In this document: positions 1-64,000 of the stretch, piece after piece
How positions within the stretch are numbered: position 1 is the first letter of the stretch
How the letters are laid out: each line of letters starts with the position of its first letter
DNA from: Mytilus galloprovincialis
Lineage: Eukaryota; Mollusca; Bivalvia; Mytilida; Mytilidae
Reading direction: 5' to 3'
DNA length: 64,000 nucleotides
Assembly: GCF_965363235.1 (NCBI RefSeq)
Contig: NC_134845.1
Coordinates: 32,598,154 to 32,662,153 of the forward strand
Notes under the pieces: generated by a model
Databases searched by the model: none
What the model saw: the letters and a program-made list of their open reading frames with translations, nothing else
Told to the model about the DNA's origin: nothing
Made by a program: the position numbers and the translations under genes

Positions 1-429
1 GTAAATTAAATCAAGTTTTAATTAAATTTTAAATCATTATTGACAATTGTCTTAGCTGAAAAGTAATTAAATAATGAAGACAGTTGGTATAGAATTTTAA
101 TTTCTTTATAATATTAGTTCGGAGCTTGTGATAAATAGCCAGGTGTGAACTAAAAACACAGGTAAAGAGATTATCGATCATTAGCCAATAGCTCCCCGAG
201 GCATTAATATAGTTATTAGGAGGGCCCTCAGGATTATAACACTTCACTGGAGTGGCATTTTAATTACATAAAATTGATAACAAAACAAAAATATGTTTAA
301 AATGGCGATTTGAAACTCAATCTCAACGAAATGACCGAAATTATTTCTGTTGAAAAATAAAATTTGACCTAAATCACAATAAATGATTTAGGACTTTTGA
401 GTTTCCGAATCGGCCATGTCTGGCATATA
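1..429. other. Intergenic DNA, no gene seen
   Basis: AT-rich sequence. An open frame on the minus strand (29-247) has no recognisable domain. The stretch around 180-255, with a GC-richer patch near 225, has the look of a dispersed repeat, but I cannot name it. Confidence 0.4.
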
Positions 430-1035
430 TGACCGTTTCCAGACCCTTGGTCCCAACAGTTTAGGAATTAGGGTCCAAAAGGGTCCAAAATTAAACTTAG
501 ATTGATTTCATCAAAAATTGAATTATTGGGGTGATTTGATATGCTGAATCTAACCGTGTATTTAGATTCTTATTTTTGGTCCCGTTTTTAAATTGATCTA
601 CATTAAGTTCCAAAGGGTCTAAATTAAACTTAGTTTGCTTTTAACAAAAAATGAATTCTTGGGGTTCTTTGATATGCTGAATCTTAACATGTACTTAGAT
701 TTTTTATTATGGGCCCAGTTTTCTAGTTGGTCCAAATTTGGGTCCAAAATTAAACTTTGTTTGATATCAACAAAAATTGAATATATGGGGTTCTTTGATA
801 TGCTGAATCTGACCATGCATTTATATTTTGGATATTGGACCATAATAGGTAAATGTCCAATCAAATTTTTTAAGTTCTAAGACCACATTCATTCTGTGTC
901 AACTATTTAATCGCAATCCAAATTCAGAGCTGTATCAAGCTTGAATTTTGTGTCCATACTTGCCCAACTGTTCAGGGTTGGACCTCTGCGGTCATATAAA
1001 GCTGCACCCTGCGAAGCATCTGGCTACTATAGTTT
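430..1035 (+). repeat. Short tandem array, three units of about 134 bp, with a dispersed-repeat tail
   Basis: The phrase 'tttgatatgctgaatct' recurs at about 534, 668 and 797. Each copy is preceded by a GTCCAAAATTAAACTT-like block (about 484, 617, 751) and an AAAAATTGAAT block, which gives a period near 134 bp. The following segment (about 890-1025), with 'gttcagggttggacctctg', resembles the usual tail of a repeat family I recall from bivalve genomes. Open frames on both strands across 619-880 are products of this repetition and not genes. Confidence 0.75.
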
Positions 1036-2875
1036 TGGATGTGTTCAAAATTTATGCAAAAATAAATTTGGTATGATATAGTAAGGAATGTATGGTATTC
1101 TGGTATACCATTCTCTGTTCATACATTCATCTGTTGGTATGTCAACACTTCATAAAATAGCTTGAAACAATTCATATGAAATCTTAACACAGAATTTAAG
1201 ACATAAAGCTGAGATTACTGTACAGGTTGTTTCAAGCATATAATAAATTTTGATTTGCACTACAAAAAAGAATTATATCTTATCCTTAACTTGTTTGAAA
1301 CTTCATGAGAAGTTCTTTTTAAATTAATTAAACAATTTGATATATATTTCTGTTCTCTTTGTTTTTCAGCTTTTTATTCAAGTAGATGTGCTATGATGGT
1401 TTTTATTTGTGGATGTCGTGAAGATGCAATCAAGGACTGCCTAGAACATTTTATTAAAATTTATATTGTTGAAAGCTAGAATATGAATGTTGACTGAAAG
1501 TTTGTCTGCAAAAGCTGTTGAATTATTACAGTACTGTACATCCACAGTTTAGCCTTATACGCAGAAAGTTATTGGATGAATGATGTCTTCACAGTTATCA
1601 ATTAAACAATGTTTGATATGGCTCGTTTTTTGGCCCCTAATATTTTGAAATCACAAAATATTATGAATAATTCAAATGACATTCAGATAAGTAAAATAGA
1701 AAGTAATTTTATTTTAAGTAGGGACATATGTACAAGACAAAAAGAGTAACATGAGCTCTAATTATAAGGAGCTTAAAAAAATAGTCAGTCAGACATTAAT
1801 AAATTCTTTTGTGAATATTTGTCTTATATTTAGTTGAATCCACAAAATTTCTTGACTTTCAAGACAAATTGCAAAAACTACTTTCCACTAGGAAATGAGT
1901 GAAATGAAATATATATGAATTTGTACTGAAAATTTTGAATGTGATATTGTTGTTTGTTGGCCTGAAGATTCTATAGGATTTAACCCAAAAATGTTTGTAT
2001 TCTGTTTATTGTGTGGTAATATTGTCAATCATAACATGTTTATCATTACAAATGACATTTGTTTGGCAGTATCCTATTTATCAATGAAATTAACATAGTT
2101 TAAAAAGTGTTGGAAGAAATGTTTTCTCTTTGGAATATCAAGGGCCACATAAAGATCTTGATCATACCTCCTTCATTGACTTTATAGTGTACACACAATT
2201 ATGGATCAGAAAAAGATTTAAATAATCCCAGAAAAGGATTAGCTTTCCAATGTGAATTTAGAAAAATATTATTTAGTTTGAATTTTGGTTCTATCGATTT
2301 TCTTTAAACATTTGTAAGGGCAAAGATTGAAAATTGTAATTATTGTTAATTGTTGTCAGGTTTATACATTAATTAATGGGAGATATCGTTTTTAATAAAA
2401 ATAAAATCTATCTGTTGTTTGTGTTATATTATTTATTTATACATGTACCATGTGACATTTATTTGACTTTTTCATCATCTGCAAATTTAATTTACTCCCT
2501 TATGAGTAAAAGAATACTATATTTCGTATACTGTTCCATCAGACAGGATTCACCTGACCTCAACCTCATTTTATAGATCAGTGATCAAGGTTAAGTTTTT
2601 GGAGTCAAGTCCATATTTAAGATATACAATAATCAAAATGGTCATCTACATTAGATGCCTGGAATGATGGTAAAGTGAACATGTCTGTTTGACAGGGTTC
2701 ATTTGACACTGACCACATGTTCATGGTACATTGGCCTCATTATAATTAGTCAATGTTAAGTATTCATGACGGATACCATATGCAATAGGCCAACTTTATT
2801 TGGTGTATGAAATGATTGCATGTTTTCTTGCAATGTTCATCTGAACTTGGCTTCATTTTATAGTTGATTGTTCAA
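1036..2875. other. Intergenic DNA, nothing supported
   Basis: AT-rich sequence with a few short hairpins (for example around 1085-1135). I see no domain-bearing open frame and no convincing splice-bounded exon. Confidence 0.4.
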
Positions 2876-2889
2876 TGTTTCTAAAATTT

Positions 2890-3045
2890 TCGTATTTAGA
2901 AGTGCCAATGAGACCAACTCTCCATTCAAGTCACAATTTATAAAAGTAAACCATTTTAGGTCAAAGTACGGTCTTCAACACGGAGCCTTGGCTCAAACTG
3001 AACAGCAAGCTATAAAGGGCCCCAAAAAAGGGCTGTTTCTCAGAA
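2890..3045 (+). repeat. Dispersed mussel repeat fragment
   Basis: The text 'gtgccaatgagaccaactct', followed by a block with 'caaagtacggtcttcaacac', matches in reverse complement the repeat copies around 47400-47570. The small open frame here (2868-3071) is therefore repeat-derived. Confidence 0.6.
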
Positions 3046-3674
3046 GCCTCATTTTTATGCAAAAGTCCTAACTATATTCGGTGTATGGCATGAATTTCAG
3101 TTCTGAAAAGACAAACAGACAAGCTAGTTTAGTCAAACCGTGGTTAGACTTTGTAAGGCAACATTAGTTTTATTCTCTGGAATGGATCGGCTTGTCTTGA
3201 AAAGACCATTTGAATGATCATATTAACTTTAAACCCATTTAAGACATATAACAATATAATAAAACAAACTGTAGAGGGCAAAATCAACTATCAGCGGAAC
3301 TGATAAAATGGCATCTAACATTTTCTTATGCGAATTATTGACCTGAAATGACATTTTTTTACCATTTATTGCACGTTTGCTTAGCTATAAGCCTGCATTT
3401 GGAAACTGTTATAGATGAACAGAAATTGTTGACAGCCAATAATTCAGCAATTCAAGATCTACAAATATGATCTTTAATTAAATCCTTATAGAAATGATAT
3501 ATTGTTTTAAATTGCGAGTATTTATCTTTTTTAAAATCTTTTGTGTGTGCATAAGTATAAGTATGTATGTCTTCTTAACAACTTCTAATGAGAGACCAAA
3601 GGTCGAATATATAAATAACTACAAGTCGCTGTATAACCTTCAACAATGATTAAAACCAATACCGTATAGTCCAC

Positions 3675-3965
3675 TTTAAAAAGCATGGTTATGACGAAAA
3701 TGTGAAACAATTCAAAAGATAATGGAATTTGATGCCAATGTCATACAAATGAGAGGTTTAGCTAACTATAAAACCAGGTTCAATCCACCATTTTCTACAT
3801 AAGAAAATGCCTGTACCAAGTCAGGAATATGACAGTTGTTATCCATTCGTTTGATGTGTTTGTGCTTTCGATTTTATCATTTGATTAGGGACTTTCCGTT
3901 TTGAATTTTCCTCCGAGATCAGTACTTTTGTGATTTTACTTTTGACCTATTCTGTAATAATTGAA
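3675..3965 (+). repeat. Dispersed repeat, copy 1 of a family with a second copy at 57646-57860
   Basis: Shares with 57646-57860 the ordered blocks 'gtcatacaaatgagaggttt', 'aagtcaggaatatgacagtt', 'tttgatgtgtttg' and 'tttgtgattttacttt'. A third, partial copy with the later blocks lies at about 53218-53320. Non-coding. Confidence 0.75.
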
Positions 3966-5101
3966 TACACTCGTTGTACAGTCGATACTCAGGATTTCAG
4001 ACTGAAACCATTTTAACCGTTTTTTTTTAGAAAGAGTAATATAGTGTAGTTATGTTTTTTTTTCTACACAAAGTTCATTCATTTACTCCACACTCTTAAA
4101 CTTCACTACTTAATTCATTCATTTTTTCACCCATTCTAAACTCGATGCATTAGATTTTTGTAAAGCCTAAACTGTTTATCCATATTCGAATGAGATGTAG
4201 AGTGGGTTTTTTTTCGTAAATTTGTTTTATCCATTTATACCTTATGAATGATAAGTTGACATCTCATGATATAAACAAAATCTTTAATGCTCTATTATAT
4301 TGTGAATTTCCTATGTGTTGAAATTTTCGAGAAAGAGTTATATAGCGATCAATATATTTTTTGTCTGCATCTCTTATTACCTGTAGATCCTTCAATATCG
4401 ATTCTTATATTTAACAATATGATGGACAAATCGTCCTCATATATTTACTTCCAATTTACATTACATATGTTTTCATTTGTTTTATGATGCTTTTTTTTTC
4501 CTCGACTGTATTTTTGATATGGTTTATATGAGAGTATTTATTACAAACCCACAGCCTTTAAAACAGAGCTTTTTGTTATAAAATTTGAAACATAGATTAC
4601 TCACTTGCTTTTTTATGATGTGCTATTGTTTATTTTTTACCAAAAGTTCTAACCAACCTAGCTGTAAATTCCCAAATACCTCGTGCTGAGTCACAAAAGT
4701 CGAGCGCACCCTAAAAGGTGTACTTGATTTGGTCCATATTTTTATCTGTTTTAACCAATAGCTACATTAATAAACTTGTTTTACCGAAATCAATGCTAGC
4801 ACAAGTTAACATGCAATAATCCTATATCTATCAGTCATCAAATTGCTAAATATGATAGTACAAGGATAAAGGCTGTGGATTTTCTATAAAATTTCCATAT
4901 GTTTAGCATTGAATCAACAGAAGGGTACATTGTCCTTAAGAAAATAATCTTTTGATGTAGAAATGGAAAAGACAATAACTAATTTTGATTTTTATGGCGT
5001 TCACCTCATGTTTGATTGAGCATTGTGCCAAGCAGTGTTTTTCTTTTTTTAAATTTTGTTCTCTTAACATCAGACAATTTTAAAAATTACCTTTTATCGT
5101 G
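3966..5101. other. Intergenic DNA downstream of the glycosidase gene
   Basis: AT-rich, with poly-T runs. I found no lysozyme or CUB exon relic here by eye. Open frames are short and lack domains. Confidence 0.4.
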
Positions 5102-5107
5102 TTTATT
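5102..5107 (-). terminator. Likely polyadenylation signal of the glycosidase gene
   Basis: The plus strand reads TTTATT, so the minus strand carries AATAAA about 75 nt beyond the stop codon at 5182-5184. Position and sequence fit a poly(A) signal for the minus-strand gene; usage is inferred. Confidence 0.5.
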
Positions 5108-5181
5108 AACAACATTATGTGCAAAACCAGTTTTAATGTTTAGAAATCACTGGAGTTATATGATTAAAAATAATTCACTTG

Positions 5182-7494
5182 CTAACCAACAATCTGCCCA
5201 GTGCCAATATTTGACGGACGAAGCTCGACAACAACTGGATGTGCAGACATTTTTATATCCAAGACGGTTCCGTTGACAGATACATTCGTCTTATTAATTG
5301 CGGGAAACTGACCTGTAAATTTATGTACCGAAACGTGATTGATGGCACTACCTAGCTGTACACGAATCGTTGAGATAGACACTTCAGAAATATCTACAGG
5401 TTTCCATGCTACAATGTGTGAGGCATGCTGGAGGAGTTGTTGTAGTGACATAGACGACCCTGTAACGTGAGCTTGAGATGACCCGAATAAATAAACATAA
5501 CCATTGTCATTTTCTTGGTAAATTCCTAAGAAGTACTTGTCACCAATAAGATTAAGTATTCCTTCGAAAGCATAAAATACATTTTTCTTCACAAAGTTAT
5601 GCGTCGTGGAAGCAGTTAAGCCACTTCGACAGAACAATGTATGACAATACTGCGAATTTGCATAGAAAAACCATGTGACTTTTTGGACGTTAGACCTCGC
5701 GAGAATTAGAAGTCCTCTTATACCGTACAATGCTTGCGCTGCTTCCGATACACACTCAGGAAATGTGCAGCTTTCTCCTTTACCATCGGCATCCCATCCC
5801 CATTCAGTCACCCATATCGGTTTTGATGGCATATTACTATCTCTCCATCGAACTATGTTTCTTATGCTGTTAAATGAAGAATCTGGGTGTTCTGGATAAG
5901 TTCCTATGCGAACTCCGTTACTGTTTGTTCTGAAGCTATAGGTGTGAAAATTAACCACACTAATGTTCACAGCAAGATTCTGTGTAACGCGAGTGCCAAT
6001 GTAGTTTCCAGTATCATGCTTATCGTGAGCCTGGAAAGCGCCAGGAAGAATTTTGATTTTCGGATCGATTTCTTTTAGACCTGCACTCATACCTTTTAAA
6101 ATCTTATTGTAAAAACTCGCCTCATAATCCCAAGGTTCGTTACCGATTTCAACTGCGTCTACCAGGCCATTACCATGAGCTGCACCAAAATGGCGAGCAA
6201 ACTGTTTCCCTAAATTGAACGCTTCTATTTCGGGGCTTTGCCAAACTTTCTGAGGAAAAGACTTATTCGTAAACTGAAATGAAACATCGATCACAAGGTT
6301 TGCTTTTCGCCATGCGGAATATTCAGTATCCCAATTAAGCCAACTTTTAGCCTGGGTACCATGGTTATTTTCCATTTCGCAATACTGAGGGTCTTTACTT
6401 GGATCTGTAACGTCCCAGTCTAAGTTATGATAATTTCTTGCATGTGAAGCAACGGCATTGTATAAATTTGGACCTTCATTGCTGTTCAACAAACTACTGT
6501 ATTTACTGTGTTGCCACCCCCATATACCATTGACTCCAAGTATATTCCTTATTGTGTTTTTCTGTGTATTAGCAATAACTGGTTTGCCCCATAACGTTAA
6601 ATGATCCCATGCGTCAATCTCCCAACAATAAACTTTTTCATAGTTCTTTTGGAACAGTTGATACTCTAGTTGGATGTATCGAACGGTCCTCGCTGGACTT
6701 AAGTCTGTGTTGACGGCATGCAGTGCATTTGGAATTAATGACACGGTATGAGTAAAGGCAATGTTGTCAGCCGAAAATAGCATCGTTAGAACAGTTGCGG
6801 AATTAGACCCGGCCCAATGTCTTGTCCGAACCATTCCGACTTCTCTTAGCGTTCCCAAATCCACGGTTATACGTTCCCTGCAGCCCTTTGAGCCAATTGA
6901 GGCGATTTCTTTCAGCTGAAAGTTGCTATTTGATTCCAATAATATTTCTTTTACGTTGTCGAGAACCTTCGTGATTGTTATTTGTTTATAATTGTCAGCA
7001 TGCTGCAAAGATTTCAAAACTTCTGTTGTTGCATTCCAGTAAGTAACACGTAGCTCTGTTTCAGTTTTATAGATACCCCATACCGATAATAAATGTAGAT
7101 CTATTGGAGTTGGGAAATGTATCATCATTTTGGCTTTTTGTTGACCTGTTGTGTTAGTGTTTACATTTACATTTGACAATGTATAGAAATTTCCATCCGT
7201 CATCTTTACCAGGTCATTTGCAGATCCACATTCAGCACTACAATGGCCATTGCTACAGGCATTTAGTAGGATGTTTTCGTCAGCACGTGGTACATACCCT
7301 GATGGAAGACATGATCCAGAAGTCCAATGTGTGTTGTCATCATTGTCTATTATATTTGCAGCATGGTTTGCACCAGATGTAGCCTTTACAGACACTCCCG
7401 GCATTTTGGTCCAAGATGGAACATACCCAGCATCAGGATCCCAAGAGTAAACCGACAGTATAAACACAAGAAGAAGCAGGCACTCTTTCTCCAT
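5182..7494 (-). CDS. Secreted discoidin-like / clan GH-A glycoside hydrolase, single coding exon, 770 aa
   Basis: The start is the ATG at 7494-7492. The open frame continues to a TTG at 7515, but that crosses a good 3' splice site (ttgtttcag|gtg), so an upstream untranslated exon is likely. Residues 1-17 form a signal peptide with a LLLLVFIL core. Residues about 25-297 look like one or two discoidin (F5/8 C-type) modules: a 'DNDDNTHWTSG' start, 'ITVDLGTLREVGMVR', and an end at 'RYIQLEYQ...YCWEIDAW'. Residues about 300-640 look like a TIM barrel: VEIGNEPWDYE carries the expected acid/base Glu453 and WVTEWGWDADG the expected nucleophile Glu564. This GNEP/TEW pair, 111 residues apart, is typical of clan GH-A (GH5, GH39 and related). 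The C-terminal 130 residues probably form a beta-sandwich. Substrate and exact GH family cannot be told by eye. A 2.3-kb uninterrupted coding exon is unusual beside its short-exon neighbours and fits either retroposition or bacterial ancestry. Head-to-head with CUB gene A. Confidence 0.85.
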   Translation of the reverse strand: MEKECLLLLVFILSVYSWDPDAGYVPSWTKMPGVSVKATSGANHAANIIDNDDNTHWTSGSCLPSGYVPRADENILLNACSNGHCSAECGSANDLVKMTDGNFYTLSNVNVNTNTTGQQKAKMMIHFPTPIDLHLLSVWGIYKTETELRVTYWNATTEVLKSLQHADNYKQITITKVLDNVKEILLESNSNFQLKEIASIGSKGCRERITVDLGTLREVGMVRTRHWAGSNSATVLTMLFSADNIAFTHTVSLIPNALHAVNTDLSPARTVRYIQLEYQLFQKNYEKVYCWEIDAWDHLTLWGKPVIANTQKNTIRNILGVNGIWGWQHSKYSSLLNSNEGPNLYNAVASHARNYHNLDWDVTDPSKDPQYCEMENNHGTQAKSWLNWDTEYSAWRKANLVIDVSFQFTNKSFPQKVWQSPEIEAFNLGKQFARHFGAAHGNGLVDAVEIGNEPWDYEASFYNKILKGMSAGLKEIDPKIKILPGAFQAHDKHDTGNYIGTRVTQNLAVNISVVNFHTYSFRTNSNGVRIGTYPEHPDSSFNSIRNIVRWRDSNMPSKPIWVTEWGWDADGKGESCTFPECVSEAAQALYGIRGLLILARSNVQKVTWFFYANSQYCHTLFCRSGLTASTTHNFVKKNVFYAFEGILNLIGDKYFLGIYQENDNGYVYLFGSSQAHVTGSSMSLQQLLQHASHIVAWKPVDISEVSISTIRVQLGSAINHVSVHKFTGQFPAINKTNVSVNGTVLDIKMSAHPVVVELRPSNIGTGQIVG

Positions 7495-7505
7495 CTCTGT
7501 TTTCA

Positions 7506-7520
7506 CCTGAAACAATTAAT
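7506..7520 (-). other. 3' splice site before the glycosidase coding exon
   Basis: On the minus strand the sequence is attgtttcag followed by GTGAAAACAGAGATGG. The exon would begin at 7506, 12 nt before the ATG. This decides against the upstream TTG and implies a 5' untranslated exon somewhere in 7.6-9.0 kb that I could not place. Confidence 0.6.
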
Positions 7521-9087
7521 TATTCTGGATGAGTATTTAAATCACAACAACTACTAACGAGAGTTTGAAAGTAAATATAAATGAGACAGTATCTAATATG
7601 AAAATATACAGAAAATATAAAGAAAATATATCTGGCTGTTTATCATTATTGTCTCGTTCAAAATACATACATGCATGTATTATAAGATCATGCGCTTTGA
7701 TAAAACCAAGAAGAAACAAATCAAATGTATCAAAATGATTAAAGCAGTAACCAATGTCTTACGCTAAAGTTTAACAATTAACCTCGTATTTAAAATTATG
7801 AATATTATTCAATATAATCTTATGATAGATATTCACCAACTTACTTCAATCTTATCTCGTACACTGTATAAATTATGACAATATATGTGTCTGATAATTA
7901 CAAGTTAGTACATACTTCGAGACGTAACAACACGAGGAGTTATTTCTAACCGGATTTACGACGGAAAGAAAAGGAAACTAACTACAATAAAATGTTGTTT
8001 AATGACAAATGTTTTCGTCAATCTGTTTAGGATGGTATCATATTGAGGACACAATTTGATATGATACTTCTAGACATTAAACACGCTTCTGGATATGGTC
8101 AATTGTATTTATCGTGCCACAGTTCCTTATAAATGGCAATTGGGAAGCAAAATTATATTTTACATAGTATTTACAAATAACAACTCTTTGTCGAAAACTA
8201 GCAGTCAATTTTGTCAAAATAACTTTTAAATTTGTGTTAATGGCTATGCCTGTTTCCAAAACCAATTCAAAATTTGAATAAAACAATTTCTAAACTAACA
8301 AACACAAACACATATTTCTATTATATAGTAAGTTACATCCATCATGCCTCATGCTATGTTTATCTATAAGAAATGTGTTTTGGTTGTCTTATTATTAAGA
8401 ATAAGTACGAAAAGTAGAAATATCAAGCTAGAATATTACATAAAAGGGTCGATTTTGGATATACAGGCCAGCTAATTATGGGCCAAGAACATCAAGCATA
8501 AAATACAAAAGAGTATATTTGGGTGCGAAAATTTGATAAATAAAAGAATAATTAGCTACAAATATTGGCTAGAAAAGATATGGCCTTAAGCTTTAAGAAT
8601 ACAGAAATAAAGACCCACCATCCAGTTCCCCATATTATAATTAATATATGCAATGGCATTCTAAAAAAGACACGATGTCATGTAATAGTTTTATTCTGAT
8701 TACAAAACATAAAAACATTCTGATTTGGTCATATAGACCCAAAAACAACGGATATCGCCAACTTTTAACATGTTTAAGTTTATGATCTATCTAAACTAAA
8801 GAAAACTACGAAAATCGAAAACCAACGAATGATAATGAATCGACAGTATATAAATGTATTATGCAGATAAAAAATATCATGTACATTCTAATTCATATAA
8901 GACGAATACTCCACATCTTATTTTTCATGCACACTATTTAAATGAATTAATCGATACGCTATAATAAAATATGTTAACATTCGTTTATTATAATTGAATG
9001 TATAGGATAGAAAGTACCGAAAACCTTTCACAAAGAGAGTATTTATAGCAAGCGTAAAGAAGGAAGTTTATATACCAAAAAGTTAAT
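7521..9087. promoter_or_regulatory. Intergenic region between divergent glycosidase and CUB gene A
   Basis: About 1.6 kb separates the minus-strand glycosidase start from the plus-strand CUB gene A start, so promoters for both must lie here or in the glycosidase 5' intron. A TATA-like 'gtatttatagc' at about 9039-9049 could serve gene A. I see no coding feature; minus-strand open frames at 7537-7719 and 8077-8286 have no recognisable content. Confidence 0.35.
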
Positions 9088-9111
9088 ATGGGCCATTTCA
9101 GCACTCATATG

Positions 9112-12100
9112 ATGACACATACAGCAGTCATTTGTCTGACAGTATTCACAGTCATGATACAAAAGAAAGGTACATTTATAACTTCATAAACCAACATTTT
9201 CCTAACAAAAAAATGACCCTAGCTGCCCCTTCCAACGCCCCCCCCCCCCAAAAAAAAAGACTTACCACGAAACCGTTTTTTTAATTAAAGAATTATCATA
9301 ATTATATTAGCACTACACTTCACTACAAATTGAGAATAGAAATGGCGAATGAGACTTCAACCCCGACCAAAGAGCATTTCAAGATCACAAACGGGTACTA
9401 GTATACAACATAGCGAGAATTTCCCACATCCTGTGGCGAGACTCAGCTAGCCCCTAAACAAAAATGTGTACTAGTAGTTCAGTTAAAGTAGACGTCACAC
9501 TAAACTCCAAAACATATGCATGTTGTGTACAAGTTATCATTTTGTACAAATTATAATTTGTACAAAAAAATTGTACAAATTATAATTTGTATTTTTACTT
9601 TGTACAAATTGTAATTTGTACAAAAAGAGCCTGTACAAATTACAATTTGTACAATATTTGACGAAAATTCAGTTATAACTTGTACAATAATTCATAATAT
9701 GGATTTTGGTGAAAAAAGCATTGATACATACCACTGTTATTAAAGGACCATACAGCCATGACTGTAAATCTTATTTTCAAAATTCAAAATTGTTCTTTAT
9801 CATTCGTTTGGGCAGGTGATTGAATTATGGCATCGGGGATGAATCTTTTGACTTTCACATTTATCTCTTCTTAAACACTTACTTTGGGGTCAAATTCTTT
9901 AATAAGTTGCCAAAGCTATATATCCTAGGAATTATTATTTACACTCTTTTACATGTTAGTCAGTTCTCAATTGATATAATAACATGTGTTAACATGGATG
10001 ACGTTGTTGATCACAAGGAGAAATTTGTCCAAAACTCTAAATTGGGCAAGACACTGATATTGAAACACCCAATATTCTTGCAAGTAAGTGTGCACTGTTG
10101 ACAATAGATTGAAGACTAATATCATACCACAAAAACAACATTCAGTAACTATCACAACTTGTTGTTTGGGGTTAATGTCATTATACATATTCCTCAGTAT
10201 GATCGTGTCCAAACCTGTCCTCGATAAATCTAAGGCGATATATCTTAGGCGTAATTGTTGAATCTGGAGATTTTGGTTACCAAATAGGAAAAGCTGTATA
10301 AATTTTAACAGGATATTTATTTCTTAAAGTTAAATTGTAGCTATGAAAGACACATGTTTATTCACAGCAACGGTTCTTGAGCTTCAACTTTCGCTATGTG
10401 AAATAGTTAAACTGCCTTTGAAAAAACAGGTTTTTTGGGGTTTCTTTTAAGTTAATGCATAGGCGGGTACAGTACTTTTGAATGTAAAAATGTGAAAGTT
10501 ATCAGATGTTGTGCATTTCCCAATGCCATCGCAAACGAATGATAAAGATTTATTTTAGTATTTGATAAATAAAGGTGAATTATGAAGTAATTTATTAGAA
10601 ATTCGGTAGTGTGTATCAATGATTTTTTCACCAATATACATATTATAAAATATTGTACAAGTTATAAGTGAAATATCGTCAAATTTCGTACAAATTGTAA
10701 TTTGTACAGGCACTTTTGTACAAATTACAATTTGTACAAAGTCAAAATATAAATTATAATTTGTACAAAATGATAACTTGTACACAACATATGCATGAAC
10801 CTAAATTTAGAAAAAATCATACAAGACTAACTCATCTATGCCTCTAGCCAATTTAAAATGAACACACAGCACTACTCACAGTGAAATTCAGTTTAAAAGA
10901 ATTCTGAGTCCGATGTCAGAATAGGTTACAGAAGAGCTTTAGCAAAAATGACAATGATACATATATAACAAAGGACGACTAGCAGTTACTAACATGCCAG
11001 CTAATTTGCTTATTAATTCTTGATCTTTTAATGTTTTATTTTTGATCCTTTTTTTTTTTACCTTTTGAATCCCTTGCAAGGGTTTCAAAAGAGGGACGAA
11101 AGATACCAAAGGGACAGTCAAACTCATAAATCTAAAACAAACTGACAACGCCATGGCTAAAAATGAAAAAATTATGTGTTGATATAAACTATCATTGATA
11201 TGGTCATGATTATAAATCTACCACAGGAATAAATTACCTTAGCTGAATTTGGCGTCACATTTTGGAATTTTGGATTCTCAATTCTCTGTAATTTCGTACT
11301 CTCTTTGGCCGTTTTAACTCTTTTGATTCGAGCTTCACCGATAAGACTTTTGTAGACAAAGATCTGTTGGCGTACACGATTTTAATAACTTTGGTAAACC
11401 AATTAATTTCTTTTATAGATACTAGTAATGTAAATGCTGCAATTCAACTGACAGCAACTCCTTACCTGCAGACATTTGTATCACATGTCACGTACAATGG
11501 AACAACATATTATCCGGAAGGGTGAGATAGACCGATAGATGTGCTAACCAACTCCCATTAAAAGAAACAAACACAAAAAAAAAATACGTTTTAAGGCCGT
11601 GCAAATATGATATATATATGTAGGACTCAAATCTATGGTAGGTTCCAAATCTATGGCAGATTCCTAACCTATGGTAAATGTGACGTCATGCCATCCCAAA
11701 TCTATGGCAGATTTTTAAAAATCCAAATCTATGGCAAGTTTTTGTAATTTCCTATAAATCTATGGCGGATTTTTGTTGTTTCCAAATCTATGGCAAATTT
11801 GTGCAAACGGAAAACAATACAGTACATTTTCTACCAATCAATGATTTGTCTCAAGCAAGTGAAAATATACGACACCGGGGGCATGTCTATTAACATTTGT
11901 GAAATAAAAATTCCATAATGGTCAACCAAAAAAAAAAGAAATAAATTCATATACCTTAATGCAGACTTCAAGATTAAAATGATGCGCTATGTAAAAAAAT
12001 AAACATTTTTTAATATGTGCATGGTACCTGTTTAACCCATTCATTAATCGAACTAATAAGTCCTATCACAATCAAGAAGGCCGCTTTTTATAAAAAAAAA

Positions 12101-15100
12101 ATAGTTAAAAAGGAACAAAAAAAAAATGAACAGTTTGAATTTAATGATATTTATTTCAGCGATATCGTTAATACATCTTCTTTTATTTAATAACAATTTA
12201 AATCAAAATTTGTATCCGGTAATGTAATATTCACTTTATAAACTGTGTCAGCGGTAAACAGTTAACTACTTATAAAACTCCTTTTCTAAAATATGCTGTA
12301 CCGAAAATAGCAATGCCCTTATTCGTCGCGGTCATCGACCGATACAGAACATTTTGTCACTCTTCGTGATAATAAGTCACATCTATCTTTAAACCTCCTG
12401 ATAATTGTTTTCAGGGAATTGCCTTAATTTTGAATGGTATTGTGTTGAAATATATGGGTTCCGCCATCGTTAGTGGCGTCGAAGATGTAATTTGGCATTG
12501 TTCAATTGTGACGTTATATTTACTCTTTTCTCCAGATCTGCCCTAGATTTGGAGAAAACAAAAATCTGCCATAGATTTGACTTCTTTGGCGTTTGTCATA
12601 TATTAGGAATCTGCCATAGATTTGGAACCCGCCATAGATTTGAGTTCTACATATATATAGCGGTTTTTATCGAACACAATCGTAGGTTTAAACGTTGTTT
12701 TCAATTTAGACTTGTTTATAATTATTTCGTTTGGGCTTGTATTATATTTTCCCTCCGGCTTATATAACCCTTCATCCTTTTTTCGACTCTTTACAATTCA
12801 AGAGTCTATACTAAGTTCAGATAAATTATATGGCCTTCCAAATACTTTTCAATCCCTAACATCACTGAAGAGACATTATTTGTCGAAATCCGGATGAGGT
12901 GTTCAAATTTTAGCACCTCATGTTCTCATGTTTGTGATTTACCATCTTTGCTGTAAGTGTATTGTTGACTGTTTGGTATTAAATTGATATAAAGATCCAT
13001 TTTGTTAAAGCGTGTTATCAATTTGTTTAATTGCTTTTTTAACATTTCATTCTATAAATTTATTTCATGCATTTTGTAAAATGCCTTTCAATTTTTCCAG
13101 GCATTTTGTAAAATGCCTAGAAAAATTAGTCATTATGTATAATGACTGAATGTTGCAGGCATTTTAGAAATTGCCTAAAGTTTTCAGGCATTTTACAAAA
13201 TGCTTGTAACATATATATATATAGATACAAGTACGTCTGAACCAGTGACAACGCTAAAACAGATTTATCCATCGGATCGCCAGCAGTATTGGTGATACAC
13301 GGCTGTTTACGTTCTGTTTCTCTAATACTATTGAAATGTATCCCTTTCCGAACCCATTGTATAAAAAAAATTAATCAACGTGTGGTTGCCGGTGATCTCA
13401 ACAGATAATTGGATGATTTTAAGGGTCATGACCTTTTTAGCTAACTGGATGAATCAAAATATGCTATGACAGGTGTTAATGAAATTGACAACTTCGTGCA
13501 ATGTGAAAGGCACTCGAAGGGGATTTTCGGTTAACAAAAAAAAAAGAAAATGTATTTTTTAATCATTAGAGAAACAGATTCTCACATAATTACTCGTGGA
13601 TTATCGGATTTATCCAATCTCGATAGTTAAATCCGATAATCCACTCGTATCAATGTTAGAATCTATATATATACAACTCGTCTAAAAATCAGCCCAACAA
13701 TGTTAGATCTGTAAAGGAGTAGGTTCAGTAAGACCCCTTTTTGGCCCCAAAATATAGCAGTTTTACAAAATTGTTAAAATGTAAACCTTTAGTTATTTAT
13801 TGGACAGTAGAATGCTTCTGCTACATAAATATGGGCTGTTTTTGACAATACAATGCACATATATCCGGTACTAGCACCATTAAGTCATGCTAAATTACTG
13901 AAATCCTCATAATTCTACCATTTTAGTTAAATTTTAGATGGTTTTCGTGTTCATCCTTAATATTGAAATATAAGTTGTATTTTATGATAATACATAACAT
14001 ATATAAAGGTTGAGGATGAACACGGATGCGGCCACTTTCATTTTTACCAAAAACCAGCTGAAAAGTGGCATTTTTCGGCATATTATGTAGATTTTTCATA
14101 TTTGAGCATGAATCGGATCGTTTTTAATGACTAAATCTGTTAAAATCTTTCACATTAACTAATTAATTCAAATAAAATAGACACTTGAGTGTTTAAAAAG
14201 TGGTCAAAATCTTTCGTTAGATGAACCTGAAATTTGAGGCCAAAATCGGTCCTTACCGGACCTACTCCTTTGCTTTCGCCATTTTTTTGTTCTTTGCAAT
14301 TTTTTTTTGTTCTTCGCCTGTCGAAATTTGAACTCATGCTACTGACACGTCATGCTACCAAATCGCCTACACTGTAACTGACGCGCTAGACTACTCGACC
14401 ACATTGTTTTCATTAGTTCGAATCCCGGCGAGGGGAGAAAAAAAATGGCGAATGCAAATTTACAGATTCAACATTGTTGGGCTGATGTTAAGACTATATA
14501 CTCATGATTATGTCTTTTTTTTATATCCGGTTATATGATCGTCGGTAGTCTTCGAATGGCAGTCATCTGGATGGTTAATGATATGGCGTCTAGAATAAGA
14601 TACATATAAAATACTGATCTATATTGTGATTTGTTTATATTTAGACTGATTGTAATTTGGATATACATTTAAGTAGTAGTATGCTATCAATCAAATACGA
14701 TAATTGGAGTAAAATCAGTGAACAAGAATTTGACAAAATGGCCCTTTTAATGAAAATTTTTGACAAATATTCGAGAAGTTACATTTTTTCTCTCAAAAAC
14801 TATGATAAATTATTAGAAAATGCATATAGGTAGTAGTCACCTATAGAAGATATATTTCAATTTACTTAGTCCATATACATTCAATATTTGTGTAATGTTA
14901 CACACGTGTTGCTCTATACCTTTAGGAAATTTGCTGTTTTTATCTTGTAGTTAAGGTAATAACAGAGACATGATTTTGATATAAAGAGTGTCTTTCAAAG
15001 TACTCGCATTTGCAGATCCAAATTAAACAAAATAAAATAGTACATATATATATTTAAAGTGTTGCTTTTAAATAAACGAATATATAAAAATATTTAAAAT

Positions 15101-17796
15101 ATACAAATGTAGATTATAAAAAAATAGAAAGGCAATGAAAAAAGATTTGTTTTGCCGAATATATACACAATTTATTGAAAGGGAGAGTCACATTACGAAT
15201 GGTAAATAATAGACATAATTTGTTGAGCTGGATTTCTGAGTCTAATGCACATGCTATGTTTTTTTTTCGTTTCAGAAATTATTCACGAGAGTGGTTAATT
15301 ACAGGACAAATTCTGAACTACACTATCACGATAGAATTTATAGCATGTGTCCTAGAGACGGCTAATAATAAAGGAGTTTGTATAGACGATAACATATTTG
15401 TTTATGATGGTATGTAATAGTTTTTTTCCTGACTTGACGGCCATTCATTGTTTTTTTGTACCTAAAATTGTTGGAATGCTTAACACAACCTAACACATTG
15501 ATCTTCAAATGAAGACTGAACGATAATGTCTCCGGCTTTGCGAAGAATGAAAAGAAAGTTTTTTAATCAATTTATCTATTATTAGACAATCTGATTTGAT
15601 ACCACAGGAATAGATTATCATAGCAATATTAGGCAAAATCATATGACTTATTTGTTCTTTAGTACTCATCAACCTCGTACTTTATTTGTTTTGATTAAAA
15701 CAATCTTTTTTTATTCAAGCGTACCTGATGAGTTTTTTTGTAAGATTTGTGAAATTATATGCCTCAATCGAAAAATTTAACAGCTTGAATGATTTTAAGC
15801 TGAATTGAACAAAAGCTTTATACTGACAATTTCCCTTGCGAATAGAATTATTTTGGTTTGGAACATTATTGACGAGAAACAAATTTCAAAATGAATATAT
15901 GGTATACCACCAATTTGGTATAATGTATTGATATGTAAAATATTGAATGTACATGTGCTACTGAACATTAAAAAAGGATGTTGATTAACTTCTATTGCCT
16001 CTAATTGATCACAAAATATTTAGTCCTATACAATTTGAATATCAAACTGTTATTTGATCAAAAGTGTCCAAAATAATTTATGTGCACTAAGTACAAATTT
16101 CTTGTGATTCATATCTTCATGTTCATATAGATCGTAGAGTAGCATCTGCCGGGCGTCCAATGCATTTTTCTTGTTTTATTTAAAAGGTAAAAATGAAAGC
16201 ACAACTCTACTTAAAGAGACTTGCTGTGGACTTGGTGACCCAGTCCCGTTCACAGTGCAGAGTACATACGGCGATATGTTTGTTCTTTTTCAAACTGATA
16301 ACACAGTCGCAAGGGAAGGTTTTCGTATAAGTTATATACTGGAGGGAGCACCAACGACAACTGCACGTGTCATCATAAGTAAACCATCTAGTTTCACAGT
16401 TCAAACTTAACCTTTACATAGTTATAAAGAATAAATTTCCACACTTTTATATAACTTTTAAAATCATTTATGAATCATGTGTTGATCTCAACGTTAGTGT
16501 GATAGTGTCTTCTAAATCACATCATTAAAAGTAGCTATTTGCTGACGAAATATTCATATTAACCTGATGTAAGGCAACGCAAATAATTGTATTTTATTTT
16601 TATTGTAATATTATTCGTCCTATCGTGTGTAAGATTACTTTTAAGTATTTCCAAGACAGTATTTTTATTTTCAAAATCAGTGATACCTTCCAAGTATCAA
16701 AAAACAGAAAATAATATTCACAGAAAGATGTTTTTGGAGTATGCAAAACATATTCTGATGTACGAAGAAAAAATGGACTGTTTGAATATTTAAAGTGAAA
16801 ATAAATAAATTAGGAAACAAGTGTCATCAAATTGATTGCTTGATTTATTGTTTTGCTTCATATCATACTTGTTACGTAAAATTAAAGTGAATAACTGTCA
16901 TATCAGTTGACACTAATTATACGATTTTTCAATATTGACTTTTTTCGAATTAAAAGGGTTTCATACATCCGCTTTAAAAAAGGGAAGTAAGCTTCAAATA
17001 TTGACATACAGATATTTACAGTTACAGTTATCAATACTGTCGATGCTTTGCACAAGGTCATTATTTATTAGAGTGGTTATGACGTCTTTACCCATTCGAT
17101 GTGTACTAATTGATACTTTCTTATTTTCATTCATAAAAATGTAAAAAAATAAGAACAGATTTTATTAGTAGGAAAGAGCTTCAATCATCAGATCGACACG
17201 AAACACTTATACAAAATACACAATACATAAAGACCCAATATAGGTGTACTCAAAGTTACTGAGAGCATAGACAAAGCCAACTATGCACCATTATGTTTTC
17301 TCTGACTTGTAAACTAAAACGCACAGATACCAAAAACAAGTGTAAAAAATTAAAAACATGAGAAAAACATGACCTTGTGCAAAAATATAGATATCGACAT
17401 ACCATAATGCAGGACAATAAGTGATCATAAAAACATCGAAATTCAGTATGAATATGGTCAAATGTAACACGATAAATCATCAATAATATCAGGAGCTTTT
17501 ACAAATATTAAATATATGTTGATAATTACGTGTAAAGGTGCATTTCTAACTCAACTACTATTACTAATACGGCTTTCTGATGGAACGTAGCTTCATCTTA
17601 CAAGATTTCATATTTGTATTTTTCAGGCACAAACCACGATATAGAAGACAATAAACTGCCAATGTATATTGCTGTTGGATGTGGCATGCTTGTAGCTTTA
17701 ATCATACTAATTATTTCTGCTGTCTGTTATTATAAAAGGAACACAACCAGTGGTGATAATACTCAATACTATGAAAATTATGAAATAAAAACCTAA
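9112..17796 (+). CDS. CUB gene A: single-pass membrane protein with one CUB domain (5 exons, 218 aa)
   Basis: Exons: 9112-9169, 11419-11521, 15276-15409, 16187-16378, 17627-17796. All introns are GT..AG with end phases 1, 2, 1, 1, and the total is 657 nt, an intact frame of 218 residues. An in-frame ATG at 9088 is possible, but 9112 aligns with the starts of genes B, C and D. Exon 1 is a signal peptide (TAVICLTVFTVMI core). Exons 2-4 form a CUB domain: 'YPEG/NYSREWLITG', 'ITIEFIACVLE', 'CIDDNIFVYDG', 'LLKETCCG', 'VLFQTD', 'EGFRISYIL'. The usual first CUB cysteine before W-x-I is missing. A short Thr-rich stalk (EGAPTTTA) follows. Exon 5 gives one membrane helix (about YIAVGCGMLVALIILIISAV), a basic stop (YYKR) and a 22-residue cytoplasmic tail ending YYENYEIKT. 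N-glycosylation sequons include NYS, NYT and NES. Intron retention after exon 4 would stop at 16410 and give a soluble form of 172 residues. Ligand unknown; a surface recognition role is inferred. Confidence 0.85.
9335..9440 (+). repeat. Dispersed mussel repeat fragment in CUB A intron 1
   Basis: The blocks 'agaatagaaatggcgaatga' and 'caaccccgaccaaagagca' match a related copy at about 47731-47790. Just upstream is a C10/A9 run (9239-9259). Non-coding. Confidence 0.55.
9514..9521 (+). repeat. Target-site duplication, left copy
   Basis: ATATGCAT immediately outside the left inverted repeat; identical to 10789-10796 on the other side of the element. Confidence 0.8.
9522..10788. mobile_element. 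Non-autonomous DNA transposon with long terminal inverted repeats and 8-bp target duplication
   Basis: Both ends read GTTGTGTACAAGTTATCATT inward, and similarity of the two arms runs for about 180-215 bp (left 9522 to about 9737, right about 10604 to 10788). The element is flanked by identical 8-bp direct repeats ATATGCAT at 9514-9521 and 10789-10796. The arms carry four (left) and three (right) copies of a near-palindrome TGTACAAATTRTAATTTGTA, probably binding sites for a transposase. The 0.87-kb centre has no transposase-like frame; the 93-residue frame at 9820-10101 shows no domain. It lies in intron 1 of CUB gene A. An 8-bp duplication fits hAT-like or P-like elements, but the termini are not typical of hAT, so the superfamily is open. 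Confidence 0.85.
10789..10796 (+). repeat. Target-site duplication, right copy
   Basis: ATATGCAT immediately outside the right inverted repeat, matching 9514-9521. Confidence 0.8.
11040..11165 (-). repeat. Dispersed mussel repeat, reverse copy
   Basis: On the minus strand it contains 'ttagccatggcgttgtcagt', also present with small changes in the plus-strand repeat at 58435-58660 ('ttagccatggcattgtctgt') and more weakly near 43400-43460. Non-coding. Confidence 0.6.
11228..11400 (-). repeat. Dispersed repeat with 'attaccttagctg' block, reverse orientation
   Basis: Contains 'ttaccttagctgaatttggc' and a decayed 'gagcttcaccgataagactt' block, matching the family seen in the same orientation at 36300-36950 and forward at 22160-22350 and 62290-62890. 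It abuts exon 2 of CUB gene A. Confidence 0.65.
11620..12650. mobile_element. Second palindrome-array DNA transposon with inverted ends
   Basis: The left end reads GTAGGACTCAAATCTATGG and the right end, reverse-complemented, GTAGAACTCAAATCTATGG. The arms stay similar for about 55 bp through 'cagattccta'. ATATATAT flanks both ends (11612-11619 and 12651-12658), compatible with an 8-bp target duplication, though the sequence is simple. Each arm is built from repeats of the interrupted palindrome AAATCT-ATGGC-AGATTT (about six left, four right). The centre is AT-rich, with no transposase frame. It lies in intron 2 of CUB gene A. Confidence 0.75.
13060..13206. repeat. Cluster of 20-bp palindromes, possibly one end of a third related element
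   Basis: Contains AGGCATTTTGTAAAATGCCT and close relatives at about 13068, 13100, 13159 and 13186, plus the variant AGTCATTATGTATAATGACT at about 13129. The cluster ends in 'cttgtaac' followed by ATATATATAT, so read inward the end would be GTTACAAGCATTTTG. No matching opposite end was found, so it may be a solo or truncated terminus. Confidence 0.5.
13598..13646. repeat. Inverted repeat (hairpin) of about 17-bp arms
   Basis: 'gtggattatcggattta' and 'taaatccgataatccac' flank a loop of about 15 nt. Just upstream, 'aatcattagagaaacagatt' (about 13561) recurs at about 60126, so this is probably part of a dispersed element. Confidence 0.65.
13690..14492. mobile_element. Nested inverted-repeat elements in CUB A intron 2
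   Basis: An outer pair, 'atcagcccaacaatgtt' near 13690 and its reverse complement near 14470, encloses an inner pair, 'aaaggagtaggttcagtaag' at 13715 and 'cttaccggacctactccttt' ending at 14271. A third, internal pair (cgtgttcatcctt near 13948, aggatgaacacgg near 14011) makes a hairpin. The inner unit is about 0.55 kb with no coding potential. Class cannot be assigned. Confidence 0.6.
14310..14435. repeat. tRNA-derived (SINE-like) segment
   Basis: The plus strand has a canonical pol III B-box/T-arm, 'agttcgaatcccggcgaggg' (14415-14434), after 'gacgcgctagactactcgac'. The minus strand across 14403-14325 also has an A-box-like TGGTCGAGTAGTC and a B-box-like GAGTTCAAATTTC. A-rich stretches flank it on both strands. 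The sequence does not fold into a complete tRNA that I could verify, so I call it tRNA-derived and not a tRNA gene. Confidence 0.45.
15590..15790 (-). repeat. Diverged dispersed repeat in CUB A intron 3
   Basis: Shows 'ggaatagattatcatagcaa' and a 'gtacctgatgagtttttt' block in the order and orientation of the family at 36720-36880, with many changes. Confidence 0.45.
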
Positions 17797-17849
17797 AAGA
17801 CTCTAATCAACAAAATTCGGAAAAAGTGATGAATTGGCAACATTGAACT

Positions 17850-17855
17850 ATTAAA
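17850..17855 (+). terminator. Possible polyadenylation signal of CUB gene A
   Basis: ATTAAA 54 nt after the stop codon; a run with two overlapping AATAAA hexamers follows at 17981-17990. Either could be used. Confidence 0.35.
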
Positions 17856-17990
17856 TGCATGATTAGCCATCTTAATTCGATTTTAGTACAGTATAGGTTA
17901 TATATCAGATCTTTGATATACATTAATTGAATGAAAAATAAGTGAGGTATGCATCATCGAACTAGCAGTTATACAACATAAATAAATAAA

Positions 17991-20049
17991 AGCACGTAGG
18001 GGTAAGCGAACAGTGTACGACGATGTTTTTGTGTCAAGCTGTAAATTACCTTTATTCCTAGCCTTGAAACTTTGGAATAATTTATAAAATGAAGTTTTGA
18101 ATAATATAAAACCATAATAAGCCGTTTTCCTATAGCTACTAATATTTTTGGTGTTGTATACTAGTAATTTATTGATGTTTTTCCTCAAAACTGTGTTCTT
18201 CTTTCTATTATTACTGTGTTATAAAGTTATTTGATAAAGGTTATCCATTTAACGTTTCTTAATCCACTTTACTATATGATGAGTGCAACTAGACTAGTTT
18301 AACACAACCACATATAGATGAGCCTTTCCAATGTTTAAAACATTGTCATTGGTGTTCTACGATAACGTTTCTACCTTTGACGAAATGAGTGTTGATGGCG
18401 GAATTTGATATTTAACGCTATTGAGCTACAAATGATTTAGATCGTTAAATATGGTGAATACACTTGTCTATATATATTCAAGTGAAAGTAAGATAATAAA
18501 AATACCGAATTTCGTAGGAAATATGAAAATGGAGAGTCCAACCTCAACTGGCATAATAAAAAAAACAACCTAATCACCTCAACCGAATAGATACCTACTA
18601 TTATTTTCCTGACTTGGTTCATATTATCCAGTCGTTATGATTCTAAATATTCATATAGTAGTAATATACAAAATGTACTGCATTTCTCATTGATATGATG
18701 GCAAAATCTTTTAAACACTTTGTTTGGGGAGTCCAAGAAAGACCTTTTGACAGTGTAAATGATTCCCAAAAATCTCTTATTACTGTATGTGTGTGTTAAA
18801 AACAATTACGCACTCATTAATTTATAAAATTTTAATAAATGTTTCTGTTACTGAAATAATCTCCTTTTGATAGTACATGTAAATGCTAGTTCATTTACAT
18901 GTATTCCATAAGCTTATAACATTGACTTGACACAAGTAAAACTCCTTTTTGAAGTCATTTGCGTACACAGTACATACAATGATGTATATTCCACCACAAT
19001 ACTTGAACGAACATGTTTTTGTTATACAAATATCAATGGCATTGAGAATACAACTAAGAAAAAGAAGAAGAAAAAGCACACGGACTATGAGGACGGTGGG
19101 CGGTGGTACATCTTTACGCAAATATGACGTTTTATAAAAAAAGATGTTCGGTTATGCCTGGAGGAAATATATTTGTCAAGTTAAATGTCAAAATAGTTTC
19201 AAATTGTAGGAGAACCAATCATATTAAACCGCGACATATGTTTTACCAGTAATTCAAAAACTAATTTAAAGCGCCTCACTTTTGCATACAACACGCCTCT
19301 TCGCTAATAATTTTATATATAAATAAACCAAGAAGAAAAATACAGCAAAAATACAACACTACAAGACAAATTTAAAAACATAGAGTCCATGAATACTGAT
19401 AAAATCCATAGCTATCATTCGACGAAACAATTTAAAAACAACTGACATATTTCTAACTTGAATAGAAAAGAAGCATTCAATTCTGTAGCAAAATCGAGCT
19501 TTACGCTGTTTCTATCTTCAAGCAAATATATAATTTATTAAACTATGGTTATGTAATTGAAAATAATAATAAAAAAAAACCACACATGATCAACATATTT
19601 TATTACCATGTCCTTCAACTCTTTATAAATTATAAGGAGAAAACAGATGCTTGTTTCCATGTAAATAATTCTACAAGTAGGAGAAAACATTGCTAGACAT
19701 ATTCAGTTTATATTTACTCGTGTGTTAAGTAGGCTCACATAACAAAACTAGTTCCTCGTCTTAATCAAGATTTTACAAAATTTAATATACACAAAGAAAA
19801 AAGTTAACCATCCCCTGATGTATTACATTATAGTTTAAACCAAAAATATCAATTTAAATATAAATATTGATTTTAACCTATGTTCCTTTGAAAGATGTGA
19901 CCATACAGGTGTGACAGGTCATTGAGATATCGATGTATAATGCACGCGAACCATGTCTTCCATGCAAATTACAAAATGCAGTTTTCCCGCGCTTCAAATT
20001 TGAGTATTTAACTCCGAGGAGTTGAAAATTATATTCCCACTCTGGGAAC
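17991..20049. other. Intergenic DNA between CUB gene A and the lysozyme gene
   Basis: AT-rich. The open frames on both strands at 18891-19137 overlap an A/G-rich run and have no domain. No exon of the CUB or lysozyme families was recognised. Confidence 0.4.
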
Positions 20050-20200
20050 ATGGTACGAAGACTAATATCGGAGTTTCAAAGATGGGAGATTATCTGCATG
20101 CGGTCATCAGGGTTATCTTATAAAGCTATTGGACGTCAGATGGGTTTCCATTATGCTAAAGGCAACTGGCTTATGCGGCAACTCAATCTATTCATTAAAT
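20050..20200 (+). pseudogene. Tc1/mariner-type transposase fragment (N-terminal helix-turn-helix)
   Basis: The translation starts MVRRLISEFQRWEII and continues with 'SGLSYKAIGRQMGFH', which matches the first DNA-binding helix-turn-helix found at the start of Tc1-like transposases. After about 37 residues the frame drifts into unrelated sequence, and no DDE/DDD catalytic part follows. This is a dead 5' scrap; no terminal repeats were found. Confidence 0.65.
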
Positions 20201-20749
20201 TATATTTTTTTTGCAATTTGTTGTGTTTTTCCTTAAGGTAATGTAATGTTATGTCCAAACAGGCTGCATTACTATTGCTGCCACCAATTGTACCGGGATC
20301 CCATGACCCTTATCTTAATATTGGTTAATTCGAAATAACGCAGGAGTGCTTTACTTTTTTCTTTAGTTATACTACACTATACCTGAAAGATTCATTGATG
20401 ATGTTTGATTGTTTGATACCAATTAACAATCAATTTATCAAGCTCAATCGATTATATTTTACACACAAACAGTGAAATAATAGTGTCTTGTTCATTATAA
20501 TGAATCAAAAGTTTTATATGATTTTCTGGAAGTATTTTAAGATATATTTAAAACCACGATGTCACCATTGATACTCATAAACAAAATAATTTATGTAGCT
20601 TAGACACTCGAATAGAAAGAGATGCCACATACAAACTAGCTAATTATATGGGAGTCAGTTGTGTTTGCTAAAATGATTATCAACTGTGGCCTTTTGAAAT
20701 TCTAGATATCAAACTGATAAAGAAAATGTCGAACGATATTTTTCAATTA

Positions 20750-20875
20750 ACATAGAAATTGTTTTCAAATTGTTATCAATTGTACCAGGCTTTCAATTTA
20801 TTACGACAGACTAATCAGTGACGCTCAAATCAAAATAGTTATAAAGCCAAACCAGTACAAAATGTGTTTTAGGTA
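20750..20875 (+). repeat. Dispersed repeat, decayed copy
   Basis: Contains 'ctaatcagtgacgctcaaat' and 'ataaagccaaaccagtacaa', aligned with the better copy at 22160-22350. Confidence 0.6.
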
Positions 20876-21323
20876 AGAAGTCTTTTTGCCGTTCGTATGA
20901 CTAGAGAGAATAAATGTCATCAAACATTAATCAAGTTGAAAGTTTATTTCAAATTGCAGAAAAATGATGTGAGGCGATATTCTTTCAGTATGTCATAATT
21001 TAGTCGCCTTAAACAATTTTAATTTTAACAGACTTTCCCTCTAACACTTTATTAAGAAATGATATATCAAATGCATGCAAATGATACTTTTGTAACATCA
21101 GCTGCATTCTCAAGGTCTTTCCTGAATCCAAGATGATGACACTGTATAGACTTCCCTGTCAAATTATGTAAATGTCAAAGTTTAAACAATTGCTCAAATA
21201 ACCATATATAGAAGGCAACATGGGAAAAAAACACCACTTTAGAAATTATACAAATCATTGGATCTTTGTATTTCAAATTTTTCATTACCTTTTTTGGACA
21301 TATACTTTAACAGATGACAACAC

Positions 21324-21377
21324 TATAAAACATGCACAAGTCCTTTAGCCGGTATCAAGGAATCTACAGTTTCAAAG
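21324..21377 (+). promoter_or_regulatory. Candidate TATA box and 5' untranslated exon of the lysozyme gene
   Basis: TATAAAA at 21324-21330 is followed by a short stretch ending in a near-consensus 5' splice site (ttcaaag|gtgagt, exon end 21377). A second possible untranslated exon ends at about 22102 (gcttcag|gtaagc). Both precede the acceptor just before the lysozyme ATG. Promoter use is inferred from position. Confidence 0.35.
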
Positions 21378-22154
21378 GTGAGTGTTTGAATTTAAAAGCG
21401 AAATGTTTATACAAGTAACATTATTTAAATGTGCTGATTACAGTAGATAATGTTTTTTTTTTTAACAAACTGCACTACAAAAAGTAAAAAGAAAAAAAAA
21501 AGGAAAAAAAAAGCCTTAACTTAAATGCCTTGATCTCATACGTAGGCAATACTATCTCGTTTGACGCATACTAAAGTTAGACATGCATGTTTAATATGAA
21601 TGAAACATACATATTGAACACGATTTTGTCAATAACTCAGAAAATAATGATTGAATGCATTCACAGGTACATATGATATCGGCAGTACTCACCTATTAAT
21701 GGACTTTTGCATGATTATTACTGTTAAAATATAAAACATCATGCATGCTGGCTTAAAACTTAATTATATAAGACGCAATAAAACATTTTAATTTATTTTC
21801 AAATAAAACTTAGAGACAGAAAAATTAAAAATTGACACAATTGAGTATTAAAAAATTACATGAAGTGAAAATTAATATATTATTTGCATTACCCCATTTT
21901 TACTTACTAGTTGTTATTCGAATAATATTTTCTTATTAACCTTCTAATTTGTTCAATTTGGAAACATTTAGTAATTTAGAGTTTTTAATGTTACCGCCTA
22001 GAATCATTTATTGTTTTTTGTTGTTGTATCCAAAGGTATTTAAACACTTCTCAACAGTTTGGCAGTAATTTGGTTGGAATAGGAAAATAAAGATAGCTTC
22101 AGGTAAGCAAATGTATCTTTAAAAAAATAGTTAAATAGCGAAGTTTCATATAGT

Positions 22155-22350
22155 TATCAAAGGTACCAGGATTATAACTTAGTACGCCAGACGCGCGTTT
22201 CGTCCACATAAGACTCATTAGTGACGATCATATCAATATATTTATAAAGCCAGACAAGTACAAAGTTGAAGAGCATTGAAGATCCAAAATTCCAAAAAGT
22301 TGTGCCAAATACGGCTTAGGTAATCTATGCCTGGGATAAGAATGTTTTTC
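22155..22350 (+). repeat. Dispersed repeat, well-preserved copy
   Basis: Starts 'ggtaccaggattataactta', then 'cgccagacgcgcgtttcgtc', 'agtgacgatcatatcaa', 'gaagagcattgaagatcc' and 'caaatacggcttaggtaatc'. Members recur at 35810-35890 and 36300-36950 (reverse) and at 48135-48260 and 62290-62890 (forward). Confidence 0.75.
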
Positions 22351-22582
22351 TATCACTTTCATCTATCAAGTCTAAATATATATACGCGCGCATAATTGAC
22401 GTTTGGAATTGGTAACGCTTTATGCAATTATGTTATATTGTAAAAATTCATGTAGCAAAAAACAGATGATAAACAACAATAAGTTAGGACAACAGCTTTA
22501 ACGGTTTGATTGTTTTGTTTTTCATCAAATTGCAATACTCAATTGATTTCATTGCCTGATGCTCAATTTTGTTTGTTTCAGG

Positions 22583-25500
22583 ATGCCTCTTATTCAGTTA
22601 TCTCTGCAAATCATGGTAATAGTTTTGACTATCAATGTGGGTTGATAGATGCAGGTAAGTTACAAAATCTTTTCAAATTTTAGAGACAATGTCGGAGCTG
22701 TACAAGTTTATGTTATCGTAATGGGATAGTCAAAGACTCGTGTGCGTTTAAATAGTTACTGTGTGATCTATACACAAATAATGTATGTCGTTTGACATTT
22801 AAATTATAAGACCTGTAAGCCAATATGCGATAATCTTTTCTTATAAAACAATTAATAATATTACAATTAAGACCAATCTCTGCCAGGCTTCGTGTTTTTC
22901 TCTATTTGTTACACTTCAACTAAATCAATTGGTATTTGGATGTGTACTGATTGTATTAATGTTTATATACCCTTCCACGCCAGCAATATGTTTTATACGT
23001 GTTTCTGCCTTGTATCGATGTAATGTGTTAAGCTCTTCTTATAATTTATTATTATATTGTATTATTTCACTGTCTATTATAAAGGGGCGGGTTTGTCATT
23101 TGGTCTCTTGTGGATAGTTGTCTCATAGGCATTTATAACTCATCTTATTATTTTCATATCTTAACTCTAATAGGGCTATTAATTTTTATTTGCGACTTTT
23201 GGGAGTTGGATTAATCGTTGTAATGTTCAACTGAATACATGCTTAAACTTTGCAGTGTTAATGTCCTCATACTGAGGATTACAAACTAAAGTTAATAATC
23301 CTAGTCTCTTTTATTTCTATTTCAACCTAGCTATCACAAGTAAAAATCATCTTCAGAGACACATGTTAAAACGGTACTCAAATTCCTAGTAGTCTACCAT
23401 TATTTCGCAGTTAAATTCAACATTCAATGTCGGGGCCTTTTATAGCCGACTATATTGCATGGATTTTTCGCACTGTTGAAGGCCACAAAGTTGCATTTTA
23501 CTGCTTACATCTTCTTATTTCTGAATTGAACTATACATATATAAGATTTCTTTATATAAGTATTCATTTTTGATTAAATAAAATCATTTATTTAAACTAT
23601 AATGAGAATTTCAAGACACATTGTAAATCTTATTCTGATTAAACGGACACATGATAGTTTTATGAACAAAGAGCAATTATTTTATACTATTATATGAATC
23701 ATTGAAAGAATAAAGAGTGAAAAAGGCATTGACACATATTGATATATATATAGCCGAATCGATTTTATTTCCCCCTAACAAATTAGTTTTACTTTCAGGA
23801 ATTTCAAACACTTGCTTAGACTGTATTTGTGAAGTAAGTATATAATATCCTAGAGATTCCTATACAAATCATTTTTTTATTATCCCGCTTATAAGGTTAT
23901 GATATTTTCATTTAAAAAAATTGATTGGACTAAAAGGCTTACTGTTTTAATTATGTTTTTTTATACAATGCTATAGATTTTCTTTGTAACTTCATTCCTG
24001 TTGACTGATGAAAGGAGAAAGAATATAGGTTAAATAGACCTCATACTCTGTAGTTGTACCTGAAGTTTTCATCTTACAGTATATGTACACATGCTTTATT
24101 GCGGTATTAAAATCTTGGTAGAATAAAAAAGATATGCAAACTTGTATCATTGTTATTTTGCTTAGTTTCTTTTGTTACCTATTCTGTTATCGGTCTGGAA
24201 CTTTTTTAAAACTGCATTTTACTGTTCGAATTGCTGTATATTTCTTTATTCTATATTGGCTAGAGGTATAGAGGGAGGACTGAGGTCTTAAAAACATGTT
24301 GAACCCGCCGTTTTTTTGCGCCTGTCCCAAGTCAGGAGCCTCTGACCTTTGCTAGTCTTGTCTTTTTTTTTAATAATTGTAGTTCATTGTTATATTTTGG
24401 AGTTTAGTATGACGACTATGTTCACCTCCGGGTGCGAAATTTTCTTACTGTTTTGAAGACGCATTGGTGGCCCTTGCCTGTTATCTGCTTTTGATATATT
24501 CCCAATTTCTATTCTCAATTCTATAAATGACATTTGTTGTTTTTGTCATGGGAAAGTTGAATATTAGAATCAGTGTCCTTGCTCAGAGAATGTATAGTGT
24601 TATGTGTCATTGCGTTGATTCCCGAATTAACCAAACATAAAACTGAAACAAATGGTGCATAAAGCTTTCATTTTATTTATTTAAAAATTGTAGGCTGTAC
24701 TTACATAAAGAAATAAGAAAGTCAATCAATTACTCAATCATTCAAAACTATCAATCAGTTTTGTGATCATAACCTTATTAAAAGAGGCTGCCTCTAAAAA
24801 AATGTTATATTTCGTTTTCAGTCTTTTCTATAGCCATGATACGAGTATATTCACAGATTGCGTTCTCTTTTGCTAATATACTCCAGCGACAAACTGCCTT
24901 GTTTTTAAACTGTAGGCGTTACCTATGTAGCATCTCTCATTTCACAAATTAACTAAAACAATAAATCTGTCACCATAATCTGATAACATGAGATTCTGCT
25001 ACTGTTGGTATTTTTACTATCTGTATACACTAAATATTTCAAATAAATCTTTCAATTCACAACATTGTAAATGAGTCATCTAGTTTTTCATGTAGTACAA
25101 TGTCAACTGGATTACTTTGAAACAATAGGACATCATGACGCATCTTTACCCAACTTTATTTCCAAAGGTTGTTTAAGCAAACTGGACGATGGATCTATTC
25201 AGATTGAACTGGGATCGGAAACATTTATCCAAGATCAAAAATCACTTATCACAATAGAAGAAAATACACTCAAGGAGAAACTGAGACAATGCCAACAGTC
25301 GGACAACAAAAAGAGCAGAGCAACAAAACGGAGGTTACTGGACACACCACAGAAAGGGAAAAGTGGCAAAAGGGTACAGACACATTCTACTCCAAGGTAC
25401 TTTGATTTCATGTCTGAAATATTACAATATTATATTTATTCATTTATTTATTAGGAGTTATATTAAATGTAAGTTAATAGTGAGGCATGAAGCATTTGTC

Positions 25501-27621
25501 TTTTGAGGAGGCATGGGTTTTTTCAAGGACTATAATGAAAGCAAAAAAATGTTTTATGAAGCAAATAATTTTTTTCTAAAATTCTGAATAAAAAAAAGAT
25601 ATTAAAAAAATTGCCGACCATATTATAAGAATGGTAGATGCCTAATTAATATTGCTTTTTACCACTGTAAAAATAATGGCAAAATGTTTTTGATTTTTTC
25701 ATATGTACTTTATGTAAAATCCATCTGAAAGGAACTTTTAAACAGGAAATTCATGATGATTTAGTCTTTTGCTATATGAACATATAAATGATATATGCAA
25801 GCTGTCAAATGTGAAAATTTCATTATTTTGGAACCATAAACTAGGGACAATTTCACTCTTTTCTTTAGACTTTAAATAAACTTGCTAAACTATTTACCAT
25901 TTGAATGTGTGTAATAATCAAAACCATTCAATAATTAGTTGAATTAGAAATATTACTATTTTGATTTATATCTATATAGAGGTTATTTTTTATTTCAGAA
26001 AATTGAAGACTACAGATTAAAACTGAGAAACAAATTAATGCTGTGGACATAATCCTTCTTTGTGTATTTATCATAATTTGACTTGTATTGTGATTTATTA
26101 TTCTGTATAACACTTTAAAACTGAAAATGTTATAATTAAATTATCCTCTGCTACTATAAACATATTGTTTGTGTTACATATGTTATCAGCAACAGAGGTA
26201 CAGCTTATCTCAGTATGGGTCACATTCATAGTGCAATTAGAATTGTCAATCAAGAAGGGTGATCATTTTGATCAACAAACCAGAGCTTTGTCGCTGGAGT
26301 AAATATCAGTTACTACGTACTATTAATCAAAATTTTAAACAAAAGTAACGTAGCGCTTTTATCTCAACCGTTTCATTCTAAAATTTCGATTAGTGGTATG
26401 ACAGTTTTGCTACTTACTTTATAGGTAGAACCAAATTGTGACAAAGAAACTGGATATGCGGATGATGGCGGATCGGATTCCTGTGGACCATTTCAAATAA
26501 AGAAAGTGTACTGGATTGACTGTGGTAGACCAGGTGACAGTAAGTACAATTCAAGTTTAAGAAACGAGTCACTTAATCGGATGTGACAAGTTAAGTCGTC
26601 CTTCAATCGAAATTCTTTAATCGTCAAAGGTCTACTTAAATTAAACTGAATTAAGAGGCAGTTAAATTTAGGTTGACACTTAAATGCTGAAATTTCCGAT
26701 TTGTTCTTGGCAATTGTTAATAATAACTCTTTAGTTTATGATAATTTCTCAATAATAACTATCGTTTACTTATTGCAGTCCGCAAAAAGGTATTCAGTAC
26801 TATCATTATCACAAAATGATGTATTATACCTATTAACGCACCGAGTAGCCAATACTTCGATACTGATATAATTTAAGTGTCTATTTTCTTTTATATCTAA
26901 TTCAAGTTTTATTTATCAATTAACTAGTTGTACTAAAATTGCATGATGTAACAATTTCAACTGGCTTACTTACTCTTCGGCTTTATAACTAGTATGCCAA
27001 GGCACTTGTGATTTTGATATTCCCAAATGTCTAATGGATTATTCCTCTCAAAATTTATAACTCGTAAGCGTTCGAAGAAGATTATACAAAAAAAGTTAAC
27101 AGTAGTATACTACTGTTCAATGGTCAATATGCGATCAAGCAAAAACAAATTCTGATAGAAACTAAAACCGAGTAAAACGCATCAACAAATAAAGGAAAAC
27201 AATGGAACAACAGATACACTGAACTTCAACAAAATCAAACGCCAACATACATAGAAACGGACTGAATATAACAAATTTCATATTGTACAGGACATTGCAA
27301 GAAATATTGGTGAGTGGAACCTGGTTTCACTGCTAGCCAAAAACTTGTAATACTCACTGCCATTCCTAACAGACATAATTAGTTACAATTCTATTAAAGT
27401 TAACTTTTATTTTTGCAGGTTATGAAGAGTGTACAAAGGATTATGAGTGTGCCAAAGGATGTGTACAGGCTTACATGGAACGTTATGGAGGTTGGAAATG
27501 TGGAACCACTTGTGAAGATTATGCACGCATGCATAATGGAGGTCCAAAAGGCTGTAAAAAGAGTGCTACTGATGGGTATTGGAATAAAATAAGAAATGCT
27601 GGTTGCAGTAGTGATAGCTAA
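22583..27621 (+). CDS. Invertebrate-type (i-type, destabilase family) lysozyme, 4 exons, 136 aa in the preferred model
   Basis: Exons: 22583-22640, 23799-23833, 26425-26539, 27419-27621. The frame is consistent (phases 1, 0, 1; 411 nt). Exon 1 encodes a hydrophobic signal peptide (MPLIQLSLQIMVIVLTINV). The mature part begins GISNTCLDCICEVEPNC and holds family hallmarks CGPFQIKKVYWIDCGRPG, YGGWKCGTTCEDYARMHNGG and GPKGC...GYWNKI. The expected catalytic Glu is in CEVEP and the catalytic Asp in the 'ADDGGSDSC' segment. The enzyme would be exported and cleave peptidoglycan; some relatives also have isopeptidase activity. It has 13 cysteines where the well-studied clam enzyme has 14. The weak point is exon 1: the frame needs a poor donor (gtgg|gttgat), while a strong one (gcag|gtaagt, 22654/22655) would leave the signal peptide followed by a stop. 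Confidence 0.85.
23040..23150 (+). repeat. Dispersed repeat end fragment in lysozyme intron 1
   Basis: 'ggtctcttgtggatagttgt' and 'ctcataggcat' match the 3' part of the repeat at 46590-46935. The open frame at 22929-23117 runs into it and begins with TTG, so I do not call it a gene. Confidence 0.55.
24270..24560 (+). repeat. Dispersed mussel repeat in lysozyme intron 2
   Basis: Shares 'cctgtcccaagtcaggagcc' with copies at about 46665 and, more diverged, 47290 and 55190. It is followed by the 'gagtttagtatgacgactat' / 'gacgcattggtggcccttgc' segment. Confidence 0.65.
25071..25454 (+). CDS. Unrecognised open frame of 127 codons inside lysozyme intron 2, possible exon fragment
   Basis: The ATG at 25071 follows directly after an in-frame stop. 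The central part (about residues 33-108) is hydrophilic and protein-like, with 'KLDDGSIQIELGSETF', 'TIEENTLKEKLRQ' and a basic stretch 'SRATKRRLLDTPQKG'; the last 19 residues look like translated AT-rich intron. A possible acceptor (tttatttccaaag|gtt, 25168) and donor (actccaag|gtactt, 25397) bracket the protein-like part, as if it were one exon of another gene carried into this intron. I recognise no family. Could be a retrocopied or transposon-borne exon, or spurious. Confidence 0.3.
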   Translation: MSHLVFHVVQCQLDYFETIGHHDASLPNFISKGCLSKLDDGSIQIELGSETFIQDQKSLITIEENTLKEKLRQCQQSDNKKSRATKRRLLDTPQKGKSGKRVQTHSTPRYFDFMSEILQYYIYSFIY

Positions 27622-27791
27622 AATCATATTCTATAAATTCTTTTAGAGACCTAATGTTATTGGCGCTGTCATTTTGTCATTGACTTTTTGATATAAGACC
27701 TAACATTTCAGAAATATAACATACAATGTATATGTATCTCATCAAAATTTTCCTAAAATTTCTTTAGCATTATTACGCTCTTCATTTTCTC

Positions 27792-27797
27792 AATAAA
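27792..27797 (+). terminator. Polyadenylation signal of the lysozyme gene
   Basis: AATAAA 171 nt after the stop. The corresponding site in the pseudogene copy (near 54295) is also AATAAA, so the hexamer is ancestral to both copies. Confidence 0.6.
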
Positions 27798-27829
27798 TGG
27801 TTCCTATATCGAAGTTTGTCTTATTCATT

Positions 27830-30800
27830 TACGAGTATTATATTAATGGTCCGATTTTATGCATTGTTTTGAAAATGATATTACTCAATTTATTTCACTT
27901 GACTGGGCGGAGTTTAACCGATTCGCTCACAATAAACCAGTCCATCTATAGATAGGTGTTTTAGGATAAACTCATCAATGAAGTGTCCAGTCATTGTTTT
28001 TTTAAATTCCTTTGATGACACTGATAGGTGATTAGAAATCAGTAATAATTATAACGGCTATCATCCTTATCACACACATCTTCAAATAGACTGTCCTTAT
28101 GCAAATTAAAACGTAAGCTCCGCCCGATCAGTTGAAATGACATTGTTAATACCTATGTGTTACATTTTTTTTGAAATTCGTTGCACTTCTTGTCTTTGTA
28201 TACAATCTCACCGCACAGTTACTTGGTTAAGAAATATAAGGACAACGAATACTCAGAAAGTTAACCCTATGTTTACGGATGACTTTGTTTGTGCAAAATG
28301 TATAAAAAGCAACGGAAAGATCCAATTTAAAAAGTAAAATAACAATGATAGCGAGGTCCGAGAAAAATTTAGAACGTAAAGATCCTAATCAAATATAAAA
28401 ATGTTAAGCTCAAACACACCATATTCTATACTACATGACCATCGTGTAATATTTTTGAAGTTGATACGGAATATTTATCAATAAGGGGTTGTTATCTTCC
28501 GATAAACCATTTTAGAAAAAAGGACGAGACGTTGTTTGATACACTCCTGGTTCATCAACTTTCTGCCTATACACTGTTGCCGTTTTACAAAGTCTGAGTA
28601 GAATTTGCAAGCTCTTGAATATTGAATAAGTTTGAAAATGTATATCAATATGCAGGTTACGTAATAGTAAAAGTTCAATGATAAGTTAATATTGATATTA
28701 AAAGACCTCCGAACAAAAAGGGGTGTTCAGATCCCCGAGCCCGAAGGGGCGGTATTTTGTAAAAATAAATAACCTGTCCCGAACCGGGAAATGTTGGCTG
28801 CAAACGGAATTCATTTATAAAGTCCGGATCTCATTTACTTATAGTGGCCGTTATTGATTGTAAATTCAAGACGTTTTGTTTATGGCATTCGTCTTTCGTG
28901 GAGAAAAAGAAGAAAGGAGCTTAACTTACGAGTTCGATCATTATGGTTCAAATCTATTCTGTTACGGGATACGTTTTACCTCTAGCGAACGCTCTGCCTT
29001 ATTGTAAGAAGTGCCACTCTAAATTTGTAAATATTTGCTTCAAATTGATCCATTTTGAATCTAGTCGTGAATATGCATGACATATTTGCCACTGGACACA
29101 AAGGAGCAATAAATTAATCAGCTTCATTTAGTGATTTATAATCATTTGTCCTCAGTTGATTATAGTCTCCAAACAGTTTTCCAATTTTTATATATTTCAT
29201 TTTTATTTACATTTGAATTTTTATGCGTAAATCTTAGCATTTCTTCCATCATATTTCTCTTTGCATTTAATCTTTTTTTTTTAATATTAAAAAAATGTTG
29301 TAGTACACATCAGGGGTTACATTGTATAATTTCCAGCAAAACTAAAAGAGGAGGGACTAGAACAGTAAAACAATCTTTATTGAGTGGCAATAACTCATAT
29401 ATTGAAGCGTACAATGACAGCTGTCTCGTCTAGGTGACACCATTTGCTGTTTCAAGTATATTCATATTTCAGACTGGTATAATAGTTGTCATAAAAGCAG
29501 CAACAAAAATTGGTAAAAAAAAGGTTGACTACAATTTATAAAAAAGATTCAACTTATTTTGAGCGTTTCATTTTTTTTTATATATTGTCTTGCTGATCGG
29601 TTTTGTTATATTTTTTTTTCATCTACTATTGTTCTAGCAAAAGTCACAAAAAATGTTGTTAAAATCAGCCATGCGACTTATTTAAAACGATTAAGCTGAC
29701 CTTTCTTGTTGTTTACACATTTCAATCATTCAACTCGTGCGTAGATCGTCTTTCCCTCTAATGTTTTTTAAGGTAAAGATAGCGTGGAATTCTCACTGCA
29801 CCAGGCATCTGATATTTATTCCTATTATATTTTGATCGGACAAAGCTGCGTATTTATATAGCCAATAGGCTAAAGGAACGCACCTATTTAGCAAGGGTAT
29901 ACTGTGGGACTGGAGAGGTCTAGAGATGTCAATATTTCTATACCCAAGCGAATCTTGGTTTTGAAAAAGGAGATAAAGGTATACATTAATGCGACAGCAA
30001 CCAAAAGACACAGATAAATAAAAATATTTAGAGTCAACATACGGTCTTTTTTTTTATAGAACATTCCGTATACAGAATAATAAGCTAAAAACCGACCCAT
30101 GACTAAATAATAGTTATACGGAGTTAATTCAATAATATTTTCCGTCAAATATTATATATCCGAAAAGGCACATTTTATTTAATATTATTTACCGTCAAAG
30201 GTAATAATCCCAACAATCACAAGTGTTTGAAAAATTTTACCCGCCATTGTTTAATTTTGATTGGTGAAAATTTAAGAAATATTAATATATACCAGTAAAA
30301 GAAAAACACTTCACTGTATAATAAAACGGTAAAATGAATAATGATAATGGATGACGACCAGCGGTGAATAAAATTAATATTTAGAACGATTACGTTTAAT
30401 ATAATAAGAGTATTAACCCCGTTTTTTACTAGCCTGACAAGCTGAGTCGGTTTTTTTTTATCGTGTAAGTTCAAAAGATATTAGTTCGCAGGAAGAAAAG
30501 TCACCCGACCCGGACACATTTCCGACTCTGAGCCGGCCAGTCTGTGCTCTTACTTTATGATGCCACGTGCTAAGCGTTGAAATAGAATACCAATTTAATG
30601 AACGTCTTTGTTTGACCCGTTCGGAATTCGAACAAATTAAATGACCTCCCGTTCTCGAGGCGAACGCCCCCACACGAATAACAATGAAAAATGCACGAGC
30701 AGGTTTGTAAGCTAGCATATTGCAACAAAGGTGGAGCAATTGAAAATTTGAAAATTACAATCGCCTCGTTTTTCATAGATTCTAGTACTTAGATGACCGT

Positions 30801-32765
30801 GTATGTCAAATTCGAGATAAAAGTATAAAAATAAGGCGGGAGAAGCGGAAGTCGTGTCTTTTGTTTTTTGGGAATTCTAGCTCTGAGGGATATATTAATG
30901 TAACCAAATCAGAAAAGTTTGGATTGTTAATGGACAAACCATCAATACATGTTTATCTGAATGTGAAATCAAATGATCTGGCTTCTTTGGTCGTTTTGTT
31001 TTTGACAAGTGTCTGTATAAATGAACTTCGATTCATATAATAATAAGAAGTGGTGTACCGACAATTTGTTGAAGATTTTTACTTTCAACAAATATGTGGT
31101 CAATAAGAAGCATCAGCATACGCAACACTTGTTCCTCTGTGTAGCATGTTTCACCTTCTTATTCACAGAATATACCGAATGTAACGAATTTTTAGTTTAT
31201 TCTACCGTATTTATGTTGCAATGTTGTGGATTATTTCTTTTAGACGATTTTTCAATTTCACATGGGGAATAAATACGGAATCTAAAAATCAAAATTTTTG
31301 ATAGAACAAATCTCTGACGAGATCGGTATATCCAGATATACTTTAGTTCTTTTTTTTAGTCAAACATTCAGATGAGCCGGCAATGTAGCGTTGTTTGTAC
31401 TAAATTGTGTAAAATTAAGGCACAAACAGGTCCTCCGATTTGCTGTTTAATGTAATGTTAATTGAAGCAGTGAAAGACATATGATTCGCCAAAATCTCAT
31501 CCTTGTCAAATGATATGTTTTTGTATGTGGAATTACACTTAATTATTCTCAGTACTTTTACAAGACACTCGTTATAGTTAAAATTGATACAAAGACAATA
31601 TCATTTGGAGGTTTTTCCGCAGGCATAACAATATACATATTGTGAAGAGATGATAGACATTTCATAGCCTTTTTGTCTCTGAAAACTGCATTAGGTCGAT
31701 TATTCACACATTTACTTAAGAATGCGACCTGATTGATTTGATAGATTATATTGTTAAAAGTGTCCATTTCAACCTTTTCTCATTAATTATCCCATGATCT
31801 GGCGTAGTCCTCAATAAAATCCATAATTATTTTGAAGTTATGTTCTTGTGGCAAAGCTGTCATTTTAATAAAACCAGTTTCTCCTTTACCGACATAACAA
31901 TGTGTCTTAAGTGTAAAATTTGATGTAAGAGGAATATCTTACACTTTATTTAAGTCAAAATAGTGACTCATGTGCGGATATCGGATATCAAAAATATATC
32001 AGCTAATCAGAATACAATAAATTTTCTAAACTTGATTACATGATATACTTATTTTTGCTCCCTATCATATCAAAGTGTTATAATACTCTTCTATAAGAAT
32101 AAGAGAAACCAAATATCGCACAATTCTCGGTTTGGCTTTGAGTAAAATTGTTTTCAAATGATGTCTTGGTTAACATGGTATCAAAGATATCATGTCACGT
32201 TTATCGTTCTAGAAATGAGCATACACATAAGGCCCTGAAAATAAGAAATAAGAAATAAGGAACCTAATCCAGGATAAATCTGCAACCTCTTCCAATCAAT
32301 GTCATGAATTGGTTTTAATACTTAGATACTGAAGCATTCTATGATATACTCTGATTGTATATGTCTAAAATTTAATCAAACTGTCACTTTCTTCACAATA
32401 GCATAGCCTACACATGTTATAAAATAAAATTGATTAAAAGGTTAATTTCTTCTTAATCATCGTACCCTGTCGATACACCCGGGATCGCTTCTATTGAAGT
32501 TCATTCATTTCCCAAATTTAGTGTGATTTATCCTCTTAATTAATCGATGTATGATATCCATGAATCTGTAAAGTATAAGTATTGTTGCCGTAATTTTAGA
32601 CTGTAATACTGAAAAATTATGTAAGACCTATGCATGTCTGAGTTAATCAAATTCTTAATTGGTAATTAAAACTCAAATTCTTAGGTTACTTAGATTTATT
32701 AATTTCATCTTTAAGTTTTCGTATGAATAATTACGATGCTCACACGACCACTATTTTCAATAGTC
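27830..32765. other. Intergenic DNA between lysozyme and CUB gene B
   Basis: About 4.9 kb with no supported gene. 28700-28800 has a C/G-rich patch (ccccgagcccgaaggggcgg). 29065-29110 carries 'gcatgacatatttgccactg', also seen at about 51923. 30480-30700 is a GC-richer island with 'gacccggacacatttccgac' and 'gccggccag', which may be another dispersed repeat or a promoter-like patch. Open frames at 28137-28337, 29131-29433 and 31021-31272 are domain-free. I found no glycosidase relic upstream of gene B. Confidence 0.4.
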
Positions 32766-32811
32766 AGCTATATTGAGTACATCTTAGAGGAGAGGAAGAA
32801 TCAACAAACAA
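32766..32811 (+). other. Candidate 5' untranslated exon of CUB gene B
   Basis: 'gaggagaggaagaatcaaca' runs into a good donor (acaag|gtgaga, exon end 32811). A similar purine-rich stretch with 'gctgagagacggaatacaaa' precedes gene D at about 57457-57490. An acceptor before gene B's first coding exon (tatctttttcag, ending about 33892) would complete the intron. Inferred. Confidence 0.3.
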
Positions 32812-33317
32812 GGTGAGAATTTCTTTCATCTAAACCAATTATATATGTTTGCTTTGATTTACTGTTATTAAATTAATATCTATGCAGACTCGATGTACAA
32901 CTTTCCTCACTTTAAAAAAAAATCCAATGTGGATGAATAGTCGCTGAAATTCCCGTAAAAAATATGTTAACTAAAGGTAGTGATTTGGAAATTCATATTG
33001 TTCAAACGCACACTTATCTTTTACTTTCAGTTTTGAATTATCAGTTTTAAATAAAATTCACATATTTCTACAGGCCAAACATTTGTTGTATGCTTCTTCC
33101 TCTTCTATAGTTACGGAATACCATCAACTGTTTGAGGATTACTTTCCGGCGCATACCTGTATGAGGTCGTTTTAAGTTATTTTTTTTTTACTTTTATTTA
33201 TATATGAAATTTACAATTTTTTAAGTTTTATTTTTTTACATTTTTTATATATATTTTTTATAACTATAAGATAAAAACAACAAGCACATTTAGTTTAGAT
33301 GAGAGTATGTTTTAAGG

Positions 33318-33812
33318 AGCACCTCATTTCAGATACACTGCTGGTATTGTAATATCTGTTGCAAGTATATTGTGCAGCTCTTCTTTGTACTAATTCCAAT
33401 TTATACATATTTTCTGAGGTGTGTGGATCCCAAACTGTACAGCAGTACTCTAGTTTTGGTCTAACTATTGTTTGGTAGGCTCCTTCACTAATTTTGAATT
33501 TATTTTTAGATTACGTCTGATGAATGCTAATGATTGGTTTGCTTTTGCTGCTGATTGTTGAATGTGTTTGTTCCATTTGAGGTCTGAAGAAAGTGTAATG
33601 CCTAAATATATACTTGTTCTAACATATGACCATGCATGTTATAATAGAAATGTCTTTGATTTTTCTTTGTTGATACTCTAAAGATGTTACATTTGTCCTG
33701 GTGGAAAGACTAGCCAGTCTTTCTCCCATTTTATAGCTGCTTCTATGTTTTCTTGAAGCTTTATGCACTCACTTTGGCAGGTTATAGGCCGATAGATTAT
33801 GCTGTCGCCTGC
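33318..33812 (-). pseudogene. Non-LTR retrotransposon (LINE) reverse transcriptase fragment
   Basis: Minus-strand translation, through frameshifts and stops, gives in order: DSIIYRPI (decayed from the YADD region), LQENIEAAIKWEKDWL, 'YLGITLSSDLKWNKHI', 'AKANQSLAFIRRNLK', 'AAYQTIVRPKLEYCCTVWDP', and an 'ELVQRRAA'-like end. This order is typical of the thumb and tail of Jockey/CR1-type reverse transcriptases. The 5' part of the enzyme is absent. Located in the presumed 5' intron of CUB gene B. Confidence 0.75.
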
Positions 33813-33956
33813 TTACCCTGGCCTTGTGTAAACTGTCAACACATCTACGGCTTGCAAGGATTTTTTTCATAAATAAATGATATCTTTTTCAGTGTATCCA
33901 GTTTAAAAAAAAGTTTACACGCCTAGAAGGTTTATGCGAGTACCAATTATCAGAAG

Positions 33957-36900
33957 ATGTCACGTGCATTAACCATTTGCCTCATAGTTGTTGCAGTCAT
34001 TATGCAAATGAAAGGTACATTTTAAAATCATAAACTTTATTACATGCAGTCGAAAATTACTTATTTGTCCAATATATATACCTCTTATTTATCTATTTCT
34101 TTAATGGCGAGTTTTATAATGAGAAATTGTTTTCCTTTTGATTTATTGGTAAAGTGATAAAAACTTGGTCATGTATCAGTGCATCCAAACATTGTTTCTG
34201 GAATTCCAATTAGTGGGTTCATTGAAGATGATTAAAGTGGGTAGAAAACTCCATCGAACATTAAGCAAATATGGAACAAATGAGTCAATATCATTTGTGG
34301 ATGGTGATGAGTTGCCTAACATATGGTATCTGTATACTGTACCTCTACACCTTGTGTCTGTTTACTGTTCAATCTTTGTTGTTTGTTTTATGCATGTTTT
34401 GTATTGTTTTTGATCGTTAGATCTTTTTTTAGTATCGGCCACGATTTTGTACTCATGGTCGATTTTTCTGATTTTTTCTCTCGGTTAATTTAAGAACGTC
34501 AATATAAAAAAGGACATTAAAACACCAGACATTTGTAACGGTGAAGAACATTTTACACAGATTTTATACTTTCAATTGATGAATTACTAGCGATTTGAGA
34601 CTGACAGTAAACAAGAAACGGAACCGACACAAACGTATTTAATTTGTCTGAAGATACTAATGCCAGTTGGCACGATGTCAGTAAATTGTCAATAATATAT
34701 GTTATGTTTATTGTGCAGCTTTTATAAACATAACATAAAACAGCTTGTATAATTGTACCCTTCGTTGAAGCAATTGATTATTTATTGCACTATAAGTATT
34801 TATTGTAAGTATAGAACGGATCCCACTAGGTATACCATAATGAGAAAACAAAAAACAAAAATCTTAATGACACAAAAATCTAAATCATTATTAGACATAT
34901 GCATAGTACTTTACAATAAAAACAGAATTATCACAGTATGCTTAACTCTAAACCGTTCTGATTGTTGTTTATAACAAATACTCAAATATTTTGGATTAAT
35001 TGTATATTTCGCATTCGTTTTTACAGAAAATGCAAATGCCGCAATTCAACTAACAGCAACCTCTTACCTGCAAACATTTGTATCTCATGATACATACGAT
35101 GGAAAAACATATTATCCTGAAGGGTAAGTAAGATTGTAAAACTGAACTGTCTTATATAATAGACGAATCACAACGGAATTGAAATAAAAAGAAACAGAAT
35201 TTTTTGCGTGTAAACCATAGGTAAAAAAATCGGTGTTCGACTGTCTGTCATTGAATAATTGTGTTTTTATACAAAAAAAAAAACACAAAAAAAAAAACCA
35301 AAAAAAAACGTTCTTTTCTGTTTACATTCATATCATTCAAATCGATAACGAACATATAAGTGAGCTTTAAATATAGGAAACCGAGGTTTAGCGATTTTCA
35401 TCTCTTATACTGATTAAAAAGACAAGCTATAACACAAGCATGCCTGCGAAACATTGTTTTTGAAAGTCTCTATAGATTATAGAAAACGAAATATTTACTC
35501 CTTTGAGTCAATTTTATGTTCCTATTTCGTTTCAGAAATTATTCCCGCGACTGGTTGATTACAGGACATGAACTGAATAACGTTATCACATTAGAAATCC
35601 TAAACTGTACCCTAGAGACCTCTAAAGGAATTTGTTTATTTGATAACATATTTATTTATGACGGTATGTAGTAGTTTAACTAACCGACTGAATTGCCGTC
35701 CGTCATTCTTTAATGATTCTTTATGTCTTTCGTTTTCTTATGACACACTTTTTTTTATTACGGTGATAAGTAATCAATAACAAAGACAAAAATAAAAATA
35801 AGAAAGTGAAATAGCGTCACTGATGAGTCTCATGTAGACGAAACGCGCGTCTGGTGTACTAAATTATAATCCTGATAACTTTGATAACTACTTTTATAAT
35901 TTAATCATGGTAACTGAATATCATTTCCCCCTCATTTGTATAATTAAAAATCAATAACCACATTTGTTACACAACATTTCAGTAAGGGCATATGTCACAG
36001 TTAAAAGGGAAGTAATGACGTTGCTAAAGTAGAATTTTATTTTTCGCGTCGTTAGACTGTGATATTTCGGGAAAAGATGCATTTATTAATGATATGTATC
36101 ATTCAAACGGATTTAGATTGAAAACGAGTTCGTGGATCCCACTTTTCAAAATGACGTTTGTACTTATTTTCATGATAACGTCAACTATGCAATTAAAAAA
36201 TAAAAAAATAAATAAATATACAGCACAACATGACGTTTCTTTCTAAATTCATGAACATTGGATGAATATAGGTTATTTTCTTAAAATAAAAATGCATAAA
36301 TTAATAGGATACTCTTATTTCAATCCTGGTATCTATTATGAGCCCAATAGTCTGTGTTGACATGAGCTATCATTACATGTTCATAATTATAAATTAACTG
36401 TTAACAAAACGTTTTGAAATGCTAAAGCTTTTCTACTTCAGGAATATATTACCTTAGCTGTATTTGGCAAATCGTTTAGAAATTGTTTATTTTTGATTCG
36501 TGCGTCACTGATGAGTCTTTTGTAGACAAAACGTGCGTCGTCTGGTGTAAATATAAAATTTCAATCCTGGTATCTATGATGAGTTTATTTACAACCACTG
36601 GGTAGATGCCACTGCTGGTGGAGATTTGTTTCCCCGAGGGTATCACCAGCCTTCACTTCTGTGTTGACTTGAGTTATCATTGATATGTTCATAATTATAC
36701 ATTAACTGTTAACAAAACTTTTTCGAAAAACTAAGGCTTTTCTACTTCAGGAATAGATTACCTTAGATGTTTTTGGCAAAACTTTTAGGAATGTTTGCTC
36801 CTCAATGCTCTTCAATTTTTAATTTGAATTGGCCTTTTTAACATTTTTTATTCGAGCGACACTGAGGAGTCTTTTGTAGACGAAACGTGCGTCGTCTGGC

Positions 36901-39900
36901 GTAGATATAAAATTTCAATTCTGGTATCTATGATGAGTTTATTTATAAAGTTAAAATTTCAAGTAATTTAACATAAGACAGCTTGTGTTTATCTTTTAAA
37001 ACGAAGTTATGTATATCTGTCAAAGGAAAAATACGCCCACTTATCCGAATTTAGAGCAAATATCTGAAATTTGGACCTCATTTTACCCAGTAAGTAGCAC
37101 ATGAAGATATATTTGTTTACAAATTTTTTCATCAAAATTTCATCATGGAATCGAAACTGGATTGTGTGGCCTTAATGCGAACTGTACCCTACAGATCTTT
37201 TAAAATTTTACATATGGAATCTGCTAATAAAACTACACCAGAAAATAAAATAAAAAAAGCGAGTACCAATATCGTTTTTCAGAAACGAGCTGTTGACATT
37301 AACACCATGCTACGCCAAAATTATAAAAGATACAGAGAGGGAAAATCATCCTAAAAAGATCGCAAGATATCTTTGTATTTTTAATATTTTATATTTTGTT
37401 GATCCACAAATTTCTTTTTAAAATTGATACAGTATTCAAAATTGATCGAGAAGTCTGTTGATGCAAAAAAAACCTTAACAACTGTTTTTTAGCTCACCTG
37501 GCCCAAAGGACCAAGTGAGCTTTTCTCATCACTTGGCGTCCGGCGTCCGTCGTCGTCCGTCGTCGTCGTCGTCGTCGTCCGTCGTCGTCCTGCGTTAACT
37601 TTTACAAAAATCTTCTCCTCTGAAACTACTGGGCCAAATTTAACCAAACTTGGCCACAATCATCATTGGGGTATCTAGGTTAAAAAATGTGTCCGGTGAC
37701 CCGGCCAACCAACCAAGATGGCCGCCATGGCTAAAAATAGAACATAGGGGTAAAATGCAGTTTTTGGCTTATAACTGAAAAACCAAAGCATTTAGAGCAA
37801 ATCTGACACACAGTAAAATTGTTCATCAGGTCAAGATCTATCTGCCCTAAAATTTTCAGATGAATCAGACATTCCGTTGTTGGGTTGCTGCCCCTGAAAT
37901 GGTAATTTTAAGGAAATTTTGCTGTTTTTGGTTATTATCTTGAATATTATTATAGATAGAGATAAACTGTGAACAGCAATAATGTTCAGCAAAGTAAGAT
38001 CTACAAATAAGTCAACATGACCAAAATGGTCAGATGACCACTTTAGGAGTAATTGCCCTTTATAGTCAATTTTTAACCATTTTTCGTAAATCTTAGTAAT
38101 CTTTTAGAAAAATCTTCTCCTCTGAAACTACTAGGCCAAATTTAACCAAACTTGGCCATAATCATCATTGGGGTATCTAGTTTAAAAAATGTGTCCGGTG
38201 ACTCGGCCAACGAACCAAGATGGCCGCCATGGCTAAAAATAGAACATAGGGGTAAAATGCAGTTTTTGGCTTATAACTCAAAAACCGAAGCATTTAGAGC
38301 AAATCTGACACCAGTAAAATTGTTCATCAGGTCAAGATCTATCTGCCCTGAAATTTTCAGATGAATCAGACATTCCGTTGTTGGGTTGCTGCCCCTGAAA
38401 TGGTAATTTTAAGGAAATTTTGCTGTTTTTGGTTATTATCTTGAATATTATTATAGATAGAGATAAACTGTAAACAGCAATAATGTTCAGCAAAGTAAGA
38501 TCTACAAATAAGTCAACATTACCAAAATGGTCAGATGACCACTTTAGGAGTAATTGCCCTTTATAGTCAATTTTTAACCATTTTTCGTAAATCTTAGTAA
38601 TCTTTTAGAAAAATCTTCTCCTCTGAAACTACTGGGCCAAATTTAACCAAACTTGGCCATAATCATCATTGGGGTATATAGTTTAAAAAATATGTCCGGT
38701 GACCCGGCCAACGAACGAAGATGGCCGCCATGGCTAAAAATAGAACATAGGGGGTAAAATGCAGTTTTTGGCTTATAACTCAAAAACCAAAGCATTTAGA
38801 GCAATCTGCCATGTGGTAAAATTGTTTATTAGGTCAAGATCTATCTGCCCTGAAATTTCAGATGAATCGGACCACCCGTTATGGGGTTGCTGCCCCTGAA
38901 TTGGTAATTTTAAGGAAATTTTGCAGTTTTTGGTTGTTATCTTGAATATTATTATAGATAGAGATAAACTGTAAACAGCAATAATGTACAGCAAAGTAAG
39001 AACTAAAAATAAGTCAGTATGACCAAAATAGTCAATTGACCCCCTAAGGAGTTATTGCCCTTCATAGTCAATTTTTAACAATTTTCTTAAAATTTGAAGA
39101 TTTTCAATAACATTTTCCACAGAAAGTACTGTTATAGATAGAGATAATTGTAAGCAGCAAGAATGTTTAGTAAAGTAAGATCTACAAACACATCACCATC
39201 ACCAAAACACAATATTGTCATGAATCCATCTGTGTCTATTGTTTGATATTCACATAGACCAAGGTGAGCGACACAGGCTCTTTAGAGCCTCTAGTTTTTC
39301 TCAAGTTATGAGAATGTATCGAGTATTGCTAAAGAAATGTACATAATTTAATGTTATACATGTACTTGTGTAATGCTATATGAATGTACCTATGACGATG
39401 TTATGGGAATGTATCCAGTATAATGCAAACATTTACCCAGTGTGTTTTTATCAATATAAGATATAAGCAAGGAAATGTGGTTTGATGATTCCCAATAAGA
39501 CAATTGCCCGCCACTGTTCACTGCCTTAATACAATGATGATGATATGATGATGATGCCGCCGATGACGATGCTTAGTTTCTATGTAATGTTTTGTTTGAT
39601 GTCGTTGATTGTTTAAAGTCATGGAAACCCCTACTTCAACGTCTTTCTTGTTCAACACACAAATTCTTATGTTGTTTGATAATTCGTGATCTCCAATTTT
39701 GCGCCACCATGAGTAATGCAGTGTAGTGGAAACTCAATTCTTCAAAAAACATTGATGATATCAATTCTGGTTTGATTTTGATTAATTTCGTAGGAATAGA
39801 AGCATAATTTTTTTTATGTCTTTTTGTTCATATTTTTTAAAACCGTTTCACTTGTATTATGTACACTATCCTGCATGCCTTAAACATAAAGTAAAATCAG

Positions 39901-41824
39901 AAAAGTACTGAAATCGGAGAAAATTTAAAACGGAAAGATATTTTGATACTTAGATTTCTGATTGTAGTAATTCATATATTACTTTAAACAGCACACCATA
40001 CATTTTTTATTTGTTAAAAGATCGCACGATGTATTTTCTCTTACATGTGAGTAATGGAGATATATCGTGTGACTAAAGTCGTGCAATGATGTGTACTTCG
40101 CCTAAATGATCCTATTATTAAAATTATACACGACGTAAGAGTATGACGATTCAGTTATTAACTTAAAAAAAATATTTTGTAATTGAATGAAACATGTTGA
40201 AAACCAGTCATTTCAAAACCTGGGGTTCAAAATAAGACAGAATGGATACACATATCGCGAAAATGAATCAACAAACAGGTTACAGAGAACTAGATACTTA
40301 ATAATTCCACGCTGTTATCAATGACGTTGACGAAAACTGTACTAATTGAAGTTACAACATTATGAAAAAGAAGATGTGGTATGATTGCCAATAAGACAAC
40401 TGTCCTCAAGAGACAAAAATGACACAGACATTAACAACCATAAGTCACCGTACGGCCTCAACAATGAGCAGAACCCATACCGCATAGTCAGCTCTTTAAG
40501 GCCCCGATATGACAATGTATCAATTCAAACCGAGACAACTTACGGTCTTATTTATATACAAAAATGAACGAAAAACAAATATTTATCACATAAATAAACA
40601 AAAACCACTGAATTACATGCTCATGACTATTATGTAAACTTAGTCTGGTGTATAACGTGTTTAGCCTGGCATATTTGGTAGACATTTTATAATTACAAAA
40701 ACTGGGTTAAATCACTTGCTGGTTGAAGATTCTTTCTCGAGGGTATCACCAAACCAGTCAACTTTTTTGTAGACATGACGTTTAATCAATATGAATTCTT
40801 TTCTGCGAATTATCTCTCTTTAAAATGTTGTATTGTAAACAAATCTCCTGTATTTAAAATTTTCTAGCATTCGAAACTCTACTGCATATACAATTTTCGA
40901 AACATTTATGTTTTACTACATTATATACGATTGTTCGGTAATTAAGGCTCTACAACTTCAGATATTATTCGACTTACCAACTATATTAATTCGAGATCCA
41001 CTGATGATTCTTATGTAGATGGAACTCGCGTCTTTCTCAAATTTACTAGCCTAGTGTTTTGGTGAGCATTTACATCCACTATCAAATTTTGAATGAAGCA
41101 TAAAACCCAATTGAATTGCATAAAATAACAACACATACTATTCTAATGCTAAGATTCAACTGTTTTCGTAACTTTATTTTTAACTGCTTGGAACCAAACT
41201 TTCCTATTCCAAATTTTAACTTTCAACCCAGGGAATAATATTAAAACGTTTGCTTGACTTCATCATCAACTAGACATATATTTTTGAAAAGAGTATATGT
41301 TGAATTGAATAACTTGGTTTGGTATATTGATATTCTAGACATTACTTCTGAAATAAAGATAAAGAAACAATTTGATTACAAAAAATCAACGTGAAGGTGA
41401 TAGCTTATCTAATCATATATGTATGATCACATATGTTGGATGATTTATAATCATCGTCGTTATTTTAAATATCCATGTGATGATAAGTTCAAACTCCTTG
41501 GCAAAATGGGCAATGCTATGTTAATTTTAATATTTGTATTGTTTGTATAGTGCAAGGAGTAGATGTTGACTCTGTATGATTTTACATTTCGGTTTTACAG
41601 GTTTCAACGCAACCGCACCTCTATTGAAACAGACTTGTTGTGGTTCTTATGACATAGTCCCGTTCTCACTGCAAAGCACTGACGAGTCTTTGTATGTTGT
41701 TTTTGAAACTGACGATACTGATAGCTATGAAGGATTCCGCATTAGCTATAAACTGGAGGAATCACCAACGAAATGTTTAGAAGCAACAACAAGTAAAGCA
41801 GTCATTTTCTATTTATTTTCTTAG
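33957..41824 (+). CDS. CUB gene B: signal peptide plus one CUB domain; no membrane exon found
   Basis: Exons: 33957-34014, 35027-35123, 35536-35663, 41601-41792 (phases 1, 2, 1, 1, as in gene A). Exon 1 encodes MSRALTICLIVVAVIMQMK. The CUB core is 'YPEG/NYSRDWLITG', 'VITLEILNCTLE', 'CLFDNIFIYDG', 'LLKQTCCG', 'VVFETDDTDSYEGFRISYKL'. Exon 3 is 6 nt shorter than in A and D. Exon 4 ends at a donor-like a|gtaaag; without splicing the frame stops at 41824 after KAVIFYLFS, giving a 168-residue secreted protein. Between exon 4 and the next signal-peptide exon (gene C, 42372) I see no membrane exon, so B is either secreted, truncated or spliced onward. Splicing from B exon 4 to C exon 2 would keep the frame (1-1 phases) and give a two-CUB protein. 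Confidence 0.75.
35270..35312 (+). repeat. A-rich simple sequence
   Basis: Runs of 8-11 A interrupted by CAC and CC. Slippage-prone; no other content. Confidence 0.8.
35810..35890 (-). repeat. Dispersed repeat end, reverse copy
   Basis: 'gcgtcactgatgagtctcat' followed by 'gacgaaacgcgcgtctggtg' is the reverse complement of the start of the 22155-22350 family. Confidence 0.7.
36300..36950 (-). repeat. Two tandem reverse copies of the dispersed repeat
   Basis: 'caatcctggtatctat' / 'caattctggtatctat' blocks at about 36322, 36569 and 36917, with 'gtcactgatgagtcttttgt' and its variant at about 36507 and 36860, define two head-to-tail copies of about 350 bp. A matching pair lies in forward orientation at 62290-62890, in the same numbered intron (3) of gene D. 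Confidence 0.7.
37145..37354 (+). other. Short open frame of unknown origin in CUB B intron 3
   Basis: A 69-codon ATG frame, basic, with the end 'INTMLRQNYKRYREGKSS'. No domain is recognised and there are no clear splice borders. It sits just upstream of the 500-bp repeat block and may be repeat-derived. Confidence 0.15.
37491..39295 (+). repeat. Triplicated 500-bp repeat block bounded by 'agctcacctgg' and 'ctctagttttt'
   Basis: 'tcttctcctctgaaactact' starts at about 37611, 38113 and 38614, giving a period of 501-502 bp. The first two units are nearly identical for several hundred bases and the third is more diverged. The block opens 'agctcacctggcccaaagga' plus a GTC microsatellite and closes 'aaggtgagcgacacaggctc' then 'gagcctctag'. 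The opening and the reverse complement of the closing share GCTCACCT, a weak inverted end. I recognise this opening from many bivalve genomes. Non-coding. Confidence 0.85.
37545..37592 (+). repeat. GTC/GTCC trinucleotide microsatellite
   Basis: Runs of cgtcgtcgtcgtcg with interspersed gtcc inside the repeat opening. Confidence 0.85.
39530..39575 (+). repeat. GAT-rich microsatellite
   Basis: 'atgatgatatgatgatgatg' followed by ccgccgatgacgatg. Simple sequence. Confidence 0.7.
40365..40565 (-). repeat. Dispersed mussel repeat, reverse copy
   Basis: 'aagaagatgtggtatgattg', 'ccaataagacaactgtc', 'caccgtacggcctcaacaat' and 'catagtcagctctttaaggc' in this order; near-identical order at 44390-44590 and the reverse complement at 46740-46935. 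The 60-codon open frame here is repeat-derived. Confidence 0.8.
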
Positions 41825-42315
41825 ATTAAAACAAATTCCCTTCCATATTGATCAAGATTCTCTTTCGATACTCATATAAAGTAAATAATTACATAAATAA
41901 ATCATTGATGTTGATGTTGATGTGAGTTTGACAATGTTAATAAATTAACCCTTAACAAAAATGATAATAAAACAAAAATTTATAGATGCGATTACTAAGG
42001 AAGCAAGATGTGTCACAGGGTAAAAATAAAAGTGCAAACTTCTTTTCTAAGCATTAATTTTTATAACTTGTTTTACTTACGTAAATGTCATCGCTGTTCT
42101 AATACGTATTTTCAAAATTAAAGATTTGTCATTTTTCAGTTAATTCATTTCACTTTCTGCTCTGGCAATTAATTTTTAAGTTTGATTCAGACTGACAAAA
42201 GTTTAAATACATGTTAATACATGTTAATACACAATTTTAATATAAGTCACTGTTAAATTTTTAATACACATCAAGTCAACAATTAATGCGTCACCTTAGA
42301 AAAAAGGTTGATAAT

Positions 42316-42332
42316 ACAAAAGGGGGGGGGGG
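42316..42332 (+). repeat. Poly-G run just upstream of CUB gene C
   Basis: About ten consecutive G bases, 40 nt before the gene C start codon. Assembly length here is doubtful. Confidence 0.7.
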
Positions 42333-42371
42333 TCATTTAAAAGTCGTAAGTTGGATACCAGCACTCAGAAG

Positions 42372-45300
42372 ATGTCACTTACGACAGTCATTTGTTTGGC
42401 AACTTTTAAAGTCATTTTGCAAACGAAAAGTAAAATGAGTGCGCATGACAATGAAATTATTTTCATCAACATTATGAGTTTTGTTCACATACAAAAAATA
42501 GGTAATGCAGCTGAAAAAAAAATGCTCTCATTACTCGTTACTGAAAGGAAAAGGCATCCTAATAGTCATTTAAAAAATTGTCCTGAAATTTCCAAAGAAT
42601 TTGAACTTATAAGAAGTATAAGTTTCGATTTTTGATTTTTCAATTAAAGCCAGCAAAATGCGGCTGTACCATATCTTCTCTTTCTTTTCAAAATATTTTT
42701 TTTTGTTTTTGGTGATCTTTTTGAAGTTACAATATCTTTGGTGTTTTGATATTGTTTTTGACTGTTCGTCGTCCCTATTTTCGGAGTCGCGTGCTCGTTA
42801 TATTTGAAATTTGGTTTCAAATGTTTATGTGGTATTTTCCTTTTTTAAGAACATGACGAACAAAACAGACAACATTGGTTAAGGTAAACTTTGTTCTAAG
42901 AGGCTACTTTTAGTTTCACTACAGTCAAATGATGTATATCTAACTAATCATTATTTATACGTACTGATAATAAACAGCAGGTCCGACCCTGTAGGAGATG
43001 TATTATCGTTTACTACCAACGCCGGTTATTATAGTTTACTTAGAATTTCGTTAAAATGATATTTTTTTTCAACAACGTTAATTGAAGCATCATGGAACTT
43101 CGATTGCGTTTCACCTTAATGTTTTTCCATTAAGGACCTTGCTCTGCATTCAAAAACCAGTGTAAAATTTGGATTTTGGTGAGATTGAGGAATTTCAGGA
43201 CGTTTTAAAGGTGAAAATATAAAACCCGCTAATGGATGTAGTCAGAAAAACACATTGAAATCCTTCTCACAAAAAATAAAATAAAAATAAAATAATTGAA
43301 ATAGGTGTGAACGTCTTATTTCTGTATTTGGACCATGAAATTAAGAGAAGAAAACATTTGGCTATGTTTAGTTTTAGACAGTTGCTTGATTTTTGTGCGT
43401 CCTTTTTTTTAGTGTCTTGCCGTTGCATTGTCAGTTTGCCTATCACTTATGAGTTTCAATATTCTTTTGAAAGCGTCCGTCTATCTTTTAGGTAATCATA
43501 AATTATCTATTTCATTATTAACGTTTTAAATTATTATCAAAAAGTAATTTGGGTTATACCACAATGAGAAAAACATAAACATCAATAGCTATAGATATTT
43601 TGAGTTCAACACACACTTCCTAACAATAAGCAAATCATCCATACAATATTTTAGATGGGCTATATGTTTTAGTAATAGCTATACATATTGCATTTCTTTT
43701 AAAGATAATTCAAATGCTGCGATTCATCTGACAGCAACTCCTTACCTACAGACATTTGTATCACATGACACGTACAATGGAACAACTTATTATCCGGAAG
43801 GGTAAGACTGTAAGACTGATTAATAAAAGTTATAGTCAAAATCAAAGTAAAAAGTGAGCGTTGTGTTTTCTGCACTCAATAAAACCCCACAATAGAGAAC
43901 AAAAGCACATTGTTAAGTCTTTGTCTATCTAAAATAACAAGTTAAAATGATACATTCAAATTCTAATGCACTACAATTTCAAGTGGGTTTCGTATATAAT
44001 TAGTATCTATTGAAATGGTAAATCGCACCGATTGTCGGTATATCTCTCTCGTTGTTGTAATTTGTATGCTGTGTTGTAAGTGTCGAGTTTCTTTTTGGAG
44101 GGGAGGGGATATGGCTTATTAGACATAGTATGAACCAAACAATATATCAACATTCGTTGTATTAAGACTATCATGGTAACTACTTTGTGCTTGATAGTTA
44201 TGAATTTTGAACCCTACAATACGGATGAGTATAGCAAACTAATAATTCATAGTATTAAGGAACATAACTTATCATTTAAACATTTCATTGACAACAGGAA
44301 AGTCACAAGCATCAAGTCTGTCATATATCATAGTTTGAGGTCAACCATCGGTGTCAATATCGCGGACAAGATCAAGATATGAATATAAAAAAGAAGATGT
44401 GGTATGATTGCCAGTAAGACAGCTCTCCACAAGAGACCAAAATGACACAGATTAACAAATATAGGTCACCGTACGGCCTTCAACAATGAGCAAAGCGCAA
44501 ACCGTATAGTCAGCTATAATAGGCTCCGATATGACAATATAAAACCATTCAAACGAGAAAACTAACGGCACTTTTTATGTAAAAAATGAAAAGTTTCTGT
44601 AGTAACCTTAATCTGAAGTTCCCTATGATAAATTGAGCGACAGGATATCATCAATATATTCGTAAGTGAAATGAAAAAAAAATTGCAATTTACATATTCG
44701 GAAAACAACTTTCTGTTGATATATTATTCCATCAAGCTCAATATTGTCGATCTGAAGATGATAATATTTTCGGGGTATTTGAGTTTAGAATCAGTGTGAT
44801 TTTTAAAGAAAATTGTTTGTTTAACTGAAACAAGGAATTTAAATCTAAGTTTCCAATTTTTTTTTTTTTTTTTTTTTTTATAGAAAAAGCTTTATTAAAT
44901 GGGCAGTTAAGTCAATCTTGCAATTAATCATGGGAATAGTAATGTCAAGCGTACAAAAATATAAGGTTTTGATAGATATTACTAAAAGATATACGTTGCC
45001 TCTTGGATATACCCTATCGCAATATTTAACTAAACTACGATTAAATTTGAGATACAAACTTATATAGACACCTCAGTGAACATTGCAGTTTTTCTTCTTT
45101 AAACATATAACACAGAAATTGTTCGATTCTTAAAACATGAATACTAATAACATGTTTTTATCATTGAAGCGTATGTCAATGGGACCTGGTGTTTTCTTTT
45201 TTCTTTTTGAAACATGTCTAGTACGTTAGAAGATTTTAACCGTATATATATTGTTCTTGATGACTTTCATTTATATATTATTATCAAATTGTATATTATT

Positions 45301-48300
45301 TTAAATGATTGTCATATTCAAAAATGGATGCCTAGATACAATGGCATAGAGAAACGTCACTGTAAGCTTTTATATTTTAGTGTTTTGCTAAATACATATA
45401 ATGTATAGACATTCAGAAACGTTAGAACTAGAGACAGATTTAAGTAGGAGCGTCAATCCTACTGAGTCTAAGGTTTGTGCTATGTTCTTTTTTTCTTTTC
45501 AGTAATTATTCTCGGGACTGGTTAATGACAGGACAAGATCTTAATTACAAAATCACTATTGAAGTCCTCAAATGTGTCCTGGAGAACAGCAAGGGAGTAT
45601 GCTTTTTTGATGATATCTTTATTTATGATGGTACGTAATAGCTTTAACTAACGACGAATCTAACCAATTGTACACATTTTGTTTTTTTCCTCAGATTTCT
45701 GTAATTTATACAAGCTGACAAGTTTTTCTTGTGTCACATATTTCTTTCGTCTGTTAAGAAATTTATAGAAACTGAGGACGGACAAAAATGGATTCGGTGA
45801 CTTTGTTTGTTTTCCATAGAATGAAAAGTACACTTTTTTAATTCAATTTGGCTATTGTAACGTATTTTTTTTATTTATGCTTCCTCGATTAAAATTCAAC
45901 ACTATGTTAACATTTGTCGGGTTTTTTATACACTCGAAACGCTTTTCAACATGTACATATAGAGGTTAACTAGATATTTTTTCTTGCATTTGGAGTGAGT
46001 TACTTTTTGCTTATTTCAGAGGAATTCATGTCTACTTGTATTTTTGTCCATCTGATAAGTTATATATTTCATTTCGTTTGAAATTGGGGTTTTCCCGTTA
46101 GGTATTTGTAGTAATTATATATAGATGGGAACTAGTGTAACTAGTTTTAGAACTAGTTCTGCAAGAGTATGTACTATTTATAAAGTCTGATGTTACGTGT
46201 ACAAGGCACGAGTAAAGTTTTGGCGGTTTCTACGGGTGGGGTACTATATAAAGTTTGGCATTTAAATGTATTAGTATCGAAGGTGCTCGCAGTTAGGTCG
46301 TATAGTACGAAGTTAGTCACATTAATGGCTGCTATGTTTATTACATGTATTTATATTATGTTGTTTGTATCGAAGAAACTTGTATTATAGAGTGAAATAA
46401 CATTTGTATCGCAAGAGAAGATAATAATGTTACTGCGAGCAACTAACTCTATTTCTGTGTTTGTTTTGTTTTAAGCCTATTGAATTTAGAGTAGAAATAC
46501 TTTAAATTCGGACGAGCAGGGCGAGGGAGAATTTAAGAGCCTTTTCAACTGATTTTTATAGTTCGTTCTTATGTTGTAATGTTATACCACTGTCCCAGGT
46601 TAGGGGGAGGGTTGGGATCCCGCTAACATGTTTAACCCCGCCACATTATTTGTGTATGAGCCTGTCCCAAGTCAGGAGCCTGTAATTCAGTGGTTGTCGT
46701 TTGTTTATGTGTTGCATATTTGTTTTTCGTTATTTTTTTTACATAAATAAGGCCGTTAGTTTTCTCGTTTGAATTGTTTTACATTGTCTTATCGGGCCTA
46801 TTATAGCTGACTATGCGGTATGAGCTTTGCTCATTGTTGAAGGCCGTACGGTGACCTATAGTTGTTAATTTTTGTGTCATTTTGGTCTTTTGTGGATAGT
46901 TGTCTCATTGGCAATCATGCCACATGTTCTTTTTTATAAATAATTTTCAAGTTATTTTATTTCCCAAACTAACATTATACCGCTTATCATGGGAAAAACT
47001 AAGAATATGTAGAGCTTTGATCAATGCCCGAACCGAAAATTGTTATTGCACAGTCTGGCTCCGCCTCCTGTCCTAGTAAACTTTGAAACAGTGGCCATAA
47101 ATTTCACAATAAATTTAAATAAAATGCATATTCATAGTGTGTTATTTTACGTTTTTTGATTGAGTTAAGCCTGCAAATTGATATTTTATCGTGTGTTTTT
47201 CGATATTGTGATGTTATGTTATTGTCTTAGAAAAAGGGAGAAGGTTCGGTACCATTAAAACGTTTAATCCCGCTGCAAATGGTTGCACCTGTCCTAAGTC
47301 AGGAATCTGATGTACAGTAATTGTCGTTTGTTTATGTAATTTATACGTGTTTATCGTTACTCCTAGACGAGTTTTTTATCTCGTTTTTTATATAGATTAG
47401 ACCGTTGGTTTTCCCTACACTAGTAATGTTTGGGCCCTTTATAGCTTGTTGTTCGGTGTGAGCTAAGACTCCGTGTTGAAGGCCGTACATTGACCTATAA
47501 TGGTTTACTTTTATAAATTGTTATTTGGATGGAGAGTTGTCTCATTGGCACTCACACCACATCTTCCTATATCTATATACAACAAATCGAAATATACATC
47601 CGAAAAGGGAGGCATTACCATAACTGGATTAGTCAAAACTTGTAAAATTAATATCAAATTGAATGGTTTCATAAACTTGATGCAAATTAGGACTGAGAAG
47701 AGCAACAAAGTCGTGTCAATATAATAAAATTGAGAATGGAAATGGGGAATGTGTCAAAGAGACAACAACCCGACCATAGAACAGACAAAAGCTATTCAAT
47801 GTCATGTGTGAAATTTTATATTCAATAAAAATAATGAAATATTTTTTTTATGCTAGATAAGCTTAAAACTTGAAACAAATAGTGATTTCCAAGAGGCAAA
47901 TTCATAACTGAAAGTCCCTTACATCAATAAGTTTTACTTTAAAACAAGTGTACGTGAACTTTCTAGTATTTAATGTTATAAAAATCTTCATAAAAACTTG
48001 TCTTCCCGTACACTTTTTCGCTGATGTTTTTTTCCCGTTTGCAGGGAATTTAACAACAAAACCTCTAGTAAGAATTTCAGCCACCGCAAGCACAGCGCAA
48101 GTGCGAGGGGAAGAAGTGCTTTGTGTATTCATATGACTAATTAGTGACGCTCGAATAAAAACAGTTGAAAATGACAAATAAAGTACGACATTGGAGAGCA
48201 TTGATGACCATAAATTTCTAAACATTTTTTTTCAAAATACAGCTAATGTTATCTTTTCCTTGGTTAGAAAGTTGCAAACTTTTGTTCATAGTAAAGTTAT

Positions 48301-50013
48301 TATTATGACCATGTCGATGAAAATAATATGCTTTGCAAGGTTAATGGAAATTGATGGTTCTTAAAGAACAAATTAAATACACCAAATCATTTTAAAATAA
48401 TTTTGTCAAATGGAAATGCAATGAAAGTATAAAAGAAAAACATCATCATCATAGCTCGTACAATTCATTATTTTTTTTAAAAGCCTCAAGTGCTCTGCGT
48501 TGATTGTCACAATACGGTAAAATTCGGAAAGAAATTCATAAGATGCGGAGCCTGTGATCAAAACGGACTGAATGTCATATTATTTATCCATTTTACCTTA
48601 TAAATTCATGATGAATGTAAATTACGTGCAAACAGGACTTAGTTTAGTATACATGAATGCATTTGTTAAATAATTTCAATAGTATAATTGAAAGAAACTC
48701 GTTTCATATGATTTTTAGGAAAATTGCAGGAAAAATCTCAAATCAAAAGTAAGCTTGTTTTATAAAGCCAACAAAATATCCACAAACGTAATCTCCTCCA
48801 ACTGATAACTGAAAATACAAATATGATCACTCTTGATCATCTTTCAACGTACAGTAAATATATTGCCAGAGAGAGGAATACTTTAGCTATGCTGGATGTA
48901 CAATTACACAGCCATGTCCGATGAGAATAAGGGCTTTAAATCAAATGTGTAGATACAACTCCTCTCTCTATACACATTAAGAAGCCTTGCCATAGCTTTT
49001 CGAGTGGTACGTAAGTGATTGTTTGAATGCAAATATGATTTCCTTTTCCAATATAAACCTATTTTCCGGTGACAGTCCATATCTTCCTACCTTTTTACAG
49101 AACATAGATACTGTATTTATTGTCAATTGATACTCAACCTGAACAAGCATTACATATGCACCTCTGGACGTCAAGCAACAGTCAATTAATTAACTAATAA
49201 ATAAAAGTAATTACTGTCAATCATAACTTAAGACAACAAACGAGGAAACATGTAGCCCGCAACGATATTATTAACTTGATTTAGATTTAGCGATATTTAA
49301 CATATTATAATACTTGTAACCATACATTAATGGTAAGATGTAACTGTATATGTGCCTAAATTGTTAAACTGCTTCGGTACAAAGTTGCATATTCCATTCC
49401 TTTTATTTCATCACGGTGCATACAAATATTTGCTTAACAGCAACATTAACTTGAAATATATATGAGTATATGTTTCATTTAAAAACTTGGTATTTTAGGA
49501 CGATACATACGATATTATTTCTTAAAAAAATATAAGGAAAATGATAAATTTTTATATCGTAACTTCGGGGTAATTACTTATTCAATCACAGATGTTTGAT
49601 AATTTATAATCGTCGTCGTCAATAATTTATATATTAATATCTTTGTTTTATTTTCAAACTCTTTAGCGACATGTGGCATATTCATATAAATGAGGAGTAG
49701 CTGTTGCCTTTTCATTTCTTGCTTTTATTTTACAGGTGCAAATGCTAGCGCGCCCCTTTTGAAACAGACTTGTTGTGGTACTGGTGATGATGTCCCGTTC
49801 TCATTGCAAAGCACATGCAGCTCTTTATATGTCGTTTTTCAAACTGACGATACAATAAGCAGGGAAGGTTTCCGTATTAGTTATATACTGGAGGGAGCAC
49901 CAACGACAACTGTAAAAGTCACAACAGGTAAACCAGTCATTCTTTCTTTTAAAACTTATTCCCTTTCATTAATAAATCAACTATTCATCACTTATCAAAT
50001 TGAAGTATATTAA
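42372..50013 (+). CDS. CUB gene C: signal peptide plus one CUB domain; no membrane exon found
   Basis: Exons: 42372-42429, 43705-43801, 45503-45630, 49736-49927 (lengths 58, 97, 128, 192, identical to gene B). The CUB core is 'YPEG/NYSRDWLMTG', 'ITIEVLKCVLE', 'CFFDDIFIYDG', 'LLKQTCCG', 'VVFQTDDTISREGFRISYIL', followed by GAPTTTVKV. Exon 1 reads MSLTTVICLATFKVILQTK; a Lys at position 13 interrupts the hydrophobic core, so export may be weak. Exon 4 ends at a good donor (acag|gtaaac), but no membrane exon was recognised before the lysozyme relic at 53.9 kb. Read-through would stop at 50013 and give 186 residues. The first exon starts 580 bp after the end of gene B exon 4, so B and C form a tight tandem pair, and fusion transcripts are possible in frame. 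Confidence 0.75.
44390..44590 (-). repeat. Dispersed mussel repeat, reverse copy
   Basis: Same ordered blocks as 40365-40565: 'aagaagatgtggtatgattg', 'ccgtacggccttcaacaatg', 'ccgtatagtcagctataata'. Lies in intron 2 of gene C. Confidence 0.8.
44859..44880 (+). repeat. Poly-T run
   Basis: About 21 T residues in intron 2 of gene C. Simple sequence. Confidence 0.8.
46590..46935 (+). repeat. Dispersed mussel repeat, full forward copy
   Basis: Contains 'aggttagggggagggttggg', 'cctgtcccaagtcaggagcc', 'ggcctattatagctgactat', 'gttgaaggccgtacggtgac' and ends 'tctcattggcaatcatgcca'. It gives the reference order for the other copies in this window. Confidence 0.85.
47220..47580 (+). repeat. Dispersed mussel repeat, second forward copy
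   Basis: Same order as 46590-46935 with substitutions: 'cctgtcctaagtcaggaatc', 'gttgaaggccgtacattgac', 'gagttgtctcattggcactc'. The open frames at 47500-47724 come from it. Confidence 0.8.
48135..48300 (+). repeat. Dispersed repeat, partial forward copy in CUB C intron 3
   Basis: 'tagtgacgctcgaataaaaa' then 'gagagcattgatgaccataa' and 'acagctaatgttatcttttc', as at 62340-62460. Overlaps the domain-free minus frame 47902-48225. Confidence 0.7.
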
Positions 50014-51100
50014 TATGTTAACTTTTACTACGATAGTGACACTTTGTACAAGATAAAAAGACCTCTTTTTTAAAATGCATTTTATTAATTTTGTGTCTTA
50101 TTTATACATTTCATTGTTGTAATAATAAATCATTCTTCCATTTATTCATTTCACGTTCTGTCTCATCAAATTCATTATGACATTTAACTGGAACTGACGA
50201 AGTTGCAGTAAGATGTCACTGCACGATTTCAAATACACATCAGTATATACATAAATGTGTTTGTAAGTATGAAAATAATACGGAAAGAATCAAAGGGGGA
50301 ATTTAAAACTAATAAATAGAACAGATATTAAAAGGCAATTTCAAAATACGAAATACGACGGGGAAAAAAAACAAGTCCCCAAAACATCGCATAGAAAACT
50401 AGAGACAGGGCAACACTAACACAAGAAAAAACTGGGAGCGATTTCAACTGCTCACGATGTGTATCAATATAATTATTAAATTTTGATAGCACACAAGTGG
50501 GGGAATAAAAGTTATGCGTTATGAGTTTTGATTTTTTGATTTTTTCAATCACTGATTACCTCAATTATTAAGCGGATGTATTTAAAAACTGAAATAAATT
50601 TGCATGATTCTTATCGTAGGATTCAGCTAAATCTATATCGACATTATTATATCGTATTTGATACTTTAATCACCAAAATTTGTGATGAAAAGTCAGACAA
50701 TACTTTAATAAGCTATGATACGGCTTTTCTAACCTTTCACTTATTTTTCTATAAAACAATACATGACTGAACAGCGGCTATATTTATTTTTGTTTTCTTC
50801 GGCGTGTGTTTGGTTTTTTTCTAGGAATAATTCGTTCATCAGTTTTAGCCGTTATTTATAATTGCCTATTTCAATTGTGTGATTCATGAATGCATTTGTT
50901 TTCGAATTTATTAATATTTATATATATTTTGAAATAAACAAGTATTTATTTGATGGAGAGGGAGAGAGATTGTTACATTTATAGTTTTCAGAAAACATGG
51001 TAAGTCTACCTGTATTTCAACTTATTTGGATATCTGTACATTAATGAATCTACTCTATTGTAAGTTATTGTAGCTCAATATACATCGCTGATTTAGTATA
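50014..51100. other. Non-coding DNA after CUB gene C
   Basis: AT-rich. Searched by eye for a copy of gene A's membrane exon (YIAVGCGMLVALII-like) and did not find one. Open frames at 50328-50552 and 50576-50770 show no domain. Confidence 0.4.
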
Positions 51101-51106
51101 CGTTAT

Positions 51107-51240
51107 AGATAATGCATTTTAAGGTTTTTCTTGTAAATTGATCAAATGAAAGACCGACCGGAGGGAGGTCTTTCTTTGAACAATCATGACACCCCTCGGT
51201 ACGTTCAACGACAAGAAAAACCTTAAAATATGCATTATCT
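51107..51240. repeat. Fold-back element, about 28-bp arms
   Basis: 'agataatgcattttaaggtt' continuing to tttcttgt at 51107-51134 pairs with its reverse complement ending 'atgcattatct' at 51240. The loop contains a second, smaller hairpin (gaaagacc...ggtctttc). This is a perfect shape for a small fold-back MITE or an RNA hairpin. Confidence 0.7.
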
Positions 51241-52211
51241 GACTTATATACCGTCAAAAAATATTAATTTTATAAAAATTTTTAAAATTCAGTATCCTAT
51301 TTAACCGACAACACTAAAGTGGGATATTCCTTTCTAATGCGTTCAGGTTTTAAATACGCCCTGCGGCTCATTTAGAATGTGAAATAACACTCAATAAATA
51401 GTTTAGATATAAACCTTTTAAAAATTATTATCCATACACAATAAAAATATTACTGTAACTGCATGAAGTAAGACACAAATGTATTGTTACCATCCGATAA
51501 CGGTGTATGACAAATACAAGACACATTGTAATTGTAAGTAATTTATTGTACCACATACAAATGTAGCTTATGGAAAAGGGGGAGGGGTATGTTTTCTTTT
51601 TCTATTTGTTATGTTATTTCTATCGCGGAAAAGTGGTTATTTTTTTAACAATTTTGTTTGAATCGAATGAGATTGTCTTTTGAATAGCAATACATTTTAT
51701 TAAAAGATAATCTGGATATAATTATATACCCTCCGCACCTGACCCTTTCGTGATTTACGTTAATGTTATTCAATAGAATATAAGATTATCTTATTAGTTG
51801 ATCATTTGATAGAGTAAAAGGTATACGTAAATTTTAAAAAGTTAAGAACTGACACGAAGACGAATATAAATACATGTAGGTCACAGTATGATTTCCTATT
51901 CAGTGTGTTTCGTTCTGAACATGCATGAAATATTTGCCACTGGACACACGAATATGTTAAATCTGGATTTATTTTATGAAAGTCTACATTAAAATTCATC
52001 TGACATATGTGATAATGTTTCTTTATTACAGCGATAAATTAACAAAACTTCACGTTATTTGTTTCTAAAATTAAAATACGGGACTACAATGACGGTTTCT
52101 TTTACACCTTTCATCAATTGAACTTTAAAAAATAAATTTCCAAATCGGCAACAAAAAACTATTAGACGAATAAAGTTTTGAAGTAAATCATAGATTGCAT
52201 GTTTATCAAGG

Positions 52212-52242
52212 AAAATAATGACCTCACACAGGTCATTATTTT
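52212..52242. repeat. Perfect 13-bp inverted repeat with 5-nt loop
   Basis: aaaataatgacct, spacer cacac, aggtcattatttt. A related 'gaatgacctgtcgttctg' follows at about 52300. Probably a relic of a small palindromic element. Confidence 0.65.
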
Positions 52243-53944
52243 ATGCCTTGGAGCATATATCATTGAAACATGGTATCGTCCGGGTTGATTCTGAAAAAGA
52301 ATGACCTGTCGTTCTGAAAGAAAATAACTCCATATAGGTATATAATATGTGAATTATAAGAGTGAGTTTAGCATATTGCTGACATCAATTTAACTTTTTT
52401 ATTTTATTTTTGTATTATAAAAACAACACTTCACAAGTGATTCACATTATTGAAATTGAATTATATTTTGGCAAAAATGTTCATTATGCCTTTTTCTTAC
52501 TCAAAACTCCTGTCCTGTCTTGTGTCAAATTTCATCCTAGTCATTCCTATAAATATCAAATGATTGCTCCATAAGGTACAATTCCGATCACTTATTTATA
52601 TCACACTCCGTGGGATGCAAGACAAATCTTTCATGCGAGTAATTCATAACAGGCTATCACGACATTCGTGGAGCTCGAGTTTGATTGAAAATCGTTATGG
52701 CATTTTTGCAACAAATGTTTTACAACTATCCGTTTTCTTTGAATACTAGTTGAGTAAAGTAATTTTAATTTGGTGATTTTTCAGTTTTATACTTACTAAT
52801 AAAGGAACAGAAATATTGTATTTCATCGATATCTAATGTTGATTAAGCTACATAAAACATATGCTTTTTGTGTTAATTTCATCATGCATTCCACGGTTGA
52901 TATAAACAACGCATACAACACTGTTTCCATCGAACGTGACTGGTTTGCGCAATAATATGCTATGAGAAAAACAATACGAATACCTTACATTGTACGACTA
53001 AATGAAGATAAGACATAAATTGTTTGCGTCTTAAGCGATTCTGGGTTTATAGAATCAGAGACTTAAATCGAAAAAAAATATGAAATCCATGGATGTATTC
53101 GATCAAAAGGCTTACAATTATAATCAAATCCATGTAAGTCATCAGCTTTTAATGTTTTTGCTGATGATTGAATTTGTGACAGTTAATCTAATATCTTATT
53201 TTTCTAAGCTTGCAGTTTTGTCTATTGTTATCCATTCATTTGATGTGTTTTGCCTTTTAATTTCGGACTTTTCTCGGAGTTAAGTATTTTTGAGATTTTA
53301 ATTTTTGCTTTTTGACGACCATGTCTTTCAGGAATTAGCTTTAAATTGATGCTTCATGATAAGACGGTAGTTTTGATATATTTTGATAACTAGCATTGTT
53401 CTTTTCATTACATGTCTATCATTTTTCTTTGTTTGGCGAATTGGATTACCGGTATGAAAAGATTAATCTATTCGCAACTGCTTATTATTCCTCAAACTGT
53501 TGTAATATTTACTCAATTATCCTGCACTAGTTAAAGTCTGTAGATACATTTTTGGCAGTACTACAACATATAATAACGAGTTATCATCAACACAAATGTG
53601 CACAGTTGTCAATGCTTCAATACAAAAAGAATTTGAATGTTTCGTTATATTCAAGTGTTTAATCAATATTGTATGTATAGGTGTAATAAATCTGAGCAGC
53701 AATTGGCTAACATGAATAATATTAGACTAATTGACGATTTTATTATTTCCTATGCAACTGTGTTGTTAAAAAAAGTGTAATCATCTGTGCACCTACACAT
53801 TTTCATCTCTAACGAGCTTATGCTGAAACACATCGTGCCATGCATAGTACAACAGGTAACATATTTTAAAATTAAAACTTAAAAACTAAGTAAATAGAAA
53901 TTATGATTAGCTGAAATTCAGTTAAGTATATCTTATGACTGCAG

Positions 53945-54335
53945 ATTTTACAGAGTGAGCAGTGTGCCAAAGGATGTGTTAAGAATTATATGGAATGTTA
54001 CGGAGGTTGGTGATACAGAACTACTTGTGACAATTCCATAACGCATAACGGAGGTCCAAGCGGCTGTTGCAAAGGTATTGGAATAAAATAAGAGTTGCCG
54101 GCTGTAGCAGATATAGCTGAAATTACAATCTATAAATTCGTCTCGAGACTTCATATAATCCGCACTATCACTTTGTCGGATCATTGACTTTTGATACCAG
54201 AACTAATATTTCTAGAGTAAAACATACCTGGGATATGCAATTTTGCATTATTTTACTAAATTTAGTTTATCAGTTTTTCTCTTTTTATTTTCCCAATAAA
54301 AGCTTCCTACAGCGATTTTTTATCTTAGTGATATC
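53945..54335 (+). pseudogene. Lysozyme pseudogene: last exon and 3' flank only
   Basis: Aligns with the intact lysozyme exon 4 and 3' UTR (27419 to about 27825). Recognisable pieces are 'gagcagtgtgccaaaggatg', 'gttacggaggttgg', 'cataacggaggtccaagcgg', 'ggtattggaataaaataaga' and the AATAAA near 54295. It has a TGA directly after the GGW codon where the intact gene has AAA, a 13-nt loss near its start, and two further losses in the middle that remove Cys and Tyr codons. No exons 1-3 were found upstream. The acceptor (gactgcag) is still present. Confidence 0.9.
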
Positions 54336-54596
54336 TTAGTAATACGATGCTCTTTGATTATATTAAATAGGTCGATTATACATTTGTAAATGTACACCTT
54401 ATTTATATTATCAATTTAATGGAAAAGATTCAATGTTGAAAACCAGCTTTTGTTAATTGAACTTTAAATAAAAATGAATAAAAGCAATACATTGATGCTT
54501 TATACAATTTAAGCTGCTAACAAGTTAATGATGCTTCTCCTCAATATTCTTCGACCAACTATCAATAAAAAATCACCTGATATATAGAAATCTTGA

Positions 54597-55085
54597 CTGA
54601 ATCGACATATCGATCAAAACGCTGGCGTTTCGGCAAATGGCCTATTCAATACTCCTGTTAAGCCATATATTAGCCTGAGTACCATTATTATCATTCTTAT
54701 GTCATTCTGGGGGTAATTATTTAGGCTTGTGACAGCACCATCCGAGTTTTGATAATTTCTTGCATGGATTCAACCAAATTGTATATATTTTTACCGTCGT
54801 TGCTTCCCAGCAAACTACTCTATTGACTAAATTTTTAACCGCATATACCATTGACGGCAGAAGTTTCCCCAACTGTGTTTTATTGTCAATTGGCAGTCGT
54901 TGATTTGTCCCGTTATGTTAAATGATCCTTCATGCCATGCTCTCAACAAAAAATACTTTTGTCATGGATGATACTCTAATTGGATGTAGTGAATAGTCTT
55001 TGTTATACTTAAGTTTGTGTTGATGACATATAGTGCATTTGGAATCAACTACACAGAATCAGTAAAAAAGTGTTGCCCGCCATAG
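54597..55085 (-). pseudogene. Relic of the discoidin/GH-A glycosidase gene
   Basis: Aligns base by base with 6276-6770 of the intact gene in the same orientation: 'gataatttcttgcatg' (6430 / 54749), 'ccatataccattga'-like (6522 / 54840), 'gttaaatgatcc' (6597 / 54917), 'ttggatgta' and 'tagtgcatttggaat' (6720 / 55031). Many indels destroy the frame. It covers the join of the discoidin region and the barrel, without either catalytic Glu. The right edge is cut by a dispersed repeat at about 55090; the left edge meets the lysozyme pseudogene region, so the 3' part of the gene is gone. Confidence 0.88.
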
Positions 55086-55089
55086 TCAG

Positions 55090-55240
55090 TTTTTTTGTTG
55101 TTGTTGTGCTGTAACACCACAGTCTTAGGTTATGGGGAGGGATGAGCGCTGACAAACCTTTTTATACCCGCCATATTCATTATGTGCATGTCTCAATTCA
55201 AGAACCTATAGTTTAATCTGTCATATCTATTTTCGTTAAC
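55090..55240 (+). repeat. Dispersed mussel repeat, 5' part
   Basis: 'aggttatggggagggatgag', 'tttatacccgccatattca' and 'gtctcaattcaagaacct' follow the order at 46600-46690. It truncates the glycosidase relic. Confidence 0.65.
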
Positions 55241-57440
55241 TGTTATGAAATACGCCGTGTGTTTTCTCCATTGATTCTTCATCTGACCTCATAATATAGA
55301 TTCCTCGTAACGTAAAGATAGGCGTGAAATATCTAATGGAGAATTTTAGTATAAAAACAAGTTAATTATCCTAAACTGACAATTAAGAATATGTTTTCAT
55401 TTAAAAAAGATATGCTTACTTATGCTGAACACGTTTAATATTTGACTTGTAGAATTAAATAAAGTAAAGATGAATAGTATTTTAACTTGTACAAATTTCT
55501 GGGCACAAGTGAGCTTTGTCGAGATGTACCAAGCGCACAAGGCTGATGACCTCATGTTTAGGTCAAAAAGGTTCCATATAACCCAAGTTTAATATAATCG
55601 TTTTAAAGGAAATTCCTTTCGAAAGTTTCTGCGCAATGTTGATTTGTTTGATAAATTTGGTAGAAAACAAACGTGAAATATGGGACATTTTGAATTTATG
55701 AGACTCGAAAATATCATATAAAATAAAAGCATCTGTTGAATAAAGATGTTCAAATCTACACATACACTTTATTTAAGAAAAAAGTCTGTATTAGTTAGTT
55801 ATACTCTCTTTTTATATATGCTGTACGCACTGAACAGCCATACACGAAAATGTGCAAGGTATGCCATTAAATGTACATTTCAATACACTGTAACGAAGTA
55901 TAATCAATCTACAAAATATATAAAAACAAAAACCAAGGGGGTCCTTTTTATGATGATCCACCATAAAAGGAGATGTGAAAAATTCAAAAGGCACTCGCAA
56001 TCTATTAAATTGACAAAATCTGACAACGCATTGCCAAACAAAAAAAAAAAAAAAAAAACAGGACCAAAAGAAAAAAAAACAATGTTACAAAACACAACAT
56101 ATCAAGCTAAAAAATAACAACAACTGATCTCATGTCCTTCGAAAAGTTAAACTGATCCTGTTCAACACGTGGTATCCTTTACCCTAATTGACATGTCTGC
56201 AATAAATGCATGAGGCTTTGGTAATAAACACAAAAATATGAAATGAGCAACTATGGATTATCCACTTGTCAATAACATGATTAGTATAGTAAAGAGGGAT
56301 TTGTTTTCCTGGGGGACTTTTTAATAAAGTTGACATCTTGAAAATATCTAGTTTGATCGTTAAAGGAGATCTTACTCGTTATAAAAAAACATGTGCGGAT
56401 ATAATATAATCGGATGTCAATCTGAATATAATTGCTTAATTAAAATAATTCTACTTGGTTAAAAGGCAAGACAGAATTTCAAAACAATTTTAATTTATCA
56501 TATATAAGCGTGTAATTATATTTCTACATTTAAAAATACTTCAACCAAAGATCATTAAGGTTTTGTCACTTTAAAAACTCTTAAATATTACTATTAATAA
56601 TCTCAAAGCTCATTATAAAACAACCTTCGTCATTTATTTGACATTCCGAAAAAGTTACACATATACCAGCGGTACGTCTATGTTTGCCTTTGTACAGGGA
56701 GAGACTCCCGTAAACACGGTTTGGCTTTGCTTCCACAGTCTCTAAGGCGGCACGTGTTGGTTAACATGATATATAAGATACAGACATGCAATGCATATAT
56801 TTGATGACATGAGTTTGTGGTAATTTATTAATAAATATACATGTAGTACAGAAAGTTTCTATATTAGACAAGTGTAGTACGCAGTGTAGTACAACTTAGG
56901 GTCTGTATGGGTTAAACTGAAAAGTAGATATATCAGCTTAAGGTAAAGAATAATAATAACAAAATAGTGAATAAGCTTGTGTTAAAACTTCAAGAATGTA
57001 AAAAATTCTGGCACGATACGGCTTTAAAAATGATATAAAATATAAAATGAAAGTACACAGAAATGGAGACTACACATAGGCCTCAGGTAAATCTTCAATT
57101 GCTGCAAAATCGATATGAAAATTTGCTTTCATGTTGAGATACTGAAACATTCTATTATACACTCTGACATGTATTTGTCTCCACTTTAATCATATTGTAA
57201 ATTTCTTTTTAATCGACTAGTGTTATCTTTATTTACTGAAACACTTTTAATTCAGAAGTTACTTTGATGTACCCTGTTATGCTTGATTTATGGTAAAATT
57301 GGTTATTTTTTTTGTTTTAATAATCTTTCGTCTATTGTATTTTATCAGATATTCGACTTGGAGTATATACCAAGAACTAATACATGACAGAACTTGTGTC
57401 ATATGACCACTGTGTATCTATCATTGTCATACACACCGGA
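55241..57440. other. Intergenic DNA upstream of CUB gene D
   Basis: AT-rich. An 18-A run lies at about 56041. The 123-codon open frame at 55746-56117 is Lys-rich because it reads through A-rich DNA and carries no domain. Nothing else is supported. Confidence 0.4.
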
Positions 57441-57444
57441 AATA

Positions 57445-57490
57445 AGATAGCACTATAGCAGAAGCTGAGAGACGGAATACAAATTAAGGG
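57445..57490 (+). other. Candidate 5' untranslated exon of CUB gene D
   Basis: 'gctgagagacggaatacaaa' and a following donor-like 'taaggg|taaatc' or 'aagg|gtaaat' resemble the candidate exon before gene B at 32766-32811. Inferred only. Confidence 0.25.
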
Positions 57491-57645
57491 TAAATCTTTT
57501 TTTTCATTTAAATAATTTTCATTCGAATTTTGGCATATTCAAACGTGAATATATTTATTACCTTATGTTTGCTCCTTGTAAATTGCTGGGTCCTGGAGAA
57601 TAGGCTGTAAGGTTTCGCACATCGCTGTCAATTAATGAAATTAAA

Positions 57646-57860
57646 TGCGACTGTCATACATATGAGAGGTTTAGCTAGCTTTAAAAACAGGTTTAATCCA
57701 CTTTTTTTTGCATAAGATAATGCCTTTACCAAGTCAGGAATATGACAGTTGTTGTCCATTTGTTTGATGTGTTTGAGCTTTTGAATTTGCCGTTTGATTA
57801 GGGTCTCGAATTTTCCTTGGAGTTCAGTGATTTTGTGATTTTACTTTTTTGTGCTGAGTA
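57646..57860 (+). repeat. Dispersed repeat, copy 2 of the 3675-3965 family
   Basis: 'gtcatacatatgagaggttt', 'aagtcaggaatatgacagtt', 'tttgatgtgtttgagctttt' and 'gattttgtgattttactttt' in the same order as copy 1. Confidence 0.75.
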
Positions 57861-58434
57861 AATACAGCTGTTTCTCAAACCACGCCTCTTTTGTGGAGAT
57901 ATAGATGAATAATTTTGTTAACGTACTGGTTCCTAGATATGATCTACATGTTTCATCTCGAAGAGTCATAACTTGGGAATGTTACCAGCAAGTATACATA
58001 ATAATTATGCATATCGGCTAAATTGATATATGTTGACAATTGCAAACCTACGGTCAAGCTAAGTGTAGTACAGATCGAATTTTAGTATAAGTCTTAACTC
58101 TTAGCTTTAAGTAGAAGATCGGGGCATATACACGTTGAGGATATGCCGCAAATCCCCGTATTTTGACCTTTAAAAAAAAATAGAAGGGCACATGAATATT
58201 ACATTATAGGAAATATTTGTTTTCAAAACTTCATAGTAAAAATTGTACAAATTAAGCCGTAAAAGTAGTTTCTATTGGGAATTGCATTGTCGATATTTAT
58301 AGAAATGCAACCTATAGAATATTAGTATCACAGATGATAGCTAATATGTTTCTCAAATCGCCACTTCAATTTTGTCCCGTTTTCATTACAGTAATCTACC
58401 GAATGATACTTGTTACCGGGTTTGCACTATAAAC

Positions 58435-58660
58435 ATGAGCAATACGACGGGTGCAACACGTGTAGTTGTATCTGCTTCACTTTCCTGAACACCCGAGATC
58501 ACTCCTAATTGTCGGTGTGATTTGTGTTGCTTAGACTTTAGTTGTGTATGTTCTGTTTTGTGTACTTTTGTATGTCTTTTGGACTTTTTCCAGTTTTAGC
58601 CATGGCATTGTCTGTTTATTTTCGACATATGAATTTAAGCGATACGGAGTCTTATCTTTT
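58435..58660 (+). repeat. Dispersed mussel repeat
   Basis: 'acatgagcaatacgacgggt', 'ctgaacacccgagatcactc' and 'ttagccatggcattgtctgt' in order. A reverse partial copy is at 11040-11165. An unrelated minus frame (58659-58859) follows, with no recognised domain. Confidence 0.65.
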
Positions 58661-59522
58661 ATAATACCGATTGTGTCGTATTCCCAATTGTAACATTTAA
58701 CTCATAGTACATTCGAATTCGCCTAATCTCCCAAAACCCTATTGCATAATGCACATACCCCTCCGCCTTTAATTGACAGCTTTCCATTTCTGCTTTTCCG
58801 CCTATCTGATTTAGCCATAAGCTTTTCCTGTGATAGTTGAATGCAACGTAAACTTTCATATTGACGACTTAATAATGAATTATTTTATGTGGAAAATGAG
58901 TTGAAACGTATATAATATAAAATTGCTATTATGTGCGTCTTTTCGTACTTGATTTGATTATAATTACATTAGATGTATGTTTCATTATTATACGTTTATC
59001 TGATTGGCTACACTGCAATCTCGCGTAATTCCTTAAGCAGCTTCATTATACAATAAAATTTATCATTCATAATGACACGAGGTCCCACAATAAAGTGCAC
59101 AGGTAAATTAAATAAAAACTTGATTGAAATCGTGTTTTCATGATCCTAGCACATGTTTAGAATGAAGCGCAGAACAAAATGTACTTCGGTCAACGATTTT
59201 ACATCCCAATAAAGTAACAAAAAGAAGCATTCAATTCTTAAGTGAAGTATATTTACTTAAACATTTGATATGTTATGCCTGTGTTAACCATTCTATGTAC
59301 ATAATATCCAAATAAAGAATTATTCCTAGATATAAAAATCAACATTTACTTATAATTTTGCAATTTATATATTCTATTTAAATCATGTTGTAAATCATTT
59401 ATAATTATATGATTATTTGTTCAGTGAACTTGAAAAATCTGAAAAATCCTGCGCAAAGGTTTCCTGTGTAAAGAAGGAAGTTAATAGTTTGAAAAACTAT
59501 ATACCATACCAACACTAAGAAG

Positions 59523-62500
59523 ATGTCTTGTTTTATTGTCATTTGTCTGTCAGTTTTCACAGTCATTATGCATATAACAGGTAAATTGGTGTGCATGAAA
59601 ATTATATATTGTCAACAAAACTACAGCTTTTGGTGACGTATCTAAAAGACACTGAACACTGTTGAACTACATTCTCAACTCATAATTAAATTTGATTACT
59701 TCTGTCAAAAGCGATTGTTTTTAATGCATTAATATCCATATGTCTTGGTTTTTCTCGTCGATATTTTGCGCGATTTGATGACTAAGTAGACAGTGTTAAT
59801 TTTGACAGTTTATGCTTTTCGCGTAACGGGGTTTAATAAACGTGTAAAAATTACTGTATTGTTTTGTTGAAGATGAAAATAACATTTCTCTAATTTTTGT
59901 GCTATTTTCACATTTACTGACCGGTGCGAGAAAAATATTTCTACTCACTAAATAAAAATCGGTTCTCGGCAAATGGTTGGTTGAGTTTTAATTGTGACGT
60001 TGAATTTTCTTGTTTTCTTCTGAATTTTCTTATTGTGACGTCATGAAAAAAGGTGACCATGCCTGAAGACGTCACATCAAAAGTACACAGCTTTCCTCAA
60101 ATCTTTGAAAAGAAAGGATAAAAATCATTAGAGAAACAGATTCAACCACTATAACTCGGGTATTACGATATCTCTCCACTGTCAACAGTTAAATTTTAAT
60201 TATTTAAAAGCTAACACACTAGATTAACGGACAAATAAATAAGTGAAATGTAAAATAACAAACGCATAATTCGGAGCTTTTAAAAAAAAAGTCTGCCAAC
60301 AATTCAGCTTTGTATTAAAGTATAAGTAATATATGTATGATACTTATGTCATTGAGGACAATTTGAGTCTATGGAATAACCTCTTCAATAAATCTCCAGT
60401 ATTATTACTCTGTTCGTTTTAGAAAAAAAGCCCTTATTTTACCATGATGATCAAAAGTATTCATCATTTCAATGGGTGGTCTAGCTGAGATACACGCATA
60501 AGTATTTGTAAATGATAAAGTACAACATATTTACCATTCCCTTTAAATGAAAACCAATAAAATTCGGCATTTAACTAAATGTGTGAACTTTTGATGTTTT
60601 TATAGAACTATCCAATCATACTTTTGGATGAAGAAAACGGACAAAATATAACACCTTAGTTTTAGTAAATATGTATCACTTAATGGATTTCAAAATATCC
60701 TTCTAATTTTAAAAGCTAAAAAAAATCGTAAGAAAAATACATACCCTAAAAAGACAAGTTGAATTGCACCGATATTGATATACATCTAAAGATTTACATA
60801 GTATTCCAAACAGTAAATAAAATGCTTTACAATATGTCGATCACTAAAGCATACTAAAAAACAAAACCCAAATCTATTACAGAGAATGTAAATACGGCAA
60901 TTCATCTGACAGCAACTCCTTATCTGCAGACATTTGTGTCACATGATTCGTACGATGGAACAACACATTATCCAGAAGGGTAAGTTGATCTAATAATCAG
61001 ATAACGCATCTTGATAAGTGATAATTGATATATATCTTTCAGAAAGGTATATCTCGACATTTTTCGTTCTATCAAGCAATCACGACAACCGCGTTATAGT
61101 TTCTTTAGAATGATCAACCGCTATCACTAAACATTGTTAAATCTTGGTTTTATGCAATAATAATTGATCCCCTTTAATGAGTAGTCAATCATTATCGAAA
61201 CAATGTATCAAAATGACAAAACTTGTTTTATAGATATTGACTCTTGCTGAAATTTAATCATTAACGGCTTTGCCTTGAGGGTAACACCAGACAATGCCCA
61301 GTAGTCAGAATTGTTCCGTTAATATTTCATATCAATAATGGTTATTTTGTTGATAAAATTACTGTTTATACATGCTGATGATTCACTTGGATGGGACGTT
61401 GTCTCATTGACACTCATACCAAATCTTCTTATATCTATGAATTATTAGATACACTTTTTTTAAGAATTCTCGGTTTGTTTATGCTCTGCAGCTTCGTATT
61501 TGTTTCATTGTCTTCTGTATAAATTACTCCATGTATCAAGCTATGTATATTGCATTTTATTTTCACTTTTCTGAATCTTTCTTGATTGGCGTAAGAGAAT
61601 AAAGATAATGTCTATCATTCTATTTTGCTTTTAAACTGTTTTGAGTCGACGGCCACTGTTGAATCTAATATAGACAAAACACACGTTTCGAAAACCAAAT
61701 CATAATCCGTGTAAATTTTAATATTTTAATATCATATTTGTCGGATTGAAAGCATAAGATCTTAAGATTTTGTTGTAGGCCAGGTGATAATATTCTAGAT
61801 TTTGATAATCTGGAATGTCTGAAATCTCAACTGGAATGGTGTACGCCGAAAAAATCCCGAAAAGGCCGTCATGTACATGAGAAAATTTGAGCTAAATTTG
61901 GATGAGGGTTTTTGTTTTCCAATATCAATGGTAGCTAGTAGTTGATATTTCGTATATCAGAGTCTAAAGAATATCTATGTTTTTATTTTGTTTCAGAAAT
62001 TATTCTCGCGACTGGTTGATTACAGGACAAATTCCTAATTACACAATCACAATAGAATTCCAAGCATGTGTCTTGGAGACGGGTAACAATAAAGGAATTT
62101 GTATAGAAGACAACGTTTATATTTATGATGGTATGTAATAGTTTTATTGTGCCTACTATCCATTGGTTTTGTTGTGTTGTTTTTTTCAATTTTGTTTTTT
62201 ATAAGTAACACAATCTAACAAAATGATTGTTCTATGTCCTTTATATCCTCACTTTCTGGCAAAAAAAATCATCATAGGTACAAGGATTAAAATTTAATAT
62301 TTACGCAAGACGTGTGTTTCGTCTACGATAGACTCATCAGTGACGCTAGAATAAAAACATGTTTAAAATGCCAAATAGAGTACGAAGTTGAATAGCATTG
62401 AGGACCAAACATTCATAAAAGTTTTGCCAAATACAGCTAAGGTAATCTTTTCCTGAGGTAGGAAAGCCTTAGTATTTCAAAACTTCAAAGTTTTGTTAAC

Positions 62501-63968
62501 AGTTAATGTATAATTATGAACATATCAATGATAACTCAAGTCAACACAGAAGTGCTGACTACTGGGCTGGTGATACCTTCGGAGAAATAAATCTCCACCA
62601 GTACTGGCATCGACCCAGTGGTTGCAAATAAACTCATTATATATACCAGGATTAAAATTTTATATTTACACCAGACGCGCGTTTCGTCTACAATAAACTC
62701 ATCAGTGACGCTCGAATAAAAAAATGTTTTAAAGGCCAAATAGAGTACGAAGAGCATTGAGGACCAAAAATTCCTTTAAGTTTTGCCAAATACAGCTAAG
62801 GTAATCTATTTCTGAGGTAGAAAATCCTTAGTTTTCCAAAATTTCAAAGTTTTGGTAACAGTTAATTTATAATTATAAACATATCAAGGGCAAATTAATT
62901 TAAGCCTTAAATAGCTATTTCGATCTGAAAATTATCTGAAAAGATAGTAGAAAAATGTTTAATAAGATATATGGGATGTAGTTATGTGAAATAAAAAAAA
63001 AGATATAGAATTTAAGAATGACACTAGAAGTCAAAAAACCAGTAGTGCCCCCGAATTTGACTTCCTGTAACCTGTTAGTCAAAAACACTGTAAACAAGAC
63101 GGCATCTGATGCAGACGATCATATATCCATGTTTTAAGTTATGCAAACTTCTCAAATAAAAAGCAGATGATATAACAGTGTAATATTTTTTGTTCAATGA
63201 CTCCCAAATGTGACGGTCATTAGGACGTGACGTCACATATCGGTTGACGTTATTGTTGGGCATGCCGTGTAACATGCATCGAGCTGTCATATTTTCTGGA
63301 ACACGAAATACGACCCAGAAAAACTACTGGTAGTAAGATGGTTAATGAAGTCTGTGAAACAATAGAAAATTATGAATCTGATATGTAGCAGACAAAAAAT
63401 GCAAAAATGCGAAAAAATCAAGTGGAAAAGTTCCTCACAAATTCATTGGAAATATGATATAAATTTATTACTCTTAGAAATAATATTTGCTTTTTAAAAA
63501 ATTTGGAAAATTATTATCGCCTGTTTCATCACAGATTGCAATCGAATCAACTCTGCTTGAATATTTCTAGTCACCCTCGTAGTTCATTCTCCCCACTTAC
63601 CTCCCCGCGGTAAGTTCCAACTCCTATACAAGAGCCTGCATATTGTCACATTTATATTCAACATGTTGTTTGAGGAGAACTGTAGACTTTCTTGTAAAAA
63701 TGTTTCTTCTTTTATTTTACAGGTACAAATGCAAGCGCAACTCTAAGAAAACAGACTTGCTGTAGCTCATTGGATGACACGGTCCCATTTAAAGTAAATA
63801 GCACAAACAGCTATATGTTTATACTTTTTCAAACCGACAAAACATTTAGCAGGGAAGGTTTTCAAATAAGTTACATACTTGAGGGAGCACCAACAACAAC
63901 TGCACGTGTCAACACCAATAAACTTATACCAGAGAGAACATCAATGACAACTGCACGAATCATCACAA
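59523..63968 (+). CDS. CUB gene D: partial; signal peptide and CUB domain, last exon(s) beyond the window
   Basis: Exons: 59523-59580, 60883-60979, 61997-62130, 63723-63968 (phases 1, 2, 1, 1). Exon 1 encodes MSCFIVICLSVFTVIMHIT. The CUB core is 'YPEG/NYSRDWLITG', 'ITIEFQACVLETGNNKG', 'CIEDNVYIYDG', 'LRKQTCCSS', 'ILFQTDKTFSREGFQISYIL'. Exon 3 has the 134-nt length of gene A. Exon 4 is 54 nt longer than in A, B and C: after GAPTTTARV it adds a second, similar stretch ending MTTARIIT before a donor (a|gtaagc). The usual CCG is CCS here. The A-like structure predicts a membrane exon about 1-1.5 kb downstream, outside the window. Stands head-to-head with the glycosidase relic, as A does with the intact gene. 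Confidence 0.8.
60126..60190 (+). repeat. Dispersed element fragment
   Basis: 'aatcattagagaaacagatt' repeats the text at about 13561 and is followed by a similar but decayed 'actcgggtattacgatat' hairpin arm. Confidence 0.5.
62290..62890 (+). repeat. Two tandem forward copies of the dispersed repeat in CUB D intron 3
   Basis: Copies start at about 62290 and 62645 (about 355 bp apart). Each has 'gtttcgtctac', 'actcatcagtgacgct', 'aatagagtacgaag', 'gcattgaggaccaaa', 'gccaaatacagctaaggtaa' and an end 'aacagttaat...aattat'. Same composite as 36300-36950 but inverted. Confidence 0.8.
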
Positions 63969-64000
63969 GTAAGCCGACCATTAATTTGTTTCATTACTTT

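Follow-up and report, generated by a model that had tools for sequence, protein, structure and literature searches.

The question raised by this locus is what kind of protein is encoded by a row of similar small genes on one strand of a 64,000-nucleotide stretch of the Mytilus galloprovincialis genome, and how far the family extends. The whole stretch, referred to as the window, corresponds to C8:32598154-32662153, and the genome searched comprised 1.385 Gb in 331 contigs.

Four gene models in the window

The first-pass annotation had described four genes (A to D) on the same strand, sharing exon lengths and phases and each coding for a signal peptide and a compact CUB-like domain. When the models were rebuilt from the sequence, the claimed lengths and phases were reproduced for all four genes (Table 1). 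The exons measure 58/103/134/192/170 bases in gene A, 58/97/128/192 bases in both B and C, and 58/97/134/246 bases in D, whose fifth exon (167 bases) is located outside the window. The phases after exons 1-4 are 1, 2, 1 and 1 in 4/4 genes, every junction is GT-AG, and none of the models contains an internal stop. A 58-base signal exon, found by DNA similarity to that of gene A, is present in each of them, in agreement with the signal peptides proposed earlier.

Table 1. Exons of genes A to D, in window numbering
Feature	Position	Strand	Basis
Gene A exon 1, signal peptide	9112..9169	+	rebuilt exon model
Gene A exon 2, N-terminal part of CUB with Tyr51	11419..11521	+	rebuilt exon model
Gene A exon 3, CUB core: extra Cys78, Cys89, calcium-site Glu81, Asp92	15276..15409	+	exon model, alignment
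Gene A exon 4, Cys111-Cys112, third acidic calcium-site residue Asp136, Thr-rich stalk	16187..16378	+	exon model, alignment
Gene A exon 5, transmembrane helix, 22-residue tail, stop	17627..17796	+	exon model, membrane-exon comparison
Gene B exon 1, signal peptide	33957..34014	+	DNA similarity, exon model
Gene B exon 2	35027..35123	+	rebuilt exon model
Gene B exon 3	35536..35663	+	rebuilt exon model
Gene B exon 4	41601..41792	+	rebuilt exon model; gene C starts 580 bases on
Gene C exon 1, signal peptide	42372..42429	+	DNA similarity, exon model
Gene C exon 2	43705..43801	+	rebuilt exon model
Gene C exon 3	45503..45630	+	rebuilt exon model
Gene C exon 4	49736..49927	+	rebuilt exon model
Gene D exon 1, signal peptide	59523..59580	+	rebuilt exon model
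Gene D exon 2	60883..60979	+	rebuilt exon model
Gene D exon 3	61997..62130	+	rebuilt exon model
Gene D exon 4, lengthened stalk	63723..63968	+	rebuilt exon model

The domain assignment was checked with HMMER, as the annotation had suggested, and all four products exceeded the curated cut-off (21.4 bits) of the Pfam CUB family PF00431. The scores were 41.9 bits for A (E 1.3e-10) and, scored without exon 1, 38.5 bits for B (E 1.6e-9), 38.6 bits for C (E 1.4e-9) and 47.1 bits for D (E 3.4e-12). PF02408, which we take to be the nematode CUB-like domain, was absent from the Pfam families reported for A-D at E values up to 1. The gene A product consists of 218 residues, and CUB is its sole Pfam family above cut-off. 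When it was compared with PDB sequences by phmmer, the top match was cubilin (3kq4, E 4e-10), followed by neuropilins and C1s.

Two other features were seen near or within gene B. At positions 37599-39085, in intron 3, a unit of approximately 501 bases occurs about three times in tandem, the copies being 91-95% alike, and a short frame on the minus strand near exon 1 (33295-33510) resembles what we assume to be the end of a reverse transcriptase.

Extent and evolution of the family

The count of four genes proved to be an underestimate. Single family proteins or exons served as queries in the genome searches, and the copy numbers given here are lower bounds. With gene A exon 4 as query, at least 12 matches were obtained in the genome, and all were on C8: six lie on the plus strand at 32.61-32.69 Mb, the other six on the minus strand at 25.95-26.13 Mb. 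The more divergent exon 3 matched at least 11 places on C8 within the same two clusters; a twelfth match (C1:83583492) was dropped (E 0.09, three stops). The genome thus contains at least 11 copies having both exons 3 and 4, all on chromosome C8, five of them in cluster 1 (A, B, C, D and F) and six in cluster 2 (G1-G6). In 10 of the 11, exon 2 could be read, the exception being G6, a copy that was covered only in part. The signal exon was seen in five copies (A-D and F) and was not recognised in G1-G6. In addition, cluster 1 contains an orphan copy of exon 4 (E), interrupted by an in-frame stop, for which no exon 2 or 3 reaching E 0.01 was found in the neighbouring stretch examined. Self-comparison showed that the stretch between E and F repeats, in unchanged order, parts of the block running from C exon 4 to D. 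The breakpoint of the duplication was probably within a C-like gene, which would explain why exons 2 and 3 were not found for E.

Three pairs were joined in the tree, B/C (97), D/F (90) and G4/G5 (88), the last of which was placed between cluster 1 and the divergent group of G1, G2, G3 and G6. The dN/dS ratios (Nei-Gojobori, exons 2-4) ranged from 0.25 to 0.46 in 10/10 pairs of A, B, C, D and F, indicating purifying selection on maintained coding genes. Pairwise whole-sequence dN/dS over these exons gave no sign of overall diversifying selection among the cluster 1 copies. For pairs joining the two clusters, dS was at least 1.6 or beyond calculation. Homologous exons within the window are 49-91% identical at the protein level and, since dN/dS is also well below 1, the pattern in the window is not due to chance. 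The mean synonymous difference (pS) among A, B, C, D and F, the last of which lies outside the window, was lower in exon 2 (0.29) than in exon 3 (0.53) or exon 4 (0.43), hinting at gene conversion or at a constraint on the DNA itself.

Cysteine pattern and putative calcium site

The disulfides of a canonical CUB domain join C1 to C2 and C3 to C4. When the family was aligned with five other long CUB matches from the same genome, none of the copies followed this four-cysteine plan. The earlier statement that the first CUB cysteine is missing holds for all genes of the window but is incomplete, as C2 is missing too, its slot being occupied by Arg or Gln in 11/11 copies. G4 and G5 carry one N-terminal Cys. 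The first disulfide is also lacking in C1s CUB1. C3 and C4 are kept in all 11 copies. The first-pass annotation had further proposed that CC replaces the single later cysteine; a second Cys indeed stands immediately N-terminal of C4 in 11/11 copies, but a new Cys upstream had been overlooked. It is located at the second aromatic position of the F..F.LE strand, again in every copy, 11 residues before C3 in gene A and 9 in B and C.

As controls, the best eight of the 150 scored CUB matches of the genome were used, three of them partial; being the top-scoring ones, they lean to canonical CUBs. The extra Cys motif was found in 0/8 of these loci, and CC in 0/7 of those reaching C4 (the eighth stops short). 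The even number of cysteines, four, points to a pair of adjacent disulfides at one end of the sandwich: Cys78 and Cys89 would pair with the CC and so replace the usual N-terminal disulfide. One further, odd extracellular cysteine is present in each of B, C and G4/G5. It should be added that four cysteines forming two disulfides are what a CUB domain 'often comprises', a usual and not an obligatory feature (PMC9083331).

Tyr-Glu-Asp-Asp is described as the signature of calcium-binding CUBs (PMC10850435). In the family it is intact, Glu, Asp and Asp being present in 11/11 copies and Tyr in 10/10 copies with a readable exon 2, so that at the level of sequence the family fits this signature. Tyr51, Glu81, Asp92 and Asp136, the gene A counterparts of the calcium ligands, would hold one Ca2+. 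The acidic ligands are Glu45/Asp53/Asp98 in C1s, where a lysine contact is also described (PMC4222235), and E89/D97/D134 in Gpr126 (PMC6954182). By analogy with the C1s CUB, the acidic groups at the Ca2+ may engage a basic side chain belonging to a partner protein. The gap between Glu and Asp is 9-11 residues in the family, one to three longer than the 8 of C1s and Gpr126, and the calcium site may therefore be altered.

Membrane exons, tails and possible roles

As had been proposed, exon 5 of gene A codes for a transmembrane helix and a 22-residue tail followed by a stop. However, A is not the one clear membrane form it had been taken for, since homologous membrane exons, in phase 1 and following a similar acceptor, belong to D and F. 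That of D lies 0.8 kb past the window end (64817-64983 in the window frame, C8:32662970-32663136). The idea of a tandem family of small CUB proteins, including at least one that is membrane-bound, is thus upheld by Pfam scores, exon models and membrane exons. Within the cluster stretches read, to which this search was confined, similar membrane exons were assigned to G4 and G5 by similarity, and a weaker match 12.6 kb beyond exon 4 to G1, the weakest of the assignments. As far as read, six members (A, D, F, G1, G4 and G5) have a membrane exon.

No homologous membrane exon was detected downstream of B, where only 580 bases remain before gene C, or downstream of C. Two hydrophobic exons of the right phase were considered and rejected as weak and unmatched by the known membrane exons, one after B (42650, inside gene C) and one after C (53531). 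Comparison of C with its duplicate E revealed no convincing conserved exon downstream of C. Exon 4 ends with a GTAA donor in A, B, C, D and F, and retention of this donor in B and C fits poorly with a simple unspliced secreted end. B and C may be secreted, decaying, or spliced to the anchor of another gene.

Decay to functionless copies, in which the membrane exon was lost, would account for its apparent absence, and the branch of B is the longest in cluster 1 (0.31, against 0.09 for C), while E is already dead. All four exons of B and C are nevertheless open with intact splice sites, and the B-C dN/dS is 0.25, and we regard decay as unlikely. Still less credit can be given to a shared tail, in which exons 1-4 of B and of C would be joined to the membrane exon of D (or F) to provide alternative ectodomains on one anchor. 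The common GTAA donor, the phase 1 end of exon 4 in A, B, C and D, and the short space between B and C would suit such splicing, as would the position of G2 in cluster 2, about 700 bases before G3 exon 2. However, one or two whole genes would have to be skipped, and an AATAAA approximately 1 kb past C exon 4, in a stretch common with E, fits a 3'-end of C's own, weak evidence since this 1.2 kb contains six AATAAA.

The tails differ in length. The G4 frame continues for about 260 residues past the helix and contains PPKY, and the G5 frame, containing PPAY, is still open after 300 codons read; both are open-frame readings, and the true ends of the two tails may differ. YEN and YAN occur in the tails of A and D. 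NPxY, ITIM or ITAM motifs were found in none of the tails of A, D and F. It is conceivable, if doubtful, that long-tailed signalling forms (G4, G5), short-tailed forms (A, D, F) and soluble forms (B, C) make up an innate-immune, paired-receptor-like repertoire directed against microbes. Tandem duplication accompanied by gene death (orphan exon E with its stop), the PPxY-containing frames of G4 and G5, and a destabilase/i-type lysozyme exon nearby point in this direction. On the other hand, there is no excess of amino-acid changes (dN/dS below 0.5 in 10/10 cluster 1 pairs), the copies are few (about 11), the long tails are known from open frames alone, and the nearby lysozyme exon may simply have hitchhiked (both of its further copies are broken).

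The gene structures, the domain and its residues, the membrane exons of A, D and F and the purifying selection are shown by the sequences. We consider it fairly probable that the four genes, as part of a family of at least 11 copies, encode small cell-surface or secreted single-CUB proteins that are calcium-dependent and exist in membrane-bound and possibly soluble versions; calcium binding, disulfide pairing, ligand, role and the secretion of B and C are inferred. A member would consist of a signal peptide, one CUB of the calcium-binding type and a Thr-rich stalk, followed in six of them by a transmembrane helix and a tail. Displayed on the membrane, the short-tailed A, D and F would serve in adhesion or recognition, a role with which the intact calcium-binding signature is consistent, and B and C may release the same binding domain in soluble form. 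If so, the family would provide a calcium-CUB receptor of very small size, consisting of one stalked domain, that has natural paralogues in membrane-bound and perhaps also in soluble form, as well as a natural experiment on how the CUB fold tolerates relocation of one of its two disulfides. It would also add a recognition family to an animal genome rich in CUB matches (150 scored). A more elaborate version can be put forward only tentatively: a so far undescribed receptor family would have lost the ancestral N-terminal disulfide and acquired a second one next to C3-C4, with the calcium site unobstructed, and its long-tailed (PPxY), short-tailed and soluble members would use a common binding domain much as paired receptors do.

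Calcium-binding CUBs such as those of C1r/C1s, Gpr126, cubilin and neuropilin-2 resemble the family in CUB sequence and in the conserved Tyr-Glu-Asp-Asp, but belong to multidomain proteins, whereas here one CUB forms the whole ectodomain. Cubilin and neuropilin-2 are both multidomain. The same is described for Gpr126 (PMC6954182) and for C1s (PMC4222235); the C1r/C1s set of modules, CUB-EGF-CUB, CCP and serine protease (PMC4222235), is not matched by gene A, with its 218 residues and CUB alone above cut-off. As judged from its sequences, this is a CUB family whose cysteines do not follow the usual plan of four and whose architecture differs from the multidomain ones of known calcium-CUB proteins.

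Spermadhesins consist of a single CUB, are encoded by clustered genes and are only secreted. They are described as small CUB proteins of seminal plasma, and their binding to the egg coat is reported (PMC10850435). Gamete or reproductive-tract proteins comparable to these mammalian proteins would likewise be small, with a single CUB and genes in a tandem cluster. The membrane exons of A, D and F contradict a secreted-only plan, and dN/dS gave no sign of rapid evolution; we judge a reproductive role to be improbable. Coral skeletal single-CUB proteins, described as part of a mineral matrix and as having no other known domain, share the signal peptide, the single CUB and a Thr-rich stretch with the family (PMC4890752). 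No published family of this design was found among the titles and abstract beginnings of the open full-text literature, which largely excludes subscription journals; relatives may well be present in other journals and in database entries.

Several neighbouring features were also noted. On the minus strand, positions 5182-7515 form one uninterrupted frame of 777 codons whose start resembles a signal peptide. It gave a sub-threshold match to F5/8 type C (23.3 bits, cut-off 28.2), had no PDB relative at E 0.01, and by eye is presumably glycosidase-like; a broken copy is located at 54597-55066, also on the minus strand. An intact second-half exon of a destabilase/i-type lysozyme is present at 27418-27618 on the plus strand (PF05497, E 9.4e-14) and matched PDB lysozymes, while no match to the first-half exon was found within the window. 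Broken copies of this exon lie at 53960-54117 and approximately 14.7 kb past the window end. Elsewhere in the genome, the 150 scored CUB matches include runs of exon matches at C2:63.95-64.03 Mb and on C14 at 18.2-18.3 and 70-72 Mb, which suggests other large CUB genes or clusters.
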